Source: Heterotrichella gracilis
Taxonomy: Eukaryota > Sar > Xanthophyceae > Tribonematales > Xanthonemataceae
NCBI GenBank assembly: GCA_032358255.1
Contig: JAULBX010005553.1
Location: forward strand, 186,001-250,000
Direction of reading: 5' to 3'
DNA length: 64,000 bases
A model generated the notes under the pieces. The model did no database searches. It worked only from the letters and a program-made list of their open reading frames with translations, and was not told the origin of the DNA. The translations under genes were made by a program, and so were the position numbers. Shown here in pieces: positions 1-64,000 of this stretch (the stretch's first letter is position 1; every line of letters begins with the position of its first letter).

Positions 1-1877
1 GAGCAAGGAACAGCGTCGGAGAATGAAGGTCCACAGCAGGGGGATGCCAGGGAAACAGCAAAGGTGCAGAGACCCAACCGTGACCAACTTGGAACTCATA
101 AGCAAGGCAACGGTGGATTGAGACGGTGCGACGGTGCAGCAGTGAGCGCATGTCGAGGAACAAAGCGCACAAACGTTTCTGTGATGGTACAGGCTGTCAT
201 GGCTGTGGTAAGGCCAGGGACCGCACCCGTTTTCCCAAGCTTGGCGATGGTTTCAAGCGAAAACGGAGGCGGTAGATCGACAGCCAACACGGCACAAGGG
301 TTTTGCGAGAAGCCTGTGACGGAGTGCGCAGACTGTGCGTTTGTCCAGAAAAACCACCCACGCGGCCCACAGCCCAACAACGGTACAATGGGACCAGTCA
401 CTAGCACGGAGGTTTCGCAAACTGCTGCAACTACTCTGGCCAGGGGGAACGCCCTTGCTGTAAACCGAAGGTGCTGTTTGCCTGCGAATATTTGGCGAAG
501 GCTGTAGAAGCCACCCCCACACCAAAACCCCAATGGGCAGCGCAGAACGCCGTAAGGCCCGCGGTTGAGGCCGGTGGATATCAGAGCTACCCACGAGCGT
601 GAATCGCGCAAGGACTCCCTCTTTCCCCCAAGAAACAAACGCCTCGACTGACCAGACTTTACCAGCGGTTTGGTGCAAGGTCAAGCGCTGAATCTGCGAT
701 GTCGTCTACCAGCTTTCAGGTTGGCGGGTCACCCACCTGCTTCCAAATCTCTCCTACGCCAATGGTCCCCCAACACGCAAGGAGCTGTGGTTGCGCTGAC
801 TTACTCTCCAAAAGCTCAAGCCACCACCGAGGTACGGGTGCGTGCCTGTGGAGTTTGTTTCACACTGGAAACTCCAACGCAGTAGGCGAAAGGAGGGCAA
901 TCAGCACAGTGCAGGCCAATCGGCTCGGCACACAAGGCAGGTACAGAAGTCGTTGTAATGGTTCCGGCAGTAGAACTGTGACAGACATAACACCGTAGAC
1001 ACCTCGTCTGTGATGTCGTTGAGGTCTTTGTGAGTTCAAGGAACAGGAGTTTGTGGCTGTTCTGCGGAAAGGCCACTTTGCAGGTGACAAACGTGAGGAG
1101 CGGACTGACGTCGGGAAATCTTGCCGCGGTCCAGTTGTCGCATGTGTTCATCCGATGAGCTTTATCGGCGACTCGCTGAGCAGCCACGCTGGCCACGCCA
1201 GTAGGCTCATGACTCAACCACTGTACCTGCTCTGAGCAGCCAAGCGGCCACGCTAGTAGCTCATGCTCAATCGTTCACGTGCATTGTACCGGAGTCGGAC
1301 GATGCCAAGAGGCGCTGATGTAATTCTCAGCCATAGATCCGTGGGGATCCAAACCCAAGATCCGTGGGCCCAGCGATCGACCGCGCGGGCAAGCGCGGTC
1401 GGCGAAGCGCCTGTTCACCATGTCGCCTGAAACCAGGAATGGCCATGTCCCGGGCTAAAACTGGTGCTAAAGCACACGCCACTAGGTGGGTGAGAACTAT
1501 GAAGTGGTGTTGACATATCCTTGCACGCCTACATATGGGAGGCTTCTCAGCCTGTTGCTTTCTCACTTTGTGTCAGCCCAGTGCCCAGTGTGTGAGGGCA
1601 TGTGTGTTCAATACCAAGTCACTGGACTGGCGCTTGACTAGCTGTTGCGCTGTTGACACAGTGCCTGGACCTACCTTATCGACTGCAACCGTATGCCTTG
1701 CTTAAGTAGCTCTGCCTGTGACGCAAACACAGCCCCAGGCCCACCTGTAAAACGTTGCACTCGAGTTTACCATGACCTGTTCAGGGAATCAGGCAGCGAC
1801 CCAGTGCAACACTTCTCGTTAAAAGGGGACCGGCAAGGGCCAGATATACAAGTCAGCTGCGCCTGGCTTCATATGCC
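1..1877. other. Left-edge stretch with no supported gene
   Basis: Overlapping open frames occur on both strands here, but none shows recognisable domains, consistent splice structure or hydrophobic patterning. The last part presumably holds the promoter or 5' leader of the ALMT-like gene that follows. The frame of that gene stays open upstream of its proposed ATG, so an additional 5' coding segment near the right end of this stretch cannot be excluded. Confidence 0.5.
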
Positions 1878-4800
1878 ATGCGAACCCAATGCCTCGCCCC
1901 CTGGCCGGAGCACTATTGGCGGGCAGTGCGACTGTTTTTGGGGACGTTCATACCGGTGCTGCTGGCATATGTGTTCATCCCGCTGCACCAAGGTGTGTAA
2001 GCCGTCCGTTGCAGGTTTTTAACCAGCTGCTGTTGCTGCTGTGGGACTGGAGTAGGCCGTGACTTGATTGCATATGCATGCATGCATATGCCTGTGGATT
2101 TCTTGCTTGCATCTGTGGAAAAGCGTGCAGCCATACCGAGTTCTGCACAGTATTTTAATGTGATAAGGTGCTCTGGTACAACTCACCGTCAAGTACCGCA
2201 CCCTCCGTTCGCTTGCCAGCACGTTAGTGAGACTTGCCCCACCCTAGGGTTAACTACCAGCACCTGCGAAACCTACCTCACCCCCCACCACGCACCCACA
2301 GCAGCGTGTGAGCCAACTCCCTATCGCCACCTATTCCTGCTGTTCCCACTGCTCCACGGAAAACCTTAAACCTAGGCGCTGCACTTAAGCCCAAAACCTT
2401 AAACCCTAAACCCTAAACTACGAAGGCAGCGTATGTTCTACATTGGCAACACACCCACACCCACACCCACACCCACAGATACCCTGACCCAGCTACAACA
2501 GGAGTGCCGCAGTGGGCTGCAGTGGGCCGCCATCACCGCCATCATTGTTACGCAACCAGTCATAGGCAAGGCAGCGCAGGTGGGTTGGTGGGGGTGGGGT
2601 GGGAGGGGTAAAGGGGCTTCTAGCACAGCAGGGCAGGTGCGGGGCGGGAGGGATTTATTAACACATTTATACATGGATACCCACTTGCCATCGACACATC
2701 GTTCTTTCGCACCTGCAAGACATATTGCTGAGCAATTAGCCAACTCCAAGTGTGGTATGTCTGTTGCAAAGGGTCTTGCCCTAGCACCTACCCTTGCCCA
2801 TGCTGTTCCCTGCTCCTCTGCATGCTACTGAAGCGATTGAATCCCAGCCCTTCCATGGTCCCTTGGTCTGATTTAGGCTTGGTACAGGTGTGCATTTGGT
2901 TGTCACACCGTGATTCGTACGTGGTGAATATCCATATGTGAGCACCCACATTGGCCCCCCCTCCCCCTCCCCTGTTCAGGTGTGTGTGGAGCGCTTCCTG
3001 GGAACAGTGGCTGGCGGATGGGTGGGGTTTGGGGTGGTCATGGTGCGTGGCAGTGTGGGGTGTTGGGAGGGCACTGGAAGAGATGTGGGTGGGTCATCTG
3101 GTGTTGTGGGGAAAGCGAAGGTGCACATGAGGTGCCCCAATTTTGTGCATTGACTTAATTTGAGGTTGATCAAACACCTTGGTGAGTCAAGTAATTGGTG
3201 CTTATTGATGGCTTGCCTGGAGAATAAGCATAACCTCGTTGGCCAAAAAAGCATGCCAGTGGCCAGAAGTCAATCCTGAGCACTGGTAAGGACGTAAAAA
3301 ATGCATCTTTACCCTTGTCCTGAATGACACCTCGAGGCGGTGTTGCAGGTTGGCTTCACACTCCCCGAGAACCGGTGGGTTGAGGGGGCGTACTACTCGG
3401 TGACGATGGGGACTGCTGCGGCGGTGGGGATGCTGCTGGGGATGGCATTGAAAATGGACTACTTTGGGCGCCTGTTTGCGGTCACCTTCCTCATATGCAC
3501 CATGACACCACAGGACCAATCAAGTGCGCAAAAACCCTCGTGTCAAAACCCTACATGTGTTTCAAAGCCTTGAATGTGTGGAAATCCTGTTTCTGGAGAA
3601 ACCTGTGGCGTTGAGCAAGCATGTGTGCTCTGCATCAACATCGGCATGATCAACACTGTACTGCTTCCAGGGCTGTTGTGCACATCAGGATATGCACATG
3701 GCACATGTTCCTGCCCGACACTAGCCAAGGGTTGTACATGGTGTGCACAGGTATAGATAAGGACAGTTTACACTTGCTTGTTCCTTGTTGTTCATTACTT
3801 GCCTCATTTTCAATACCCGCACCTCTAGGAATTTCCCTACCCGCTCCTGGCAGTTTCATAACCCAACCCTAGCGTTTTTATAAACCTAAGTATAGGGTTT
3901 TAAAACTCCACTAAAACGGTTTCCTGGCTACAGGCGCCCTGCTGATCACCATCACCCGCGTGCTGGGCATCCTGGGCGGCCTGTTCCTCTCCCTCCTCCT
4001 CGGGTTGACCATCTCCCCCCGCAGCGCCACTGTGCTTGCGGTGATGGATGTACACCAGGGGGTTTCGCATGTGGCTGCATTGCTGGACCTCATTGTGGAG
4101 CACAGCGGGTACAGGGAGGCCCAGGGACTGGCCGCTGGGGATTGGTGGGGTGAGAAAAGTGAAGCCCCAGGACAGGCAGCTGGGGATCGGTGGGGAGAGA
4201 AACTGGAAGCAGAGGGGGAGGGAGTGGACGTTCCGCCGGGGTTTGATCGCTACGCAGCCATTGTAGCAGCAAGCATGAGCGCTGGAGTGGCTGGGGATGC
4301 GGATGGGGGTGGGGACGGGGATGCTGCAAGCGGAGGATTGGAAGAGACTGCCATCCGGGATACAGCTGCTGCAGTTGAGCAGGCCATTGCAGTCAATAGC
4401 TTGAGGCAGCCTGCGCCACAAAACAGCTGTGGCGGCACCGATCAGCCAGCGCATGCTCATGAGGATGACCATCAGTCATCGCATGGCAATGGAACTTGTG
4501 CTCAGCAACCACATGAAACCAGGCATGATGATCCGCACATCCATTCCCCTACCCTTCACCAGCCCCCTCAACTAACCGTCATCACCATCAACCAGCCCCC
4601 AGCCCCACCCCCCCTTGGCCACTCCCCCGCCGGCACCCCCCCGCCCACACCCACCCACACCCACACCCTGCCAGGGGCGACTAACACCCCGGGTGTCACC
4701 AGGAGCGGCGCCAGCTTTGCCACCACCACAGAACCCAGCGCGGTGGACAAGGACGAGGGTTTCCAGCAGGCGTGCGAAACCCTAGGTGCCAGCCTGTACA

Positions 4801-7178
4801 CCGCCCTCATCCTCAAGTTTGAGGACCACCTCACGAGTGCCAAGTCTGAGATCTATGTGAGGGGGTGTGGGCGGGCGGGAGTTTTTGTCCCGGGGATGCC
4901 ATGCTTGCAGCACAGGTAGGGTGGCTGGCAGAGCCCAGATCCTGAACCCTGGATTCAGATAACCAGATCTTGGATGCCTCTGTGCAAGATAAAGCACCCT
5001 GCCACATAGTGTTTAAAGACCTCGTCAACTCTGCTATGAACCCTTCATGCTCGGTGTGCTGGGATGTGGCTTCTCCGACCACCTGGTGCAAGTCCTCCAT
5101 GATACCATCTTGGCAACCCTATTGAAACCCTTGCAACCCTCCTCCAGGTCCAGTGCTGCCAGCGAGGCCGCGCTGCGCTCCGTGGGGTTGGGTGTGCGCA
5201 AGGTCATGCGGGTGGCATGGTCGCTCTTCCTGCTCATGAGACAGGTAAAATCCTGTGCAAATATTCTTGGGGTTTACAGTGGATTTGGTACCTGCTTTCC
5301 TGCAGGACAGGCAGGTCAGCAGCTACCTTCACACAGCCTGCACCACCTAGCTCTGTCATGTCTGTGGTTGACCTTGTGCCACTCCTATTATGAAAGGAAT
5401 GGAGATGTTTGGGTGGCCAGAGCCTTGCAGGACAGCGTGCGTTGTTGTGGGTAACACCTAACCAAGGGTTCAACCCAATGCTGTTGTCGGCTGAGTGCAA
5501 CCATAGCGTGTTGTTCCTGTAACTGCTCATAAGGCAGTAGAAACCCTGAGCTGAATGACGATAGTTTTGTAGATGCTGACCGGTGGGAAAACCCTCTCCG
5601 CAGGGTTTCATGGATGACCTCATGGCAGCCCACCTGCACCACGGCTATCCCCCTGGCCTGCTGCTACACACATTTAGAGCCCTGGGGGCCTGCCTCAGGG
5701 ACATCCAGGCCGCATTTCCGGCACCCCCTGGCCAGCCTGGGCGCCCAGGGGTGACAAGAGAAAACCTGCGGGAATTCACAAGGGTGCGTCACAGCCAATG
5801 GCATGGCATGTGCTTGGCAGGGAGGTGGGCCCCTGACATGTCCCTGTGAGATGCGAGCTAACCTCCTTGGACTTCCCCTGCATACATATTACAGCATACC
5901 GGCGCAAAGGCCAGATCAGCAATCAGCCAAGCACAAGCTTGCGCCACCCATTCCTGTCCTGACATTGCTTGTACTCCCCCTGCATCCACAAAAATAATTC
6001 CGCTTAAAGCGTCTGGCCTCCCCTTCCACACACCGACTTGTATAGACTCCTTTGTCAGAGTTTATTGTGGCCTCCAAGAAAGTCTTTGGCAAAATGTACA
6101 CACCACACGGGACCTCCACAGCCTGCTCACCTCCTTCTCAGCCCCCTACTCTCCTCTGCAGGCTGTGCGTGCTGGCCAGCGTGTGACTGAGGGGCGTAGG
6201 AAGCGGCGCATACTGGCTCTGGGCACGCACATGAACCTGGTGGAGGGGCTCATGAGGCAGGTGGGGAAACCATGGCAGTGGTGGTGGTGGTGATACAATG
6301 GATCGTGCGGCACATGGGGGCCTGAGTGGTGGGGAGGCTGAGGCGGCTGTAAGGGTAAGGGGGGGTTGAAGGGTGACGGGTGACGGGTGACGGGTGAGAA
6401 ATGCGCTTATGCAGCAGCATTATCCCACCACCCAGGTGGCGCTTCCCAGCGCATGCAAGCCTGGGGTATAGGCATTACAGCCGTCTCCATTCAATGGCTC
6501 CTGTATTTCAATTTGCAGGCTGACCACACACCCCTTGGCCCCCTGGATGTTGAGCATGCGCTGCAATCCCACCTGGCGGGCCTCCCCCGCGAGACCATTG
6601 CTGACATACTCCACCCTGCGCAGCTGCTGGTGGTGCCGCCAAGCAGGCAGGGGTACCGAGTGGCGGTGCGTGGGGGGATGAGGGGGTACGGGCAGGGTTT
6701 TGGAGGGTTTAGCAGAGGGGATTTGGCAGGGATTATAAGTGGAATGGTATCCAGCAGGCAAGGATATCCCTAGTCAAGGTACACCGGGGGGCTGTGGAAT
6801 AGACTTAAAAAACGTAGAGTCCTCCTTTCCTGAAGTTTCCTTAAATTTCCTGAAATTGCGCAGGGGTTTTGGAAGGGTATGGTTTTGTTGGTGATGGGTG
6901 TCCAACTCACCCCCATCCCTCCCCCGTGCCTCACGCAGCTGCGCTGGTACAGCCTCCAGTTCCTGTTGGAGGAGCTTGCGGTACAGCTGAAGGAGACAGT
7001 GGAGCTGATTGACCTGGCGCTGCCGCACATACCTCCCCTGCACATACCCGCCCCTCCCCCCCCTCCCCTGCCAGGGTCCCGGGAGGGGAGCAGGGTGGTG
7101 GAGGGGTGGGGCAAAGGGGGCAGCTGGAAGCGGCGGGAAGGGGGCGAGGAGGAGGTGGAGGATGCGATCCGCCTGTGA
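1878..7178 (+). CDS. ALMT/FUSC-like anion channel membrane protein
   Basis: Ten-exon model of 775 codons: 1878-1992, 2479-2579, 2980-3042, 3349-3523, 3934-4915, 5019-5244, 5604-5783, 6162-6260, 6519-6665, 6939-7178. It likely encodes an aluminium-activated malate transporter/FUSC-type anion channel. The N-terminal third has hydrophobic segments in the family order: LFLGTFIPVLLAYVF, then WAAITAIIVTQPVIGKA (like the ALMT 'AMWAVMTVVVVFEFTVGATL' region), then MDYFGRLFAVTFLI and RVLGILGGLFLSLLLGL. YEPFMLG opening exon 6 resembles the WEPxHG motif of the family's C-terminal domain. The middle (about residues 215-405) is unusual: two copies of AAGD-W-GEK, a His/Asp-rich stretch at about 321-365, then a Pro/Thr tract. 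The ATG is the first suitable in frame but the frame is open upstream. The exon 5 end is uncertain: 4843 is an alternative donor. Substrate is unknown; plasma membrane or tonoplast is inferred. Confidence 0.72.
2449..2476 (+). repeat. ACCCAC microsatellite at a splice acceptor
   Basis: A run of CACACC/ACCCAC hexamers ends in the AG used as acceptor of the first ALMT-like intron. It replaces the usual polypyrimidine tract. Telomere-like CCCTAAA units at about 2396-2418 lie just upstream in the same intron. Confidence 0.8.
6371..6397 (+). repeat. GGGTGAC heptamer tandem repeat
   Basis: About four consecutive copies of GGGTGAC inside the penultimate-but-one intron region of the ALMT-like gene. 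No function is visible. Confidence 0.8.
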
Positions 7179-8707
7179 TCACCAGGCTGTGTCTCATGCA
7201 GATGTTGTAGCAAAGCTGCATAGATTACTTGTAATCTGTTTTTGGAGCCGGAGCATGGTGCAGCATGCATGCAGCAGCTGGGCCATGGACACCCTGGATT
7301 TATTTGCAACTTTTATTTGAACAGTTCATGAAGCACATTTTTGCATTGTAGGCTTAGGCGGCTGGACAGTCAGTACAGTATTTTACAGAACTTCTTCAGG
7401 CTTGAACTTCATTGATCGATCCCTCGTGAGGCAGTCACTAAGTTGGGATGGTATATGACCGTGGCCCATCTGCACCTTGCCTATGCATCGATGATCAATC
7501 ATGATGCAGCATCATGATTGCAGCTGCTGCAAAGCAGCAGCTGCAATGCAAAGTCGACCAGCGCCGGGGCGCCCCGAAGCATCATTAGTAATAGAAACGT
7601 TAGTACCACAGCGCGAATGAAATGAATTACGTTGTTTCATATTTACATTATTTATGATTGCCCAGGGAAGGCCTTGGGCCTGGCCCGGTTTGAAACTGCC
7701 CCATGGCATGCCATTTATTGGCATGCGACTCGCGATGATTGCCGATCACATCATGCGGCAGGCCTAGGCGCAACAGCTGCCCATTAACCCACAGTACTAC
7801 GTCACACAGTGGCAGCATTGTACGACACTAACTCAAGATCTTACAGTACAGTATTGAACGTGAAGCTGATATTTTGCAAAATGCTAGCTGGAAGTGCGCT
7901 TAGCATGACACCAATCGCTGAAGCGCAGCAAACCTAGAATTCCTCAAGGTCTCAAAACCGGACAGGCAAGTGGCGCCGATGGCTTTGCACAGAAGCAAAC
8001 ATCGCCATGGCAAACTGAATTTGGTGCAAACGCCTGTTGTCGCTGTATAGTACGAGTGTATCAAGAGCTTTCCCACAGCACCTGCTGTGCATGACCCCAA
8101 CGCGATATAAATCAATTTGATTCAAACCCCTGCGACACCTGCCAGGTAAAAACCGTATATAAGCACAACACGTTACTGTAATGAAATCAAACACTGACAC
8201 GGGTAAAACACCATCAGGGAGTGTGCCCCCACAGGCAGCCTCGCCAAACTGCTACTCAAAGTTGATGCAAGTCAAATCAGGTGCTAGTAAGGCTCCTGGT
8301 GAAAGCACACTAGGTAACATATTGTCTTTCATATTACGAGGGCATTGTGTACGAGGGTAATGTATTGTATTGATTAGGGCAAGAAGGCCAACAGTGCACG
8401 GTAAAACTGCAACGAGAGGTATTTCTTGGCTGCCGCTGCGCCCAGCGCCGCTGCGCCAACATCCGCACCGGGCCGGACAAAACTTCCACCGGGATGCCCC
8501 GCATCCCCGCATCGCACATCAAGACCAATGCGCCACATCCGCATGCGCATCCACCAGAAGAAAAATCGCCATCCATCCACTCTCCCACACCCACCCAATC
8601 AACCCCAACCCAACCCAACCCCATGTAGAAACATTAAATCCCCCTAACCCACTCCCCAAAGATATCAACCCGACCCACCCACCCACCCGCCCGCCACCCT
8701 CGCCACC
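7179..8707. other. Convergent intergenic region, no gene seen
   Basis: This is the shared 3' flank of the ALMT-like gene (+) and the JmjC gene (-). A TGTAA pentamer at 7230-7234 could act as poly(A) signal for the ALMT-like gene. A short inverted repeat around AGCTGCTGCAAAGCAGCAGCT lies near 7520-7543. The right end (8560-8700) is C/A-rich with CCCAACC-like units. No supported coding exon was found. Confidence 0.5.
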
Positions 8708-11700
8708 CTAGGCCGCCTTTGGCCGCTTGGCCCTGCGTGTGGGCGGCGCCAGCCCCCTCTTCCCGCAGTTCTTGTGCGGCAGCGCCTCCTGCGCCCACCT
8801 CAGCTTGCGCCGCATGGACTTGACCCGCCGGGTGCTGGGCAGGGGCTTGGGGGGCGGGCGCGGGGGGGTCACCTTGCGCGCCTTGGCCCGGGGCTTGGGC
8901 TTGGGCTTGACAGGGGAGGGTTTCAAGGCCTGCTTCGACGCGCCTGGCGACGCCTTGGGCTTGCGTGCAGGGGAGGGCTTTGTGGGGCTCCTCCCCTTGG
9001 CTGCTGGCTTGGCTGCGCCTGCATTGCCAGCCGATTTGGGCGCCGCCTTGGCTGCCGACCTGGGCTTGGCTGGAGCGGCCTTCACCTTCTTCACCCCTGA
9101 CTTGATCGTCTTCCCCAGCTTGGCGGCCGGCGATGTTGCTTTGCCCCCCTTGGTCCCCTTGGGAGCGGTCTTCCCTGTGACCAGTAAGGCGAACAGTCAG
9201 TCTGCCTGTCCCAGCGCAGCGCATACACTGTGCCATGCAAGGAGCAGAGCCATGACCATGCACAGCCCATATGCTAAAGATCTTAGATATTGACTTGCAG
9301 TGCCACCGTCCATGAACGCCCAACACCAGCCACACCAAGGGAGACGGAAGGGAAGAAGGGAGACATGACCTAAGGTATGGAAGACTTCTGGGAAGTGGTG
9401 GGGAGACTGTAGATGTCGCTGCAATACAAACCAGGCCTGCAAGGAAGGGAGACACCAATGCCACCCCCCCCCAAAAGCACCACAATTCCACCACAGCACC
9501 CACCGCCACACCATGCATGCACATACCATCGCAGCACAGCATACTGAACCAACCACCATGCACATAACCCCTTCCCCCTGCGCCATGTCACCCCATCCCC
9601 AGCGCCACCAACACACTCCATGCCCCACACCCACCTGTTGCCGCCTTGCCCATCTTCCCTGCTGCCCCCTTGCCCGCCCCGGCCTTCCCGCGTGCAGCCG
9701 TTCCCTGTGCAGGCTTGCGCTTGGGCTTGGGCGCCTCCTCCACCTCGCTCTCGCTCTCACTGTCACTGTCGCTCCCGCTTTCACTGTCACTGTCGCTGTC
9801 ACTGTCACTGTCACTTTCGCTCTCGCTGCTGCTGCTCTGGAGGTCTGACAGCGTGTCAAGCAGCTGGCGCCGAACCTACAAAGTGATTCAGTGGGACCTG
9901 GTTAGTACAATTCTACCATAGCCAAAACAACCCCTCAAAGACATAGCTAGCCTTCCTTGGTGACCAGCCAAGATGTTTCCCACAAAGTAACTCAGAAAGC
10001 ACAGGTGGTGGCAAGGGGTTAACTATCGCACATCAACAACAAAGCCAGAAGACTATGGTTTGTGCTTTGGGTGTTGCTGTTGGCGACCTTAATAGAGTAG
10101 CCGCTTTCTTCCACGCCCTCTTTGTCAAGGACCATTACAACCCCACTCACATTTCGAATTTCAAAAATGGGGGCGTTTCAATTTGAGTACGGCATTCAGG
10201 GGTGGACCCCCGGGCAATGGGGCCATTTGGCGGTGCCACCAGGCAACGTGTTTGTGTTGACACAGATACCCTGTCACTGCTTTGGCCAAAGGATCCATGG
10301 AGCTGCAAGGGCAATTTGCAAACACTGTGGAGGGTCTGCCCTTGATCATGCGCAGAGAATCAGCCCAGCGCGACAAAGGAAACACCTGGCATGCAGCTGC
10401 ACATGCCCCTGAAATCTAGCCAGCGCATGCCCCCCTCACCTTTGGCGTGGCGTAGTCCAGGAAGAGGCTCATCTGGATGTTGACAGAGTCCTTCATGCAG
10501 GTGCAGGGGTGCGCCTGGGCCCCGATGCCGATCCACGCCCGGGTGGCAAAGTTGGTGCTCTCCGCGCAGTTATAGCCCTGGTTGAAGCCGGCGTGGTAGG
10601 CGCCTGCGGGTGAAAGGGCGATAGTGTGAAGGTATGTGCTTTGCCAGAAAGGCGATGAGAGTGGTGGTGGCGTGTCTCGTTCATGGTGCTGCATTTCTAA
10701 GCTTGGATCATGTGAAGCAGACAAGAGGAATGCCACCGGCCCTATACCTCCGCATTGTGGGTGCACTTGGGTGCGTTTTGCTGTGTTGCACCATTGGTGC
10801 ATGCTGCAGCTGTGCACCTCGGCTGTGCAGCTGTGCATCGAGGCGTCCCTACAACCGCGTCTGCCACCCACCCCGGGCTTGCCACCCTCACCCTTTTGCC
10901 TCATGACCTCCATGCAACTGCTGCCACAACCATACTCACTGGCTGTGCTATGGTTGCAGATGAGACTAGACTAGACTAGACTTCACAAAAACGTACGCAT
11001 GCGTTCACAGAAACGTCCGCAATTATACGACAAAATGAAAACAAAAAACAGTATGCAACTACAAAACCACCCTCTGCAAAGGTCCTTTTACGATCCAGTG
11101 GTGTGCTCTGCTCTGCAGGTCCCATGCATATCCGTGTAAAAGGTAAGATGCATGCCCCCCCCATGTATGCTCTTAGGAATATCATTTATCTTGCATTGTG
11201 GCTACACATATGCCCAGTGGACTGTCCAAGCGTGCTGTGTGCTAGTCAGCTCACCTGGATAATTGAGCACAAACTCCCCTGGGTACTGCACCACCTTGAC
11301 CACCGGGATGCCGTGCTGCTGGAGCAAGTGGGGGGAGATGAGCAGTTCCTGTAAAAAGGAGGGCCGCTGGTGAGACATGATGGCCCGGCGGTGCGGTGTG
11401 TGTGTGTGTGTGTGTGTGTATGCGCTGCTAGTGGTGCAGGTGGCTGGCCGACAAGCAAGTGGGTATGTGCGGGTGCCTTGCAGATGTGCAATAGATGGCA
11501 GCCCTGCACCTCTGCCACCACGACCCTTGGCAGTGTGTGCATGTGCCTGGTCGTTTGCCACTCACTACCACTGCACGCGCTGCTGAACTGTGACCGGCCA
11601 CGATGGTGCAACACCTCATCCCCGCGCCGAATGCATGAATATGGCATGCACATGGTATCCTAGTGTGCCTGTGTCTGCGCCCACGCTGCTGCACACCCAT

Positions 11701-12959
11701 ATGGCCAGAAACCGTGCCGTGCAAGTTCCACTGCCTGGCGCTTTGCTGTGGTCACGGCTGTGATCCATATGCATGCGTATGCCACCCTGGCCATGCTCGT
11801 GCCTCCGATGTCAGACAGCATGGCAACCTTTCCCACGCTGCTCCCGCATCCTCGTGCGGCGCTCATGCTTATGTATTTCCAATGCAGAACCCCTGCCTGA
11901 CTCGCCCATGCAAGTAGACCCTACCTTGTGCCGGAGGAACTCCGGGCAAGACCTGAACAGGTCTGGCAGCAGGTTGTGGAGCAGCGCCTCGAACCGGGCC
12001 TTGTAGGCTGGAGGGATGCAGTACCAGGACTTTGGGGCGCCATAGTGCAGGTAGTTCACGCTGTGCAGGTCCATGTCCTCCGCATGCCTGGCAATGGGGG
12101 GCGGGATTGGGGTTGCTATGCTATGGAAAAACTATGGATGCACCACCAGAACAGCTGATATGCAGGGTTGCTGTGCAAGTCAAGATCTGGCCCCTGTGCA
12201 AGTCTTTTTCCGAGGAGAGATATGCTCCACAGTTTGGCATGCGAAGCCCCTTCTTGGATTAAATGCAGAAAGGCCAAGCAGGGTCTGTTGCAAAACTATG
12301 GTGCCACTGCGGGCTACATCCCAGTGCCACTCACCAGGCGAAAAAGCTCCTCCACATGCCGAAGTACAGGTAGGGCGTGTTCACCCCTGGCAGCGTCAGC
12401 CCATGCTTCTCCAAACACCTGGTCAGCAAGCTGTCCAGGTGGCGCAGGTTCCAGCCCTGCAAGACAAGATCCATGAGACCACTCCGAGACGGACTCAGGG
12501 TCCAAGGCAGGGTTGTGTGCAGCCTGGCCGTACCTTGTGGTTCGCATCAAAGAGGGAACCTTCCACGTCTGCGCCGTACATGGGAGGCCGCAGCGTGACG
12601 TTCTGCCAGAACTTTCGCTCAAGCTCCTCCGTGCTGCCCCTGATGCTCTCCGCTGGCACACACTCGGGATCGCCGGCTGCCCTGGCGAACTCAGCCACGC
12701 TCATGGCCCTCTCCTCCACCAGCAGTGTGCGGTACAGTCCCTTCCTCCCAGTAGCATGCTGCCTGATGGGACGAGGGATGGCGATGTCGGGGTCCTTCTC
12801 ATAGCCAGCTTTCCTTGGCGTCCAGCCCTTGGGCGGGACGAGCTTGCAGATGCCCGCAGAGGCAAACTTCCTCTCTATGCTCGAGACGTAGGTTTCAAAA
12901 CTGCCTGCTACGTCTTTATCGTTTGGCCTAAAAACGGGACACTCAAGCTGCACCCCCAT
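8708..12959 (-). CDS. KDM4/JMJD2-type JmjC histone demethylase with H1-like tail
   Basis: Seven exons, 558 aa, read from high to low coordinates: 12959-12534, 12456-12335, 12087-11925, 11348-11255, 10603-10440, 9875-9635, 9174-8708. The protein is an Fe(II)/2-oxoglutarate lysine demethylase expected to act on H3K9me or H3K36me in the nucleus. JmjN (about residues 6-45) starts [19 protein letters not shown]. The JmjC core keeps the iron ligands H184, E186 (HAED) and H272 ([17 protein letters not shown]). It also keeps the KDM4-specific zinc site C230, H236, C302, C304 (CxxxxxH and CTC). The part after about residue 323 is not typical: first a Ser/Asp/Glu tract near 341-360, then about 155 residues rich in Lys, Pro and Ala with [12 protein letters not shown]-type motifs like a histone H1 tail. 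No PHD or Tudor domain is present. The intron after exon 5 holds a dispersed repeat copy. Confidence 0.88.
9741..9838 (-). repeat. Ser/Asp-Glu codon repeat tract in the JmjC gene
   Basis: Repeated AGTGAC/AGCGAG codons (minus strand) encode the acidic Ser-Asp/Glu linker between the catalytic core and the basic tail of the demethylase. The run is likely length-variable and rich in casein-kinase-2-like sites. Confidence 0.7.
9962..10405 (-). repeat. Dispersed repeat, copy A, filling an intron
   Basis: About 440 bp that matches 13112-13563 in the same orientation with many substitutions and small indels. Shared blocks include GATGTTTCCCACA, TTCAAAAATGGGGG, GAGTACGGCATTCAGGGGTGG, TACCCTGTCACTGCTT and CACCTGGCATGCAGCTG. 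It makes up most of the 564-bp intron between exons 5 and 6 of the JmjC gene. No transposase frame or obvious terminal inverted repeats are visible. Confidence 0.85.
11394..11419. repeat. (GT)n microsatellite
   Basis: An uninterrupted run of about 12 GT units within the intron between exons 4 and 5 of the JmjC gene. Confidence 0.9.
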
Positions 12960-14059
12960 TTCCTACTCCAGTTGAGGCACACACAAACGACCAGTCCATA
13001 AGCCTACGCACAACAGTGCCTACTTTCCATAGCCTGTGCGTGCCAGGGCCCACAGCAGCAGTGTTATTCCGCCGTCACCAAGCTTGAAAGAGGATGTGAC
13101 CAGGACAAGAGTTTCAGCCAGATGTTTCCCACAGAAAACCTCAGAAAGCGCAGGGAGACGTGGCAACGAGTCAGCAAAGACAACTGCACACCAAGAACAA
13201 AGGCAGAGACTTGTGGTTTGTGCTTTGAGTGTTTCTATTGGCGACCTTCGAGAAGTAGCCGCTCTCTCCACGCACTCTTCATCAAAAGCCATTTTCAACC
13301 CCACTCAAATTTCGAAATTCAAAAATGGGGGTGTTTAATTCTGAGTACGGCATTCAGGGGTGGCCCCCTCAGCAATGCGGGCATTTAGAGGTGCCACCAG
13401 CATATATCTGTTTGTGTTGCCACAAATACCCTGTCACTGCTTGACCATATAGCTAGGAAGCAGCAACAACAATTCGCAGGTACGACGGAGTGTCTGCGGT
13501 GGATCGCGCGCAGTCAATCACCCCAGCGAGACAAAGCAAACACCTGGCATGCAGCTGAACGTGGAAAGGGTGACAATGCTGCAAACATTTGCTGCAGTGC
13601 TATGCTACAAACGCATAAAATTTTCAAAATCAACAGTAACTTTACCCGCACATACTTGTGCACACACCAAATATTGGCGAGGCTAGTGGGGTTCAAGCCT
13701 TGATCCTCAAAGCCTCTTTGGCTGCCTAGGAATACAACGCGAACCAGCTTGTTCTCTCCCAACCTGCCTGACACTTGCAAAAATATAAGAAAATACAAAA
13801 CACAAGATGAATCTAGCAGTTCACCAGTCTCTACTCCACGTCATGCCACCTGCGATTTGGGAGACATGGGCACATGCGGCTGCATGGCCAGCCTCTGCAA
13901 AACAGCCCTCAACCAGCAAAACCCCGGCTGCAACTGACTGACTTTGCAGCACAGACCAACTCAAAGCCTCAACAAAATCTGGCCACTGATCCGACAATAC
14001 GCCAGTAGACTGACCCTCGTGCAATCCGGCACGCTTGTCGCGGGGCTTCGCTCCCTGCC
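12960..14059. other. Upstream region of the JmjC gene and 3' flank of DHAR
   Basis: Both flanking genes are on the minus strand, so this holds the JmjC promoter (near 12960-13110) and the DHAR 3' region. Copy B of the dispersed repeat occupies 13112-13563. No coding exon is supported. Confidence 0.5.
13112..13563 (-). repeat. Dispersed repeat, copy B, upstream of the JmjC gene
   Basis: The partner of the copy at 9962-10405, in the same orientation, starting about 150 bp upstream of the JmjC start codon. The two copies differ by many substitutions, so the duplication is old. The element could be a non-autonomous transposon or an introner-like sequence. Confidence 0.85.
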
Positions 14060-15928
14060 CTACTTCTGCAGCTTTGCTCCCCACCCCTTGAGCACCAGCT
14101 CATCCGCATAAGCGGTGTGCTGCCAGCTGGGGCGGGCCTTCACGCGCTCCATGTACCCACCCACGGCAGGGTACTTGGAGGGGATGTCATAGCCCTGCAA
14201 GGTAGGGGCAGGGTTAACTGGGGGTAGGCCCTATTGGTGCCCATAATCTCTGTTGGAAATATGCGGCACAGGTATGAAGGAATGCCCACACATGCCCATG
14301 GCCTGATCTGGCCAGCTGCCGACCAATGCAGCCGGCCTTATGGACCTATAAATGACTCCAAGCCAAGGTTTGCTGGGCATCGGTGGCGTGGGTATGGGCC
14401 ATGCCCACCAATGTCACTATGTGGCAAACGGACACAGTGGCGGCCATGTTACCTTGAATTGCTTGCACGCCACAGTGGCATGGTGCAGCTTGGGTGCCAG
14501 GGCAGCGTCTGCAGCACCAAACACGTCGCCGCCGATGTATGCCCTGCCATCTACACGAGGCGCAAAGGAAAAGTCAGCGGGCTGGCATGGGACAGCGGGA
14601 TCCTGACAGCATTGGCTTGCTGGTGTCAGCAGGTCCCAACACACTGAGATGACATGCATCTCCGATGATGAGATTTCGTGCAGCATGACTGCTTCACTAC
14701 ATAAAACGCATGAAACGCCAGGCATGCTGGGCAAGTGCCACAGATGTGTTTGGGGAGCGAGCCAACGCATCAAGGTATTTGGCCTTGCCTGCCAGGGCGT
14801 CGCTGAACGCCTGCAGCTCTGTCTCCAGGGCTGCCTTCTTCTCACCCTCCTCCTCAGGCGAGCTGGTGAAGAACTTCACAAAGGCGCCAAAGATGCCAGA
14901 GCCCCTGCACAGGTACCAGTGTGAGAAGGGTCAGACCTCCACGCCAGTGTGCGGTGCGTACCCTAGGGTTTGAGAGGGTGCTGACGCAACCCAGCCACGT
15001 AGAAAGGACGCAGCAAGAAGTGCAGGAACAGGTTTGGTGTGGTGAACCAGACAGAGCATGCAGGGGTGCGTGTAACGGCACTCACGTGGTAGGCGCAGAC
15101 TCTGAGGTGCCGAGGGCAGGCTCTGGAAACTTTTCCTCCAGGTAGTCGGCAATCGTTCCAGAGTCCACCACCCACTTGTCTTCCTCCAGGTCCTTGAATA
15201 CCGGCACTGAACCAGCTGGGTTGATCTCAAACAGCCTGTAGGTGGAGGCAAACTAAGCAAAGCGTGGAGGCAAAACGAAGCAATGGGGTTGTGGTCATGG
15301 GCAAGGGCGTAGGTGGATGGCAATGGCACTCTGGTGGTTGTGTTTGCACATACGTGAAAGGCTGAACTTGTGGAAATACTTCGATTCTCAGGTCCTGAAC
15401 AGGTCTATTGGTGCCAAAGTCTTGTGCATCCTTGAGCAGTGGTCACATGCAATGTGCCAGCCCACTCACGCACCACCTACCAGGCAGGTTTGTCACCAAA
15501 GTCGATGTACTTCTTTGAATAAGGTATGGTCTTCTCCTCCAATGTGAGAAGTGCCCTGTGGCAGAAGGGGCCTGCAGCAAAGATTAAAGAGGTTGGCCAA
15601 GTGTTGGACTGTGCAATGGTGAGTGCATTGCAATGCCTAATGCCGAATGCTTCCGATGGTTTCGGGGAGAAAGCCCTTACTGCCGTGTGCTAGCGATATC
15701 ACTATATCCATACAGCTCAACCCCTGCCATATTGTACTCACAGTCGCCCAGTATGTTGTTCTCTGGATCTCCCTTAACCCAGATCTCGCCCTTGTCAGCA
15801 GCTGCTGCCATAACGGAAGACCTCTGGAAGCACACCCGCGTCTTTGAAGCCGATTTGCCGACCCTGAACTGAAAGGGCGCCCTGTTGAGGTTGCAACACA
15901 GCGCAGATCGTGTGGCGATGGCGTTCAT
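14060..15928 (-). CDS. DHAR: Plastid dehydroascorbate reductase (DHAR, GST superfamily)
   Basis: Six exons, 258 aa, read from high to low: 15928-15742, 15571-15481, 15235-15086, 14904-14789, 14550-14453, 14194-14060. It reduces dehydroascorbate to ascorbate with glutathione. The thioredoxin-fold domain starts after about residue 50 and has the catalytic motif CPFC (C63-C66, assembled across intron 1) followed by HRALLTLEEK. The glutathione-site element INPAGSVPVFKD and DSGTIADYLEEKFPEP follow. The C-terminal helical domain has AYIGGDVFGAADAALAPKL, matching plant DHAR without gaps. The first 45 or so residues are rich in Ser, Arg and Ala and look like a chloroplast transit peptide; the start is the first ATG in exon 1. 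Intron 4 appears to use a GC donor (GCAAGG), because only that joint restores the family alignment and phase. It is divergent from the TBP gene. Confidence 0.92.
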
Positions 15929-16444
15929 CTCTCGGCACACTGGATGCGCTGCAAGAGCTCGTGTGGGGTGCCCTTCACAGCGCAGTCTGGTTTCGCTCAG
16001 GCAAACTTCCTTAAGCTACAAGAATACAAGCAACATTTACTGGCGGTCCAAAAGATTTAAGGTGCACTTCGTTGCATTGCTTTCATTGCATCCAGTGCGT
16101 CCAGTAAATATTTTGGGAGACCCATAATTTTTGGTATTATCCCGAAATGTGGGCTGCATTGCCCAAACGGCTGCACTATATAAGCACCAACGCACCACAC
16201 CTCGGGCTGTTCAACCTGGCGAGCTTCAGCAAACTTGTGGAAACCTGCAAGCAGACGCATTTGCTGTCGCCCCTAGGGAGTTCCACCACACTCCCAGTCT
16301 TTGATAGCATTGCCGGTTGGTTTGTAAACACCACTGATAGGTGCAGTGAACAACCAGGCCTAACACAACGCGTGCGTGGGCAAACAGAGGGACTTTGACC
16401 TCTGCTTGTGCCAACCCTCAGCTTGTGAGCAGATAGGAGGTCAG
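15929..16444. promoter_or_regulatory. Divergent promoter region between DHAR and TBP
   Basis: This 516-bp gap separates the two start codons. It contains TATATAAG at 16177-16184, oriented toward TBP and 261 bp upstream of its ATG. No matching element was noticed for DHAR. Confidence 0.6.
16177..16184 (+). promoter_or_regulatory. TATA box candidate for TBP
   Basis: TATATAAG, a near-perfect TATA consensus. If it is used, the 5' UTR of the TATA-binding protein mRNA would be roughly 230 bases. It could also bind the gene's own product, giving autoregulation, which is an inference. Confidence 0.5.
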
Positions 16445-17853
16445 ATGGAGGACAACATGGAGCTCGCAGCCATTGCTGCTGCAGTTGCGGAGGACAACCC
16501 AGACCCCAGCAACGACGCCCCAGCAGAAGTGGCGGAGGTCATAGATATGGAGAAACACAAGTCCGGTATCGTCCCCGTGCTGCAAAACATCGTGGCCACT
16601 GTGAACCTAGACGTCAAGCTGGATTTGAAGGCCATTGCCCTCCACGCCAGGAACGCAGAGTACAACCCAAAGGTGGGGTGGGGGGGCACACCTTTGCTGC
16701 TGTGCAGTCAACCACGTTGCAGCTTTCAAACTGCATACATGCCAGGTTGAGGGTCTAACTTGCTGGCCACTGTGCAGCGCTTTGCAGCGGTCATCATGAG
16801 GATCAGGGAACCCAAGACAACAGCCCTCATATTTGCTTCTGGAAAAATGGTAAGCTTGCCAACTCCTCTTGCTACAGCTGTTCTGTATTGCGAGGAATGC
16901 AAGCTAACACAGTTTCCTGACAGGTGTGCACTGGCGCCAAAAGCGAACAACAGTCAAAGCTGGCAGCCAGAAAGGTAAACTGCCTGGGCAATCACTCTAT
17001 GCTTTCCCTTTGCATGTGCAAGGCAGGCTTCTCAAACTGGTGTTACCATTGCAGTACTGCCGAATCATCCAAAAGCTGGGGTTCCCCGCTCAATTGAAGG
17101 AGTTCAAAATACAAAATATCGTCGGCTCCTGTGACGTGAAGTTCCCCATCCGCTTGGAGGGCCTGGCATACACACACGGGTACTTCTGCAGTGTAAGTGG
17201 CTTTGCAACGAGCAGCTTGTACCACGCACTGTTAAAGCTGCCATATGCAAAGAGTAAAACAAGCTTGTTGCCTTCCAACAGTTGCAAGCTTGTTGCAGCT
17301 TATCCAGTTCAACGTGCCACAACCCACCCTCATCCTTCTGTGCACTGTGCAGTACGAGCCAGAGCTGTTCCCTGGCCTCATCTACCGCATGAAGCAGCCC
17401 AAGATTGTGCTCCTCATCTTTGTGTCTGGCAAGGTGGTCCTAACGGGCGCCAAGCACCGGGATGAGATCTACCAGGCCTTTGAGCAGATCTACCCCACGC
17501 TCAAGGAGTTCCGCAAGGGTGACGCGGAGCCCATGCCGGACGCAGCAGCACTGGAGGCACCACCGGTGAGTCGCACAGGGTACTCAGCACAGAGCAATAG
17601 TTGCTGACTTGTAGGGCTGACATGCCACCAGCCACCCGTCACTCGTCGCGTGGCGTTTGCAGGCACTGCGTGCACGACATACACAACTCATCCAGTTGCC
17701 ATACAGCATCCAAATCCCTTAAAAGTTGGGTGTTGGCTGCTTGTGTGACGAATCCCCCTTGTGGTGTAGGCCCCACTGGCGCTGCCTGCCCCCGAGGCTG
17801 CCCCTGCTGCCGCCATACCAGTGGATGTGGGCAGGCCTCAGGAGCAGCTGTAG
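16445..17853 (+). CDS. TBP: TATA-binding protein (TBP)
   Basis: Six exons all ending in phase 0: 16445-16672, 16778-16849, 16924-16974, 17055-17192, 17353-17565, 17770-17853; 261 aa. The general transcription factor subunit bends TATA DNA for all three RNA polymerases. Both saddle repeats are present: repeat 1 begins [19 protein letters not shown] at about residue 44, and repeat 2 begins [19 protein letters not shown]. The four intercalating phenylalanines are retained ([29 protein letters not shown]). The N-terminal region is short and acidic. After the usual C-terminal LKEFRK there is an extra tail of about 45 residues rich in Ala and Pro, spread over two exons, which most TBPs lack. A TGTAA pentamer follows at 18015-18019. 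Confidence 0.97.
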
Positions 17854-19786
17854 CCGCACATACACACCACTGCGCTGCAGCGCTTGGGGGCTGACAGCCG
17901 GGATGAGCAGGGATGCACGCAGCCAAGCAGGGCAGGATCGGGGAATGGGGCACAGCTAAGCAGGGCATACAGCATACAGCTGAACAGGGTTGGGGAAGGG
18001 GCAATCACAGACATTGTAAAAGGTGCTTTCAGCGCGTCATAGACAAACTGCCAGCAGCGCTGGCAACAGGCAATTGACAGCAAGGTGGCTACGTCCGAGG
18101 TGGTTGGAGACCCTGCTGGAGGCCAGTTGCACTGCTTGGGGCGGGCAGCCGGGGCACTCGCCTTCAATACCATTGCATGCGGCGTGGATATTTTGCTTCA
18201 CGCTGTGGGGCGCGCTGAGGGTTCCTGCAGGGGGCAGAGTTGGCTTGGGCTATTGGGCAGGAGTGGGCCATTTGGTGCGCGTATCATCCCTCAGCAGACT
18301 GGATCAAGTGGCGGAGCATAGGAGGGAGGGGGGGAAGGGAGGAACTCCCATTGCGCAATGCCGGTTGGTGTTGGCATGGTTGGGGTGCCGGCTTGGAGTA
18401 GCTGAGAGCACTGGCAGCGTGAGTGTATTTGTCGAACACCTTTTAAGTTCGATTAATGTATAACAAAAAAATATACACTACCTAGACTGCTGTGTAATGC
18501 TAGTAACATATTGTTGAATTTCTTTGCTGACAAACAGCACTGGCCCAATGTCTTTTCCCGCTCCGCTGCGGAGGGCCCCAATTTTTTGCTGCACAAAATG
18601 CGGCTTAGCAATACCTGCGCACACTTAGTGATGCATTCTGCAGTGCGGTCACAAACTCGCAATTTTTTCATATGGTGCTCATAAAGGCATTATTGCCACG
18701 GTGCAACTGCATCCCGTTTCCACCACATTGCACTACACGGCATTGCACAACCTGCACTAGTAGTACTCTGTGGTTGAAACCCTGTATCTGCACCGTGGTT
18801 GGCCCATTGCTTTTCCTTGGCCACAGTTGGTTACCAGTGACACCAACTAACACTTGTCGTTTTTAATTGAGCAACCCTGGGCTCCTGTAGAGCACTTAGC
18901 TGCTTACTAGAGTTAATTAGCAACGTTGCTTCGAAGCCAGGATTCTGGCTGTGGGTATAGGCTAAGTGCAACCGCTTGCATGCTGCAGCTGAATTGTACT
19001 TTGGCAACCCTAGGTCGGTTGGGTCTCCCCATTGTTGATTCATATCTTTATGCGACTGTAATAAACTCCTATTCATATGATCTGGACCTGTATGTGATGC
19101 CTGTGTACTGGAGCCACTACACAGGCATCACACCCTTCTTGGCCAGCCGTGCGCCATTCAACGCAGTCTGTGTCCACTGGCTCAACAGTGTCACTTTGTG
19201 GTCACCAGAGTGGGCCTTGGGACCTTCAGTGCGAAGCACCTACCGTAGCTGCTTCGCACTGAGCTGAGCTGCATGTGGAACCAAACTTTGAGCTCTACAC
19301 TTAACATCCGGGGTAAATGCAGACCTTCTTTTAACTTTTACCGTGTGTACACCTAACGTCAAACGAGTAGGTGAGGCTGAGCGCTGTTCCTCGATGGGGA
19401 ACCTCCATCGGGATTCCACTTGTGAAAACCCTGGGAGGGTGTTGGGTGCCTACATTATGTACGGTACATACTGCTGGCTCCTACAAGCTCAGGCGCAAAT
19501 ATAAGCTCAGGTTTCGCTCGCTAACGAAACTGTACTCCCTGATTGAGCGCAAGTGCGCACAACTGACCCAATAGTTGCAAACCAATTGACCACTTGGCTC
19601 CGTTACGGCAGTGGTGTGCATCTTGGGTCCTGTTTCACCTTGTCACTTTGTTTCTCGACAAGGCTGCTCGTAGACTTATCGTTTCTGGTTTAATAAAGAG
19701 ATACTGAAACTCAGCTTGCCGCACTGTAACAGTACATTGTATCGCGCTGAGTTGGCAAAATGCATGCATGAGACATGCAGTGAGCG
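17854..19786. other. Intergenic region between TBP and PWP2
   Basis: The left part is the TBP 3' region with TGTAA at 18015. The remainder is about 1.5 kb of lower-GC sequence with no exon-like frames, and it must include the PWP2 promoter. Nothing else was recognised. Confidence 0.5.
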
Positions 19787-22700
19787 ATGAACTTCCAATT
19801 TTCAAACCTTCTGGGCGCGCCGTACAGAGGAGGAAACCTGGTGGTACATGGGAACGAACTGCTGTCGCCTGTAGGAAACAGGGTATCGCAGGTAGGTTGG
19901 AGGGCGAGCTGCCCTTTCCTGAAGTGGTGGCTAGCGCACATGCATGCATATACCAAGCCGCCATGGGACGTCGTCGTGCGAGAGCGGAGCAGACGTGCGT
20001 GCCCATAGTTGCCAAACGGCTATAAACTCTTCGTCTTGAACTGTACTTTGAATATGAGCTGCGCAACCTCGTCGTTTGTCATATGCTGCTGTCACCGAGG
20101 GAGAGCTGAGGCTATCACGGCAGTCTGTGCTGGACTTGTCACTTGAACCGACTTTAAGTTGTTGCATGCCATTGAGCAAGTGCTAGTGGTCCCATCCCAC
20201 GTATCCATTGCGTGCGCAGGCATGGTTGCACAGGCATGCATGCGTACCTGCCCAGTATCTGAGAACCCCAGCAAGGGTCAGCGTGTGAGAATACGGCCAT
20301 GCTTTGCACCTGACATCCTGCCTGGCTGCAGGTTGACCTTGTGCAATCCACCAGCTCCACGCTGCCCTTTGAGAACCGCACACAGGTGGGCGCCAGGTCA
20401 ACCCTACAAGAAACCCTAACTGTGCGTGACACTGGAGACCATATGACTATTGAAGAGTGGCAAAGCTGGCCAAAGCTACCTATTGTGGGGATTTTGATGC
20501 ATGCTTCATTTATGCACAACACGCAGGACACACACACACATACACGACATATAGAAGTCTTCCACGAACTAGGGGTTCGCACACGCTTTCTGCGGGCAAC
20601 ACGATTCCAGCCCTGCCCTATTGTGGACATGGCACACCCTCACCGGGCACCCACTCTACTATGCATCACACTCCTGGCATTGCAATCCCCACTAATCCCT
20701 GCCACGCACTTGCCTGCGCCCCAGATCGAGACCCTCTGCCTGAGCCCCGATGGCACGCTGCTCCTGGCGATCGACGTGGACGGCAAATCGGTGTTGATCA
20801 ACCGCCGCCGCCAGGCGCTGCTGCACCACTTCTCCTTCAAGGGGCGGGTACACGTGGCCAAATGCAGCCCCGACGGGCGCTACATCGCCGCGGGGGTGGG
20901 CAAGGTGCTGCAGGTGTGGCGCATGCCCACGCTTCAGAAGGTGCTGTCTCCTATGGAGTTGCACAGGCAGTATGGCGGGTGCCACGGTGACATCACCGCC
21001 ATGGACTGGAGCCCTGACTCCAAGTGGATCGCGGTGACCTCCAAGGACCTGACCGCCAGGTGGGCATGATGCCGTGCATGGGTGTAGGTGTAGGGTTTTA
21101 ATTTGAAGATGTGATGCATGGGTGAAGGTGTAGGTTTTTGGTGTAGGATTTGGTGCGTATGTGTAGTTTAGGGTACAGGGTGACTTGCATATCATGAGAG
21201 CATGTTACACCAAAGAGAAGCTGCGCCATGTGTGGTTGTGGCACCTATTTGTGTATATCGAAGTGCAAGGACTTGCCGCGGGCTGTGCTGCACTTCCAAC
21301 AGCAACAGACTGCCTTCACCAACAGTGCCGCGTCATGTAATTGTGCGCTGTCACTATTTTGGTTCCCACCACGCCGCCTCCCTTGTCCCAGGATCTTTTC
21401 AGCGGAAGCTCTGGAAGGGTACAGGTCGCCCACCCTGGCCGCCCACCGCGACACCCCCATTGCGGTATTCTGGGCCAACCCCCTGGCGGCAACCGCTGCG
21501 CAGCTGGCGGGCAAAACCCCGCCAAACCTATACACCCTAGCTAGGGACGGGGTGGTGGTGTCGTGGGTGTACACCCCCCCTGAGGAAGGAGCAGGGGAGG
21601 AGGCGGGTGCAAGGGTGGCGGAGGAGGAGGGGAGTGGGAGTGGAGCAGAGAGCGATGGGGAGGGGGAGGGCGACAGGAGAGAGGGGAAGAGGGTGAAACG
21701 GGAGGAGCCAGGGGAGCAATGGATGAAGCTTTCTGGTGAGAGGGGAACGCCTTCGGGCCACAAGAGACAGGGGGCTGCTGTCCTGTCAGCTTGCCATACA
21801 TATCCATCCATAATGTGCTGTTCAGTCTTTAGGTGACAGTGAAATCACTTGCTAGGCTGGAACCGCTCGATGCTACCTGTGCAACTCTGCGATTTGGCTT
21901 TTGTTGGAATGCCATGTAGCTACTTCAGCATACCCACCTGGCCCTTCCTCGTCTGCAGGTGGCAAGTGGCGGTTCTCGGAGAAATCCTTCCTCAACACAA
22001 GGGGGGCAAAGGTGTCATCCGCGGACTTCCACCGGGGTTCAGGGGTGCTGGTGGCAGGATACACTTCGGGCATATTCGAGATTGTGCAGGTAGGCGAGGG
22101 TGGATCAGGGGGGGACATGTTCAAAACCAGGCCCGTGTGTGGGCTCGAAAACCAATGGTGAAGAACGCTGGCATCACTCACAAGGCACATGGCGTAATTG
22201 TGGCATATTGTCCACAGCCGCAGTTGTATGCAATATCTGCAGCGCCCTTGCCTTGATACATGCACACCCTCCTGCTCTGATTCCTTGCTCACCCACTTTC
22301 TGCGCTTGCAGATGCCCGAGTTCCAGACCCTACAAACCCTAAGCGCCTCCAAGGAGCGCATCACCGCGGTCAAATTCAACGCCAACGGGGACTGGATCTG
22401 CCTGGGGGTGGCCAAGCTTGGCCAGCTGCTGGTGTGGGAGTGGCGGTCTGAGAGCTATGTGCTGAAGCAGCAGGGGCACTACTTTGATGTTGCGGCGCTG
22501 GCGTTCTCGCCAGATGGGGCCTACCTGGCAACTGGGGCGGACGACTGCAAGGTAGGGTCTGGCTACGGTGTCGGTGTAGGGTTGTTGGATGGGTGGGTGC
22601 AAATTTGCTGTATCCAGTATCAGTGCACGTCCCAATGATGTGGCATATTGGTGGCCTGCATTGCACGTAAGTAAACAATGCTGCTTGTCCATAGGCGTGG

Positions 22701-25584
22701 ATGTCATATTCATCCCCGCCAACACACTGCAGGTCAAGATCTGGACGGTCCACTCGGGCTTCTGCTTCGTCACCTTCTCAGACCACACCTCCCCAGTCAC
22801 CGCCCTCGGTTTCCTCCCCTCGGGCTCCGCCATCCTCAGTGCCTCGCTTGACGGCACAGTGCGCGCCTGGGACCTGGTGCGGTACCGGAATTTCCGCACA
22901 TTCACCACCCCCTCGCCGGTGCAGTTTGCCTCCCTGGCGATCGACCCCGCAGGGGAGGTTGTGTGCGCCGGCAGCCTTGACACCTTCCAGATCTTTGTGT
23001 GGTCGCTCAAGACGGGCAGGCTCCTGGATGTGCTGGCCGCGCACGAGGTATGCAAACCCTGCTTGTGGAACCCCAAACCGTAAACCCCTTTGGTACTAGT
23101 TGCAGATCGGCAAGGGGCATGCATGTACCCGCCAAAATGGGCATGACATCTGGGCCCGCATGTGCATCTCAATCTAGGTTGCCTGATCCTGGTACTCCTG
23201 GTATTATGGTGTGGGTTGTTCATGGTGGCCCCCATCAGATTGGCTGCTTTATGGCAAGGCAGTGGCTTGTCCCACAGTATCAAGTGCAAACATACTAATA
23301 TCAATGGGGAATCGCACATCAGCCTGGGGTACTTTCCCAATACGTTACTATCACTTTGTATAATGCTCCCAATATGCACCCTGTCAATACCTGATTCCAT
23401 CCCATCCTCCACCACCCTCAGGGCCCTGTCTCCGGCCTTGCCTTCTCCCCCGCCTCCCCACTGCTTGCCTCCTGCTCCTGGGACAAGAGCGTGCGCATAT
23501 GGGACGTGTTTTCAGGCAAGGGGGGTACAGAAGTGTTGGAGCACAGCCACGATGTGCTGGCGCTGAGCTGGCGGCCGGATGGGCGCCAGCTGGCGAGCGC
23601 CAGCCTGGATGGTCAGATCTACCTGTGGGACCCTGTGGAGGGGGAGCTGCAGGTACGTGCTCATGGTTGCGTTGGCTAGTATTGGGGTCGCAGGGTTTTG
23701 CGGTTCTGTGCTGTGCTTCAGGTGGGGGTTGGGGTCTGTAATGTGTTCCTATGGCCAATTTAAGGCTTGCATCCTGTCTTTACTTGTTGCATGGCAGAGC
23801 AGCATGATGGCTGCCGCACATGTGTGGCACACAGGTGCCCTCCCGGCTGATGCACCTGCGGCCCATGTGCCTGTGCGGCATCAGATCTGTCTACAAAACC
23901 CTTCTTCCAGGGTTTCCCACACCCAGGCGCACGCCCTTATGAACCCCCTTTGCTTACCACCCGGCTTAAACCCTTCCCACACCCTATCCAGGGCACCATC
24001 GAGGGGCGGCGGGACATCGCGGGCGGCCGCCTCTCCACCGACCGCCGCTCAGCCGCCAACCGCACCTCGGGCCAATGCTTCACGTCCCTCGCCTACTCAG
24101 CCGACGGGGCCTTCATCGTGGCCGCGGGGCGCAGCAAATTCGTGTGCATTTATGATGTGGCGGAGCGCATCATGCTGCGGCGCTTCCAGATCTCCCACAA
24201 CCTGGCGCTGGACGGGGTGCTGGATGTGCTGAATTCCAAGAACATGAGTGATGCCGGGCCGTTGGATCTGGTGCAGGATGAGGACAGTGGGGACGAGGTG
24301 GAGCTGCTGCCGCCCACGTTTGCAGGTGGGTGGGGAATTGGGTGTTTTGGGAGGGTTTTCTAATGGTGAATTGGGCGCCTTTGGCTGCTGGCTATGGTGC
24401 ATGTCTGGAATGTATTGCAATTACATGCAAATTGCTCTTCAGTGGATTGAAATGTTTCAAATGGTGTACAATGTCTTTCCATGCATACTGGGGTTCAATC
24501 CTGGTCTCCATCATCAACGTCAACCCCCACCCACTGTAGCCTTGAACCCTGACCAATTTTCCCACCAAGCCCTGGAAACCCTAAACCCCAAACACCCCGC
24601 CCTTTCAAGCCCTAACCCCCACACACACCGCAGGCGGCGCAGGGGCGGACGCCGACATGCCAGGCACGGGAGGCAAGCGCAAGGCCATCATCCAGACCCG
24701 ACACCTGGCGCTGTCGCCAGCTGGCACCTGCTGGGCTGCCGCCACCACTGAGGGTGTGCTCATGTACTCACTGGATGACACGCGAGTTTTTGACCCCACC
24801 GATCTGTCGGAGGATGTTACCCCAGAGGCGGCCAGGAGGGCGCTGGCGGGCGGGGCGTACCTGAGGTGAGAAACCCTAGGACAGGGTTATATTGGGGGGG
24901 GTTGGGGCATAACAAGATGGGGGTTCGTCCTCAGCTTATTTCGCATAGGAAGGACTACGGGAATTTGATCCAAAATCGAGAAGTCTGCATGCTGCTATCG
25001 ACATGTAGTTTACAAAAGTTTCCATGCCTCTACCCGATTTGCAATGTGCTTCTCATCATTTACTAATGTCTTGACTGGGGGAGTAAGTGGTGAAGGCCCT
25101 TACGTTGCGTTGGGAGTGTACTATTCGGCAGTGCCATGCGCAGTCTCCTGACCCGCCTATCTGTCTGTGTCGCAGGGCGCTCCTCATCGCGCTTCGGTTG
25201 AGCGACCCCCCCTTGCTCCAACACGTCATGCTCTCCACGCCCCCTGCCCAAGTCCCCACCGTGGCGGCCAACATCCCCCTCCCCTACCTCCCCAACGTGC
25301 TCAACTCCCTTGCCGAGCTGCTGGCCTCCTCCCCACACCTCGAGTTCATACTCACCTGGACACAGCAGACCTGCATCCACCACGGCAAGGCGCTGCAGCG
25401 GCCCCAGGCAAGCATCGCCCCCGCGCTGCGTGCCCTCCAGAAGGGGTTGGCGAGGGTTTCGGACGACCTGTCGGGGGCCTGTGAGCAGAACCTGTACACG
25501 CTGCGCTACATCGCAATGGGGGCGGGGAGGGAGGGGGAGCAGAAGGCAGGGGAGGGAACCCTGGTGGTTGAGGAGGAGGAGTAG
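19787..25584 (+). CDS. PWP2: PWP2/UTP1, WD40 protein of the SSU processome
   Basis: Eleven exons, 909 aa: 19787-19891, 20332-20385, 20725-21059, 21392-21735, 21959-22089, 22312-22551, 22733-23047, 23422-23652, 23992-24325, 24634-24865, 25176-25584. It acts in the nucleolus as a UTP-B scaffold for 18S pre-rRNA processing. The start FSNLLGAPYRGGNLVVHG is the PWP2 signature. WD repeats follow, such as DITAMDWSPDSKWIAVTS, HYFDVAALAFSPDGAYLATG, SPVTALGFLPSGSAILSASL and DVLALSWRPDGRQLASASL. The last exon (residues 775-909) is the helical Utp12 domain with VPTVAANIPLPYLPNVLNSL, ending in an acidic tail. Length matches the yeast protein (about 920 aa). An acidic-basic low-complexity insert (EEEGSGSGAESDGEGEGDRR) lies near residues 260-285. 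TGTAA occurs downstream at 25906-25910. Confidence 0.96.
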
Positions 25585-26209
25585 GAGGAGGAGCAATGAT
25601 GGCATGCGCTTGCAATACCCTCCCCCGGAATGGTAACTGTTGCATCCTTGGGGTTGCCCAAGGTTAGCAGCCACCCCCTGCGACGTCATTACTATGTGAT
25701 TCTGACTCCATGCCGGGGCATATGGTTGGTGTATCATCTGCCAGCCAGTGGCCAACGTTGGTACTCAATATTCACCTTGATGACAAATGCGGTGGTGAAC
25801 ACGCCCGTGATTGAATTGATCGTTGTCAGCTGTTGCTGCATGGTGCACGTTGGGAAGCTTGAGTGTGTGTGGCACAGTATAAGTATTACTGCTGAGTGTT
25901 CTTAGTGTAACAGTAGTTCATTTCCTGGTGCACTGCTGGCTGGGATGGCAGCCGGCACCACAACCATTTTCAATTTGATGACTCTTGACTCCCTGATCCT
26001 CGAAGGTCGACCTGAACAGGGTTTAGGGTTTCGATGACTCACTGGCTAGCTCAACAGGCACTGAAAGTCCGACTCAGCCCCGTTTTGCCTGCGCTGCAGT
26101 TAACTGCCAACACTGCAACCTAACCTTCAAAAGTTATTTGTGACCCTCTCGGTTGGGGTATTATTTGGGCCAAGTGCGCACTCGCCGTTCAACCAACAGT
26201 CCTCGGAGA
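25585..26209. other. Intergenic region after PWP2
   Basis: It holds the PWP2 3' region with TGTAA at 25906-25910, and then the presumed promoter of the small ORF at 26210. No other feature is seen. Confidence 0.5.
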
Positions 26210-26818
26210 ATGGCTGCTGGTCCCCAGATAACGATGGATCCAGAGGTCCAAAACCACATGCCGCACGACCTACTCGACCTTATCCTCAACAACTGCGCCG
26301 TGAGGGAGCTATACATCGTCACCAGCTGCCTCTCCAACGGGCTGCGAGACAGATACGCCAAAAGCAGGCGCCTCCTTATGAAAGCAGGCAAACCCATACT
26401 GGAAGAAAGCTACACAACGGGGGCCTGCTCCTTCGAGACGGCGTGCCGCACAGCAGCAGTGATGACCGTGGTCGAGGAGGAGGACCGTGCCGTGTTGGAG
26501 CTCATCAACGACCACTATGCCTCCGTCCTAGGACCTGCACCTTCACCTGAACCTTCCTCATCCACCAGCGCTGCTGAGAACGAGTTCAGGTGCAACTTCC
26601 AGCCCAGGCGGTTCACCCCCATATCTCCCCGAGTGCTGAGTCTGTATGGTGACACACCGAGTATCGGCTTCCTTCAGACCATCAGCCACGGGAGGGTTGA
26701 CATCAGGCTGGGGCACAGGAAGGGGTACCAAGGTGTCACACTTTTCAATTCAGACCCCCGCCACTTGTGCGGTGGGCGAACGCACCTGGAGATGTACGTT
26801 GTTGACATAACGCCTTGA
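26210..26818 (+). CDS. Small intronless protein, possibly F-box-like
   Basis: A single open frame of 202 codons starting with ATGGCTGCTGGT. Residues about 15-55 read MPHDLLDLILNNCAVRELYI followed by a helix with RDRYAKSRR. This loosely resembles an F-box start (LPxDLLxxIL), but the second half of that motif is not convincing. The rest is a charged helical stretch (TVVEEEDRAVLELINDHYAS), a Ser/Pro linker and a C-terminal part with no recognised fold. Being intronless is unusual among these neighbours. It may be a lineage-specific gene, a retrocopy or a chance frame. Codon composition resembles that of the neighbouring coding exons. Confidence 0.5.
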   Translation: MAAGPQITMDPEVQNHMPHDLLDLILNNCAVRELYIVTSCLSNGLRDRYAKSRRLLMKAGKPILEESYTTGACSFETACRTAAVMTVVEEEDRAVLELINDHYASVLGPAPSPEPSSSTSAAENEFRCNFQPRRFTPISPRVLSLYGDTPSIGFLQTISHGRVDIRLGHRKGYQGVTLFNSDPRHLCGGRTHLEMYVVDITP

Positions 26819-28880
26819 GAAGTTTGGGATCTGCAAGCAGCTTAGCAGCTGGGCGGCCTGCCGTTTTGAAGAACACATGTTTTGGGCGGGTACAGCAGTG
26901 CTCAGTCGGTGCAGACAGGCAGACAGGCAGATTGACTGTTCATACGGTGCAGACAGGCAAATTAACTGTTCATACTTCCACTGTTACTTGCTAGTTCACA
27001 GAGGGAAGTACATACAGCCAACGCCTGTGTGGCATTGTTGGTGTGGGGTGCAGCCTCTGGATGGGGACTGTACCTTTATAAGTTTTGACTACGCACCAGC
27101 GCCTCTGCGCACCTTGGTATTTTTCACTGGAAACTTGTTGTTGGAACCACCAACCCAAGCCACTTGCGTGTCCCATCTTTTTACATAGAGCCCGTACTTA
27201 CTTGCTATGTCAAGTCCATTTACCAACCAGTGCCCGTGAGTCTCCACCTATATGCAACTGTGCACATACTGTGGCCTGTGGGCTACACATTTTTGGACCC
27301 CTTTGAAGCTTTCCAGATCGTGGGAGTTGTTACCAAGACTGGATTGCTGACAGCATGACGCATCGCACGAGCGTTGACTTGAGAGAACACTGCAATTGTT
27401 GTTGCCCAGGCCCTGGGCCAGGGAAGACTGACTGCGTTGGGTGTTGACGCCACACGTCAATTTCAGTGACCTCTTGGGGCCCATGTTTATGAAAGAAAGT
27501 AGTGTGTGGGGGTGTGGTACCACTATTGGTGAACGCATCTCATCTTGTCTCGAGTCAAGTTCTTGTACCCTCTGTACATCATTCTTTGAAAAGCACTGCC
27601 TGTGCAACATCAAAGATGCACTGTTGTGCATCCAGTCACCATGGTACAGTGACTTTGGGTTGTGACAGCGTGCTAACATCAACTGATGATATGGCGCCAA
27701 CTGGTCAGGTGCGTTGACGCCCCGCATGTATTTTAATACCTGTACAGGTAGCTGGTCACTAAACTGCAAGCAAATTCATTGCAGCAAAATTAAAAATGGA
27801 CAATATATATACATTTCTCCATGAAGGACCTTCATGTGGTGTCAACAGCTTTGGCAGTGGCCCCCTACTCCGCCGCGGCCCGGCCATGGCAAAGTTTGTA
27901 CCAAGCAGGCACAACTGTATTGCGTACTGCCACTGCCAGCAACTATACATGTAGTGGCTAGTGGCAGTATACTGTATTTCCCAACACTTCAAAGCGCGCG
28001 CTTTGAAGTCCTTAGCACTGCTACAGTTTTAGGCCGTGGCAAATACTGATTCCACTGTCACAGGCCTGCACATCGTTTGCATTAGAATTGGCAATATCAC
28101 ATAATCATTAAGTATCGTTCTGATAGCCTTCAAACCCATGAAGTAAGTGGCTGTAAAGATAGAGTGGCTCACAGTAAAAATTGCATCATAGAATCAGCCT
28201 CTCCACTGGGTAAATAAACTCCAAAAACACCCCATTGAACTCACAAAAATTCTCAACAAGCCCGGCCAGTTTGGATTTCATTTCCTGCGCCTTTGGCCTG
28301 CGGATCCATAATCAAGCAACATCCAATCCCCTTCCCACACAAATATACATGGCCTTACATACCATGCACCATGCACTATGGACCCACAGTCGGGCATCGC
28401 CACAGTCCACATCAGCCCAGCTCTCACGCTTGCCTATGTTATCCACCCACACGCTTCCCCCTCAATTAATACGATATGCCTACCTTGCCTCCAAACCACA
28501 CCCTCCGTCCCCTCTCAATCAGCATGATAAGGCTACCATGCATGGTGCACCGCCAGCTGCACCTTGTGACCAACCACTTTGCCAGCATCCACACACACCC
28601 TCCAGACTCGAATCCACATGGATGCCCATCATGCAGCGGTATGCGGCTGACACCACCTCGTCGCCCATCCCAGGAGGTATATCATTTTGCACTATAGGCC
28701 CCTTACCCATCCCAGCGGAAATAAAAAAATCAGGGGCTATTCTAGCCCCCGCAGGTCTATCCTAGCCCCCGCAGGTCTATCCACATGTTCCCTCCCCTCT
28801 CCGATCAATATGTTGTGCCCACTTTGCGGTGGTGCACCGCCAACAGCGCCTCATCATCCACATGTCCCCTCCCCTCAACG
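26819..28880. other. Long intergenic region upstream of the FLVA 3' end
   Basis: It contains a GCAGACAGGCA tandem array at about 26910-26965. From about 28530 onward there are decayed copies of the FLVA 3' end. TTACA at 28355-28359 (TGTAA on the minus strand) could be the FLVA poly(A) signal. No supported gene. Confidence 0.5.
26910..26965. repeat. GCAGACAGG tandem repeat
   Basis: Repeated GGCAGACA units followed by a second copy of the block GTGCAGACAGGCA...TTAACTGTTCATAC. It is a simple local duplication in intergenic DNA. Confidence 0.75.
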
Positions 28881-28935
28881 TCAATATGTTGTGCCCACCT
28901 TGCGGTGGTGCACCGCCGACAGCACCTTCTCATCC
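28807..28935 (-). repeat. Tandem copies of the FLVA 3' end
   Basis: The segment at about 28807-28859 repeats the terminal FLVA coding bases at about 28882-28935, including the complement of its CACCACCGCAAGGTG codons and stop. An older, weaker copy lies at about 28534-28592 (GGTGCACCGCCAGCTGCACC...). The true stop is the most upstream one in the direction of transcription, so these copies lie in the 3' flank. Confidence 0.8.
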
Positions 28936-31900
28936 ACCACCTTGCCAGCGTCAACCACCGCATACACGATCCAGTGGTCCCCCGCCTCCATGCGCTGCTG
29001 CACGCTGCACTCGAGGTAGGCGGCAGCATCGGGCAGCACCACGCACCCGGTACCCTCGCTAAGGGTCACGTCCATGCCGGCAAAGCGGTCCTCGGCGGGC
29101 TTGAAGGGCTTGAGCAGCTGCTTCATGATGGGCTGCAGGGTGAGGAACAGGTTAGGTAGGATTTAGGGTTTCTTCAGGGTTTAGGGTTGAAGAGCTTGAG
29201 CAGCTGCTTCATGACAGGTTGCGAGGTGAGGAACAGGTTGGTAGGGTTTACGGGTTTTGTAAAGGTTTAAAGTTGAAGAGCTCGAGCAGCTGCTTGATGC
29301 AGGACTGAGGAGGAAAAAGTTCAATGTAATCTATGCTCCTGAACACACACGGTGCTGTCAATCCTACACCATGCTTTCATGCAACCCAACCGGTGTGGCA
29401 GCGCCCTTGTCACTAACCCTCCGCCTCACCTTTTCCTTCCCCTCTGCCAGCACATTCAGGTTGAACTTGTTCCCCCTGACCATGAAATTCTCCACTGCCC
29501 GGTCCTTCTTCACAGAGATGGTCAGGCCAGGGGGGTTGAAGGAGGCCTGGAACAGGGGAGGAATGTCACCACACAGATACCGCTTTCCCTCCCCTCAGGG
29601 ACCAGTACTGGATTGCTGGGTGTCTGCTTACTACATGAAACCAGTGGGAGCATGCATGCACATGCCACTGGTCCAGAGCTGGGCGATGCAGCCGCACGTT
29701 CCGCACACTATGCCTCCACCCTCACCCACACCATACACACTCGCAGCGCAGACCCCTGATTGGCGCATGTAATGCATCACTGCAACGACATTGCAATCCC
29801 CACCCTGCCCTCCTCCCAAAACCCCAAAACCCCAAACCCACCTGTGAGATCCAGCTGGCCAGCATGGCGCTGGTCGCGTCCCCATCCTTGGCCGTCACCA
29901 CGCACATGGAACCAACCACCCGCCCCAGCGCCTGCTCCCTCCCCGTGGCAGCCGCGGCGCTCATCTTCCCCCCTGCGGGGTCCTTCCTCTCCGCCTTCTT
30001 CTTCTTCCTCACCAGCTGTGCCATGTCAGTGCCTGACTCCTCGCACAGCTGCAGCACCTGGGGCGTGGGCTTGAACTTGCAGCGGATGGACTCAAACGCA
30101 AAGGGGAAGCCGGCGTCCTTTGCAGGAAGGGGGGAGGGCAGTGAGGATAATGGGGAGAGTTGCATTCATGGAAACCAATGTCATCTCTAATCAGGGACTT
30201 TCCAGCGTATTTCCAGGGCAGAGAGGCCGCTAGCATCCTGTTGCAGTGTAGGGCAAAAAATGTGTGGATACTTTGGAAAGAGACCATAACGGTACGTATA
30301 ATAGGTATCAAGTTACGTATTATTGTCCACAATATAGGTTGTGCAATGCATAACGTAACTCCAAAACTACAACACACGCCACCACCAATAAGAACCACAG
30401 GTGGGCATACAAGGACCAGTAGGTACGCAGGGGCACACTGTGGACTGCACCCAGAAACCTACCCTTAGCTTTTGCTCCATTTCATCCACCGCCTCCCCTG
30501 ACCATCCAAAGCTCCCAAACACCCCGGAGGGTTTGCCGGCAGCTGACCCCTCCTTGATGATGGAGCCAAGGGTGGTCTGAACCTGTAGGGAGAAACGGGG
30601 AGGGAACACGGGTATCAACACCAAGCCTTAGGTCACAATCAGACAGGACAGGTTAGAGGTTTGTGAGATCCTGCGCAAGGGTGTTGCAATCAAATTGGCG
30701 TGAAGACAGCACAGTACCACATGGAAGCCAAAGGATGTGATAAACCACAGCTTATTTGTGAGCAGCAGTCCTTGCACCGTGAGCTGCATAAAGCCTAGGC
30801 TCTGTACCACTTTCTGCGTTGGCAGATGGCATTCCAGCGTTGGCACCCCTGATATAAACCCTAGGCCTACACCCTGCACCCTTACCTGTGTGGGCATGTG
30901 CCCCCCCAGCGTGGGCGACCCTATCACAAACCCTGCGCAGCGCTCGCACGCAGCGGTCACCTCATCCAGGGTTGCCACCTCAAGGTTGAGGGTCTCCACC
31001 CCCACCCCCGCCTTGGTGATGCCCCTGGAGATGGCCTGTGCCAGGGCTGCGGTGTTGCCGTAGGCTGATGCGTACAGCACCGCCACGGAGCACTCGTCGG
31101 CGGCCGCAATCTGGTTGGTGATCCACGTGCTGCCAAACCACAAGGAAGGGTTTTCAGGTACATGCTGCAAAGCCACAAGGGAGGGTTTTCATGGCTGCAA
31201 TCGGACTTGGGAGCAACCTCATGCAAAGACATAAAGGACAGGTTTCCCGGTACGAGATGCAAAGCCACAAGGGAGGGTTTCAAGGGCGCAATTTGGCTGG
31301 TGATCCACATGCTGCGAACCACAAGATAGGGTTTTCTTGTTTTCTGTTTCATCTCTTTACATGCCTTCTGTTCCATCTGGCCTTGCGCAGATCCACCCAG
31401 CAGGTCCCTAACCCTACGTCCAAAACCCTAAAACCCTAGCCAACACCCACCTGTAGTTGCGCAGCAGCTCCATCAGGCAATCATAACCCCAAACCCTAAT
31501 CCATACCATAATACCCTGCACCACCACCTGTTGTTGCTTGGCAGCTCCACCAGGGAGTCCCTGACCACCGGCCCGTGCAGCAGGGCGATCTCAGCAACCA
31601 CCATGAGCCCAACCACCAAATCCCTAAACCCTACACCCTCGACAACAACCTGTAGTTGCCCAGCTCCTCCAGGCAGTTGCAAACCCCAAATCTTAATACC
31701 CTGCATCCCCACCTGTAGTTGCGCAGCAGCTCCACCAGGGAGTCCCTGACCACCGGCCCGTGCAGGGGGGCGATCTCAGCAACCACCATTGGCCCAGCCA
31801 GGCCACTCCCCTCCTGCTCCTCCTCGTTCAGCTTGATGCCCAGCCGCTGGAGCGCATCGGAGATTGCGTTCTCAAGGGGCTTGAGCAGGTCGGAAAAGAA

Positions 31901-34762
31901 GGGGAGGAGGCCAGTGGAGTTGACAGGGGCGGGGGCGATGGACAGCTTCTGGAGGGCAACTGCAGGGGGTGGGTGGGATGGGTGGGGTAAAAGAATGAAG
32001 CAAAACCTATAAGATGACACCCAGATGAATCCCTAGAGCCCTCAACGGCACCCCAGAGGATGAGCCGTCTCCGCAGTTACTGGTAGTGCGTCAACAGCAT
32101 CGTGCCTGCCTTTGGGAACTAGTGGATATATACAGTACATCTTCTGTACAGGGTTTTGTACAGGGTTATTTTGTGGCTGGCACCTTGCAGCGTATTGTGT
32201 TGGACAGGAGTGCCTGGCGGTTAGCAACTATCGGTGGATGCATCCTTTTGGGGCCACGCATGTAACTGTAACTGTTTGTACAGGGTTTGAGCAGAGATTT
32301 TCAGCAGGAAATTTTCATTCCTATATCCAGCAGCGCTTTCCGCCCGCGCACCTGACACCTGCTTTGCCACCGGCGCCAGCATGCAGTCAAAGTAGTGCAT
32401 TTTTAGGGTTTAGGGTTTTCCGCTCCCCGCACCTGCCGCCTGCTTCGCCACCGGCGCCAGCATGCAGTCAAAGTAGTGCCTCCAGTCCGCGCCGTACACC
32501 TGCCAGCCCCCCATGTCGCACACGCTGTCGGGGTCCTTGCCCACCAGCGAGGGGTTGACGTGCGCCGAGAAGAACTTGGAGGAAAACAGCAGCCTGTGCT
32601 TGGCCGAGTAGGTGCACAGCAGGTCGGGCCAGCGGGGGGTGGGGATGGGGATGAAGGCCAGCTCCTCCCCGCTGGCCATTGTGTATGTCACCCCTGCCTT
32701 GGCCACCACCACGTCGAGCAGGGGGAGCAGGCGGGCGGTTTCATCCATCTCGCCTGGGGAGGAAGGGTACCATTAAGCATTTTATTAGAGCATGGGAGGT
32801 ATATAGAACAGCATAGCTCCACAGCCAGTACATGGACATGCCCATGTGGACACGAGACACGTAATTGTGCATGATGAAGCAGTAGGATCATAGCAACAAT
32901 GTGGGTCAAAGCCCAGTTGAAGTCCAAATCGTTCGCCTAGATGGAGCACAAACGTGCGATGGGGAGGCCGTTACGCCACTAGCTTGTGCCATGTGCTGGT
33001 CATGTAACGAGTGGGCAAGTGGCAGGTGGCATGCACATTCAGCATGTGCATGTCATCAAGGCAGCAATCCAGGGGGTTGACAGTATTCTCACCCAGATGG
33101 GAGCGCAGCAGCTGCAGCGCCGGATTGGACATGACCAGTTTCAAGGGGGGCGCGTCAGGCGCCGCCTTCACCCTCCCCTGGATGAGGGCCCTAATGGAGG
33201 ACAGGCGCTTGGGGGACAGGTGGGAGATGACCACGCATTTGAGGGTGGCAAGGGCATTCTGCTCCTCCATGGCTTGCACTGTGGGGCACAAGGGGGGGAT
33301 AAGGAGACGCAAAGGGGAGTATTAAGGTGTTGGCGCTTGCCGCACCAGATTGGTTGACTGGCTGTGTGCTGACCACAATGCTCTTCTGACCATGCCGAGA
33401 AAGCAGACTTGATGTAGGCATGGCGTCACGCATTCTGCGCCCTAGCAAAGACGCTTGCAAGCCGCCAGCAACTGTGACCCAAGCCATTCATCTCATGAAC
33501 GGCTAGGAGTAGATGATTCTAGCAACCACGACATATAAGCCTGGCAATGGCCCTAGCATGTTGCAGCAAGCTCCAGCACATGCAACAGCATGCAGGAGGC
33601 AACGGTGTAGTTATTTTTGCAGACCCACTTGACATGCTACCCAATTTGTCTGTGTACTTATAGAGTCAAGGTTTAGGGTTTTCCAACCCCCGCACGACAC
33701 CCTACCGAACTTGTCTGTGTAGGTTTCATCGGGCACATCCAGGATGACCTCCGCGGCGCCTGACGCGTCCTGCACACGCCACGCCACAGTAGGGTCACCG
33801 CTGCCTAGGGAGGAGTGCATTGCATGCCATCATTGCATGCCACCACTGCGTGCCATTTTAACGCGAATGCAAGTTCCCTAGGGTGTAGATCATTAAGTGA
33901 CTGCAAACCCTGTACTCTACACCCTACCTGTAGGATGTACACGTTGTCTGTTGACCCCCGCTTGAGCCCATACTCCACTTCAAACTTGAGCTGGTCGCTG
34001 CACACGCCACGAACGCACACCACGCCGTCAACCACAGGCAGGGTTTGGAACACCACGTCTGGTGGCGGGGCGGAGGGGGGTGGGGAGGGAGGAGCGGCCT
34101 GCGGTGTTGAGGTGGGGGTTAATAAGGGAGGGGACTGCGTGATATCGCGAGGAGGCACGGGTGGGCATGGGATGGTGTCACACACGGTGTGTTTGTATCA
34201 ATGGGGCATGGGAGGATGTTGAAGCGAGCTGTTAGTGGTGGGTAGTGTGCTGAAAGTTATGGGTTACCCGTGACAACAGCAATGGATAAGGGTGGCCACA
34301 TCCTTGTGGCACCAGCTCACCAAAACAAGTGGGCATTGGGTAGGCGATGGGTACTGGCGGATGAGTTTGGGAATAAATGTGCGTTAGACTAGACTGCCAC
34401 CTGCTCACAGCTGGGAAAAACGCAATGCAAGCCACCACCAAGAGTGGCACACACACCATTCCACCAACCCACCCCACCACCCAGGAACTAGCACATTGGT
34501 TGAAGCATCACCCACACACTGTTAAGGCACATAAGTTTCGAGCGTGCCGTGCCTGTGTTTCTGCTTGGCTCACGCTGCTGGCCTGGGGCAGAGTGGTGGC
34601 ATACTGCCAGCGTTGCGAGGGGCCAGTGGAGAATGGGGCAGGGGTGGGGATGGGAAGGAGATGCCGACGCGATGCGCGGGCGGTGGAGGCTTTCCGGCTG
34701 CCACCGCTGACCGGCAGCTTGCCACACAAGACAGCTTGCTGGGTGGTCAATGCCGAGTTCAT
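28881..34762 (-). CDS. FLVA: Flavodiiron protein A (FLVA/Flv1-type), plastid
   Basis: Eleven exons, 740 aa, high to low: 34762-34574, 34098-33923, 33800-33706, 33278-33093, 32753-32433, 31959-31713, 31129-30886, 30582-30463, 30117-29842, 29546-29430, 29132-28881. It is a subunit of the FLVA/FLVB complex that reduces O2 downstream of photosystem I. Domain order is beta-lactamase-like, flavodoxin (ASAYGNTAALAQAISRG, about 425-441) and C-terminal flavin reductase (ending HHRKVGTTY). The diiron ligands are replaced as in FLVA proteins: the HxExDH motif is HLSPKR (173-178), and R256 and K275 sit where FLVB has His and Asp. Exon 1 (63 aa) is Ser/Arg/Ala-rich and looks like a transit peptide, but its joint to exon 2 is inferred. 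The exon 2/3 joint is also uncertain: the strong donor at 33928 does not keep phase, so 33923 was chosen. It is head-to-head with FLVB. Confidence 0.92.
29167..29305 (-). repeat. Two echoes of an FLVA exon edge in its last intron
   Basis: GAGCTTGAGCAGCTGCTTCATGA plus GTGAGGAACAGGTT recurs at about 29192-29240, and a weaker copy lies at about 29276-29305. Both repeat the acceptor border of the last exon (about 29100-29155). AGGGTTTAGGGTTGAAGAG-like telomeric units separate the copies. Confidence 0.85.
31140..31700 (-). repeat. FLVA intron built of echoes from both flanking exons
   Basis: The intron 31130-31712 contains at least two copies of the downstream exon edge (about 31180-31215 and 31287-31335, repeating GGTGATCCACRTGCTGC...ACCACAAG). 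It also contains three copies of the upstream exon edge (about 31451-31485, 31528-31612 and 31650-31680, repeating CACCTGTAGTTGCGCAGCAGC...). CCCTAAAACCCTA motifs lie between the two groups. Confidence 0.85.
32348..32398 (-). repeat. Echo of an FLVA exon 3' edge with its donor
   Basis: GCCACCGGCGCCAGCATGCA and the following GTCAAAGTAGTGC are repeated from the exon edge at about 32431-32480, including the donor context CGCACCTG. TTTAGGGTTTAGGG sits exactly between the two copies. Confidence 0.9.
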
Positions 34763-35642
34763 TGCGAGTTGGTGAGTCGCTTCAATGTTAGGTGGAATGC
34801 ATGCATGCACTGCAGGGGTTGGGTTGCGAGCGACAACAGCCCGTGTGGAGCTACCCCTGTGGAATTGTTGAGAAACAGTGTTTACGAAACTGCCCTTGTC
34901 TCGTAAAGTTGTTGGGTGTTCAACCCCAGCTGTCTGCGTTCAACGCAACAGGTGGGTACGTCAACGAGGTTAGGGTACTTAAGCAGCCTTACTGCTTGAA
35001 ACCGTACTGGGCGAGAGGCACGTCGATGCCTTGCGTACATCCGATGCTATGATAGCATTGCTGCGAGCCAAGTGTGGCCAAGTGATGCATCCAGGCTTTT
35101 GTTTCGGCAGAAGAAGTTGCACAAAGACGCTATTGCAACCCGGAAATTCGGCATTCCCTGTATTTCCATCTCAGGGGTGTAAATTTTCGAGGGTAACGAG
35201 TGTTGCATTTCTAGGGCCTCGACACTGTTTGCCGCTGCGACATGATTTGGGTCCAGCAGACATACGTTCAAATGCACCATACCCAAATGCCTGGGAGGTA
35301 TCAAAATGTTCTCTATCCTAAAAATTGTATACTCGAGCGCCATCCCCCAAACCATACTATCCGAAACCCTGTCTTCACCTTCCATAAGCTCCCGGCCAGG
35401 GTAAACTACCCCACGAAAGACACACCTTACGGGACGACAGTGCCGCGATCCTGTGCATTGGAGGGGTTTCGAACACCCATCTCAACACCCACCGGAATAC
35501 AACCCTATCACATTGCACCAAAAATAACCCCAGCTGTGGCCTGGACCACCCGTTGCCCCTTCCCACCAGCTCTATAAACCCAACTCACTCAAAAGCCCTT
35601 AGCTTTAAAACCACACCGCTTGCCTCGGGAGCACACCCAATC
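34763..35642. promoter_or_regulatory. Shared divergent promoter region of FLVA and FLVB
   Basis: 880 bp separate the two start codons. A TATAAA box lies at 35573-35578 facing FLVB; no clear TATA was noticed facing FLVA. The head-to-head layout would allow coordinated, perhaps light-regulated, expression of the two partners. That regulation is inferred from layout, not seen. Confidence 0.65.
35573..35578 (+). promoter_or_regulatory. TATA box candidate for FLVB
   Basis: TATAAA in the context CAGCTCTATAAACCC, 65 bp upstream of the FLVB ATG. It implies a short 5' UTR of about 35-40 bases. Confidence 0.6.
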
Positions 35643-38600
35643 ATGGCCCTGGCTATGCACGGTACAGCCATGAGGCATCAAGCCCTGCCAGCTTCTACCC
35701 ACAGCAGGCCACCCCTGGCCACCCCACCCCATAGCAGGGTGGCGGTGCTCAGGGCCCTGCCGCGCCCCACCACCGCCCACAGGCGGCGGGTGGTGCCCTG
35801 CCAGGCTGTGGCAGCACCGGTGGGTCCCTTACACACCCTGCTGCATCTCTCCAGCTCCCTCATGGTATTCACATGTTGATTGCAGCAGCTTTCTCTTAAG
35901 GCACCTCATACACACATAGCATGCTTTTGACAACTAGGTTGCGCTTCTTGGTGTGTTGCGCCAGGTCTTGTATCCACTTGTGACCACCTTGGTGTGTGTG
36001 TATGGCTGGTGGGTGCACCGCACAAGGTATTTGCACACGCATGCACGGCAAGGCAAAACGAGATTGCATACAGGTGCACCGCAAAGGGTTCGGCTCACCG
36101 TATGTGGCGTACCATATATGGCATACAGGTGCAACATAGGGTATGGGTCGCAGCGCGCAACCATGTAGTATGCATTCCCTCCGGACCGCACCTCCTCTGG
36201 GCGCCAAGTGGCACTGGGCATGCGGTAGCGCAAGGACCACAGTGGGTCTGCACCACGTAGAATCTCATCACAGGTGTGCACCTCCTGCCCAGCAACGCAG
36301 CTCACGGCGACCTAGCAACCCTGTCCAACCCACACTCCAGGCAGTGTGTTAGGGTTTGTCTAGGGTTTTGCCATCCTCACATGCCCTTTGTGGTTCCCCC
36401 TGCAGGAGAAGGTGCAGGAGTCCTCTCTGTCCCCTATCCAGCTGTGGCAGGGGTCAAAGCGCCTGCAAACACAGGTACGCACTAGCCCCCTTAGCAGCGC
36501 TCTGGCCGCCTGGTGTCCTGCCTACATAGGTTGGGGCAGCAGGGTGGCCTCCTTCCTATATAGTATTGTTCCAAACCTACTTGTACATTTCTTCTGTTTC
36601 TATTCCTATTCTCATCTTGATGCCCCAACCCTGTCGCCCCCCTGCAACCCCATGGTTACTTACATATCGAGGGTACGAAGCACCATCGATAAATGGGTGC
36701 CCCTGTGCAGGTTGCCCCCGTGGCTGATGACACCATAACCATCCGCTCGCTGGACTGGGACAGGGACCGGTTTGACATCGAGTTTGGGTAAGGAGCCCGC
36801 TCTAGGCGCTGAGGTTCTCGGGAAGCATCACCATGCCCATTCACAGCGTTGGGAGCCAATAGCCGCTTTCCGCTTGTAACTGTCAAGTGTATTTATATTG
36901 CATGGTGGACCTGGGCCACTGCAAATGCGGTGCCCACCCTCTTGTGCCCACCCTCTTGTACCCAATTGCACCAACTGGCATATTGCTGCATTTTAGTATT
37001 CTTCATATTTGCACACTGTCAGAATCACTTGGTCATTATATTGGGGCATTTTTTCACATTTATTCAATGCCTAGTGCCCCGTGCCTGCACATATAAATGA
37101 CTAGCATCCACACACATCATGGGCCTGGCCAAAAGGTAATTCATGCCTCGCCAAAATGTAGTGTCGAAAAGGTGTTTCATGCTAGGGCACGAAAGCTTAA
37201 CCCCTAAGCAGGGTCATTTATTGCAGACCCTAGGCAGGGCAATGGCACAAGGCCATGCATCCTAGGCAAGAGTGTGAGGGCATTGCGCAGCAGCAATTGC
37301 TTCCGCACTCACATCCTAGGGTTTCCCACCCCACCGCACCCACCCTCCCCTGCAAGCACCAGAACGGCACTCCCTACAACTCCCTCCTCATTGTCGGGCT
37401 CAAGAAACCCTCATCCTAGGGTTCCCCTCCCCGTCGCACCCACCCACCGCACCCCTCCTGCAGGCTCCAGAACGGCACCACCTACAACTCCTTCCTCATC
37501 TTTGGCCTGGAGAAGACCGCCCTGGTTGATGCCAGCCACGAGAAGTTCCGGGGCCTGTACCTGGAGACACTCAAGGCGCAGCTGGAGGAGGCGGGCAGGG
37601 GGATTGACTACATAGTGGTCAGCCACACGGAGCCGGACCACAGCGGTGGGTGGTGGTGGGGATGTATTGTCTTGTGGGTAGCATATAAAACCTGACCACA
37701 ATCGTGGGTGGTGGAATTCAATGTGATTTAAAGCATGGAGCGTTATTGCAGCGGTGGGCGGTGGGGTGGGGGCTTGGTGGGGGTGGTGGGGATTCATCAC
37801 CTTGTAGGTATGCACTTGGACCCTGATCGCAGCATGAGTGGGGTAGGGACTGGTAGGGTGGTGGTGGGGATTGGATTTCATTTTGCTGGTCCATTACCCT
37901 GTATTCATCCCGTAGATGCAATTGTAAGTTGCTGTCTGTTATTATGGCCGTGTTGCTGAAATGCTCTCGGCCTCAACCCTAACTCGTTGTCCCTAGTACT
38001 GACCCTTGCCCACGACCCGCAGGCCTGGTGCCGGACGTCCTGGACATGTACCCCGATGCGGTGGTTGTTGGCTCCAAGGTGTGCCTGGCGTTCCTTCGGG
38101 GCCTCACCCACCGCCCCTCCAAGGAGCAGGTGGTCAAAGGGGGGGACAAGATTGACCTGGGCGGGGGCCACGTGCTGGAGTTTGTCATGGCGCCCAACCT
38201 GCACTGGCCGGACACCATGTTCAGCTTTGACCACGCCACAGGTAAGGGTTTTCGGGGGATAGTACTCGAAACCCTACACTTGCTGGCTGGACACCAATGG
38301 CCATTTTGGACCACTCCATTGGCAAAGATGATAGTGCATTTGGGCCCTTAAACCTTGTCAAAGTAGAAGCCAGATTTTAGCATTAACTTCAGTGCTAGTA
38401 AGTTTTGGTCATTCAAGTGCATTCCTGCTTAAAGCAGGCTCGTGCCTGTGGTGACCTTCCTATAAGGACTGTACACATCCTGCAATCCCCGCCTGAAGCC
38501 CTCATGCCCCTCTGCCCTGCAGGTGTGATGTTCACCTGCGACGCCTTTGGCATGCACTACTGCTCGGAGGAGCCCTACGACACAGACCTGCGCAGCATAG

Positions 38601-41600
38601 AGCCGCACTACAGGTGGGACACTAAACCCTAAACTTGCACCAACATACCCCTTAAACCCTACACTACTGGTCGGAGGATACAGGCAACGCAGACCTGCGC
38701 AGCAAGAACGGCATTGCAGCTGTGACCTCAACCCTCAACCTGCACAGCAGCCACGCACAGGCGCTTTAACCCAACCAGCACAATATCCTTCTCGTTGTTA
38801 GGTTTAACTCAATATCTCCAGTTGAGTACATTTCTAATTACTGCAAGCGCACCTGCAGTTTTGCTACAAGTACCTGTAACTATCTGTGATGATTCTTTGG
38901 GTTCTATCACGATTCATCTGATGTAAGTGCCGTTGCTCCTGCAGGTTCTACTACGACTGCCTGATGCGCCCCAACTCGCGCAGCGTGACCACCGCCATCC
39001 GCAAGGTGAAGGGCCTCAACTACACAACCATTGCAAACGGGCATGGGCCGCTGCTGAGATACAACATACCGGAGCTGGTGGGCAAGTGCGTGCGATAAAA
39101 CCCTAAACATAACCCTAGTGGAATACTGAATCATCAGTATAGAAACTTTACTTGGGGGAGAGTGCCGCTGCGCACTCGCAACAACCTTCCCAGGGCTCAG
39201 ATGGTGCGCTGGAACTCGAGTTGATCTCAAGCCAAACACCTCCCCATTTCCAGGTATAAATTATGGAGTGATGTGGTTAAAAGCCACTACTTACCCTTTA
39301 CCCCCCTCTTAATCTGCCCTCCAGGTACCAGTCCTGGAGCGAGTCCATCCAGAAGGCACCCGCCTCGGTTGCCATCCTCTACTCCAGCGACTACGGCTAC
39401 AGTGATCGGCTGAGCCAAACCCTGGCCAAGGGTATCACCAAGACGGGGGTGGCCACGGAAATGGTGGACATCTTGAGCGTGGACCCCCAGGAGCTGGTGA
39501 GTCTTAATTCTCAGTGCTGTTGCAAGTGACAGATGCATAGTATTGATGGTTGAAAGGGGTCGCCAATGTTGCATTGACAGGCATAAAGACTGTCACGAGT
39601 CGACAGTATGTGTGCTGTTGCAATGACAGACAAAGTGTTGGTTGCTGGTTTGACGGACATCTCTTCTTTGGGTGCAGGTTGAGATCCTTGGTCGCAACGT
39701 GGGTGTGGTGCTCATGGCCTTCCCCCACAGCAGCAGCGAGGCGCAGGCAGGCATGTCAACGCTGCTGTCGGCAATCAAGCCAAAGTCAAAGGTGCGCAGC
39801 TTAGGGTTTAGGGTTTTGCCAAGTGTGTGGGGCTGTGGGCAGGGCGCTTGACCACGGTGGGTTTCGGGGAGGACACTAGCCTTGTTGTATTTGGAGGCTT
39901 TGATACACAGTGATCTTTGTTACCGTTTAGCAAACACCTGAAAATGCTGGAATATCATAATTGAATAATGATTATAAATGATGGTTAGTGGGATATTAGC
40001 AGTGTACTGGTACTGTTTTGCGGGGTCTTAAGGTCCTTCCCTGTGCAGGTCATCATTGCCGAGAGCTACGGTGGTGACGACGAGCCTGTGGACATCCTGC
40101 GTATGGCGCTGGTCAGCCGCGGGATTGAGCCAGAGGGCGAGGCGCTGCGGGTGAAGGAGATTCCAACAGAGGCAACCTACCAGGTGGGGGGAGGGGAGGG
40201 GCTGTGTGCTTGTGCGCTGGGAGAGTAGCCACTGTTGATGGGGGCAGTGAAGGTGGAGGGCTGGTTGTGGGTACAAGGAGAGAGCGTCCCTCCATCCACC
40301 ATTCTATACTTCCTGTTCTGATGGTTAATGCAGCCCTCTGGGCCACGCATGTTACTGGTGAGAGCATGCATGCCGATCTTCATCAATCCCGCAAACCCCC
40401 ACTCCCATCCCTCCATCCCAGGGCTACGAGGAGGCAGGCACTGATCTTGCGCAGGCCCTGGTGGCCAAGGACACGGTGGCGGCCAAGAAGGCGGCCATGC
40501 CCGCAGACATCGCCAAGGCGCTTGCGCGCATCAGCAGCGGGCTGTACGTGGTCACTGCCGCGCACACGGACGCAAGGAGCGCCATGATTGCCAGCTGGGT
40601 GGCGCAGGTAGGGGGCGGGGAGGTTGGTAGCTGATGGTGGGTGCATGCCCCTTGGCGCAGAGGCCTTGTGACCCATGCAGCAACATGCGGGCCATGTGTT
40701 ACCTGTTTGTGGAAATCCCCGGGTGTTAAAATAATGCAAACGGGTGCAGCCGCAAGGTTTTGACAGCCACACAGGGTGACTCCATACCTTCTGACATGCC
40801 CACCTTGCACCAATGGGCGTGACATGTTCCCTCCCCCCCCACAGGCCTCCTTCGAACCCCCTGGCCTCACCATCGCAGTGGCCAAAGACCGTGCCATTGA
40901 GTCGCTCATGCAGGTGAGCGGAGCCCCAACATTAGCTGGGGTTTAAAGGATCATATTGTGTGGTGGGCCAGCTTGCCTATTTGTGGAGACCTGCCTATGT
41001 TTCCTCGCTCAGCTCTGTCCTGGGTTGGCAGTGCTCGTACGCAAGATGCATTTCCCCCTTCCAAGAATTCTTGGTGATGATGACATGTTGCACAAATGAT
41101 GTGCATGGTACCAAGCGACCCCCTCCCCGCGCAGGTTGGGGACTCCTTTGTGCTCAACATTGCGTACAAGATTTCTTGCTTCCTTGCTTTATCGCTTTAC
41201 TAACTCCACCCTCACCCGCGCAGGTTGGGGACTCCTTTGTGCTCAACTGCCTGGGCGAGAACGATTACGGCGGCGTGATGAAGCACTTCCTGCAGCGCTT
41301 CCCTGCGGGCGCGGACCGCTTCGAGGGCATCGAGTGGTTCCCCTCGCCCGGCAATGGCAGCCCCGTGCTGCGCGCCTCCATCGCCTACATGGAGTGCAAG
41401 GTGCTGTCGCGCATGGAGACGCCGGACCACTGGATCACCTACTGCGAGGTGCAGGTGCGTGTGTGGAGGGTTCAGGGTTTAGGTTTAAGGGTTTGATGTG
41501 CACCAGGACACTGGCTTGCGTACTGCGAGGTGCAGGTTCGTGCGTGCAGAGTTTAGGGTTTAGTTCCCAGCGTCTAGGGTCTCATGGCATGCGTGTACAT

Positions 41601-41806
41601 GGCAGCAGCCTGGGCTGTGCATGCTTTAGCGCCTGACCTCCCCCTTTGGAGATACTGTTTATCATTGTAATTGGATCTGCATCTGTACATACAAGTCTCA
41701 CCTGGGGCATTCCTTTCATTGGCCCCCACATGTGCAGGACGGGAACGTGGCGGACGCCACCAGCAAGACTGCGGTGCACAGGCGCAAGGTGGCAAACTAC
41801 TACTGA
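35643..41806 (+). CDS. FLVB: Flavodiiron protein B (FLVB/Flv3-type), plastid
   Basis: Fourteen exons, 643 aa: 35643-35819, 36406-36474, 36711-36787, 37464-37645, 38023-38241, 38523-38613, 38945-39085, 39325-39496, 39678-39791, 40049-40183, 40422-40607, 40845-40913, 41224-41454, 41738-41806. It is the partner of FLVA in reducing O2 to water with electrons from photosystem I. The first 59 residues (Ala/Arg/Ser/Pro-rich, with RRRVVPCQAV) look like a chloroplast transit peptide. All diiron ligands are present: H162, E164, D166, H167 (HTEPDH), H229 (NLHWPD), D248 (CDAFGMHYC) and H305 (NGHG). The flavodoxin domain follows (SSDYGYSDRLSQTLAKGI, about 339). The flavin reductase domain contains IASWVAQASFEPPGLTIAVAK and ends HRRKVANYY. 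Six of its introns or intron edges carry decayed copies of adjacent exon sequence. Confidence 0.96.
37314..37416 (+). repeat. Tandem duplication of FLVB exon 4 5' edge (pseudo-exon)
   Basis: About 105 bp repeated immediately downstream at 37416-37520. Each unit starts CCTAGGGTTYCCC, runs through a C-rich acceptor tract and enters CCAGAACGGCACYNCCTACAACTCC. In the upstream copy the acceptor reads TGCAAG and the frame decays, so only the downstream copy is used as exon 4. Confidence 0.92.
37688..37870 (+). repeat. Echoes of the exon 4 donor edge in FLVB intron 4
   Basis: CCTGACCACAATCGTGGGTGGTGG (about 37691) and TGGACCCTGATCGCAGCATG (about 37816) are decayed copies of the exon end CCGGACCACAGCGGTGGGTGGTGGTGGGG. 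Each is followed by the same G/T-rich intron start. Confidence 0.75.
38281..38327 (+). repeat. Echo of the exon 5 end in FLVB intron 5
   Basis: TGGCTGGACACCAATGGCCA and the following TTTTGGACCACTCCATTGGC mirror the exon end at 38211-38243 (CACTGGCCGGACACCATGTT, then CAGCTTTGACCACGCCACAGG), about 70 bp away. Confidence 0.8.
38661..38705 (+). repeat. Echo of exon 6 in FLVB intron 6
   Basis: ACACTACTGGTCGGAGGATA followed by CAGGCAACGCAGACCTGCGC repeats exon 6 at 38556-38595, which reads CACTACTGCTCGGAGGAGCC and then CTACGACACAGACCTGCGCA. A CTTAAACCCTACA telomere-like motif directly precedes it. Confidence 0.88.
41120..41158 (+). repeat. Echo of exon 13 acceptor and start in FLVB intron 12
   Basis: CCCGCGCAGGTTGGGGACTC followed by CTTTGTGCTCAAC is repeated identically at the real exon start (41214-41246), 91 bp downstream. 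The echo keeps a functional-looking acceptor, so it could act as a decoy or alternative splice site. Its continuation ATTGCGTACAAG diverges from the exon. Confidence 0.93.
41501..41540 (+). repeat. Echo of the exon 13 end in FLVB intron 13
   Basis: ACTGGCTTGCGTACTGCGAG and GTGCAGGTTCGTGCGTG repeat the exon end ACTGGATCACCTACTGCGAG with its donor GTGCAGGTGCGTGTGTG (41430-41465). GGTTCAGGGTTTAGG lies between the copies, and AGTTTAGGGTTTAG follows. Confidence 0.9.
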
Positions 41807-43349
41807 GCTACAGGGGAGGTCACGCGCAACAGCTGCCTCAAGATTATCTGAAGTGAGCATGCCGTGGCGAGTGCATGGTTTTCTTTGGGCAAAGGGGGCA
41901 GGTTATTACGACACATTATTATCATGGGAGATTTAATTTGGGTACATTGCGATTTCTATGCTGACGTTGGAGGGTGGTGATGGGCAATAAGTGGGAGATA
42001 AGAGAACATGGAAAGTGACAGTATCTGGCAAACCCATGGGTCCATGAGGGATGGGAAACCAGGGCAGCAGGCTTACATTGCCTTTTGGTAACACGACGGT
42101 CCAACCCACTGGTTGCGGTCAAGGGCATGTTGCACTGAAGCACTTGCTGAGCAGACGTGGAACAAGGTGCTGCCAGTTGACACTACAGCTTGGTTGACTT
42201 GGTGGACTACACACATGCAGTACCAAGTGTTATTGTGAATGTGAGGGCCTGTATTATTGAAGCATGGGCCAGGCCCGTTACAGTGCCATGGCCTAGTAGC
42301 GCACTGGTACCTATGGGTAGGCTTGGAATAAAGCCGGGGTTTGGCTTGAAGGCTTTAATTTGTAACAAGTCCTTGCAGTTGCACAGTTGCTGTGCTGTGA
42401 GACATATGTGTGGCCATTGTATCATAATTCCCGAGTACTTCCTGAGTACTTGCCACCAGCTGCCTAGTAGGGCTGCACTTGGAGTCCGGCTGACAGTTTA
42501 ATGATTTATTTTTGGCCATTTTGAAGCTGGGGAGTGTCTTGATTGATGACCGAAAGGCCAAGTCCAACACGGTGCCAGGACTACCAAGCATAAATGTTCA
42601 GTTGAAGGCGTTCCAATTAACTTATCCAATAAGCGGCTGTTGCCTGGCCTGCACACAGTGTTCTTCAACTTTGCTCATGGTTTGCTGCCGTGTGCGTTTT
42701 CCTTCTTTCTTCCCGGGTCCCTGTGCGTGAACAGCCCCACCAGTGCAGGTTGAAAGACTGTCAGGCTACAGTGCAAGTTGAGTGACTCTGGTGGTGAGCA
42801 AACCCATAAAGAGTGCGTGGTGGCGAGATGGGATGCACAGTCAGCTTCAGTGGCAACTGAACTGCATCTGTGACAAGACCACCTGCTCATCGCATGCGAT
42901 GATAGACCGCACAGTGTTAAATATTGGTTTCCAATACCACACCAAAACACGTTGGTGCTGCAACAGCCACTTGCCTGGCATCAAGGATTTGCGTTCACAT
43001 CCTGAAAGGCCTACAACGATAGGAGTAGGAAGTCATGGTGGGGTCATTTGCTTTGCGGAGGAAACTGCACACCGCACTGTGCAAGGCGGCCTGTTATTCA
43101 CTGTGTATGGTGTCTGATTGAGTTTGCAAGGTACTGGCCTGGGTGGGCAAAGGTAGGGACCAGGAACCCAAATAGGCAGTCACAAAGGAAGCTGTGGAAA
43201 AATATGAAGGACCATACGCCTAACCTACAACGCTGCTGCTTGACTGTCAAGGCTGCACACAACAAGCGCGTGTGAAACCAACTGGGCACAGGAGAAAAGC
43301 ATGCTCTCTCCTCTATTGTGAAAGACAACCCCGGTACTGCTAACGCTGA
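41807..43349. other. Convergent intergenic region after FLVB
   Basis: The shared 3' flank of FLVB (+) and the phosphatase gene (-). TGTAA at 42361-42365 is a possible FLVB poly(A) signal, about 555 bases past the stop. No supported gene is seen. Confidence 0.5.
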
Positions 43350-44348
43350 CTAGCATGGTGGTGCCTGATGCTGCACTGGCTGCTGCGGTTGCTGGGCCTC
43401 CTGCTGCACCGACGCCCGCTTCAGCTGCCCCGTTTGCAGCTTGGCAACAAAGGTGCCCAAGTGGTCCCGCACGTCATCACACTTCTCAATGGCCAGCAGC
43501 ACCGTCATGCAGTCCAACAGCTCCTGGTCCTCCATGTCATCGATGAAGGTGCCAATGGGGACGGCGTTCTCCGGCTGGAAGACATAGGAGTGGGGGGAGT
43601 TGTCCACGATTATGGTGTGCCGCAGGTCCCTCCCCAGACAGCTCAGGTCCTTGACATAGTTGCCCTCATAGGGATAGCAAGCCTCCCTGAAAAGCCTCCA
43701 TCTGACCACGTTGGACTTGTCCAGTAGGTCCAGCAGAGGGTCTGCATACTTGCTGAGACTGGCTGTGAACACCACCACCTCAAACCGGGAGCCCACCGTC
43801 TGCATGAAGTGGTCCAGCCACGGCCGCTTGAGCACGAACACGTCCACCACCTTGCCCTCGATCTCCACAGGGATGATGTAGTCGGGGTTGGGGATGGGCT
43901 TGAAGGAGGAGTGGACCAGCGTTTCGTCCAGGTCCAGCACCAGCGTCTTCTTGCCCACGTCCTCTGGGGACCGGGCACCCAGCACAGCCTCCCCATTGAA
44001 CCTGGGCGCTGGGTGGATCGGGGGAGGCCGTATCGTGGTGGCGTCCGTCTCGCTGCTGCGGAAGTACTGCTCTGATGCTGAGGGAGCCAGGCAGCAGAAG
44101 AGCCATCGCACTTTTTGTTTCCATGAGAGCTTGGGTTCCACCTTCACATCGTCCTCCGCTACCTGGGCACCATAGGCGAAGCCCTTGTTGTCCCGGGTGT
44201 TGACTTGTGTGATGACGCTCTCGATACGGACTGCTGTGGTGGGGACTGCTGCGCTTGAGTCGGGGTCTTCTGTGCTGTCTGTCTGCTGGGTGTTGGTCAA
44301 CTGCAGCAGCCTGGATGAAGTATCGCTGGTCTTGTCCGCCCTCCTCAT
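43350..44348 (-). CDS. SCP/CTDSP-like FCP1-domain phosphatase, intronless
   Basis: An uninterrupted frame of 332 aa starting at ATG 44348. It belongs to the HAD-type phosphatases that dephosphorylate the RNA polymerase II CTD or similar phosphoserine substrates. The catalytic signature DLDETLVHSSF (D139, D141) is followed by VEIEGKVVDVFVLKRPWLDHF, EVVVFTASLSKYADPLLDLLD and IIVDNSPHSYVFQPENAVPI, in the order typical of small CTD phosphatases. The N-terminal segment WLFCCLAPSASEQYF resembles the Cys-containing membrane-anchoring region of CTDSP proteins. The C-terminus is Gln/Pro-rich and unstructured. Absence of introns contrasts with all neighbours and suggests a retrogene or complete intron loss. 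It is divergent from the gene at 44952. Confidence 0.95.
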   Translation of the reverse strand: MRRADKTSDTSSRLLQLTNTQQTDSTEDPDSSAAVPTTAVRIESVITQVNTRDNKGFAYGAQVAEDDVKVEPKLSWKQKVRWLFCCLAPSASEQYFRSSETDATTIRPPPIHPAPRFNGEAVLGARSPEDVGKKTLVLDLDETLVHSSFKPIPNPDYIIPVEIEGKVVDVFVLKRPWLDHFMQTVGSRFEVVVFTASLSKYADPLLDLLDKSNVVRWRLFREACYPYEGNYVKDLSCLGRDLRHTIIVDNSPHSYVFQPENAVPIGTFIDDMEDQELLDCMTVLLAIEKCDDVRDHLGTFVAKLQTGQLKRASVQQEAQQPQQPVQHQAPPC

Positions 44349-44951
44349 TGTCGAACCCCCAACAGGTTGCCAGCTGCTGCTTAGGGCTGCATATGGCTCA
44401 AGGGTGGGGCAAAACGCTAATCACATCGCTGCGCAAAAGAAAACGAGGCGCTATCGCAAAGAAACCGCAAACAGGTGGCGTGTGGCAGTAGCACCAACAA
44501 CGCGCGGAGGTAGCACAAACGAGTGCCCACTTGCCCAGTTGATACTCAGTCAAGCGCAAGCAATCAGGGGGGATCGGATAAACGCCTCGAGGATCTACGG
44601 ACTTCACTTGCTGCTGGATTGAAACAAGCTGGTGCCATCATCAGACATAAAAGGCACTCGAAACCACAATAAAAGGCTCTTTGCCTTTTTTGGTAGCCAG
44701 GTGTGTTGTATGGGAAGAGAACGGGACAATGCATGGATATAATATGTTGGCGGGAAAACCTGGTCACTGAGTTTGAAACGTGTCTTTGAAAGAATAGCAT
44801 ACACCTCTGGCATAGGCCATGGCGTGGACTGCAACAGCTGCTGTTCACCCCTGCCAAACGATTTGCGGTGGTCTGTACTCGCAGTCTCACAGCCAGTGAC
44901 ATCGATTGTGTGAAAGGTGGTTGAAAATCCAAACTTCGTGACAAATGCAGT
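44349..44951. promoter_or_regulatory. Divergent intergenic region upstream of the phosphatase
   Basis: 603 bp between the start codons of the phosphatase (-) and the small basic protein (+). No clear TATA or repeat element was noticed. Confidence 0.4.
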
Positions 44952-45617
44952 ATGCGCATAGGTGGTCGAGTTCAATCTAAAAAGGCAGCCCTAACCCCTC
45001 AAACCTGTGACACTGCTGCTGTCGAGACGGTGCAAAAGGGGAAAGTCTCAAAAGAACCACCTGAAGTTACACCCGAAGCAGAGGAGGAAGTCGTCTCGAG
45101 CCGTGCTGTTCGAGGGCGCCAAAAAAGACAGCAAAGGTTGGAGACGTTGCAGATGCATTGCTAAACCAGCACCACTGAACCATTGTGCTAGTAACCAAGA
45201 GACCATCATCTTACTGCAGAGTGCACTTTGGGCCTGGCCCACTCCACTGTGGCACCAAGGACGGCCATCCAAATCATGAGGGGCAGACTGCTGTGAAGAA
45301 ACGAGAGCTTGACCACGATTGGCCCTTTCACATCACCAGCAAAAGTGTCAGTGACCTAGAAAAGGAGCTAGGAGACGGTCCTGAGTACCAGCCTTCACTG
45401 ACTCGATTGAAGAGAAGGTACGTTGGGTACACCCCACAGTATTGGCGCTGCTACCATACCACTGTCATACAGACTGTATCTGGCGTATGCCATTGGTTTT
45501 CTGTTGCAAACCTTCTGTTGCTCCTTTATGTCCAGGAGTGACTCTTTGAAAAAAGCAAGGCAGAACAGTCCGAACAAGACGATAGCCAAGAACCGCTCCA
45601 AAACCACGAAAAAGTAG
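44952..45617 (+). CDS. Small basic protein of unknown function
   Basis: Three-exon model, 154 aa: 44952-45136, 45220-45417, 45536-45617. All joints have good GT-AG sites and matching phase 2, which supports the model although no family was recognised. The start is MRIGGRVQSKKAAL. An acidic stretch EVTPEAEEEVV is followed by the basic run RGRQKRQQR. The middle contains SKSVSDLEKELGDGPEY, and the C-terminus is strongly basic (RLKRRSDSLKKARQNSPNKT followed by IAKNRSKTTKK), as in many small nucleolar or chromatin proteins. That location is an inference. Its stop codon ends two bases before the ATG of the next gene on the same strand, so the two may share one transcript. Confidence 0.5.
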
Positions 45618-45619
45618 CC

Positions 45620-48600
45620 ATGTTCGACGACAGCTCAGGTACTGCGCACAGCAGGACACTTCAATATTGTAAAGCTTCCTGGTCTTGCTTCACTGCTGAT
45701 GGCAGTGAGCCAATCCACAAGGGGACTTCCTGGGCATGCCACACATTGAAGTCCTTGTCAGCATGCCACGAACAACTGTGCGCACTGACTCGCTGCTTGT
45801 AACAGTTATATTAGCTAGCGGTAATCTGCCTAATTTGCCTGCCATGCACCTTCCTATCTATCCCTGCATAGCATCTGATGCATTCCACCATCTTGTTACA
45901 TATAGTCAGTCCCATCTTGCTACATACATGCCATCATGACTGGCCCCTCACACACCCAACTTATACAGGCTCGGTGCTGGAAGACCTTTTGCAGTACAAA
46001 ATGGGCCCACCCAAGGGCCTGGAGCCTATCCTTGCCCCACCAACACCAGAGGACTCCCTCCTCACCCCCGCCGCACCCCAGCCCCCGGCCAACCCCACCA
46101 CCACCCACAGCTTCACCCCGCTCACACCCTACACGCCCATCAACCTATCGTTCGCCCCCTTGAGGACCTCCTTCACCGACTATGCCCAGGCCTCTGTGTC
46201 AGCCAGTAGGGAGCTGGAGCGCCTGTCCTTCACACCCACACCCACCCCTGCTGGCGCCTCACACCACACCGACTCCCCCCCGCCACTGGACTGCAGCGCC
46301 ATGTGGGACAACGTGCTCTTTGACGCAGATGGTATCAGTAGCACCGGCACTAGCCAGCGTGTGTCGCCGGAGCCCAGCGCTGGAGAGGTGGGGGCGGAGG
46401 CGCCCTCCCCAGGGCGTCAGGTCAGTGCCACCCCTTGCAGTGCTCCCCCGCAGGTGCATTGAAGCCCCGCACAGGTCCATCATTGGTGCGGGCACTAATG
46501 TAGAGCTTTGTGCCACCTGGTATGTGCAGCGTGCATTTGGTGTGCTTAAGCAGCACGTGAAGCAGTTTGCATGCTCATCCATGGCAGTTTACCGATAGCA
46601 TGTTCATCCGCAGCGCATAACTGCATCTGACATACGACTCTCATGTGCAGGCTGGGCGCAGGCCCCAGAGCGCCACCCCTCACACCCAGCAGCAGGCCCT
46701 CGCGGCAGACAAAGCAGCACTGGTAGCCGCCCTGCAGCTTGCACAGGATCGGGCCACAGCTGCCGAGGGTGCCGCCGTGCAGGCCGAGGCGCGTGCCTCT
46801 GAGCTTCAGTCTCGGTGCCGCCAGGTGGAGGAGGACAGCAGCACAGCCAGGGCAAGGTGGGTAGGGGGGTGGGGGGTGAAACAAATGCCAAATGGAGGGC
46901 AGCACAATGGGGCGGATGGGGAATGGAAATATCCGCGAGGGTTGGAAATGTGTTGCTTGCACCCCTTGGTATGGTTCGCAACGTAATTTATCCAACACTT
47001 ATAATTGATATTATCAACCCAAAAAGCGTTATAGTTATTTCCTTGGTGTTCTGAGGGTGAACGGTGCTGGCCCTCGTGTATCAATGAGAGTAGCCCATCC
47101 CTAACATTGTATGGTGTACGTTTGGCCGGGGCCAGGTACCTCCAGCTTGTAGAGGACCACAGCGGCCTGCAGCAGCGCCACATGCGCCTGCCGGGGGAGC
47201 TGGCGGCAGCGCAGGCCGCAAGGGAAGCGCTGGAAGCAGAGCTGCAGGGCATGAAACTCGCCGAGGCGGCCCTCGTGGCGGAGCACCAGGCGGCGGTCCA
47301 GCGGGCGGAGGCTGAGCACGACGCGCTGCGGGTGGGTGTGGATGCGCTTGCGGCGCGGTGCGAGGGGCTGGTGGGGGAGCTGCAGGCTGCGCTGGATGGC
47401 GTGGCGGGGGACTATTGCCAGCTGTCGGGGGCGTACGCGGCGCTGCATGACGCGCATGTGGCGGCGCTGGCGGCGGGCATGGCAGCGCGCGCGGAGCGGG
47501 ATGAGCTCGCAGCCGACTGCGCGGAGGTGCAGAGGGGGTATAAGGAGGCGCGGGCGGCAGGGGAGGAGGCGCAGGCGCGCGCGCTGGCGGCGGAGGGGGA
47601 GGTGGGTGCTGGTGGTGATTGGGGATGGGTGGGGTGGGGTTAGATCGTGTGGGAGGGTGGTGTTTTGGGCTTTGTCACCTGCAGCTGCAAGCCTGGCCAG
47701 GGTTTGGCATTGGTGCATTGGTGGGGTGGGTTTCCTCGGCCGTTTGTTCCAGGATGCACACGCTTACCAGTGTGTGGTCCCAGCTCATGGTGTCTTGCGC
47801 AGGTGGAGCGTCTGCAGGCACTGCTCACCGCACAGGCGCAGGCATTGGAGGAGCAGCATGCTCGGGCAGACTCTGAGCTGGCGCAGGCACTGGAGGAGCT
47901 GGCTGGTGAGCGCCAGGTGGCTGGGCAGCGTGAGTGCCAGGTGGCGGCGCTGCAGGCGCAGGTGGGCGCTGCGCTGGATGCGGTGGGGGCGCTGCCGTGG
48001 CAGGGGGAGGAGGTGGAGAGGGAGGGGGCGGAGCTGGCAGAGCTGCAGGTACGATGGTTTTTACTTCTTATGTATTCTTATTTTATTACCAGAGTACCCT
48101 ATCTGCTGCTGTCATTCTTATATGTAAACGGTTTCAACCCTGCATGCCACCCAGGTTTAATGGTTAACCGTGGCTTGGGGTGTAGAAATGCACATGGCCC
48201 CAGGCTGGGTGTCTTTAAAGTGTCGCTGAACCTTCTTCCTGACCCTGCATGTGCCCCCCCCGCCATCGCAGGCTGAGCTGGCGTGTGTGGTGGCGGAGCG
48301 GGATGCACTGCAGGCGCAGGTGGAGGGGGCGCTGGCGGCGCAGCGGGTGGGTGGGGGACGGAATCTTTGGGGCTGTCAGAAAACACCAGCTGTAAGCGTG
48401 TCCGGGTGTATGTTCACTGCTTATTAGAAGTAGTTGTTGTGATTGAAGAATATGAAATGCTTCTGCAGCCACCTGTAGGTTCAATGGATCTTTTCGTGTG
48501 ATTGTTCCTGTAAAATATTGAAACAAAATGTGGTGTATCGGAAGCCAGTGTGGAACATTGAATGTGTGTACCAATGGGTTTTCATTTTGCAATGAGAATG

Positions 48601-49473
48601 ACTATATGGGCTGCTGCAGGGCGGCAAGCAGACTGGTGGCGGTGGTGCGGCGGTAGCGCACGTGGCGTGTGAGGTGGCGGCCCTGCAGGCCTCGTGCGGT
48701 GCGCTGCGCAGGGAGGTGGGGGGCACGCTGCAGGCACTGGAGGCACTGGCCAGGGGGATGATGGAGAGGGGGCCCAAGGGGGGGGCAGAGGGAGGGGGTG
48801 AGGGGCTTCGCCTGGCCCTGGAGCTGCAGCAGGACAGGCTGTTCAAGGTGAGGAATTCGAAATCATGAAATTAAAAACGTTGAATGTCAATAAGAATTAA
48901 TGATAATCATTAAATCCTACTAAGATTAGGATGGCATACATTCATTGTGCTGCTCTCCAGCAGTGCCCTGGCCATGTATGTCGCTCACAGCATCTGTGCT
49001 ATTACCAAGGTTGTGGGGACAGTGTATGGTGACGGATGTGGTGCTATTTTCTCATGGTGGGTGGGCTGGTGCAGGCGTTGGAGGCGGGGGGCGGCAGTGA
49101 GGCGGCTGTGGGGGCGCTGGCACAGCAACTGAGAGAGCTGGAGCAGGCAGGGGGTTTGACGGCGAAGTACCCACCGCAGTACCCACCGCTTGGCAATGGT
49201 GGGGTGCACAATGGACCTGACTGGCCGGCGATGACCGAGGCTGCACCCAATGGCGAAGTGGTTTTGGCTGGGCCTGGTGGCTCAAACCTTGCTGCAGTGA
49301 CGGCGCGGCTGCAGTCGGGGGGCGGTGGGGGCGTGCCGGCTGCGCTGTCCAGGCATGTGGCTGTGCCTGCGGGTGGCGGTGGGGGGCGCATGCGATGGGG
49401 TGCATCCCTGGACAGCGCGCAGGCAGTGGTGGAGGCGGCGCGCGCAAGGCTGAGCGCAAGCACGCACTTTTGA
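45620..49473 (+). CDS. Coiled-coil protein of unknown function
   Basis: Eight exons, 696 aa: 45620-45638, 45969-46420, 46651-46856, 47136-47601, 47803-48048, 48272-48346, 48620-48847, 49075-49473. Exon 1 encodes only MFDDSS plus one base and joins GSVLEDLLQYKMGPPKG. The N-terminal 150 residues are Pro/Thr/Ser-rich (FTPLTPYTPINLSFAPLRTS). From about residue 160 to 565 the protein is a long Ala/Glu/Gln-rich coiled coil (LVGELQAALDGVAGDYCQL; VAALQAQVGAALDAVGAL). The last 110 residues are Gly-rich with the end AQAVVEAARARLSASTHF. It could be a centrosomal, ciliary or golgin-like protein, but nothing specific identifies it. TGTAA lies at 49569-49573. Confidence 0.8.
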
Positions 49474-50637
49474 AAGGGTCTGGGTTAAGGGTTTTGTGAT
49501 GCCATCCAGACTGAGTGGTGTGCAAGGTAGCGCGGGCCATGGCGGTGCACCGTTCTTAGGGTGAGCTTTGTAAGTAGGTATGCTGTTTCACTTTGTATCC
49601 TAGTAATCTTGTGTGATTTTGCTTTGAGGACGCCCTTCAAGGCAAGTTGCTTGACCAACAATGTTAAACTTTGAGGTTTTGACTGGACAACTTACTGTTA
49701 GTATTTGTCTTTGCCTCCCTGGTAGTCTAAGATCCATCAATGTCGTCACAATAATCACTGCCGCATTATCGTGGGCAGAATGCCAGTAACTGATGTTTGG
49801 AACAGTTCCTGTATCATTTATCAACATCAGTGGGACCAGTTCTCATGTCATGATATTATCTCTCATGAGTCCTGACAATCCTTCTATACTCTGTCCAGTA
49901 TTTGCTGTCATCGGAAGAGCTGGCAGGTTCCTTGTCAGAAGAACTACCTCAAATCTCCACCATTGGTAAGAAACTTAGTGATGACAATCTGCAATTTCTC
50001 ATTGGATGATGACATTCTGCCTGCCATCTGATTGATCAACACATCGAAGTGTGTATATACAATGGTCATTGATCATCAAGTCTTAGGAAGTCCAGTAATA
50101 CTATGCCGGCGCAACTATTGTCGCCACCCTTGCCCGTCCGACTCGAAGCTTCAAGCTGAGGGTTTTTGTAAAGCATTGTACAGAACTGTTACAGTGACTG
50201 TCCCTGGTCCAGGATCCTGGTCAATGACAATGGTTACATGCCATTGGATGCTATTGCATTGCGCCACTGAGTGCACTACATGGCTACGCAGTAATTCCGT
50301 CTTCGAAATGTACTGGGTGTACTGAATGATTCAGTGCTGGCCCAGTGATGTCAACCCCTTTTGAGGCATGCACGCACCCTCTCAGCTGTGCACAACGCAG
50401 CCCGGGCCCCTCGCCCCCCCCCCCCCTCCTGCAGGCCCGGCAATTTAAAATTTGTGCAGCTGCCTCATCATGAGATGCCACCCCAGGCTAGACAATGGGG
50501 TGCCCCCACCGCCCCCACCTCAACCAACATGGCGGCCCATCACATTGATCGTCAGTATCAAAGATCAACTCGAAATGTGCTCAACTGCGCAAAAACATTT
50601 AGGTTGACCAGCGCTGCCCTCACATAGGCTTCCCCCC
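49474..50637. other. Convergent intergenic region, no gene seen
   Basis: 3' flanks of the coiled-coil gene (+) and the metallopeptidase (-). It has TGTAA at 49569-49573 and a poly-C run at about 50415-50428. The middle is AT-richer than the surroundings, without supported coding frames. Confidence 0.5.
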
Positions 50638-53600
50638 TCACGCCCCCTCCTCCCCCTCCCCCTTCTTGTGCAGCTGGCCAATGAGGTGCTGGACAATGGG
50701 GGACCCCTCTGCCCCCTCCAGCTCACCCAAAATGGCCTCCAGGGCCGCCCCATCGCGCCTGTCCTCGGCATCAAGGATGGACTCAAACACATCGGAGGCC
50801 TTTTGCAGGAAGGCGGGGGCAATGGCGTCGTCAAACTCCACCTGAAAAGTGGGACAGGGGGAGGGTTTAGGGTTTCGGGTGCGGCGTAGGGTGTTGGGTG
50901 ACGCTCTGCGGGTTGCATGGCTGTTGGGAATAGGGGCGTGCTAAATGCCCGGCATGGGAGATGCTACACATCGTTTTTGGCAAGCGCGTCTATTTCACTA
51001 TTGCTCACTCTGCAAGTGTGACATGTGCAAATGCATGTATACTACAATGGTGCACATGCTGCGCAAGCTACACATGGTGATGTACAACTTAGCAATATAG
51101 AGAACCACACGCTGACCCGGCCCTTCAACTTTCTTGACATCTTGATTAGGCTGACTTGAGCGCACATGCGCCGCAATCTGGTGTGGAATCCATCCATGTG
51201 GGGCGCATCCCACCCACGACACCCACCCCCTTCACACACACAGCACAGCAGCAGCACCACCCTCCTTCCCCACCTTTCCCTGATCGTTGAGGCGGATGTA
51301 CCCCAGCTCCACCCCGCGGGTCCAGCATGACACTGCGCTGATGGCGTAGGGGCGGAAGGCGCTGCTGCCCCACATCAGGTACCTGGAGCCAGGGGGGAGA
51401 AGGGGGGTATGCTAGGGGTTTAAATGGGGAAGGGGTTGCAGCTGCCCCACATCAGGTACCTGGGGGCCAGGGGGGAAAGGGGTTGCTGCATATCAGGTTC
51501 CTGGGGGCAAGGGGGGAAAGGGGTTGCTCTTGCCATTCAGGTTCCTGGGGTAGGGGGAGAGTTGGGTATGATGGGGGGTATGATGGGGTGCTGCGGCCCA
51601 CACTATGCCCATGGATGGAGGGCGGGAGGAGGAGTTAAGATTCGTGCTAGCGGGGAAGAGGCGCGAATGCCCTCAGCAAAACCGTAAACCCTAAACCCTA
51701 GCCAAAGTGGTACGGACGGTAAACGATACAGAGCCTGGACAGGATCCATAGCAATCAGTAACCACCTTCCCTTGCGTGTTTTGCCACCCCTGTCTCCTGA
51801 GGTCCTGGAGCGCTAACAGCAGCGCAGGCTCCCCCCAAACCCTAGCCCAAAGCCCACCCGAAACCCCACCCACCTTCTGAGGTCCTGCAGCATGAAGCTG
51901 CACAGCACCTTGGCCGCAGTGTCCACCGACACCATGCCCCGCTCCTGCAGCAGCCTCAGGGTGTGCAGGGCAGTCAGCTCTGCGCGGGGCTCCTCAAGGA
52001 GGGTCTTGGTGGTGGACTGCGGGGGGTGGTTAGGGTGTCGGATAGGGTTTTAGGGAGGTCTGCAGGGATGTGGTTGGTCAGCTCGGTACAGGCTGCCTCA
52101 AGGAGGGTCATGGTGGTGGTTTGAGGAGGGAAGGCAGGGTGCCAGGTAGGGTTTCAGTGGCCTGCCAGGTGTGGGTGTGAGTGTGGGCCTCAGGCCACCC
52201 ATGCCATGGATAACAACAGGCCATACAACGGGCGGGCTGCAGGATTTGCACACATGCACGGAGGTGCGGGCGGTCCCCGTAGAGTCGTCCCCCACGCACT
52301 TGCACGGTTCTTGTTCCCTCCCCTCCCACCCACCCACCCACCCCACATTTCCCCCACCTTGATATCCTCCTTGAGCACATCCAGTCCGTAGATTGCGTGC
52401 CCAATCTCATGCGCCGCCACGTGGTACACAAGGGTCTGGATGGTGTCAATGCGATCCGCAAGGGAGGCGTCCGCGCACACCTGAAACAAGGCGGGTTAGG
52501 GTTCAGGGTTTGGAATTTAGGTTCTTGAGAGGTGTCCTCGCACACTAAGATCAAAGGGGCGAGGGAGGTGGGGGGTGGGGGGCGTGGGGTGGGGGGCGTG
52601 GGGTGTTGGGCGTGCACCCTTGAAACACGGGGGAGAGGGGTGGGGTTGCATGGGTGGGTGGGTGGCGGGCAAGGGAGGTGCTGTGTAGGCTTTAGAATTT
52701 ATGGTGCCTTGAGTAGGGTGTTTCTCAGTACACCTGTGTGGCCAGCTGTTTGGCTGACCACATGCTGTCCCCTGTTTAGGGTTTAGGCATGATGTGGTTA
52801 GGGTTTAGGGTATTGTTCGGCGCACCTGAATGGCCAGCTCCTTTGCCGATTTCTCCCTTGTGCCCATGGACACTGGGTCAAAGTAGATCTTGACACCCAT
52901 GCGGTCACGCACCTCAGACCTGCAGCCAGGGGGTGGCACAACTGTGAGCACAAATGCAAACAACCATAGACTTCGAGACGAGATAGCAGGGTTTAGGGTG
53001 GGGTGCAGGGCAAGCTTAGGGTACATAGGCCACCTACTAGGAATGCTCTCCCCAGTGAACTTGATTAATAGGTTGGGGTTTGGGTTTCATCATAGGGTTT
53101 CAGGATGTAGGGTTCTTGATAGGGTTTAGGGTATATAATAGGGTTAAATAGGTTTCATACTAGGGTTTTACACCCCCTACCTGTTGGGGATGCTCTGCCC
53201 CGCAAATCTAAAGTGCAGCTGCGCCGCGCACTGGAAGGGGATGAAGTAGATCCCCGCCATGGACTGCGCAAGCGCACTCAGCCCCCCCTTGGCGATGTCA
53301 CTGGTCCTTCCCTTGAAATACTCCACCATCACCCCCTGGATGTCGGAGATGATGGCGTTCTGCTCCCCAAATGTCTCATCCATGAGCCGGATTGAGAACT
53401 CGGGGGACACCTTACAGCGCAGCGGGTCGGCGTAGCCGTACTCCAGGTCGTGGACCACCTGCAGGGTTTAGGGTTTAGAGTTTGGGGCAGGGTTTGGGGT
53501 TGAGGGTTCAGGGGAGTGGGTCGGCGTAGCTGTGCTCCGGGTCCAACGCCTTTGGTTCTTCTAGGGTCAATGGTTCGAGTACACTACAACATGCAACAAA

Positions 53601-55764
53601 ATGCATACCACTCGCCACACCAGACTACCCGCCGCGGCTGCACACCTGCACCCAGTACTTGATGCCCATCCACAGCTCGTCCAGCGTGGTCCATGCCCCC
53701 TCAAGCTTGTCAATGTCGCTCTCGGCAAGGCACAGCCTGCGACACAAGGAGCGGATACCCTTACAAAGGGTTATGCAGCAACCAGACGTGCATGGGACCA
53801 AGTATTGGTTCCCGGTGCGGTGCCACCAATGCAGCAGAGCTGACCAAGCTAGTACCCTCCGAGGTTGCACAGGGCGCCTACATGCAAGCACTCCCACTGC
53901 CCTACCAAGACGCAAACGAATCCCACACCCGGCCATGCCATTACCCTACGAGGGTGCTCAGGAACCCTTCACGTGTCACCACCAAAGGTGTGCAGGGCCC
54001 CTACCTGTACTGCTTGAGGTAGCCTATGTACTTGTCCCGCACACCGTCAGCGTCACTGTCCACACGCTCCAGGGCTGCAAGGGGAGTAAAGCAGTTTGGC
54101 AATGGGTGCGGAGCGAGGGAAGGCCTGCTGTTGAACAACTACAGGGCAAGGCTAGCGTGCGCAGTAGAGGCTGTGGGGGTCATGCAGTGAGGAGCTCCAC
54201 AAGCGTCCAACCCCGGGCCACACGAGGACAAGGGCACAATAGGGCACCTTTTATCGTTCGCGCCATTTGGGCATGAGAGCAGGGGCAGGGGCTGCACCGG
54301 CCTACAGCGCATGCACCTAGCCACACGAGGAACACGGCACTTGGGAGCCGTCGGTCCTTGGCGCCTTTTGCGCTTCCTTCGGGTGTACGCGCGTGGCAGC
54401 TTGCCAATGATGCTCATTTGTCTCTTAACGCTCTCAATCTCCGCCCAACAACCCCTCCACCCCACTTGCAACCCCTACACCCTACGCCTCACCTGCCACC
54501 CAGTCATCAAAGCAGGCCACGATGGCGCCAATCTCCTCAGGGAACGCCTCAGCGTAGGCCTTGTGCCCGTACCCCCCGTCCGCCTCCTGGTGTATGATGG
54601 TGTAATGGTTGTACAGGTGCTGGGGCACGCTGCCCTCCTTGTCAGAGGCAACCAGCTTCTTGGCGGTGTCATTGCCCTGCGGAAGGGTTTTGGATGTGGG
54701 TGGTGAGGGGCGGTTTTGGGTGGGAGGCTCCCCCCGGCGCAGTCAGATGCGTTGCCATGTACACAGTTGTGGTTTGCAACATCGGACACTGTGGGTGGGC
54801 AACTGTTCCAAAGGCAGTTGGCCCCGTTACTGGGCAACGTGTCCTTGATTGGTGCCTTGAGGTGCAGAATGGTGCGGGGACTAAGATGCAGCCTTGAAGG
54901 CGGAGGTTTCCTCCTTGTTTGCAACATATACAGTTCCCAACTTGATCACGAATACGTGCGCGGCTGATGCGTGTTGGGGTGGACGATGGCCATGTGCATG
55001 CATTGTGATTTTTGTGCAATGCATGCATGTGGACATGACGACGTTTGTCTGCAGTGTGCCCACGCATGCGCCTCCAAGTGTGCCGCAGTTGGTGCCCATG
55101 TAAACCAATGCAGGTGTCCGTGTGTGCCTATGCAGGTGCGCATGCACCTCCCTACCTGCACAGCCTTGGCCCACGCCTTGAAATACACATCGTACGCGTC
55201 GCCCACCAGAGATGCGTGGTATATGAGCGTACGGTCCAGCTCGTTGAACCCATGGCTGGTGGTATCCAGCGCAGAGCGGATGAAGGAGCGCTTGAAGCTC
55301 TGATTGGCACTGCATGCATCGAGCACGGAATAAAAGGTGTCTGAATACTCTTGGATTCCGCTCCATTCTTGCTGCAGCGCTGCCCTCAGGAGCCGCTGGA
55401 CGTTGTCGTCGCCCGAACCCAGCACCAGTCGGTGGTTTTCAAAGGCTGGGTGGGAAGTGAACAGCTCCGCGGTGGTCCTCTCGATCCCCTTCAGCAGCTC
55501 CACCCGCTGCAATCCCTCCAGCTTGCCATTGGAGCTGACCTCAGCAAAGAGGGAGTCTGCCGTGGCTGCCATCGGCTCCACAGTGACTGCTGCTGCAGCG
55601 TTGACGACGAAAGCGACCTGTCTGGAGGACTGCTGGGGCCTTATTCGTGGCCTGGCGGTGGGAGGGAGGCTGCCTCGGCAGTGTCTGGTGACGACTCGGT
55701 ACCTGGCTCGTGTACTTTGGAAAGGAGCGCAGCGCGGCGCACAGGCCACAAGAGCAGACGCCAT
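50638..55764 (-). CDS. Zinc metallopeptidase (HEIGH), probably plastid-targeted
   Basis: Ten exons, 634 aa, high to low: 55764-55156, 54676-54493, 54074-54005, 53736-53646, 53458-53181, 52919-52826, 52480-52358, 52016-51874, 51382-51274, 50841-50638. The zinc-peptidase motif HEIGHAIYG (H466, E467, H470) is followed 25 residues on by EEPRAELTALHTL (E491/E492), which can supply the third zinc ligand as in gluzincins. The pair recalls the HExxH...EExxA arrangement of M49 (dipeptidyl peptidase III) and its plant NUDX3-like relatives, but overall family membership is uncertain. Other conserved-looking parts are NELDRTLIYHASLVGDAYDV and QNAIISDIQGVMVEYFKGR. The first ATG gives a start MASALVACAPRCAPFQSTR, followed by an Arg/Ser/Pro-rich stretch typical of a transit peptide. 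Introns 5 to 9 carry exon-edge echoes and TTTAGGG motifs. Confidence 0.85.
51415..51560 (-). repeat. Three graded echoes of a metallopeptidase exon edge
   Basis: The acceptor-side border CTGCCCCACATCAGGTACCTGG plus GGCCAGGGGGGAAAGGGGTT recurs at about 51437-51484, 51485-51530 and 51530-51555. Each copy is more decayed with distance from the real exon (51370-51400). It is a clear ladder of successive tandem duplications. Confidence 0.92.
51786..52121 (-). repeat. Echoes on both sides of metallopeptidase exon 8
   Basis: TCCTGAGGTCCTGGAGCGCTAACAGCAGC at about 51792-51820 repeats the exon's donor side at 51876-51905. CCTCAAGGAGGGTCATGGTGGTGG at about 52096-52119 repeats its acceptor side at 51992-52015. 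The exon is therefore flanked by a decayed copy of each of its own edges. Confidence 0.85.
52730..53066 (-). repeat. Two further exon-edge echoes in the metallopeptidase gene
   Basis: ACACCTGTGTGGCCAGCTGTTTGGCTGA at about 52731-52758 resembles the exon edge at 52823-52850 (GCACCTGAATGGCCAGCTCCTTTGCCGA). ACTAGGAATGCTCTCCCCAG at about 53036-53056 resembles CTGTTGGGGATGCTCTGCCCCG at 53181-53202. TTTAGGG units lie between each pair. Confidence 0.8.
53514..53550 (-). repeat. Echo of an exon edge beside TTTAGGG repeats
   Basis: GTGGGTCGGCGTAGCTGTGC and the following TCCGGGTCCA repeat GCGGGTCGGCGTAGCCGTAC and TCCAGGTCGTGGA of the exon at 53424-53455. GGGTTTAGGGTTTAGAGTTTGGGG separates the two copies. 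Confidence 0.9.
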
Positions 55765-56856
55765 AGGGCTACCGTAGTAGAGAAGAGACACCCAGCGTAT
55801 GGGCAATAACGTGGTTTATGTGAGCGTCTGCGACATACCACCATTGGGGTGAACGGAGTCTAGTATTTTTGTGGTGGTGGAAAACTACTACAGCTTGACA
55901 CGCAAGTGGCTAGGCATTTGAGTCAATGACCGGCCGCAGAGTGCAACACGGACGTCACATAAACGAGTATATCTACCTTGAGTGGGGGTTCCTGTTCACC
56001 TTGTTTGACACTTGTCCAGCCGTTGACATGGAGGACATGCCGGCACACTGTCACAATCCTAGTAGGTACATTTCTGAGCAGAATTGCAGCAACCAACTCT
56101 GGCGTGGACCTGATGAAGATATGCCTGCTGTTGCTGCTGCTGTTGCGAAGACGCTGTGTTACAATAAACAGTAAGCACCTAGATAGTCTGACAGTGTGCT
56201 GTTTACAGCAGATCACCACCAACCCTTCAAGGCGCTAGACAAGGCCTAACACGGTATGTCATTGACCGGCTAGCAGCATGGCGTCCGTGTGCTCGGTGGT
56301 AATGGGTTTTATGCACATGAAATGCACTCATACTGCTGCTGTTGGCTACCAAATACTACATTTAACAAAGGGCTGCCAATGCACACACAGCCCAAAGTCC
56401 CACCCACCCAGTCCTGGTGCGATGCACGGCAGTGCGGAATACAGGCCAATTTCTACCTACAAGTAGTGAGCATTGCCAAACCGCGCCAGAACAGCGGCAG
56501 ACGTGAGCCCCTTGCTGTAAAAAATGGTTGCGGTGTTGGATGCAGAAGCTGTACTGTGCTGCGAGGCAGGGCTGGCGCTGCTCCCGTTGCAGCGCATGGC
56601 TGTACTGCCAGCCCTGACGCAGTGGCCACACCATGGATCCTCGTTGACGCCGGTCAGCTGCTGCCATACCCTCCCCCCCCCTGCCATATCCCGCTGCTAC
56701 GCTCCCCCACAGTACACCCTTCCACCCCCTTCCGTCCCCTCCCCCCCCCCATTTCCCCCACAACCCCAGCATACACGTTTCCATCCCCTCCCTCACCCCT
56801 ATCCCCCCATCCCCCCAGCGTACACATCTCCCTCCCCTCCCTCACCCCTGGCCCCC
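55765..56856. other. Upstream region of the metallopeptidase and 3' flank of GT61
   Basis: The left part should contain the metallopeptidase promoter. The right end (56665-56870) is a pyrimidine-rich array with loosely repeated units (ACACRTYTCCMTCCCCTCCC...). No coding exon is supported. Confidence 0.5.
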
Positions 56857-56870
56857 TCACACCCCCAGGC
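56665..56870. repeat. C-rich degenerate tandem repeat
   Basis: At least three units of about 55-60 bp combining a GCATACAC-like start with CCCTCCCTCACCCCT runs. It directly abuts the glycosyltransferase stop codon and may be another terminal-duplication product. Confidence 0.6.
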
Positions 56871-59800
56871 GCCTGAATGCCTCATCTATGGCAGGGTCCA
56901 GCAGGTTGATATCCAGGTCCAGGTTGACCATGGAGTGCGTCCAGTGGATGATGCACCAGAAGCGCGGACCCATGTAGCTGGCATCGGAGGTGGGGCAGTC
57001 CTTGTTGCGCAGGAGGGCGTCCTTCTCGTCCCTGGGGCAGGGCAGGGGTGGCGCGTAAGCACATGCAATACTGGCCCCCAGAGGAGGGTCGAGGGTGCCT
57101 TCTGAGGCAGGCTTTGTCCAGAGCGCAGGTTGAAAACGAAATATGGGATACAGGCACTTTGCCACATGTCAGCAGCAGCATGCAAACATCTGGGTCAAAA
57201 GGTTGTGGGCAACCCTGCATGAATTGCGTGGCACAGCAAAAGGGCATTGGCCTACTACACATGGTTGCAGTTTTAAGCATGTGGCAGGGTGGGCAAGGTT
57301 ACTTACTGCGTCAGCGCCTTGAACTTGTCGATGTTCTGCAGCACGTTCATGATGAAGTGCACGCGGCCCATGTCGGTGTTGGTCACGGGGATGAAGGTCA
57401 GGCCAAAGTAGGACAGGTCGCGCATCTGAGAAGGGGGCAGGGGGAGTGCGTCACACCACATGAACGGGATGACAAACCAGCACCAGGCATCGAGGCAGAC
57501 GCACTCAAGGGAGGGCGCTATTGATGATCACTCCACATAATGGCCATGGGGGCTGATAGCCCTTCCTAAGCGCTGAATGACAAGCCTATCGATCCACATG
57601 CATGAGGCACCAATGGCCAGGAGCCCCCAGACACAGTGCTACTCTGTCAGAGCACAAACCCCATCAACCCCACTACCCAGCCAAGCATGCCACCCGCCCT
57701 CCCCCTGCTAAACCCCACATTCCCACCGCACACAATCACAACAAAGGCCCTGACATGACGGCAGCACAGCTTCCCCTGACCTCCGCCCCTTACACCTCCT
57801 CCCACCCCGCCCTCACCATGTGCTCTGCCTGCCCGTGCAGCGCCTTGTACTTGCCCTGGTGCGCGATGTGCACCGCCACCGCCCCTTTTGGCAGGAACAC
57901 CCAGTTGGCCATGGAGGCCCCGTGCATCTGCACAAGCACGCTGGCCCCATTGTACACCAGCGCCTGCTGCCGCAGGCTGAGCCCCTCCAGGTACTGTAGG
58001 CGCAGCTCGTGGCCCGGGTAGCGCTCCACCAGGTGCTTCATCACCTCCTCGATGTTGAGGATGCTGCGCCCGTGCTGCTGCGGGCGGTTGATGACCGTCA
58101 CCTTGGCGGGGTTGGTGGAGGCGGGCGCGTCCAGGTCGATGGCCAGGCACTCGCCCAGGCGCCGGCGCCAGGTCTGCATGTGGTCCTGCGCGATGGGCTT
58201 CCTGCCAAGCGTGTGGAAGTCCTTGCCGTACTGCAGCTGCAGCTCCTCCAGGCCGGCGATGCCATCGTCGCCGCCGGTGCAGTGCGCGTGGCTGCGGCAC
58301 TCGGGGCCCACGCCCGCCACCGCCATCTCAATCACCACAACCTGCGCCAGGAGCTCAATTCATATCAACATTGGAAATAAACAGATTTAGTTAATTTTCA
58401 ATCTTGATTATTATACTTCACCTTCACTTCAAATTTATAACAGTTTGTAAAACTTGCCAGTCACACTGTTGAAGGACACAATAAAGTCGCCCCGTTTGCT
58501 AAAGTATTCGTACCTTACCATAGCCCCGGCAGCTTGTGGTGCAACCAGCTGGAAAATGCAACCTCGGCCTAATGATTTACCATGCATTCCAGCAGTCGCC
58601 CTTGCACAAATGCTCCACCTAGCTTTGCCTTGGCATTATCCAGCCATGGCAAGGTAAGCCCCATGTGTCCCTTCCCAGCATCTGTGTATCTGTGATACAC
58701 AAATGCATATGTTTCGCACTGCGCTTATCTGCCATCGGCCATGTGCCTAACCGCATGACCATGCGTGGGTGATGCCTACTTGCCATGCAGCATTCGGCAC
58801 TACTAGCTCGACATGTGCACGCACATCCCCCCGCCCTGGCCTTACCCCGTATGCCTCACCCACCTTGTTGGCATGCGCCAGCTCGTGCAGCGTGTGGATG
58901 GGGTGCGATGTGAGGCACTGGATGGCGTCATGCACAGCGCCGGGGAAGGGGAGCATGTCATTGTTGAGGTTGACGATATTTACCTCCCCACGGCGCGGGT
59001 AGTGGCACTTGCCTGGCAACACCACACAAGGCAGCAGTCAATGATCCTGTCCCAAGTCATAGGTTGCCAGATGTGCATGCCTCCATGCACAGTGCATAAG
59101 CTCCCATGGATGTGCGTCTTCTTCCAATCCACCTTCATCATCATGTTCCACACCAAATTTCCAGTGTCCCATGACAACTACAATCGATCCACAGATTATG
59201 AATCGGTGATCTTCAAATCCTGTACGGGTGCACGCACAGTGCATGCAGGGAGCGAATGGCTGCATGGTGCAACACCCACCTAGCTTTCGGCATACAACCG
59301 AGTGCATGGAGGGCAAGAACTCCATCAGCATGTGGTGATAGTTCTTGCTGGCACCCTTTGGAATCCAGTACAGGTAGGCAGAGTCCAGCGTTGTCACCTG
59401 CGAGGCATGGCCAACCCACTTCACAACCCGACAACCTCCCACAGCCAACCAGGATGATGCAGTACCACACATGCCATAGCGCATGACAATCTTTGGAAAC
59501 GGAAATCGCCCACCCCATCCCTTCCCCATCGGTGGGCAACCCCAGCAGTGACACCCCAGGCCACCTGCCCAGTTGGAACCGATAGGCACCCATGTTTCAC
59601 ATCCAACAGGGTGCAGGTGCGCTGTGCCTGCTCACCGTTGTATGGTGAATGAGGTGCGAGGGCAGGTTGCTTGCATTCCACACTTTCACCCGCAGCCAGG
59701 GAGGGTCGTTCCACTCGGGGCGCAGCAGCATGTGCACTGGGGGCAAAACCTCGTTCCCTGCAACGCGTTGGAAACATGAACGCCAGCCCACTCGACAGGT

Positions 59801-60348
59801 TATTCTTGCCATTCTTGACTTGAAGCATTCAGAAGCAGTGGGGAAACGCAGCGGTCACTCTCACAATGTAATGCAATCCGGGTATGGAGATAGCTGCATC
59901 CTTACCGTCGCCCAGAAACACGATGCTGTTCTTGTACAATACCAAGTTTCTAAATACACACACGCGGTGCTCGTCCCGCACAGCATGGTCGCACTGCACA
60001 GGAAAAACAAGGGGTCAGATACAAATACTTGCTGTCTGCTGGCTGGCAAATACCATGAACGGAGCATGGGGTGGGAACTACCTCATAAGTTGACTTCTTC
60101 CAGACATGGTGCTGTCCTTGCCCGTCTCCTTGATCATTATGGACCTGGAAGCCTCCATCTTCACTCAAACGCCGCGACCTGTGTGACTCAGGTCGCAACG
60201 CAGACTGCTGCGCCTCATCACTGCTGCCTGCTCGCTGCCTGGGCAACTGTGGATCTAGGTGTAGAGCACTGCACTGACCCAGCTGCCAGCTGCCCAATAT
60301 GGCAGCACACAGCAGGAGCTGGGCTGTGGTGTAGCCCATGGCCGGCAT
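56857..60348 (-). CDS. GT61 (DUF563)-like glycosyltransferase
   Basis: Eight exons, 520 aa, high to low: 60348-60082, 59993-59906, 59757-59636, 59397-59280, 59012-58864, 58341-57817, 57425-57307, 57031-56857. It is a probable secretory-pathway type II glycosyltransferase. The N-terminus MPAMGYTTAQLLLCAAILGS is a signal or signal-anchor segment. The family pattern is visible: CDHAVRDEHRVCVFRNLVLY early on, NYHHMLMEFLPS, an INRPQQHGRSILN motif (about 332-344) matching the R-x-R-x-I-x-N element of GT61, and HGASMANWVFLPKGAVAVHI (about 388-407) matching 'HGAGLTNMLFLPPGAVVVEI'. The donor and acceptor sugars cannot be told from sequence; plant members include xylosyl- and arabinosyltransferases, and animal EOGT is related. 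All exon joints keep phase. Confidence 0.85.
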
Positions 60349-62477
60349 AGCCCTAGAGACTGGGGCCAGGTAGTTGCCACTGGCAGAGTTGCATAATGGA
60401 CCCAGCCAGTGAAGAGGGCTGCGCGCTCCGCCAAACCAGTCCCAGCTGGGGGTTAATTGCTTTTACCTGCACAGTCATAAAAGACATTGTTTTGAGGATA
60501 AATAGCAGCAACCTACTCCGGGTTGGCAAAGGCATGCCTTGACCATGAATCAGTCAACAGGCCAATAAGTGACGACAAAGGTACCCACACGTTTCAAAAC
60601 CTCGCCCACGATGCACATGTCTATATTCAAGCATAAACGAGTACTGCAGTTGCTAACAGCCAAAACCAGAGCAAGCAAGTGGGGTTGTGGGGACACATTC
60701 TGGTGTGGCACCGTTGTGAGCACAGCGTCCCATAGCCTCTGGTCACACAGCAGATACACTACCAGGTGCCGCCAACTACCATTTGGTGGTGAGAGGACCA
60801 AAACCATCGTTCCGCAGAACCACTACTCAGCGTACTACCTAACACTTTGTAGGTACCAGCAATGTGACACGGCTTGAACCTACTTCGCACCACACCTTCG
60901 AACTCGTCCTTTCAGTCTCGACTGTTCTGAAGGAATATCAGCTTTGGAAATGGGTGATCAAAACAACGGTGGTATCTTGAAAGATCTTTCTGATCTTGAT
61001 CTGGTGGCCGAGTTCCAACTGCAGCATGCCTGGGCCAAGCCGAGGGCTATGCAACGGTTTGCGGATAGCTGAAGTGAACCTGCCACTGCTTTTGAGGAGT
61101 CTAAATACAAGTACGAGCCACCAACGCAGGTGGGGCTACGTAAAAGACCGAGGTGTAGGGTACGATTGCTCTCAGTCTAGGGCTGTGATATCGCGGTTGT
61201 CCAAACTTGCTGCGGCTTTTGGAAGCCCCAGTCACGTAGTAGCCCCAAGGGGTACACCAGGCAACTCCCCAACACAATGCGCCTTTGTAACAAAGTCAAA
61301 CGCTATCCTTTGTCCCTGCTTTTCAAGCTTTACAGTTTGGTGGGTTGGTCATAGCCAGAAATTCTCCCTCCCCGTTGTCAAGGGGACATACAAATGCGGG
61401 CGGCGGTGTGGACCCACCATGGCCGCCGATGCAACGAGGAGGGAGAATTTCCCCCTTTCACTGGTCTGACTGACTGCCGCGCAACTTCGGGCCTCAACGC
61501 GGTTTTCGGTCGCGTTATCAAGGCCCGTTGTTCGCCGCCCTCACCAACCCATTCCTGCACTTGGCAAGCACATTGAGCCCAATACGAACGCAAATCCTCT
61601 CCTTTCTCAACTTGTCTTGCTCGCGCTGCGCTCACTATCCTCCAGGCCAGGCAACTGCTAGTGGGCGTGACTCACCTGGTCGCTCTCAGTGACAGACCAC
61701 TGGTTCGAACAGCACCCCACCCCCGCATCGACTGGCGAAGCACAGGTACGGTGTTGACTTCAACCTGAAACCCAGGACTGGCGTACTTAGATCCCGTGGT
61801 CCGGCGTTCCTTGCTTTGCGAAGGAGCTTTTGGGTTGGGGGACCAGTCATAGCTGGCAAGGCATTGGTCCAGCTGCAAAGCGGTGGCTGATCTGGAAGCC
61901 AGGATTAGGAGTGTACCTGAACGCACTTACCCATATGCAGCATGCGTTGCAGTTGTACAGGTGCAGTCGCATTGCAGATTGTTGCGTGGGCCGTGATAGT
62001 CAACTGGGTCTTTGCTGCGCGTATTCCAAGAGTTCACGGTTTGGGTTTTGACGACAGACTCCTGCTTGAACCGCATTGTATGTGGGTGGCGCCCTTCTTG
62101 AACAAGCTTTGCTGAAAACTGTGAACTCTCTACCCAACCCAACCAGCACGCCTTCCTTGGGAAAACAGGCCACAGTTTTAGGTGTATGTAAAAGGCGCGG
62201 GAACGCCACCCAACTCGCCATTGCCCACCCGTTAAGACTAGTCACCTGTCCCTCTAGACAAGTCACTCGTCAGTAGCCGCTACTGCAGCATATCCTCAGT
62301 GGGTTTTCAACCCCTCGTTAGCCTATCAATCCCCGGCTCATCACGTTTACTTCTTTTCCTACAGCCTGGCCTGCCAACTAACTGTGCCCACTCTGCCCCA
62401 CACAGGGTTGTATCACTGCCACCTCACTTCAAGGCAGCCAAGTCACAGCTACTGGACTTCGGTGGGAGCTGGTTCCA
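60349..62477. other. Divergent intergenic region between GT61 and the LRR gene
   Basis: About 2.1 kb holding two divergent promoters. Frames here are short and without recognisable domains, and its mixed composition resembles the unannotated left edge of the window. A TGGTTCGAACA string at about 61691 looks like a tRNA B-box, but no cloverleaf could be built around it. Confidence 0.5.
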
Positions 62478-64000
62478 ATGCAGGCCTCAAAACTGCTGCT
62501 TATACTTGCAGTGCTACCCACACTAGCCTGGGGACAATATGACGAATGTAAGTCGGGCAGCAAACCCTTGCCATTGTGGCTTGGTGCAGGGCTGCAAAGC
62601 TTTCTGGTATTGCTACTCCGCTGGTTGACACTCTGCGCTGGTATGCTGGTGGCGTATTTTGAAGCGCAATGCCGCATGCACCCCCACCTCGCATTGCCGT
62701 TTGTGGACCCGCACCTCCCCACAGAGCACCACCCTCGCCAAGATTGGGCCTCACACCCACCTGCACACGCCACAAGCCCTGCATGTGGCGGGGGTGGGTG
62801 CTGCCTGCGTCTCAATGCACCCTGAGGTTTAGGTGGTGCACCTTGCACCCCTAACATTCACTCACTATGTGGCGAGACCCATAGGCACCACTGGTGCCCG
62901 CACACACACCTGGAATACAGCCTGCTGTCCCCTCAAGCCTCGGCTTGTCCCCACACTTTCCTGCCCAGTCCCCGCCTGCATGTCTCCAACCCCAGTCCTC
63001 CTCCCTCTGCAGACGGTTTCCTGTACACCATGCGCGAGGGCATCAGCAACTGGATGGACTTTTCCGCAGCCAACGGCTACGACTGGTCCGACAGCATCCC
63101 ATTCTGCCGCTGGACGGGCATCACATGCGACAGCGCGGGCCACGTCACCTCACTGTACGGCCCCACGCACACCCGCGCACACACCAGGCATATGCACCCT
63201 GCACCTACCACGCCACAGGGCTGGCGCTAGGCAGCGGCTTGTGCAGGGCAGGAGTGTGTGGCGCGTGGCCGCTGTTGGTGCATATTTTTCAACTGAGGCC
63301 ATGCCTGCAGCCATACTTGTGCACACGACCCTGCACCTCGCACACCTGCTGTGGGTGTGGATACCCTTCCCAGCGGTGCATCCCTGGCGGGGCAGGCCTG
63401 GGCACGCGGGCTGCGGCTGAGCACCCACCTTGCCCATGACCACTTCCACCACCACCCACTCTCCCCTCCCCTTGCAGGATCATCAACGTGACCTCCGAGG
63501 TGCCTGCCACAGGCCCCCTGCCCCCCCGCCTGTTTGAGCTGGAGTACCTAGAAACATGGTGCGTCCGTGGTACTGCAAAACCCTAAACCCTGCCGCTTGG
63601 TTGAGCTGGAGTATGGTGCATGGTGCATGCACTCTACCGCAACACCCTCCAATTTGGTGTAGGCTGCTTAGTGGCGAAAGTGTGGGGGTTGGGCAGGTGC
63701 ATCGGGACCCAGCGCATGGCGGTGAACAATTGCTTGTCTAAATCATTAAAGGAAAGGAAATATGAATGGGAAATGGGAAGTCCACGCCATGCAGACATGT
63801 GTTGTGTGTGAAGATGCGCTTCAGCAGGGCTTGAAGCGTAGCAACCATGCTTACACATGTTGCGCCACCCGCGCTCGCCTGTACTTTCGATCTCCTGCCC
63901 GCATGGACCTGTCCAACCAGGCCTTCACCCAGCAACAAAATAAACCATAAACCTTTTAATAAAACCTAACGTATTGCCTCTCCCCTTCCCGCAGTGACCT
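62478..64000 (+). CDS. Secreted leucine-rich-repeat protein, 5' part
   Basis: Exons 62478-62547, 63013-63154, 63478-63558 and 63995 onward; the gene runs past the window edge. The protein starts with a clear signal peptide, MQASKLLLILAVLPTLAWGQ. Next comes an LRR N-terminal cap of the plant type, with a paired tryptophan and cysteine (NWMDFSAANGYDWSD and FCRWTGITCDSAGHVTSL). The first repeats follow, IINVTSEVPATGPLPPRLFE then LEYLETW or LEYLETC-D-L at the last junction. In plants this architecture belongs to receptor-like kinases or receptor-like proteins and polygalacturonase inhibitors; the C-terminal part needed to decide is missing. Splice phases match at every junction. An echo of exon 3 lies in the third intron. 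Confidence 0.85.
63596..63636 (+). repeat. Echo of LRR exon 3 end
   Basis: GGTTGAGCTGGAGTATGGTG followed by CATGGTGCATGC repeats the exon end TGTTTGAGCTGGAGTACCTAGAAACATGGTGCGTCC (63532-63564). AAAACCCTAAACCCTGCC separates the copies. Confidence 0.85.

Follow-up and report, generated by a model that had tools for sequence, protein, structure and literature searches.

Mammalian double-strand breaks acquire insertions of short interstitial telomeric sequences (PMC2246262, PMC7215372). In the sections of these reports drawn on here, insertion occurs in one step, the target is sometimes duplicated and no insertion lies in a human exon. Target duplications are few (3/66 horse loci plus 2 complex ones, 6/130 in rodents, 4/25 in primates), deletions are commoner than duplications, and the intronic share of the human insertions (31%) agrees with random insertion (PMC2246262, PMC7215372). 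In mammalian cells, CST-Pol alpha-primase fills in breaks that carry 3' overhangs, and small tandem duplications result (PMC8355091); paired-nick duplications are known from plants (Schiml 2016, as cited in PMC8355091). Vertebrate repair-mediated duplications carry filler and microhomology and copy exons and intron splice sites (PMC2671141). Duplications at exon-intron borders are also described in work on tandem-duplication intron gain (PMC4974935) and on direct repeats near splice sites (PMC11782384). All comparisons refer to excerpts of these publications.

The window, i.e. the whole stretch of 64,000 nucleotides that was analysed, contains introns with copies of the adjacent exon border (exon echoes), often with a tract of TTTAGGG/CCCTAAA units between copy and original. 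The tracts resemble the mammalian insertions in being short and away from chromosome ends; unlike those described in the excerpts, nearly half of the sampled tracts (49/108) lie between two copies, and tracts are concentrated at donor sites. With the CST-dependent duplications the echoes share a direct duplication of tens of bp, as expected for an overhang segment after fill-in and end joining, but the excerpted account (PMC8355091) reports no telomere filler, and the splice-border context is new here. The vertebrate duplications are likewise local, with filler and microhomology; their copies, however, lie about 1.2 kb off on average and may be inverted (one exon case; PMC2671141), whereas those reported here lie within 350 bp and are direct, at a far higher density near borders. 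In PMC4974935 and PMC11782384 a new intron is made, or the two ends of one intron are compared; the echoes, by contrast, are border copies within introns that already exist. The statement in the preliminary description that no named system fits was therefore too strong, given the mammalian telomeric insertions, small tandem duplications and vertebrate repair-mediated duplications in these excerpts. On balance we lean towards reading the echoes as scars of DNA-break repair, in which a staggered break would duplicate the segment spanning it with telomerase-made filler in between.

Exon echoes in the window and in the sample

Introns were taken from our own ab initio gene models, made without RNA evidence. 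The sample comprised 267 kb of the host genome with 353 introns and included 20 extra 10-kb loci picked for a three-unit telomere tract at their centre. A border echo was defined as a copy of the adjacent exon border within the intron, with a score of at least 20 (strict) or at least 16 (looser). The window was also scanned for local direct repeats (ungapped score at least 16, distance 20-300). A telomere tract was assigned to an echo by a strict rule (tract score at least 11 between the aligned echo ends), which overlooks tracts inside the aligned border, e.g. 38622-38634. The principal features of the window are as follows.

28881..34762, minus strand: predicted FLVA-like flavodiiron gene, 12 exons (gene finder; PF01613, PF00258)
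29101..29307, minus strand: three-copy array at the acceptor border of FLVA exon 28881-29132, with tracts 29157-29171 and 29176-29188
31102..31318, minus strand: acceptor border of FLVA exon 30886-31129 and intronic copies (pairs 31102-31136/31284-31318 and 31125-31156/31160-31191)
31446..31800, minus strand: donor border (31686-31800) of FLVA exon 31713-31959, intronic copies 31446-31482 and 31501-31615, tracts 31485-31499 and 31622-31639
31528-31623, minus strand: predicted FLVA exon (gene finder model), probably an echo copy
32344..32479, minus strand: copy 32344-32398, tract 32402-32418, original 32425-32479 (donor border of FLVA exon 32433-32753), 93% identity; the clearest telomeric case in the window
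33624..33721, minus strand: copy 33624-33656, tract 33670-33681, original 33689-33721 (donor border of FLVA exon 33706-33769), border score 19
35670..41806, plus strand: predicted FLVB-like flavodiiron gene, 14 exons (gene finder; PF01613, PF19583, PF00753)
37330..37518, plus strand: copy 37330-37409, original 37439-37518 (acceptor border of FLVB exon 37464-37645), tract-free spacer
38555..38704, plus strand: original 38555-38597 (FLVB exon 38523-38613), tract 38622-38634, copy 38662-38704
41126..41247, plus strand: copy 41126-41158, original 41215-41247 (acceptor border of FLVB exon 41224-41454), 33/33 identical, 56-bp spacer without telomere tract
41424..41560, plus strand: original 41424-41479 (donor border of FLVB exon 41224-41454), tract from 12 nt past the donor, copy 41506-41560
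51361..51482, minus strand: direct pair 51361-51405/51438-51482 in the next minus-strand gene, 84% identity
52714..52849, minus strand: copy 52714-52757, tracts 52774-52787 and 52798-52811, original 52806-52849 (donor side, exon 52826-52919), 73% identity, weak
53415..53543, minus strand: original 53415-53449 (exon 53181-53458), tracts 53463-53487 and 53489-53513, copy 53509-53543
63521..63613, plus strand: original 63521-63546 (exon 63478-63558), tract 63578-63591, copy 63588-63613, score 18, weak; border score 19

Residues 72-464 of the FLVB model align with small gaps to a solved diflavin flavoprotein.

Exon echoes are confirmed as real. At the strict threshold, a border echo was found in 76/353 introns of the 267-kb sample and in 0/3530 mismatched controls per border type; the resulting 22% of echo-bearing introns is a value for the sample and not for the genome, because the extra loci were picked by their central tract. 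The whole window holds 31 local direct repeats, compared with 2, 0, 1, 0 and 0 in five block shuffles. Chance similarity as the cause of the copies is ruled out by these block shuffles together with the mismatched-border and permuted-flank controls. At least fifteen echo-bearing introns or flanks had been counted before; between 28.4 and 64 kb this number is reached at a score of at least 16 (18/48 introns) but not at 20 (12/48). Between 1 and 28.4 kb no echo was found in 33 introns at a score of at least 16. Few signs of echoes had been described for the JmjC, DHAR and TBP genes, and a contrast with the first 28 kb is borne out; it was drawn by coordinates, and these gene names, like LRR, are those of the earlier account. 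An even distribution over genes is ruled out (chi-square 77.9 on 35 df, with 0/2000 shuffles as high).

Copies were direct in 192 cases and inverted in 8, which rules out inverted, snap-back-type copying. Identity is graded from 0.6 to 1.0 across 138 events, and the splice site is included in 37/44 5' echoes and 36/43 3' echoes; in all three respects the preliminary description was right. Copies contact exons more than survival alone predicts. With the classes that the null cannot produce left out, exon contact was seen in 80/123 copies, and in 23/36 at 90% identity or more, for a null of about 20%. Border echoes and exon-touching bias support repeated local duplication across exon-intron borders, as first suggested.

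The introns themselves might have been made by duplication of an exon segment containing AG|GT, an idea that we hold to be extremely improbable. A slight low-score excess of donor-acceptor likeness would suit it (score at least 12 in 3/353 introns and 4/3497 controls; at least 10 in 8/353 and 21/3497), but at a score of at least 14 an in-register match was found in 0/353 introns and 1/3497 controls, and the other intron end is reached by only 3/44 5' echoes and 0/43 3' echoes.

Telomere tracts and their flanking copies

A two-unit search with TTTAGGGTTTAGGG gave 5629 matches genome-wide and 5 for the reversed control. Three-unit matches number 834 (overlapping) in 68.5 Mb, and 229 loci of at least four units are given for human in the excerpted reports, which allows a rough comparison only. 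Tracts number in the thousands in the genome, and in the sample they are mostly intronic. A telomerase gene is present (PF12009).

The arrangement copy, tract, copy is recurrent. Two copies of local sequence flank 49/108 tracts, and in 23 of these pairs neither copy is more than 10 bp from the tract; controls gave 0/2160 for permuted flank pairs and 5% for 1500 distant positions. In a later set of two-unit loci, 7/22 tracts were flanked by copies. Viewed from the repeats, a tract lies in 58/168 spacers, as against 8-25 of 141-165 after shifting of the pairs (in the window 11/25 as against 0-4 of 24-25), and the association with TTTAGGG is upheld. The earlier wording that most echoes are separated by such units was an overstatement: by the strict rule a tract occurs in 31/87 echoes of the sample and 5/13 of the window, leaving 56/87 tract-free, and the looser window count is the 11/25 just given.

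Ordinary minisatellite behaviour (slippage or unequal exchange), in which telomere units would belong to the repeat unit by chance, would account for arrays in which tract and duplicated segment are repeated jointly (window 29101-29307, loci L023, L088 and L098). We regard this as very unlikely, for there are 175 telomere tracts and at most 10 for each of 19 further cyclic classes with the same letter composition, and relative to shifted controls tracts are far commoner in the spacer than in the copies.

Tracts are concentrated just inside donor sites in both senses. In the last 40% of introns, 55 are of CCCTAAA sense and 8 of TTTAGGG sense, with no such skew in the first 40% (36 and 35). Genome-wide, TGCAGG stands after the C form in 334 cases and after the G form in 169; counts of CAGGT near tracts (upstream 467 and 382, downstream 303 and 419) could mean donor or acceptor and were superseded by CAGGTRNG. 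The skew and the TGCAGG counts would be expected if tracts near splice sites were retained by selection for splicing (CCCTAAAC branch point, C-rich tract) rather than by insertion bias, in which case their position would be uninformative on breaks. This we consider distinctly improbable, since it leaves unexplained the copies that abut tracts, the crowding of both senses at donors and the tract-free copies that touch exons; the sense bias is equally explained by avoidance of TTTAG as a false acceptor.

Telomere purity of the spacer rises with the likeness of the copies (Spearman 0.33, p 0.024, n 46); two other measures of tract age showed no such correlation (0.25, p 0.10; -0.02, p 0.89).

Break repair as a possible origin

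The repair-scar reading favoured above would proceed as follows. A staggered break would leave a segment X of about 30-100 bp single-stranded on either side, and telomerase would add a few TTTAGGG units to one 3' end. Both overhangs would then be filled in, conceivably by CST-Pol alpha-primase, which is also the telomere-end fill-in enzyme, and joining of the ends would yield X - TTTAGGGn - X; a larger class of events lacks the telomere filler. Where X lies wholly within an exon, the frame would be broken and the copy lost. With a splice site inside X, each of the two copies would carry one; the exon-contiguous copy would stay in use, as the gene models suggest, and the other would turn into intron and decay. 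The gene would survive, the intron would gain one X plus filler, and X would be visible as an exon echo. Vaughn and Bennetzen reportedly described in 2014 rice insertions with duplication of an overhang segment after fill-in and end joining.

Several results count against these steps. Several young pairs that lack a tract are set apart by as much as about 170 bp of spacer, which plain fill-in does not give, and many tract-free pairs have spacers longer than 10 bp. By the strict rule the majority of echoes are tract-free, and a preference of breaks for exon borders does not follow from these steps. Among simple events, homology of at least 3 nt occurs at the far junction in 7/29 (1.0 expected) and on the supposed primer side in 3/29 (0.7 expected), so that the larger excess is at the far junction. 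In-register homology of at least 1 nt was seen on the primer side in 7/26 events, where clear in-register priming was not found, and on the far side in 13/26. The far-junction excess and the direct orientation would fit template switching, in which a telomerase-extended end re-anneals upstream at a short TTTAGGG-like match and recopies X, making a staggered break unnecessary. We judge this unlikely: 22/29 simple events have less than 3 nt of far-junction homology, and tract-free copies are not predicted. Telomere-like microhomology had been tentatively proposed at first; with copies abutting the tract, inserted filler is a better reading of the telomere sequence than initiating microhomology, although the far junction also shows an excess of short homology.

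Introns with a tract or echo have a median length of 363 nt (n=128), those without either 247 nt (n=225). The medians fit the suggested route of intron lengthening but are no proof of it, because longer introns give more space for tracts and echoes. If staggered-break repair is the origin, a step of intron growth leaves a legible scar made up of the copy, in many cases a telomere filler, and the original; these components can be counted and, with a relative for comparison, dated. The scars would be natural, genome-wide evidence of telomere machinery acting at ordinary breaks, and would connect telomeric insertions with the CST fill-in model for small duplications. A bolder version, which we rate as tentative and rather doubtful, makes exon-intron junctions recurrent break sites in this lineage and telomerase-assisted repair there a main engine of intron growth, with C-strand scraps near acceptors becoming branch points; each event would then add a scrap of telomere and a second splice site, and telomere sequence would become a splicing signal. 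A mammalian study, in its excerpted text, deems the splicing effect of intronic telomere repeats interesting to test (PMC7215372).

Decay and composition of the copies

Changes in the copies are even across codon positions, and the exon shows extra third-position change; the copies decay like non-coding DNA, without coding constraint. An assembly artefact might be suspected from the 903 contigs of the assembly, yet it is scarcely credible in view of the graded identities, the coding constraint on the exon but not on the copy, and the recurrence of this arrangement at many separate loci. Among the copies no purging of decoy splice sites was seen, with GT intact in 32/44 (31.0 expected) and AG in 30/39 (28.5 expected); the copies would supply decoys of graded age for tests of splice-site choice.

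Filler from other loci was not found in the 267 kb, where 26 tract-free spacers matched their own locus only (7 match rows). This comparison, over the 267 kb, bears on introner elements, which form a dispersed family of alike inserts; in the echoes the segment X comes from the locus itself, and the filler consists of telomere units. Base composition as a source of the exon bias is not supported for intron-only events, in which the GC of X is that of its surroundings (0.518 and 0.533, n=37). Six intergenic events show the opposite trend (0.606 and 0.525).

Sampled sequence and gene models

The genome assembly comprises 68.5 Mb in 903 contigs. The main sample of 267,021 bases consists of the window (C57:186001-250000), twenty 10-kb loci and one 3-kb locus. 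Each 10-kb locus was picked with a three-unit telomere tract (a run of TTTAGGG/CCCTAAA) at its centre, which enriches the sample for tracts by design. For the tests of tract flanks, 60 short loci at three-unit tracts and 20 at two-unit tracts were added. Genes were predicted from the sequence with a gene finder written and self-trained for this analysis. It returned 353 introns with a median length of 289 nt; the splice sites in the window are CAG/GTGNGT donors and TGCAG/G acceptors. The gene finder, together with domain and structure matches, identified two flavodiiron genes in head-to-head arrangement, their predicted starts roughly 0.9 kb apart (34763-35669):

28881..34762, minus strand, FLVA-like gene (FLVA)
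35670..41806, plus strand, FLVB-like gene (FLVB)

Together with the splice sites, these genes make a green alga the likely source. Residues 72-464 of the FLVB model align to a solved diflavin flavoprotein with small gaps, and an ArgJ model has a family match over 393 residues. A glycosyltransferase-61 gene was joined to a DUF7897 gene; the latter is the 'metallopeptidase' of the preliminary description.

Exon echoes and their decay

A scan of the window for direct repeats lying 20-300 apart and aligning locally without gaps (score at least 16) found 31, against 2, 0, 1, 0 and 0 in five block shuffles. The preliminary description had reported decayed direct copies of adjacent exon borders within introns (exon echoes) and proposed aligning introns to their flanking exons as a check. 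Each border (up to 100 nt of exon plus 25 nt of intron) was aligned to the rest of its own intron, with telomere tracts masked. The excess was borne out: 76 of the 353 introns in the 267-kb sample carry an echo of either border at a score of at least 20 (44 5' and 43 3' borders), against 0/3530 mismatched-border controls for each border kind. The splice site lies inside 37/44 5' echoes and 36/43 3' echoes. In the window alone, 12/81 introns carry an echo at this score, and the contrast described between its parts also held. Between 28.4 and 64 kb, 18/48 introns score at least 16 and 12/48 at least 20, against 0/33 at 16 or more between 1 and 28.4 kb. Echoes are concentrated in certain genes (chi-square 77.9 with 35 df, reached in 0/2000 shuffles; 36 genes with at least four introns). 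Copying is not confined to borders, because 125-nt mid-intron pieces used as queries score in 19/212 cases.

The copies are overwhelmingly direct, with 192 direct and 8 inverted pairs (score at least 18, within 350 bp); 6/8 of the inverted pairs lie in predicted intergenic DNA. Intergenic inverted repeats with arms of 50-128 bp, 83-91% paired, are present in two loci outside the window (L019 4284-4562; L014 5352-5680 and 5434-5559) and are possibly hairpin or MITE-like elements. Once overlapping pairs were removed, 138 events were left, with an identity of 0.6-1.0, a median length of 42 and a median distance of 104. Differences between copy and exon number 201/1460, 191/1455 and 311/1459 at the three exon codon positions. 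The pattern shows a copy decaying evenly, free of coding constraint, with additional third-position change on the exon side. Splice dinucleotides in the copies survive as identity predicts. One FLVA echo copy (31528-31623) was called as a 96-nt in-frame exon whose peptide duplicates that of the exon before it; judged by eye, a relative of solved structure is without a matching insert. The call may represent a false exon or an alternative exon in the making.

Exons are touched by 95/138 events, and by 29/42 at 90% identity or more, where random placements with one copy non-coding give about 20%. After dropping the classes in which both copies touch exons, which are out of reach for this null, the counts are 80/123 and 23/36. 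Provided that the gene models are correct, the exon bias is therefore more than survival alone can explain.

Telomere tracts and their flanks

Genome-wide, TTTAGGGTTTAGGG has 2845+2784 overlapping matches and its reversed pattern 2+3; three-unit tracts number 406+428, against 0 reversed. The 267 kb contain 175 tracts of score 11 or more, where none of the 19 other cyclic classes built from these letters exceeds 10. A tract is found in 58/168 repeat spacers (8-25 of 141-165 after displacing the pairs by 400-2000 bp) and, with a smaller excess, inside 26/186 copies (7-19 of 155-183 shifted). Among deduplicated events the share is 29/115 against 4-9 of 99-110. Of 108 tracts of score 20 or more, 49 have left and right flanks that match each other at a score of at least 20; permuted pairs do so in 0/2160 cases, and of 1500 positions kept 600 bp or more away from tracts 5.0% do. 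The two-unit set gives 7/22. In 23 of the 49, neither copy is more than 10 bp from the tract, and several abut it directly. A flank-matched tract in an intron touches an exon in 29/37 cases (14/19 at an identity of at least 85%); another 12 flank-matched tracts were classed as intergenic, gene models on the short loci being weak. Young, nearly identical copies with no strong telomere tract in the spacer were also seen (spacer lengths given):

window 41126-41247, 56 bp
L020 (outside the window) 2804-3027, 146 bp
L025 (outside the window) 4387-4570, 124 bp

Away from the chosen locus centres, 107 tracts are in introns (1.20 per kb), 17 in intergenic DNA (0.34 per kb) and none in predicted exons; over the full sample the exonic count is 1/175. 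Intronic tracts start within 30 nt past the donor in 42/144 cases (17.7 expected if uniform). Genome-wide, CAGGTRNG occurs 261 times 0-22 nt before TTTAGGGTTTAGGG and 50 times at the same distance after it, and 166 times 0-22 nt before CCCTAAACCCTAAA. The last 40% of introns holds 55 CCCTAAA-sense and 8 TTTAGGG-sense tracts, the first 40% 36 and 35; TGCAGG follows the tract genome-wide 334 times for the C form and 169 for the G form. TTTAG is acceptor-like and CCCTAAAC branch-point-like, and the simplest cause of the acceptor-side bias is therefore selection on splicing.

Origin of the copies

The best supported mechanism is repair of DNA breaks in which the ends are filled in and telomerase supplies the filler. 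Both ends of a staggered break would be filled in and telomere units added before joining, leaving two copies of a segment flanking a tract. Telomerase is encoded (PF12009, in two pieces on contig C626). An account of mammalian cells describes small tandem duplications that arise at 3'-overhang breaks by fill-in with CST-Pol alpha-primase and by joining that depends on Ku (PMC8355091), and others describe telomere repeats entering mammalian breaks, occasionally with a duplicated target (PMC7215372, PMC2246262). Against the simple form of fill-in, 56/87 echoes are without a tract by strict count, and in several young pairs that also lack one the copies are as much as about 170 bp apart. Short homology is also in greater excess at the far junction (7/29 vs 1.0) than at the supposed primer (3/29 vs 0.7), which makes template switching a possible alternative. 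No strong signature of intron gain was found at a score of at least 14 (0/353 introns); at 12 or more, 3/353 introns compare with 4/3497 in the control. Every ingredient is already published; among the matches listed in the open-licence literature, none described border echoes that carry telomeric filler.

Telomere tracts are described as break-prone in yeast (PMC11626172), in work on longer tracts than these; from this, one scar may invite the next. In three further loci outside the window, a segment and its telomere tract occur as one unit in several copies, as though an existing scar had been amplified afterwards:

L023 1494-1882
L088 374-529
L098 301-417
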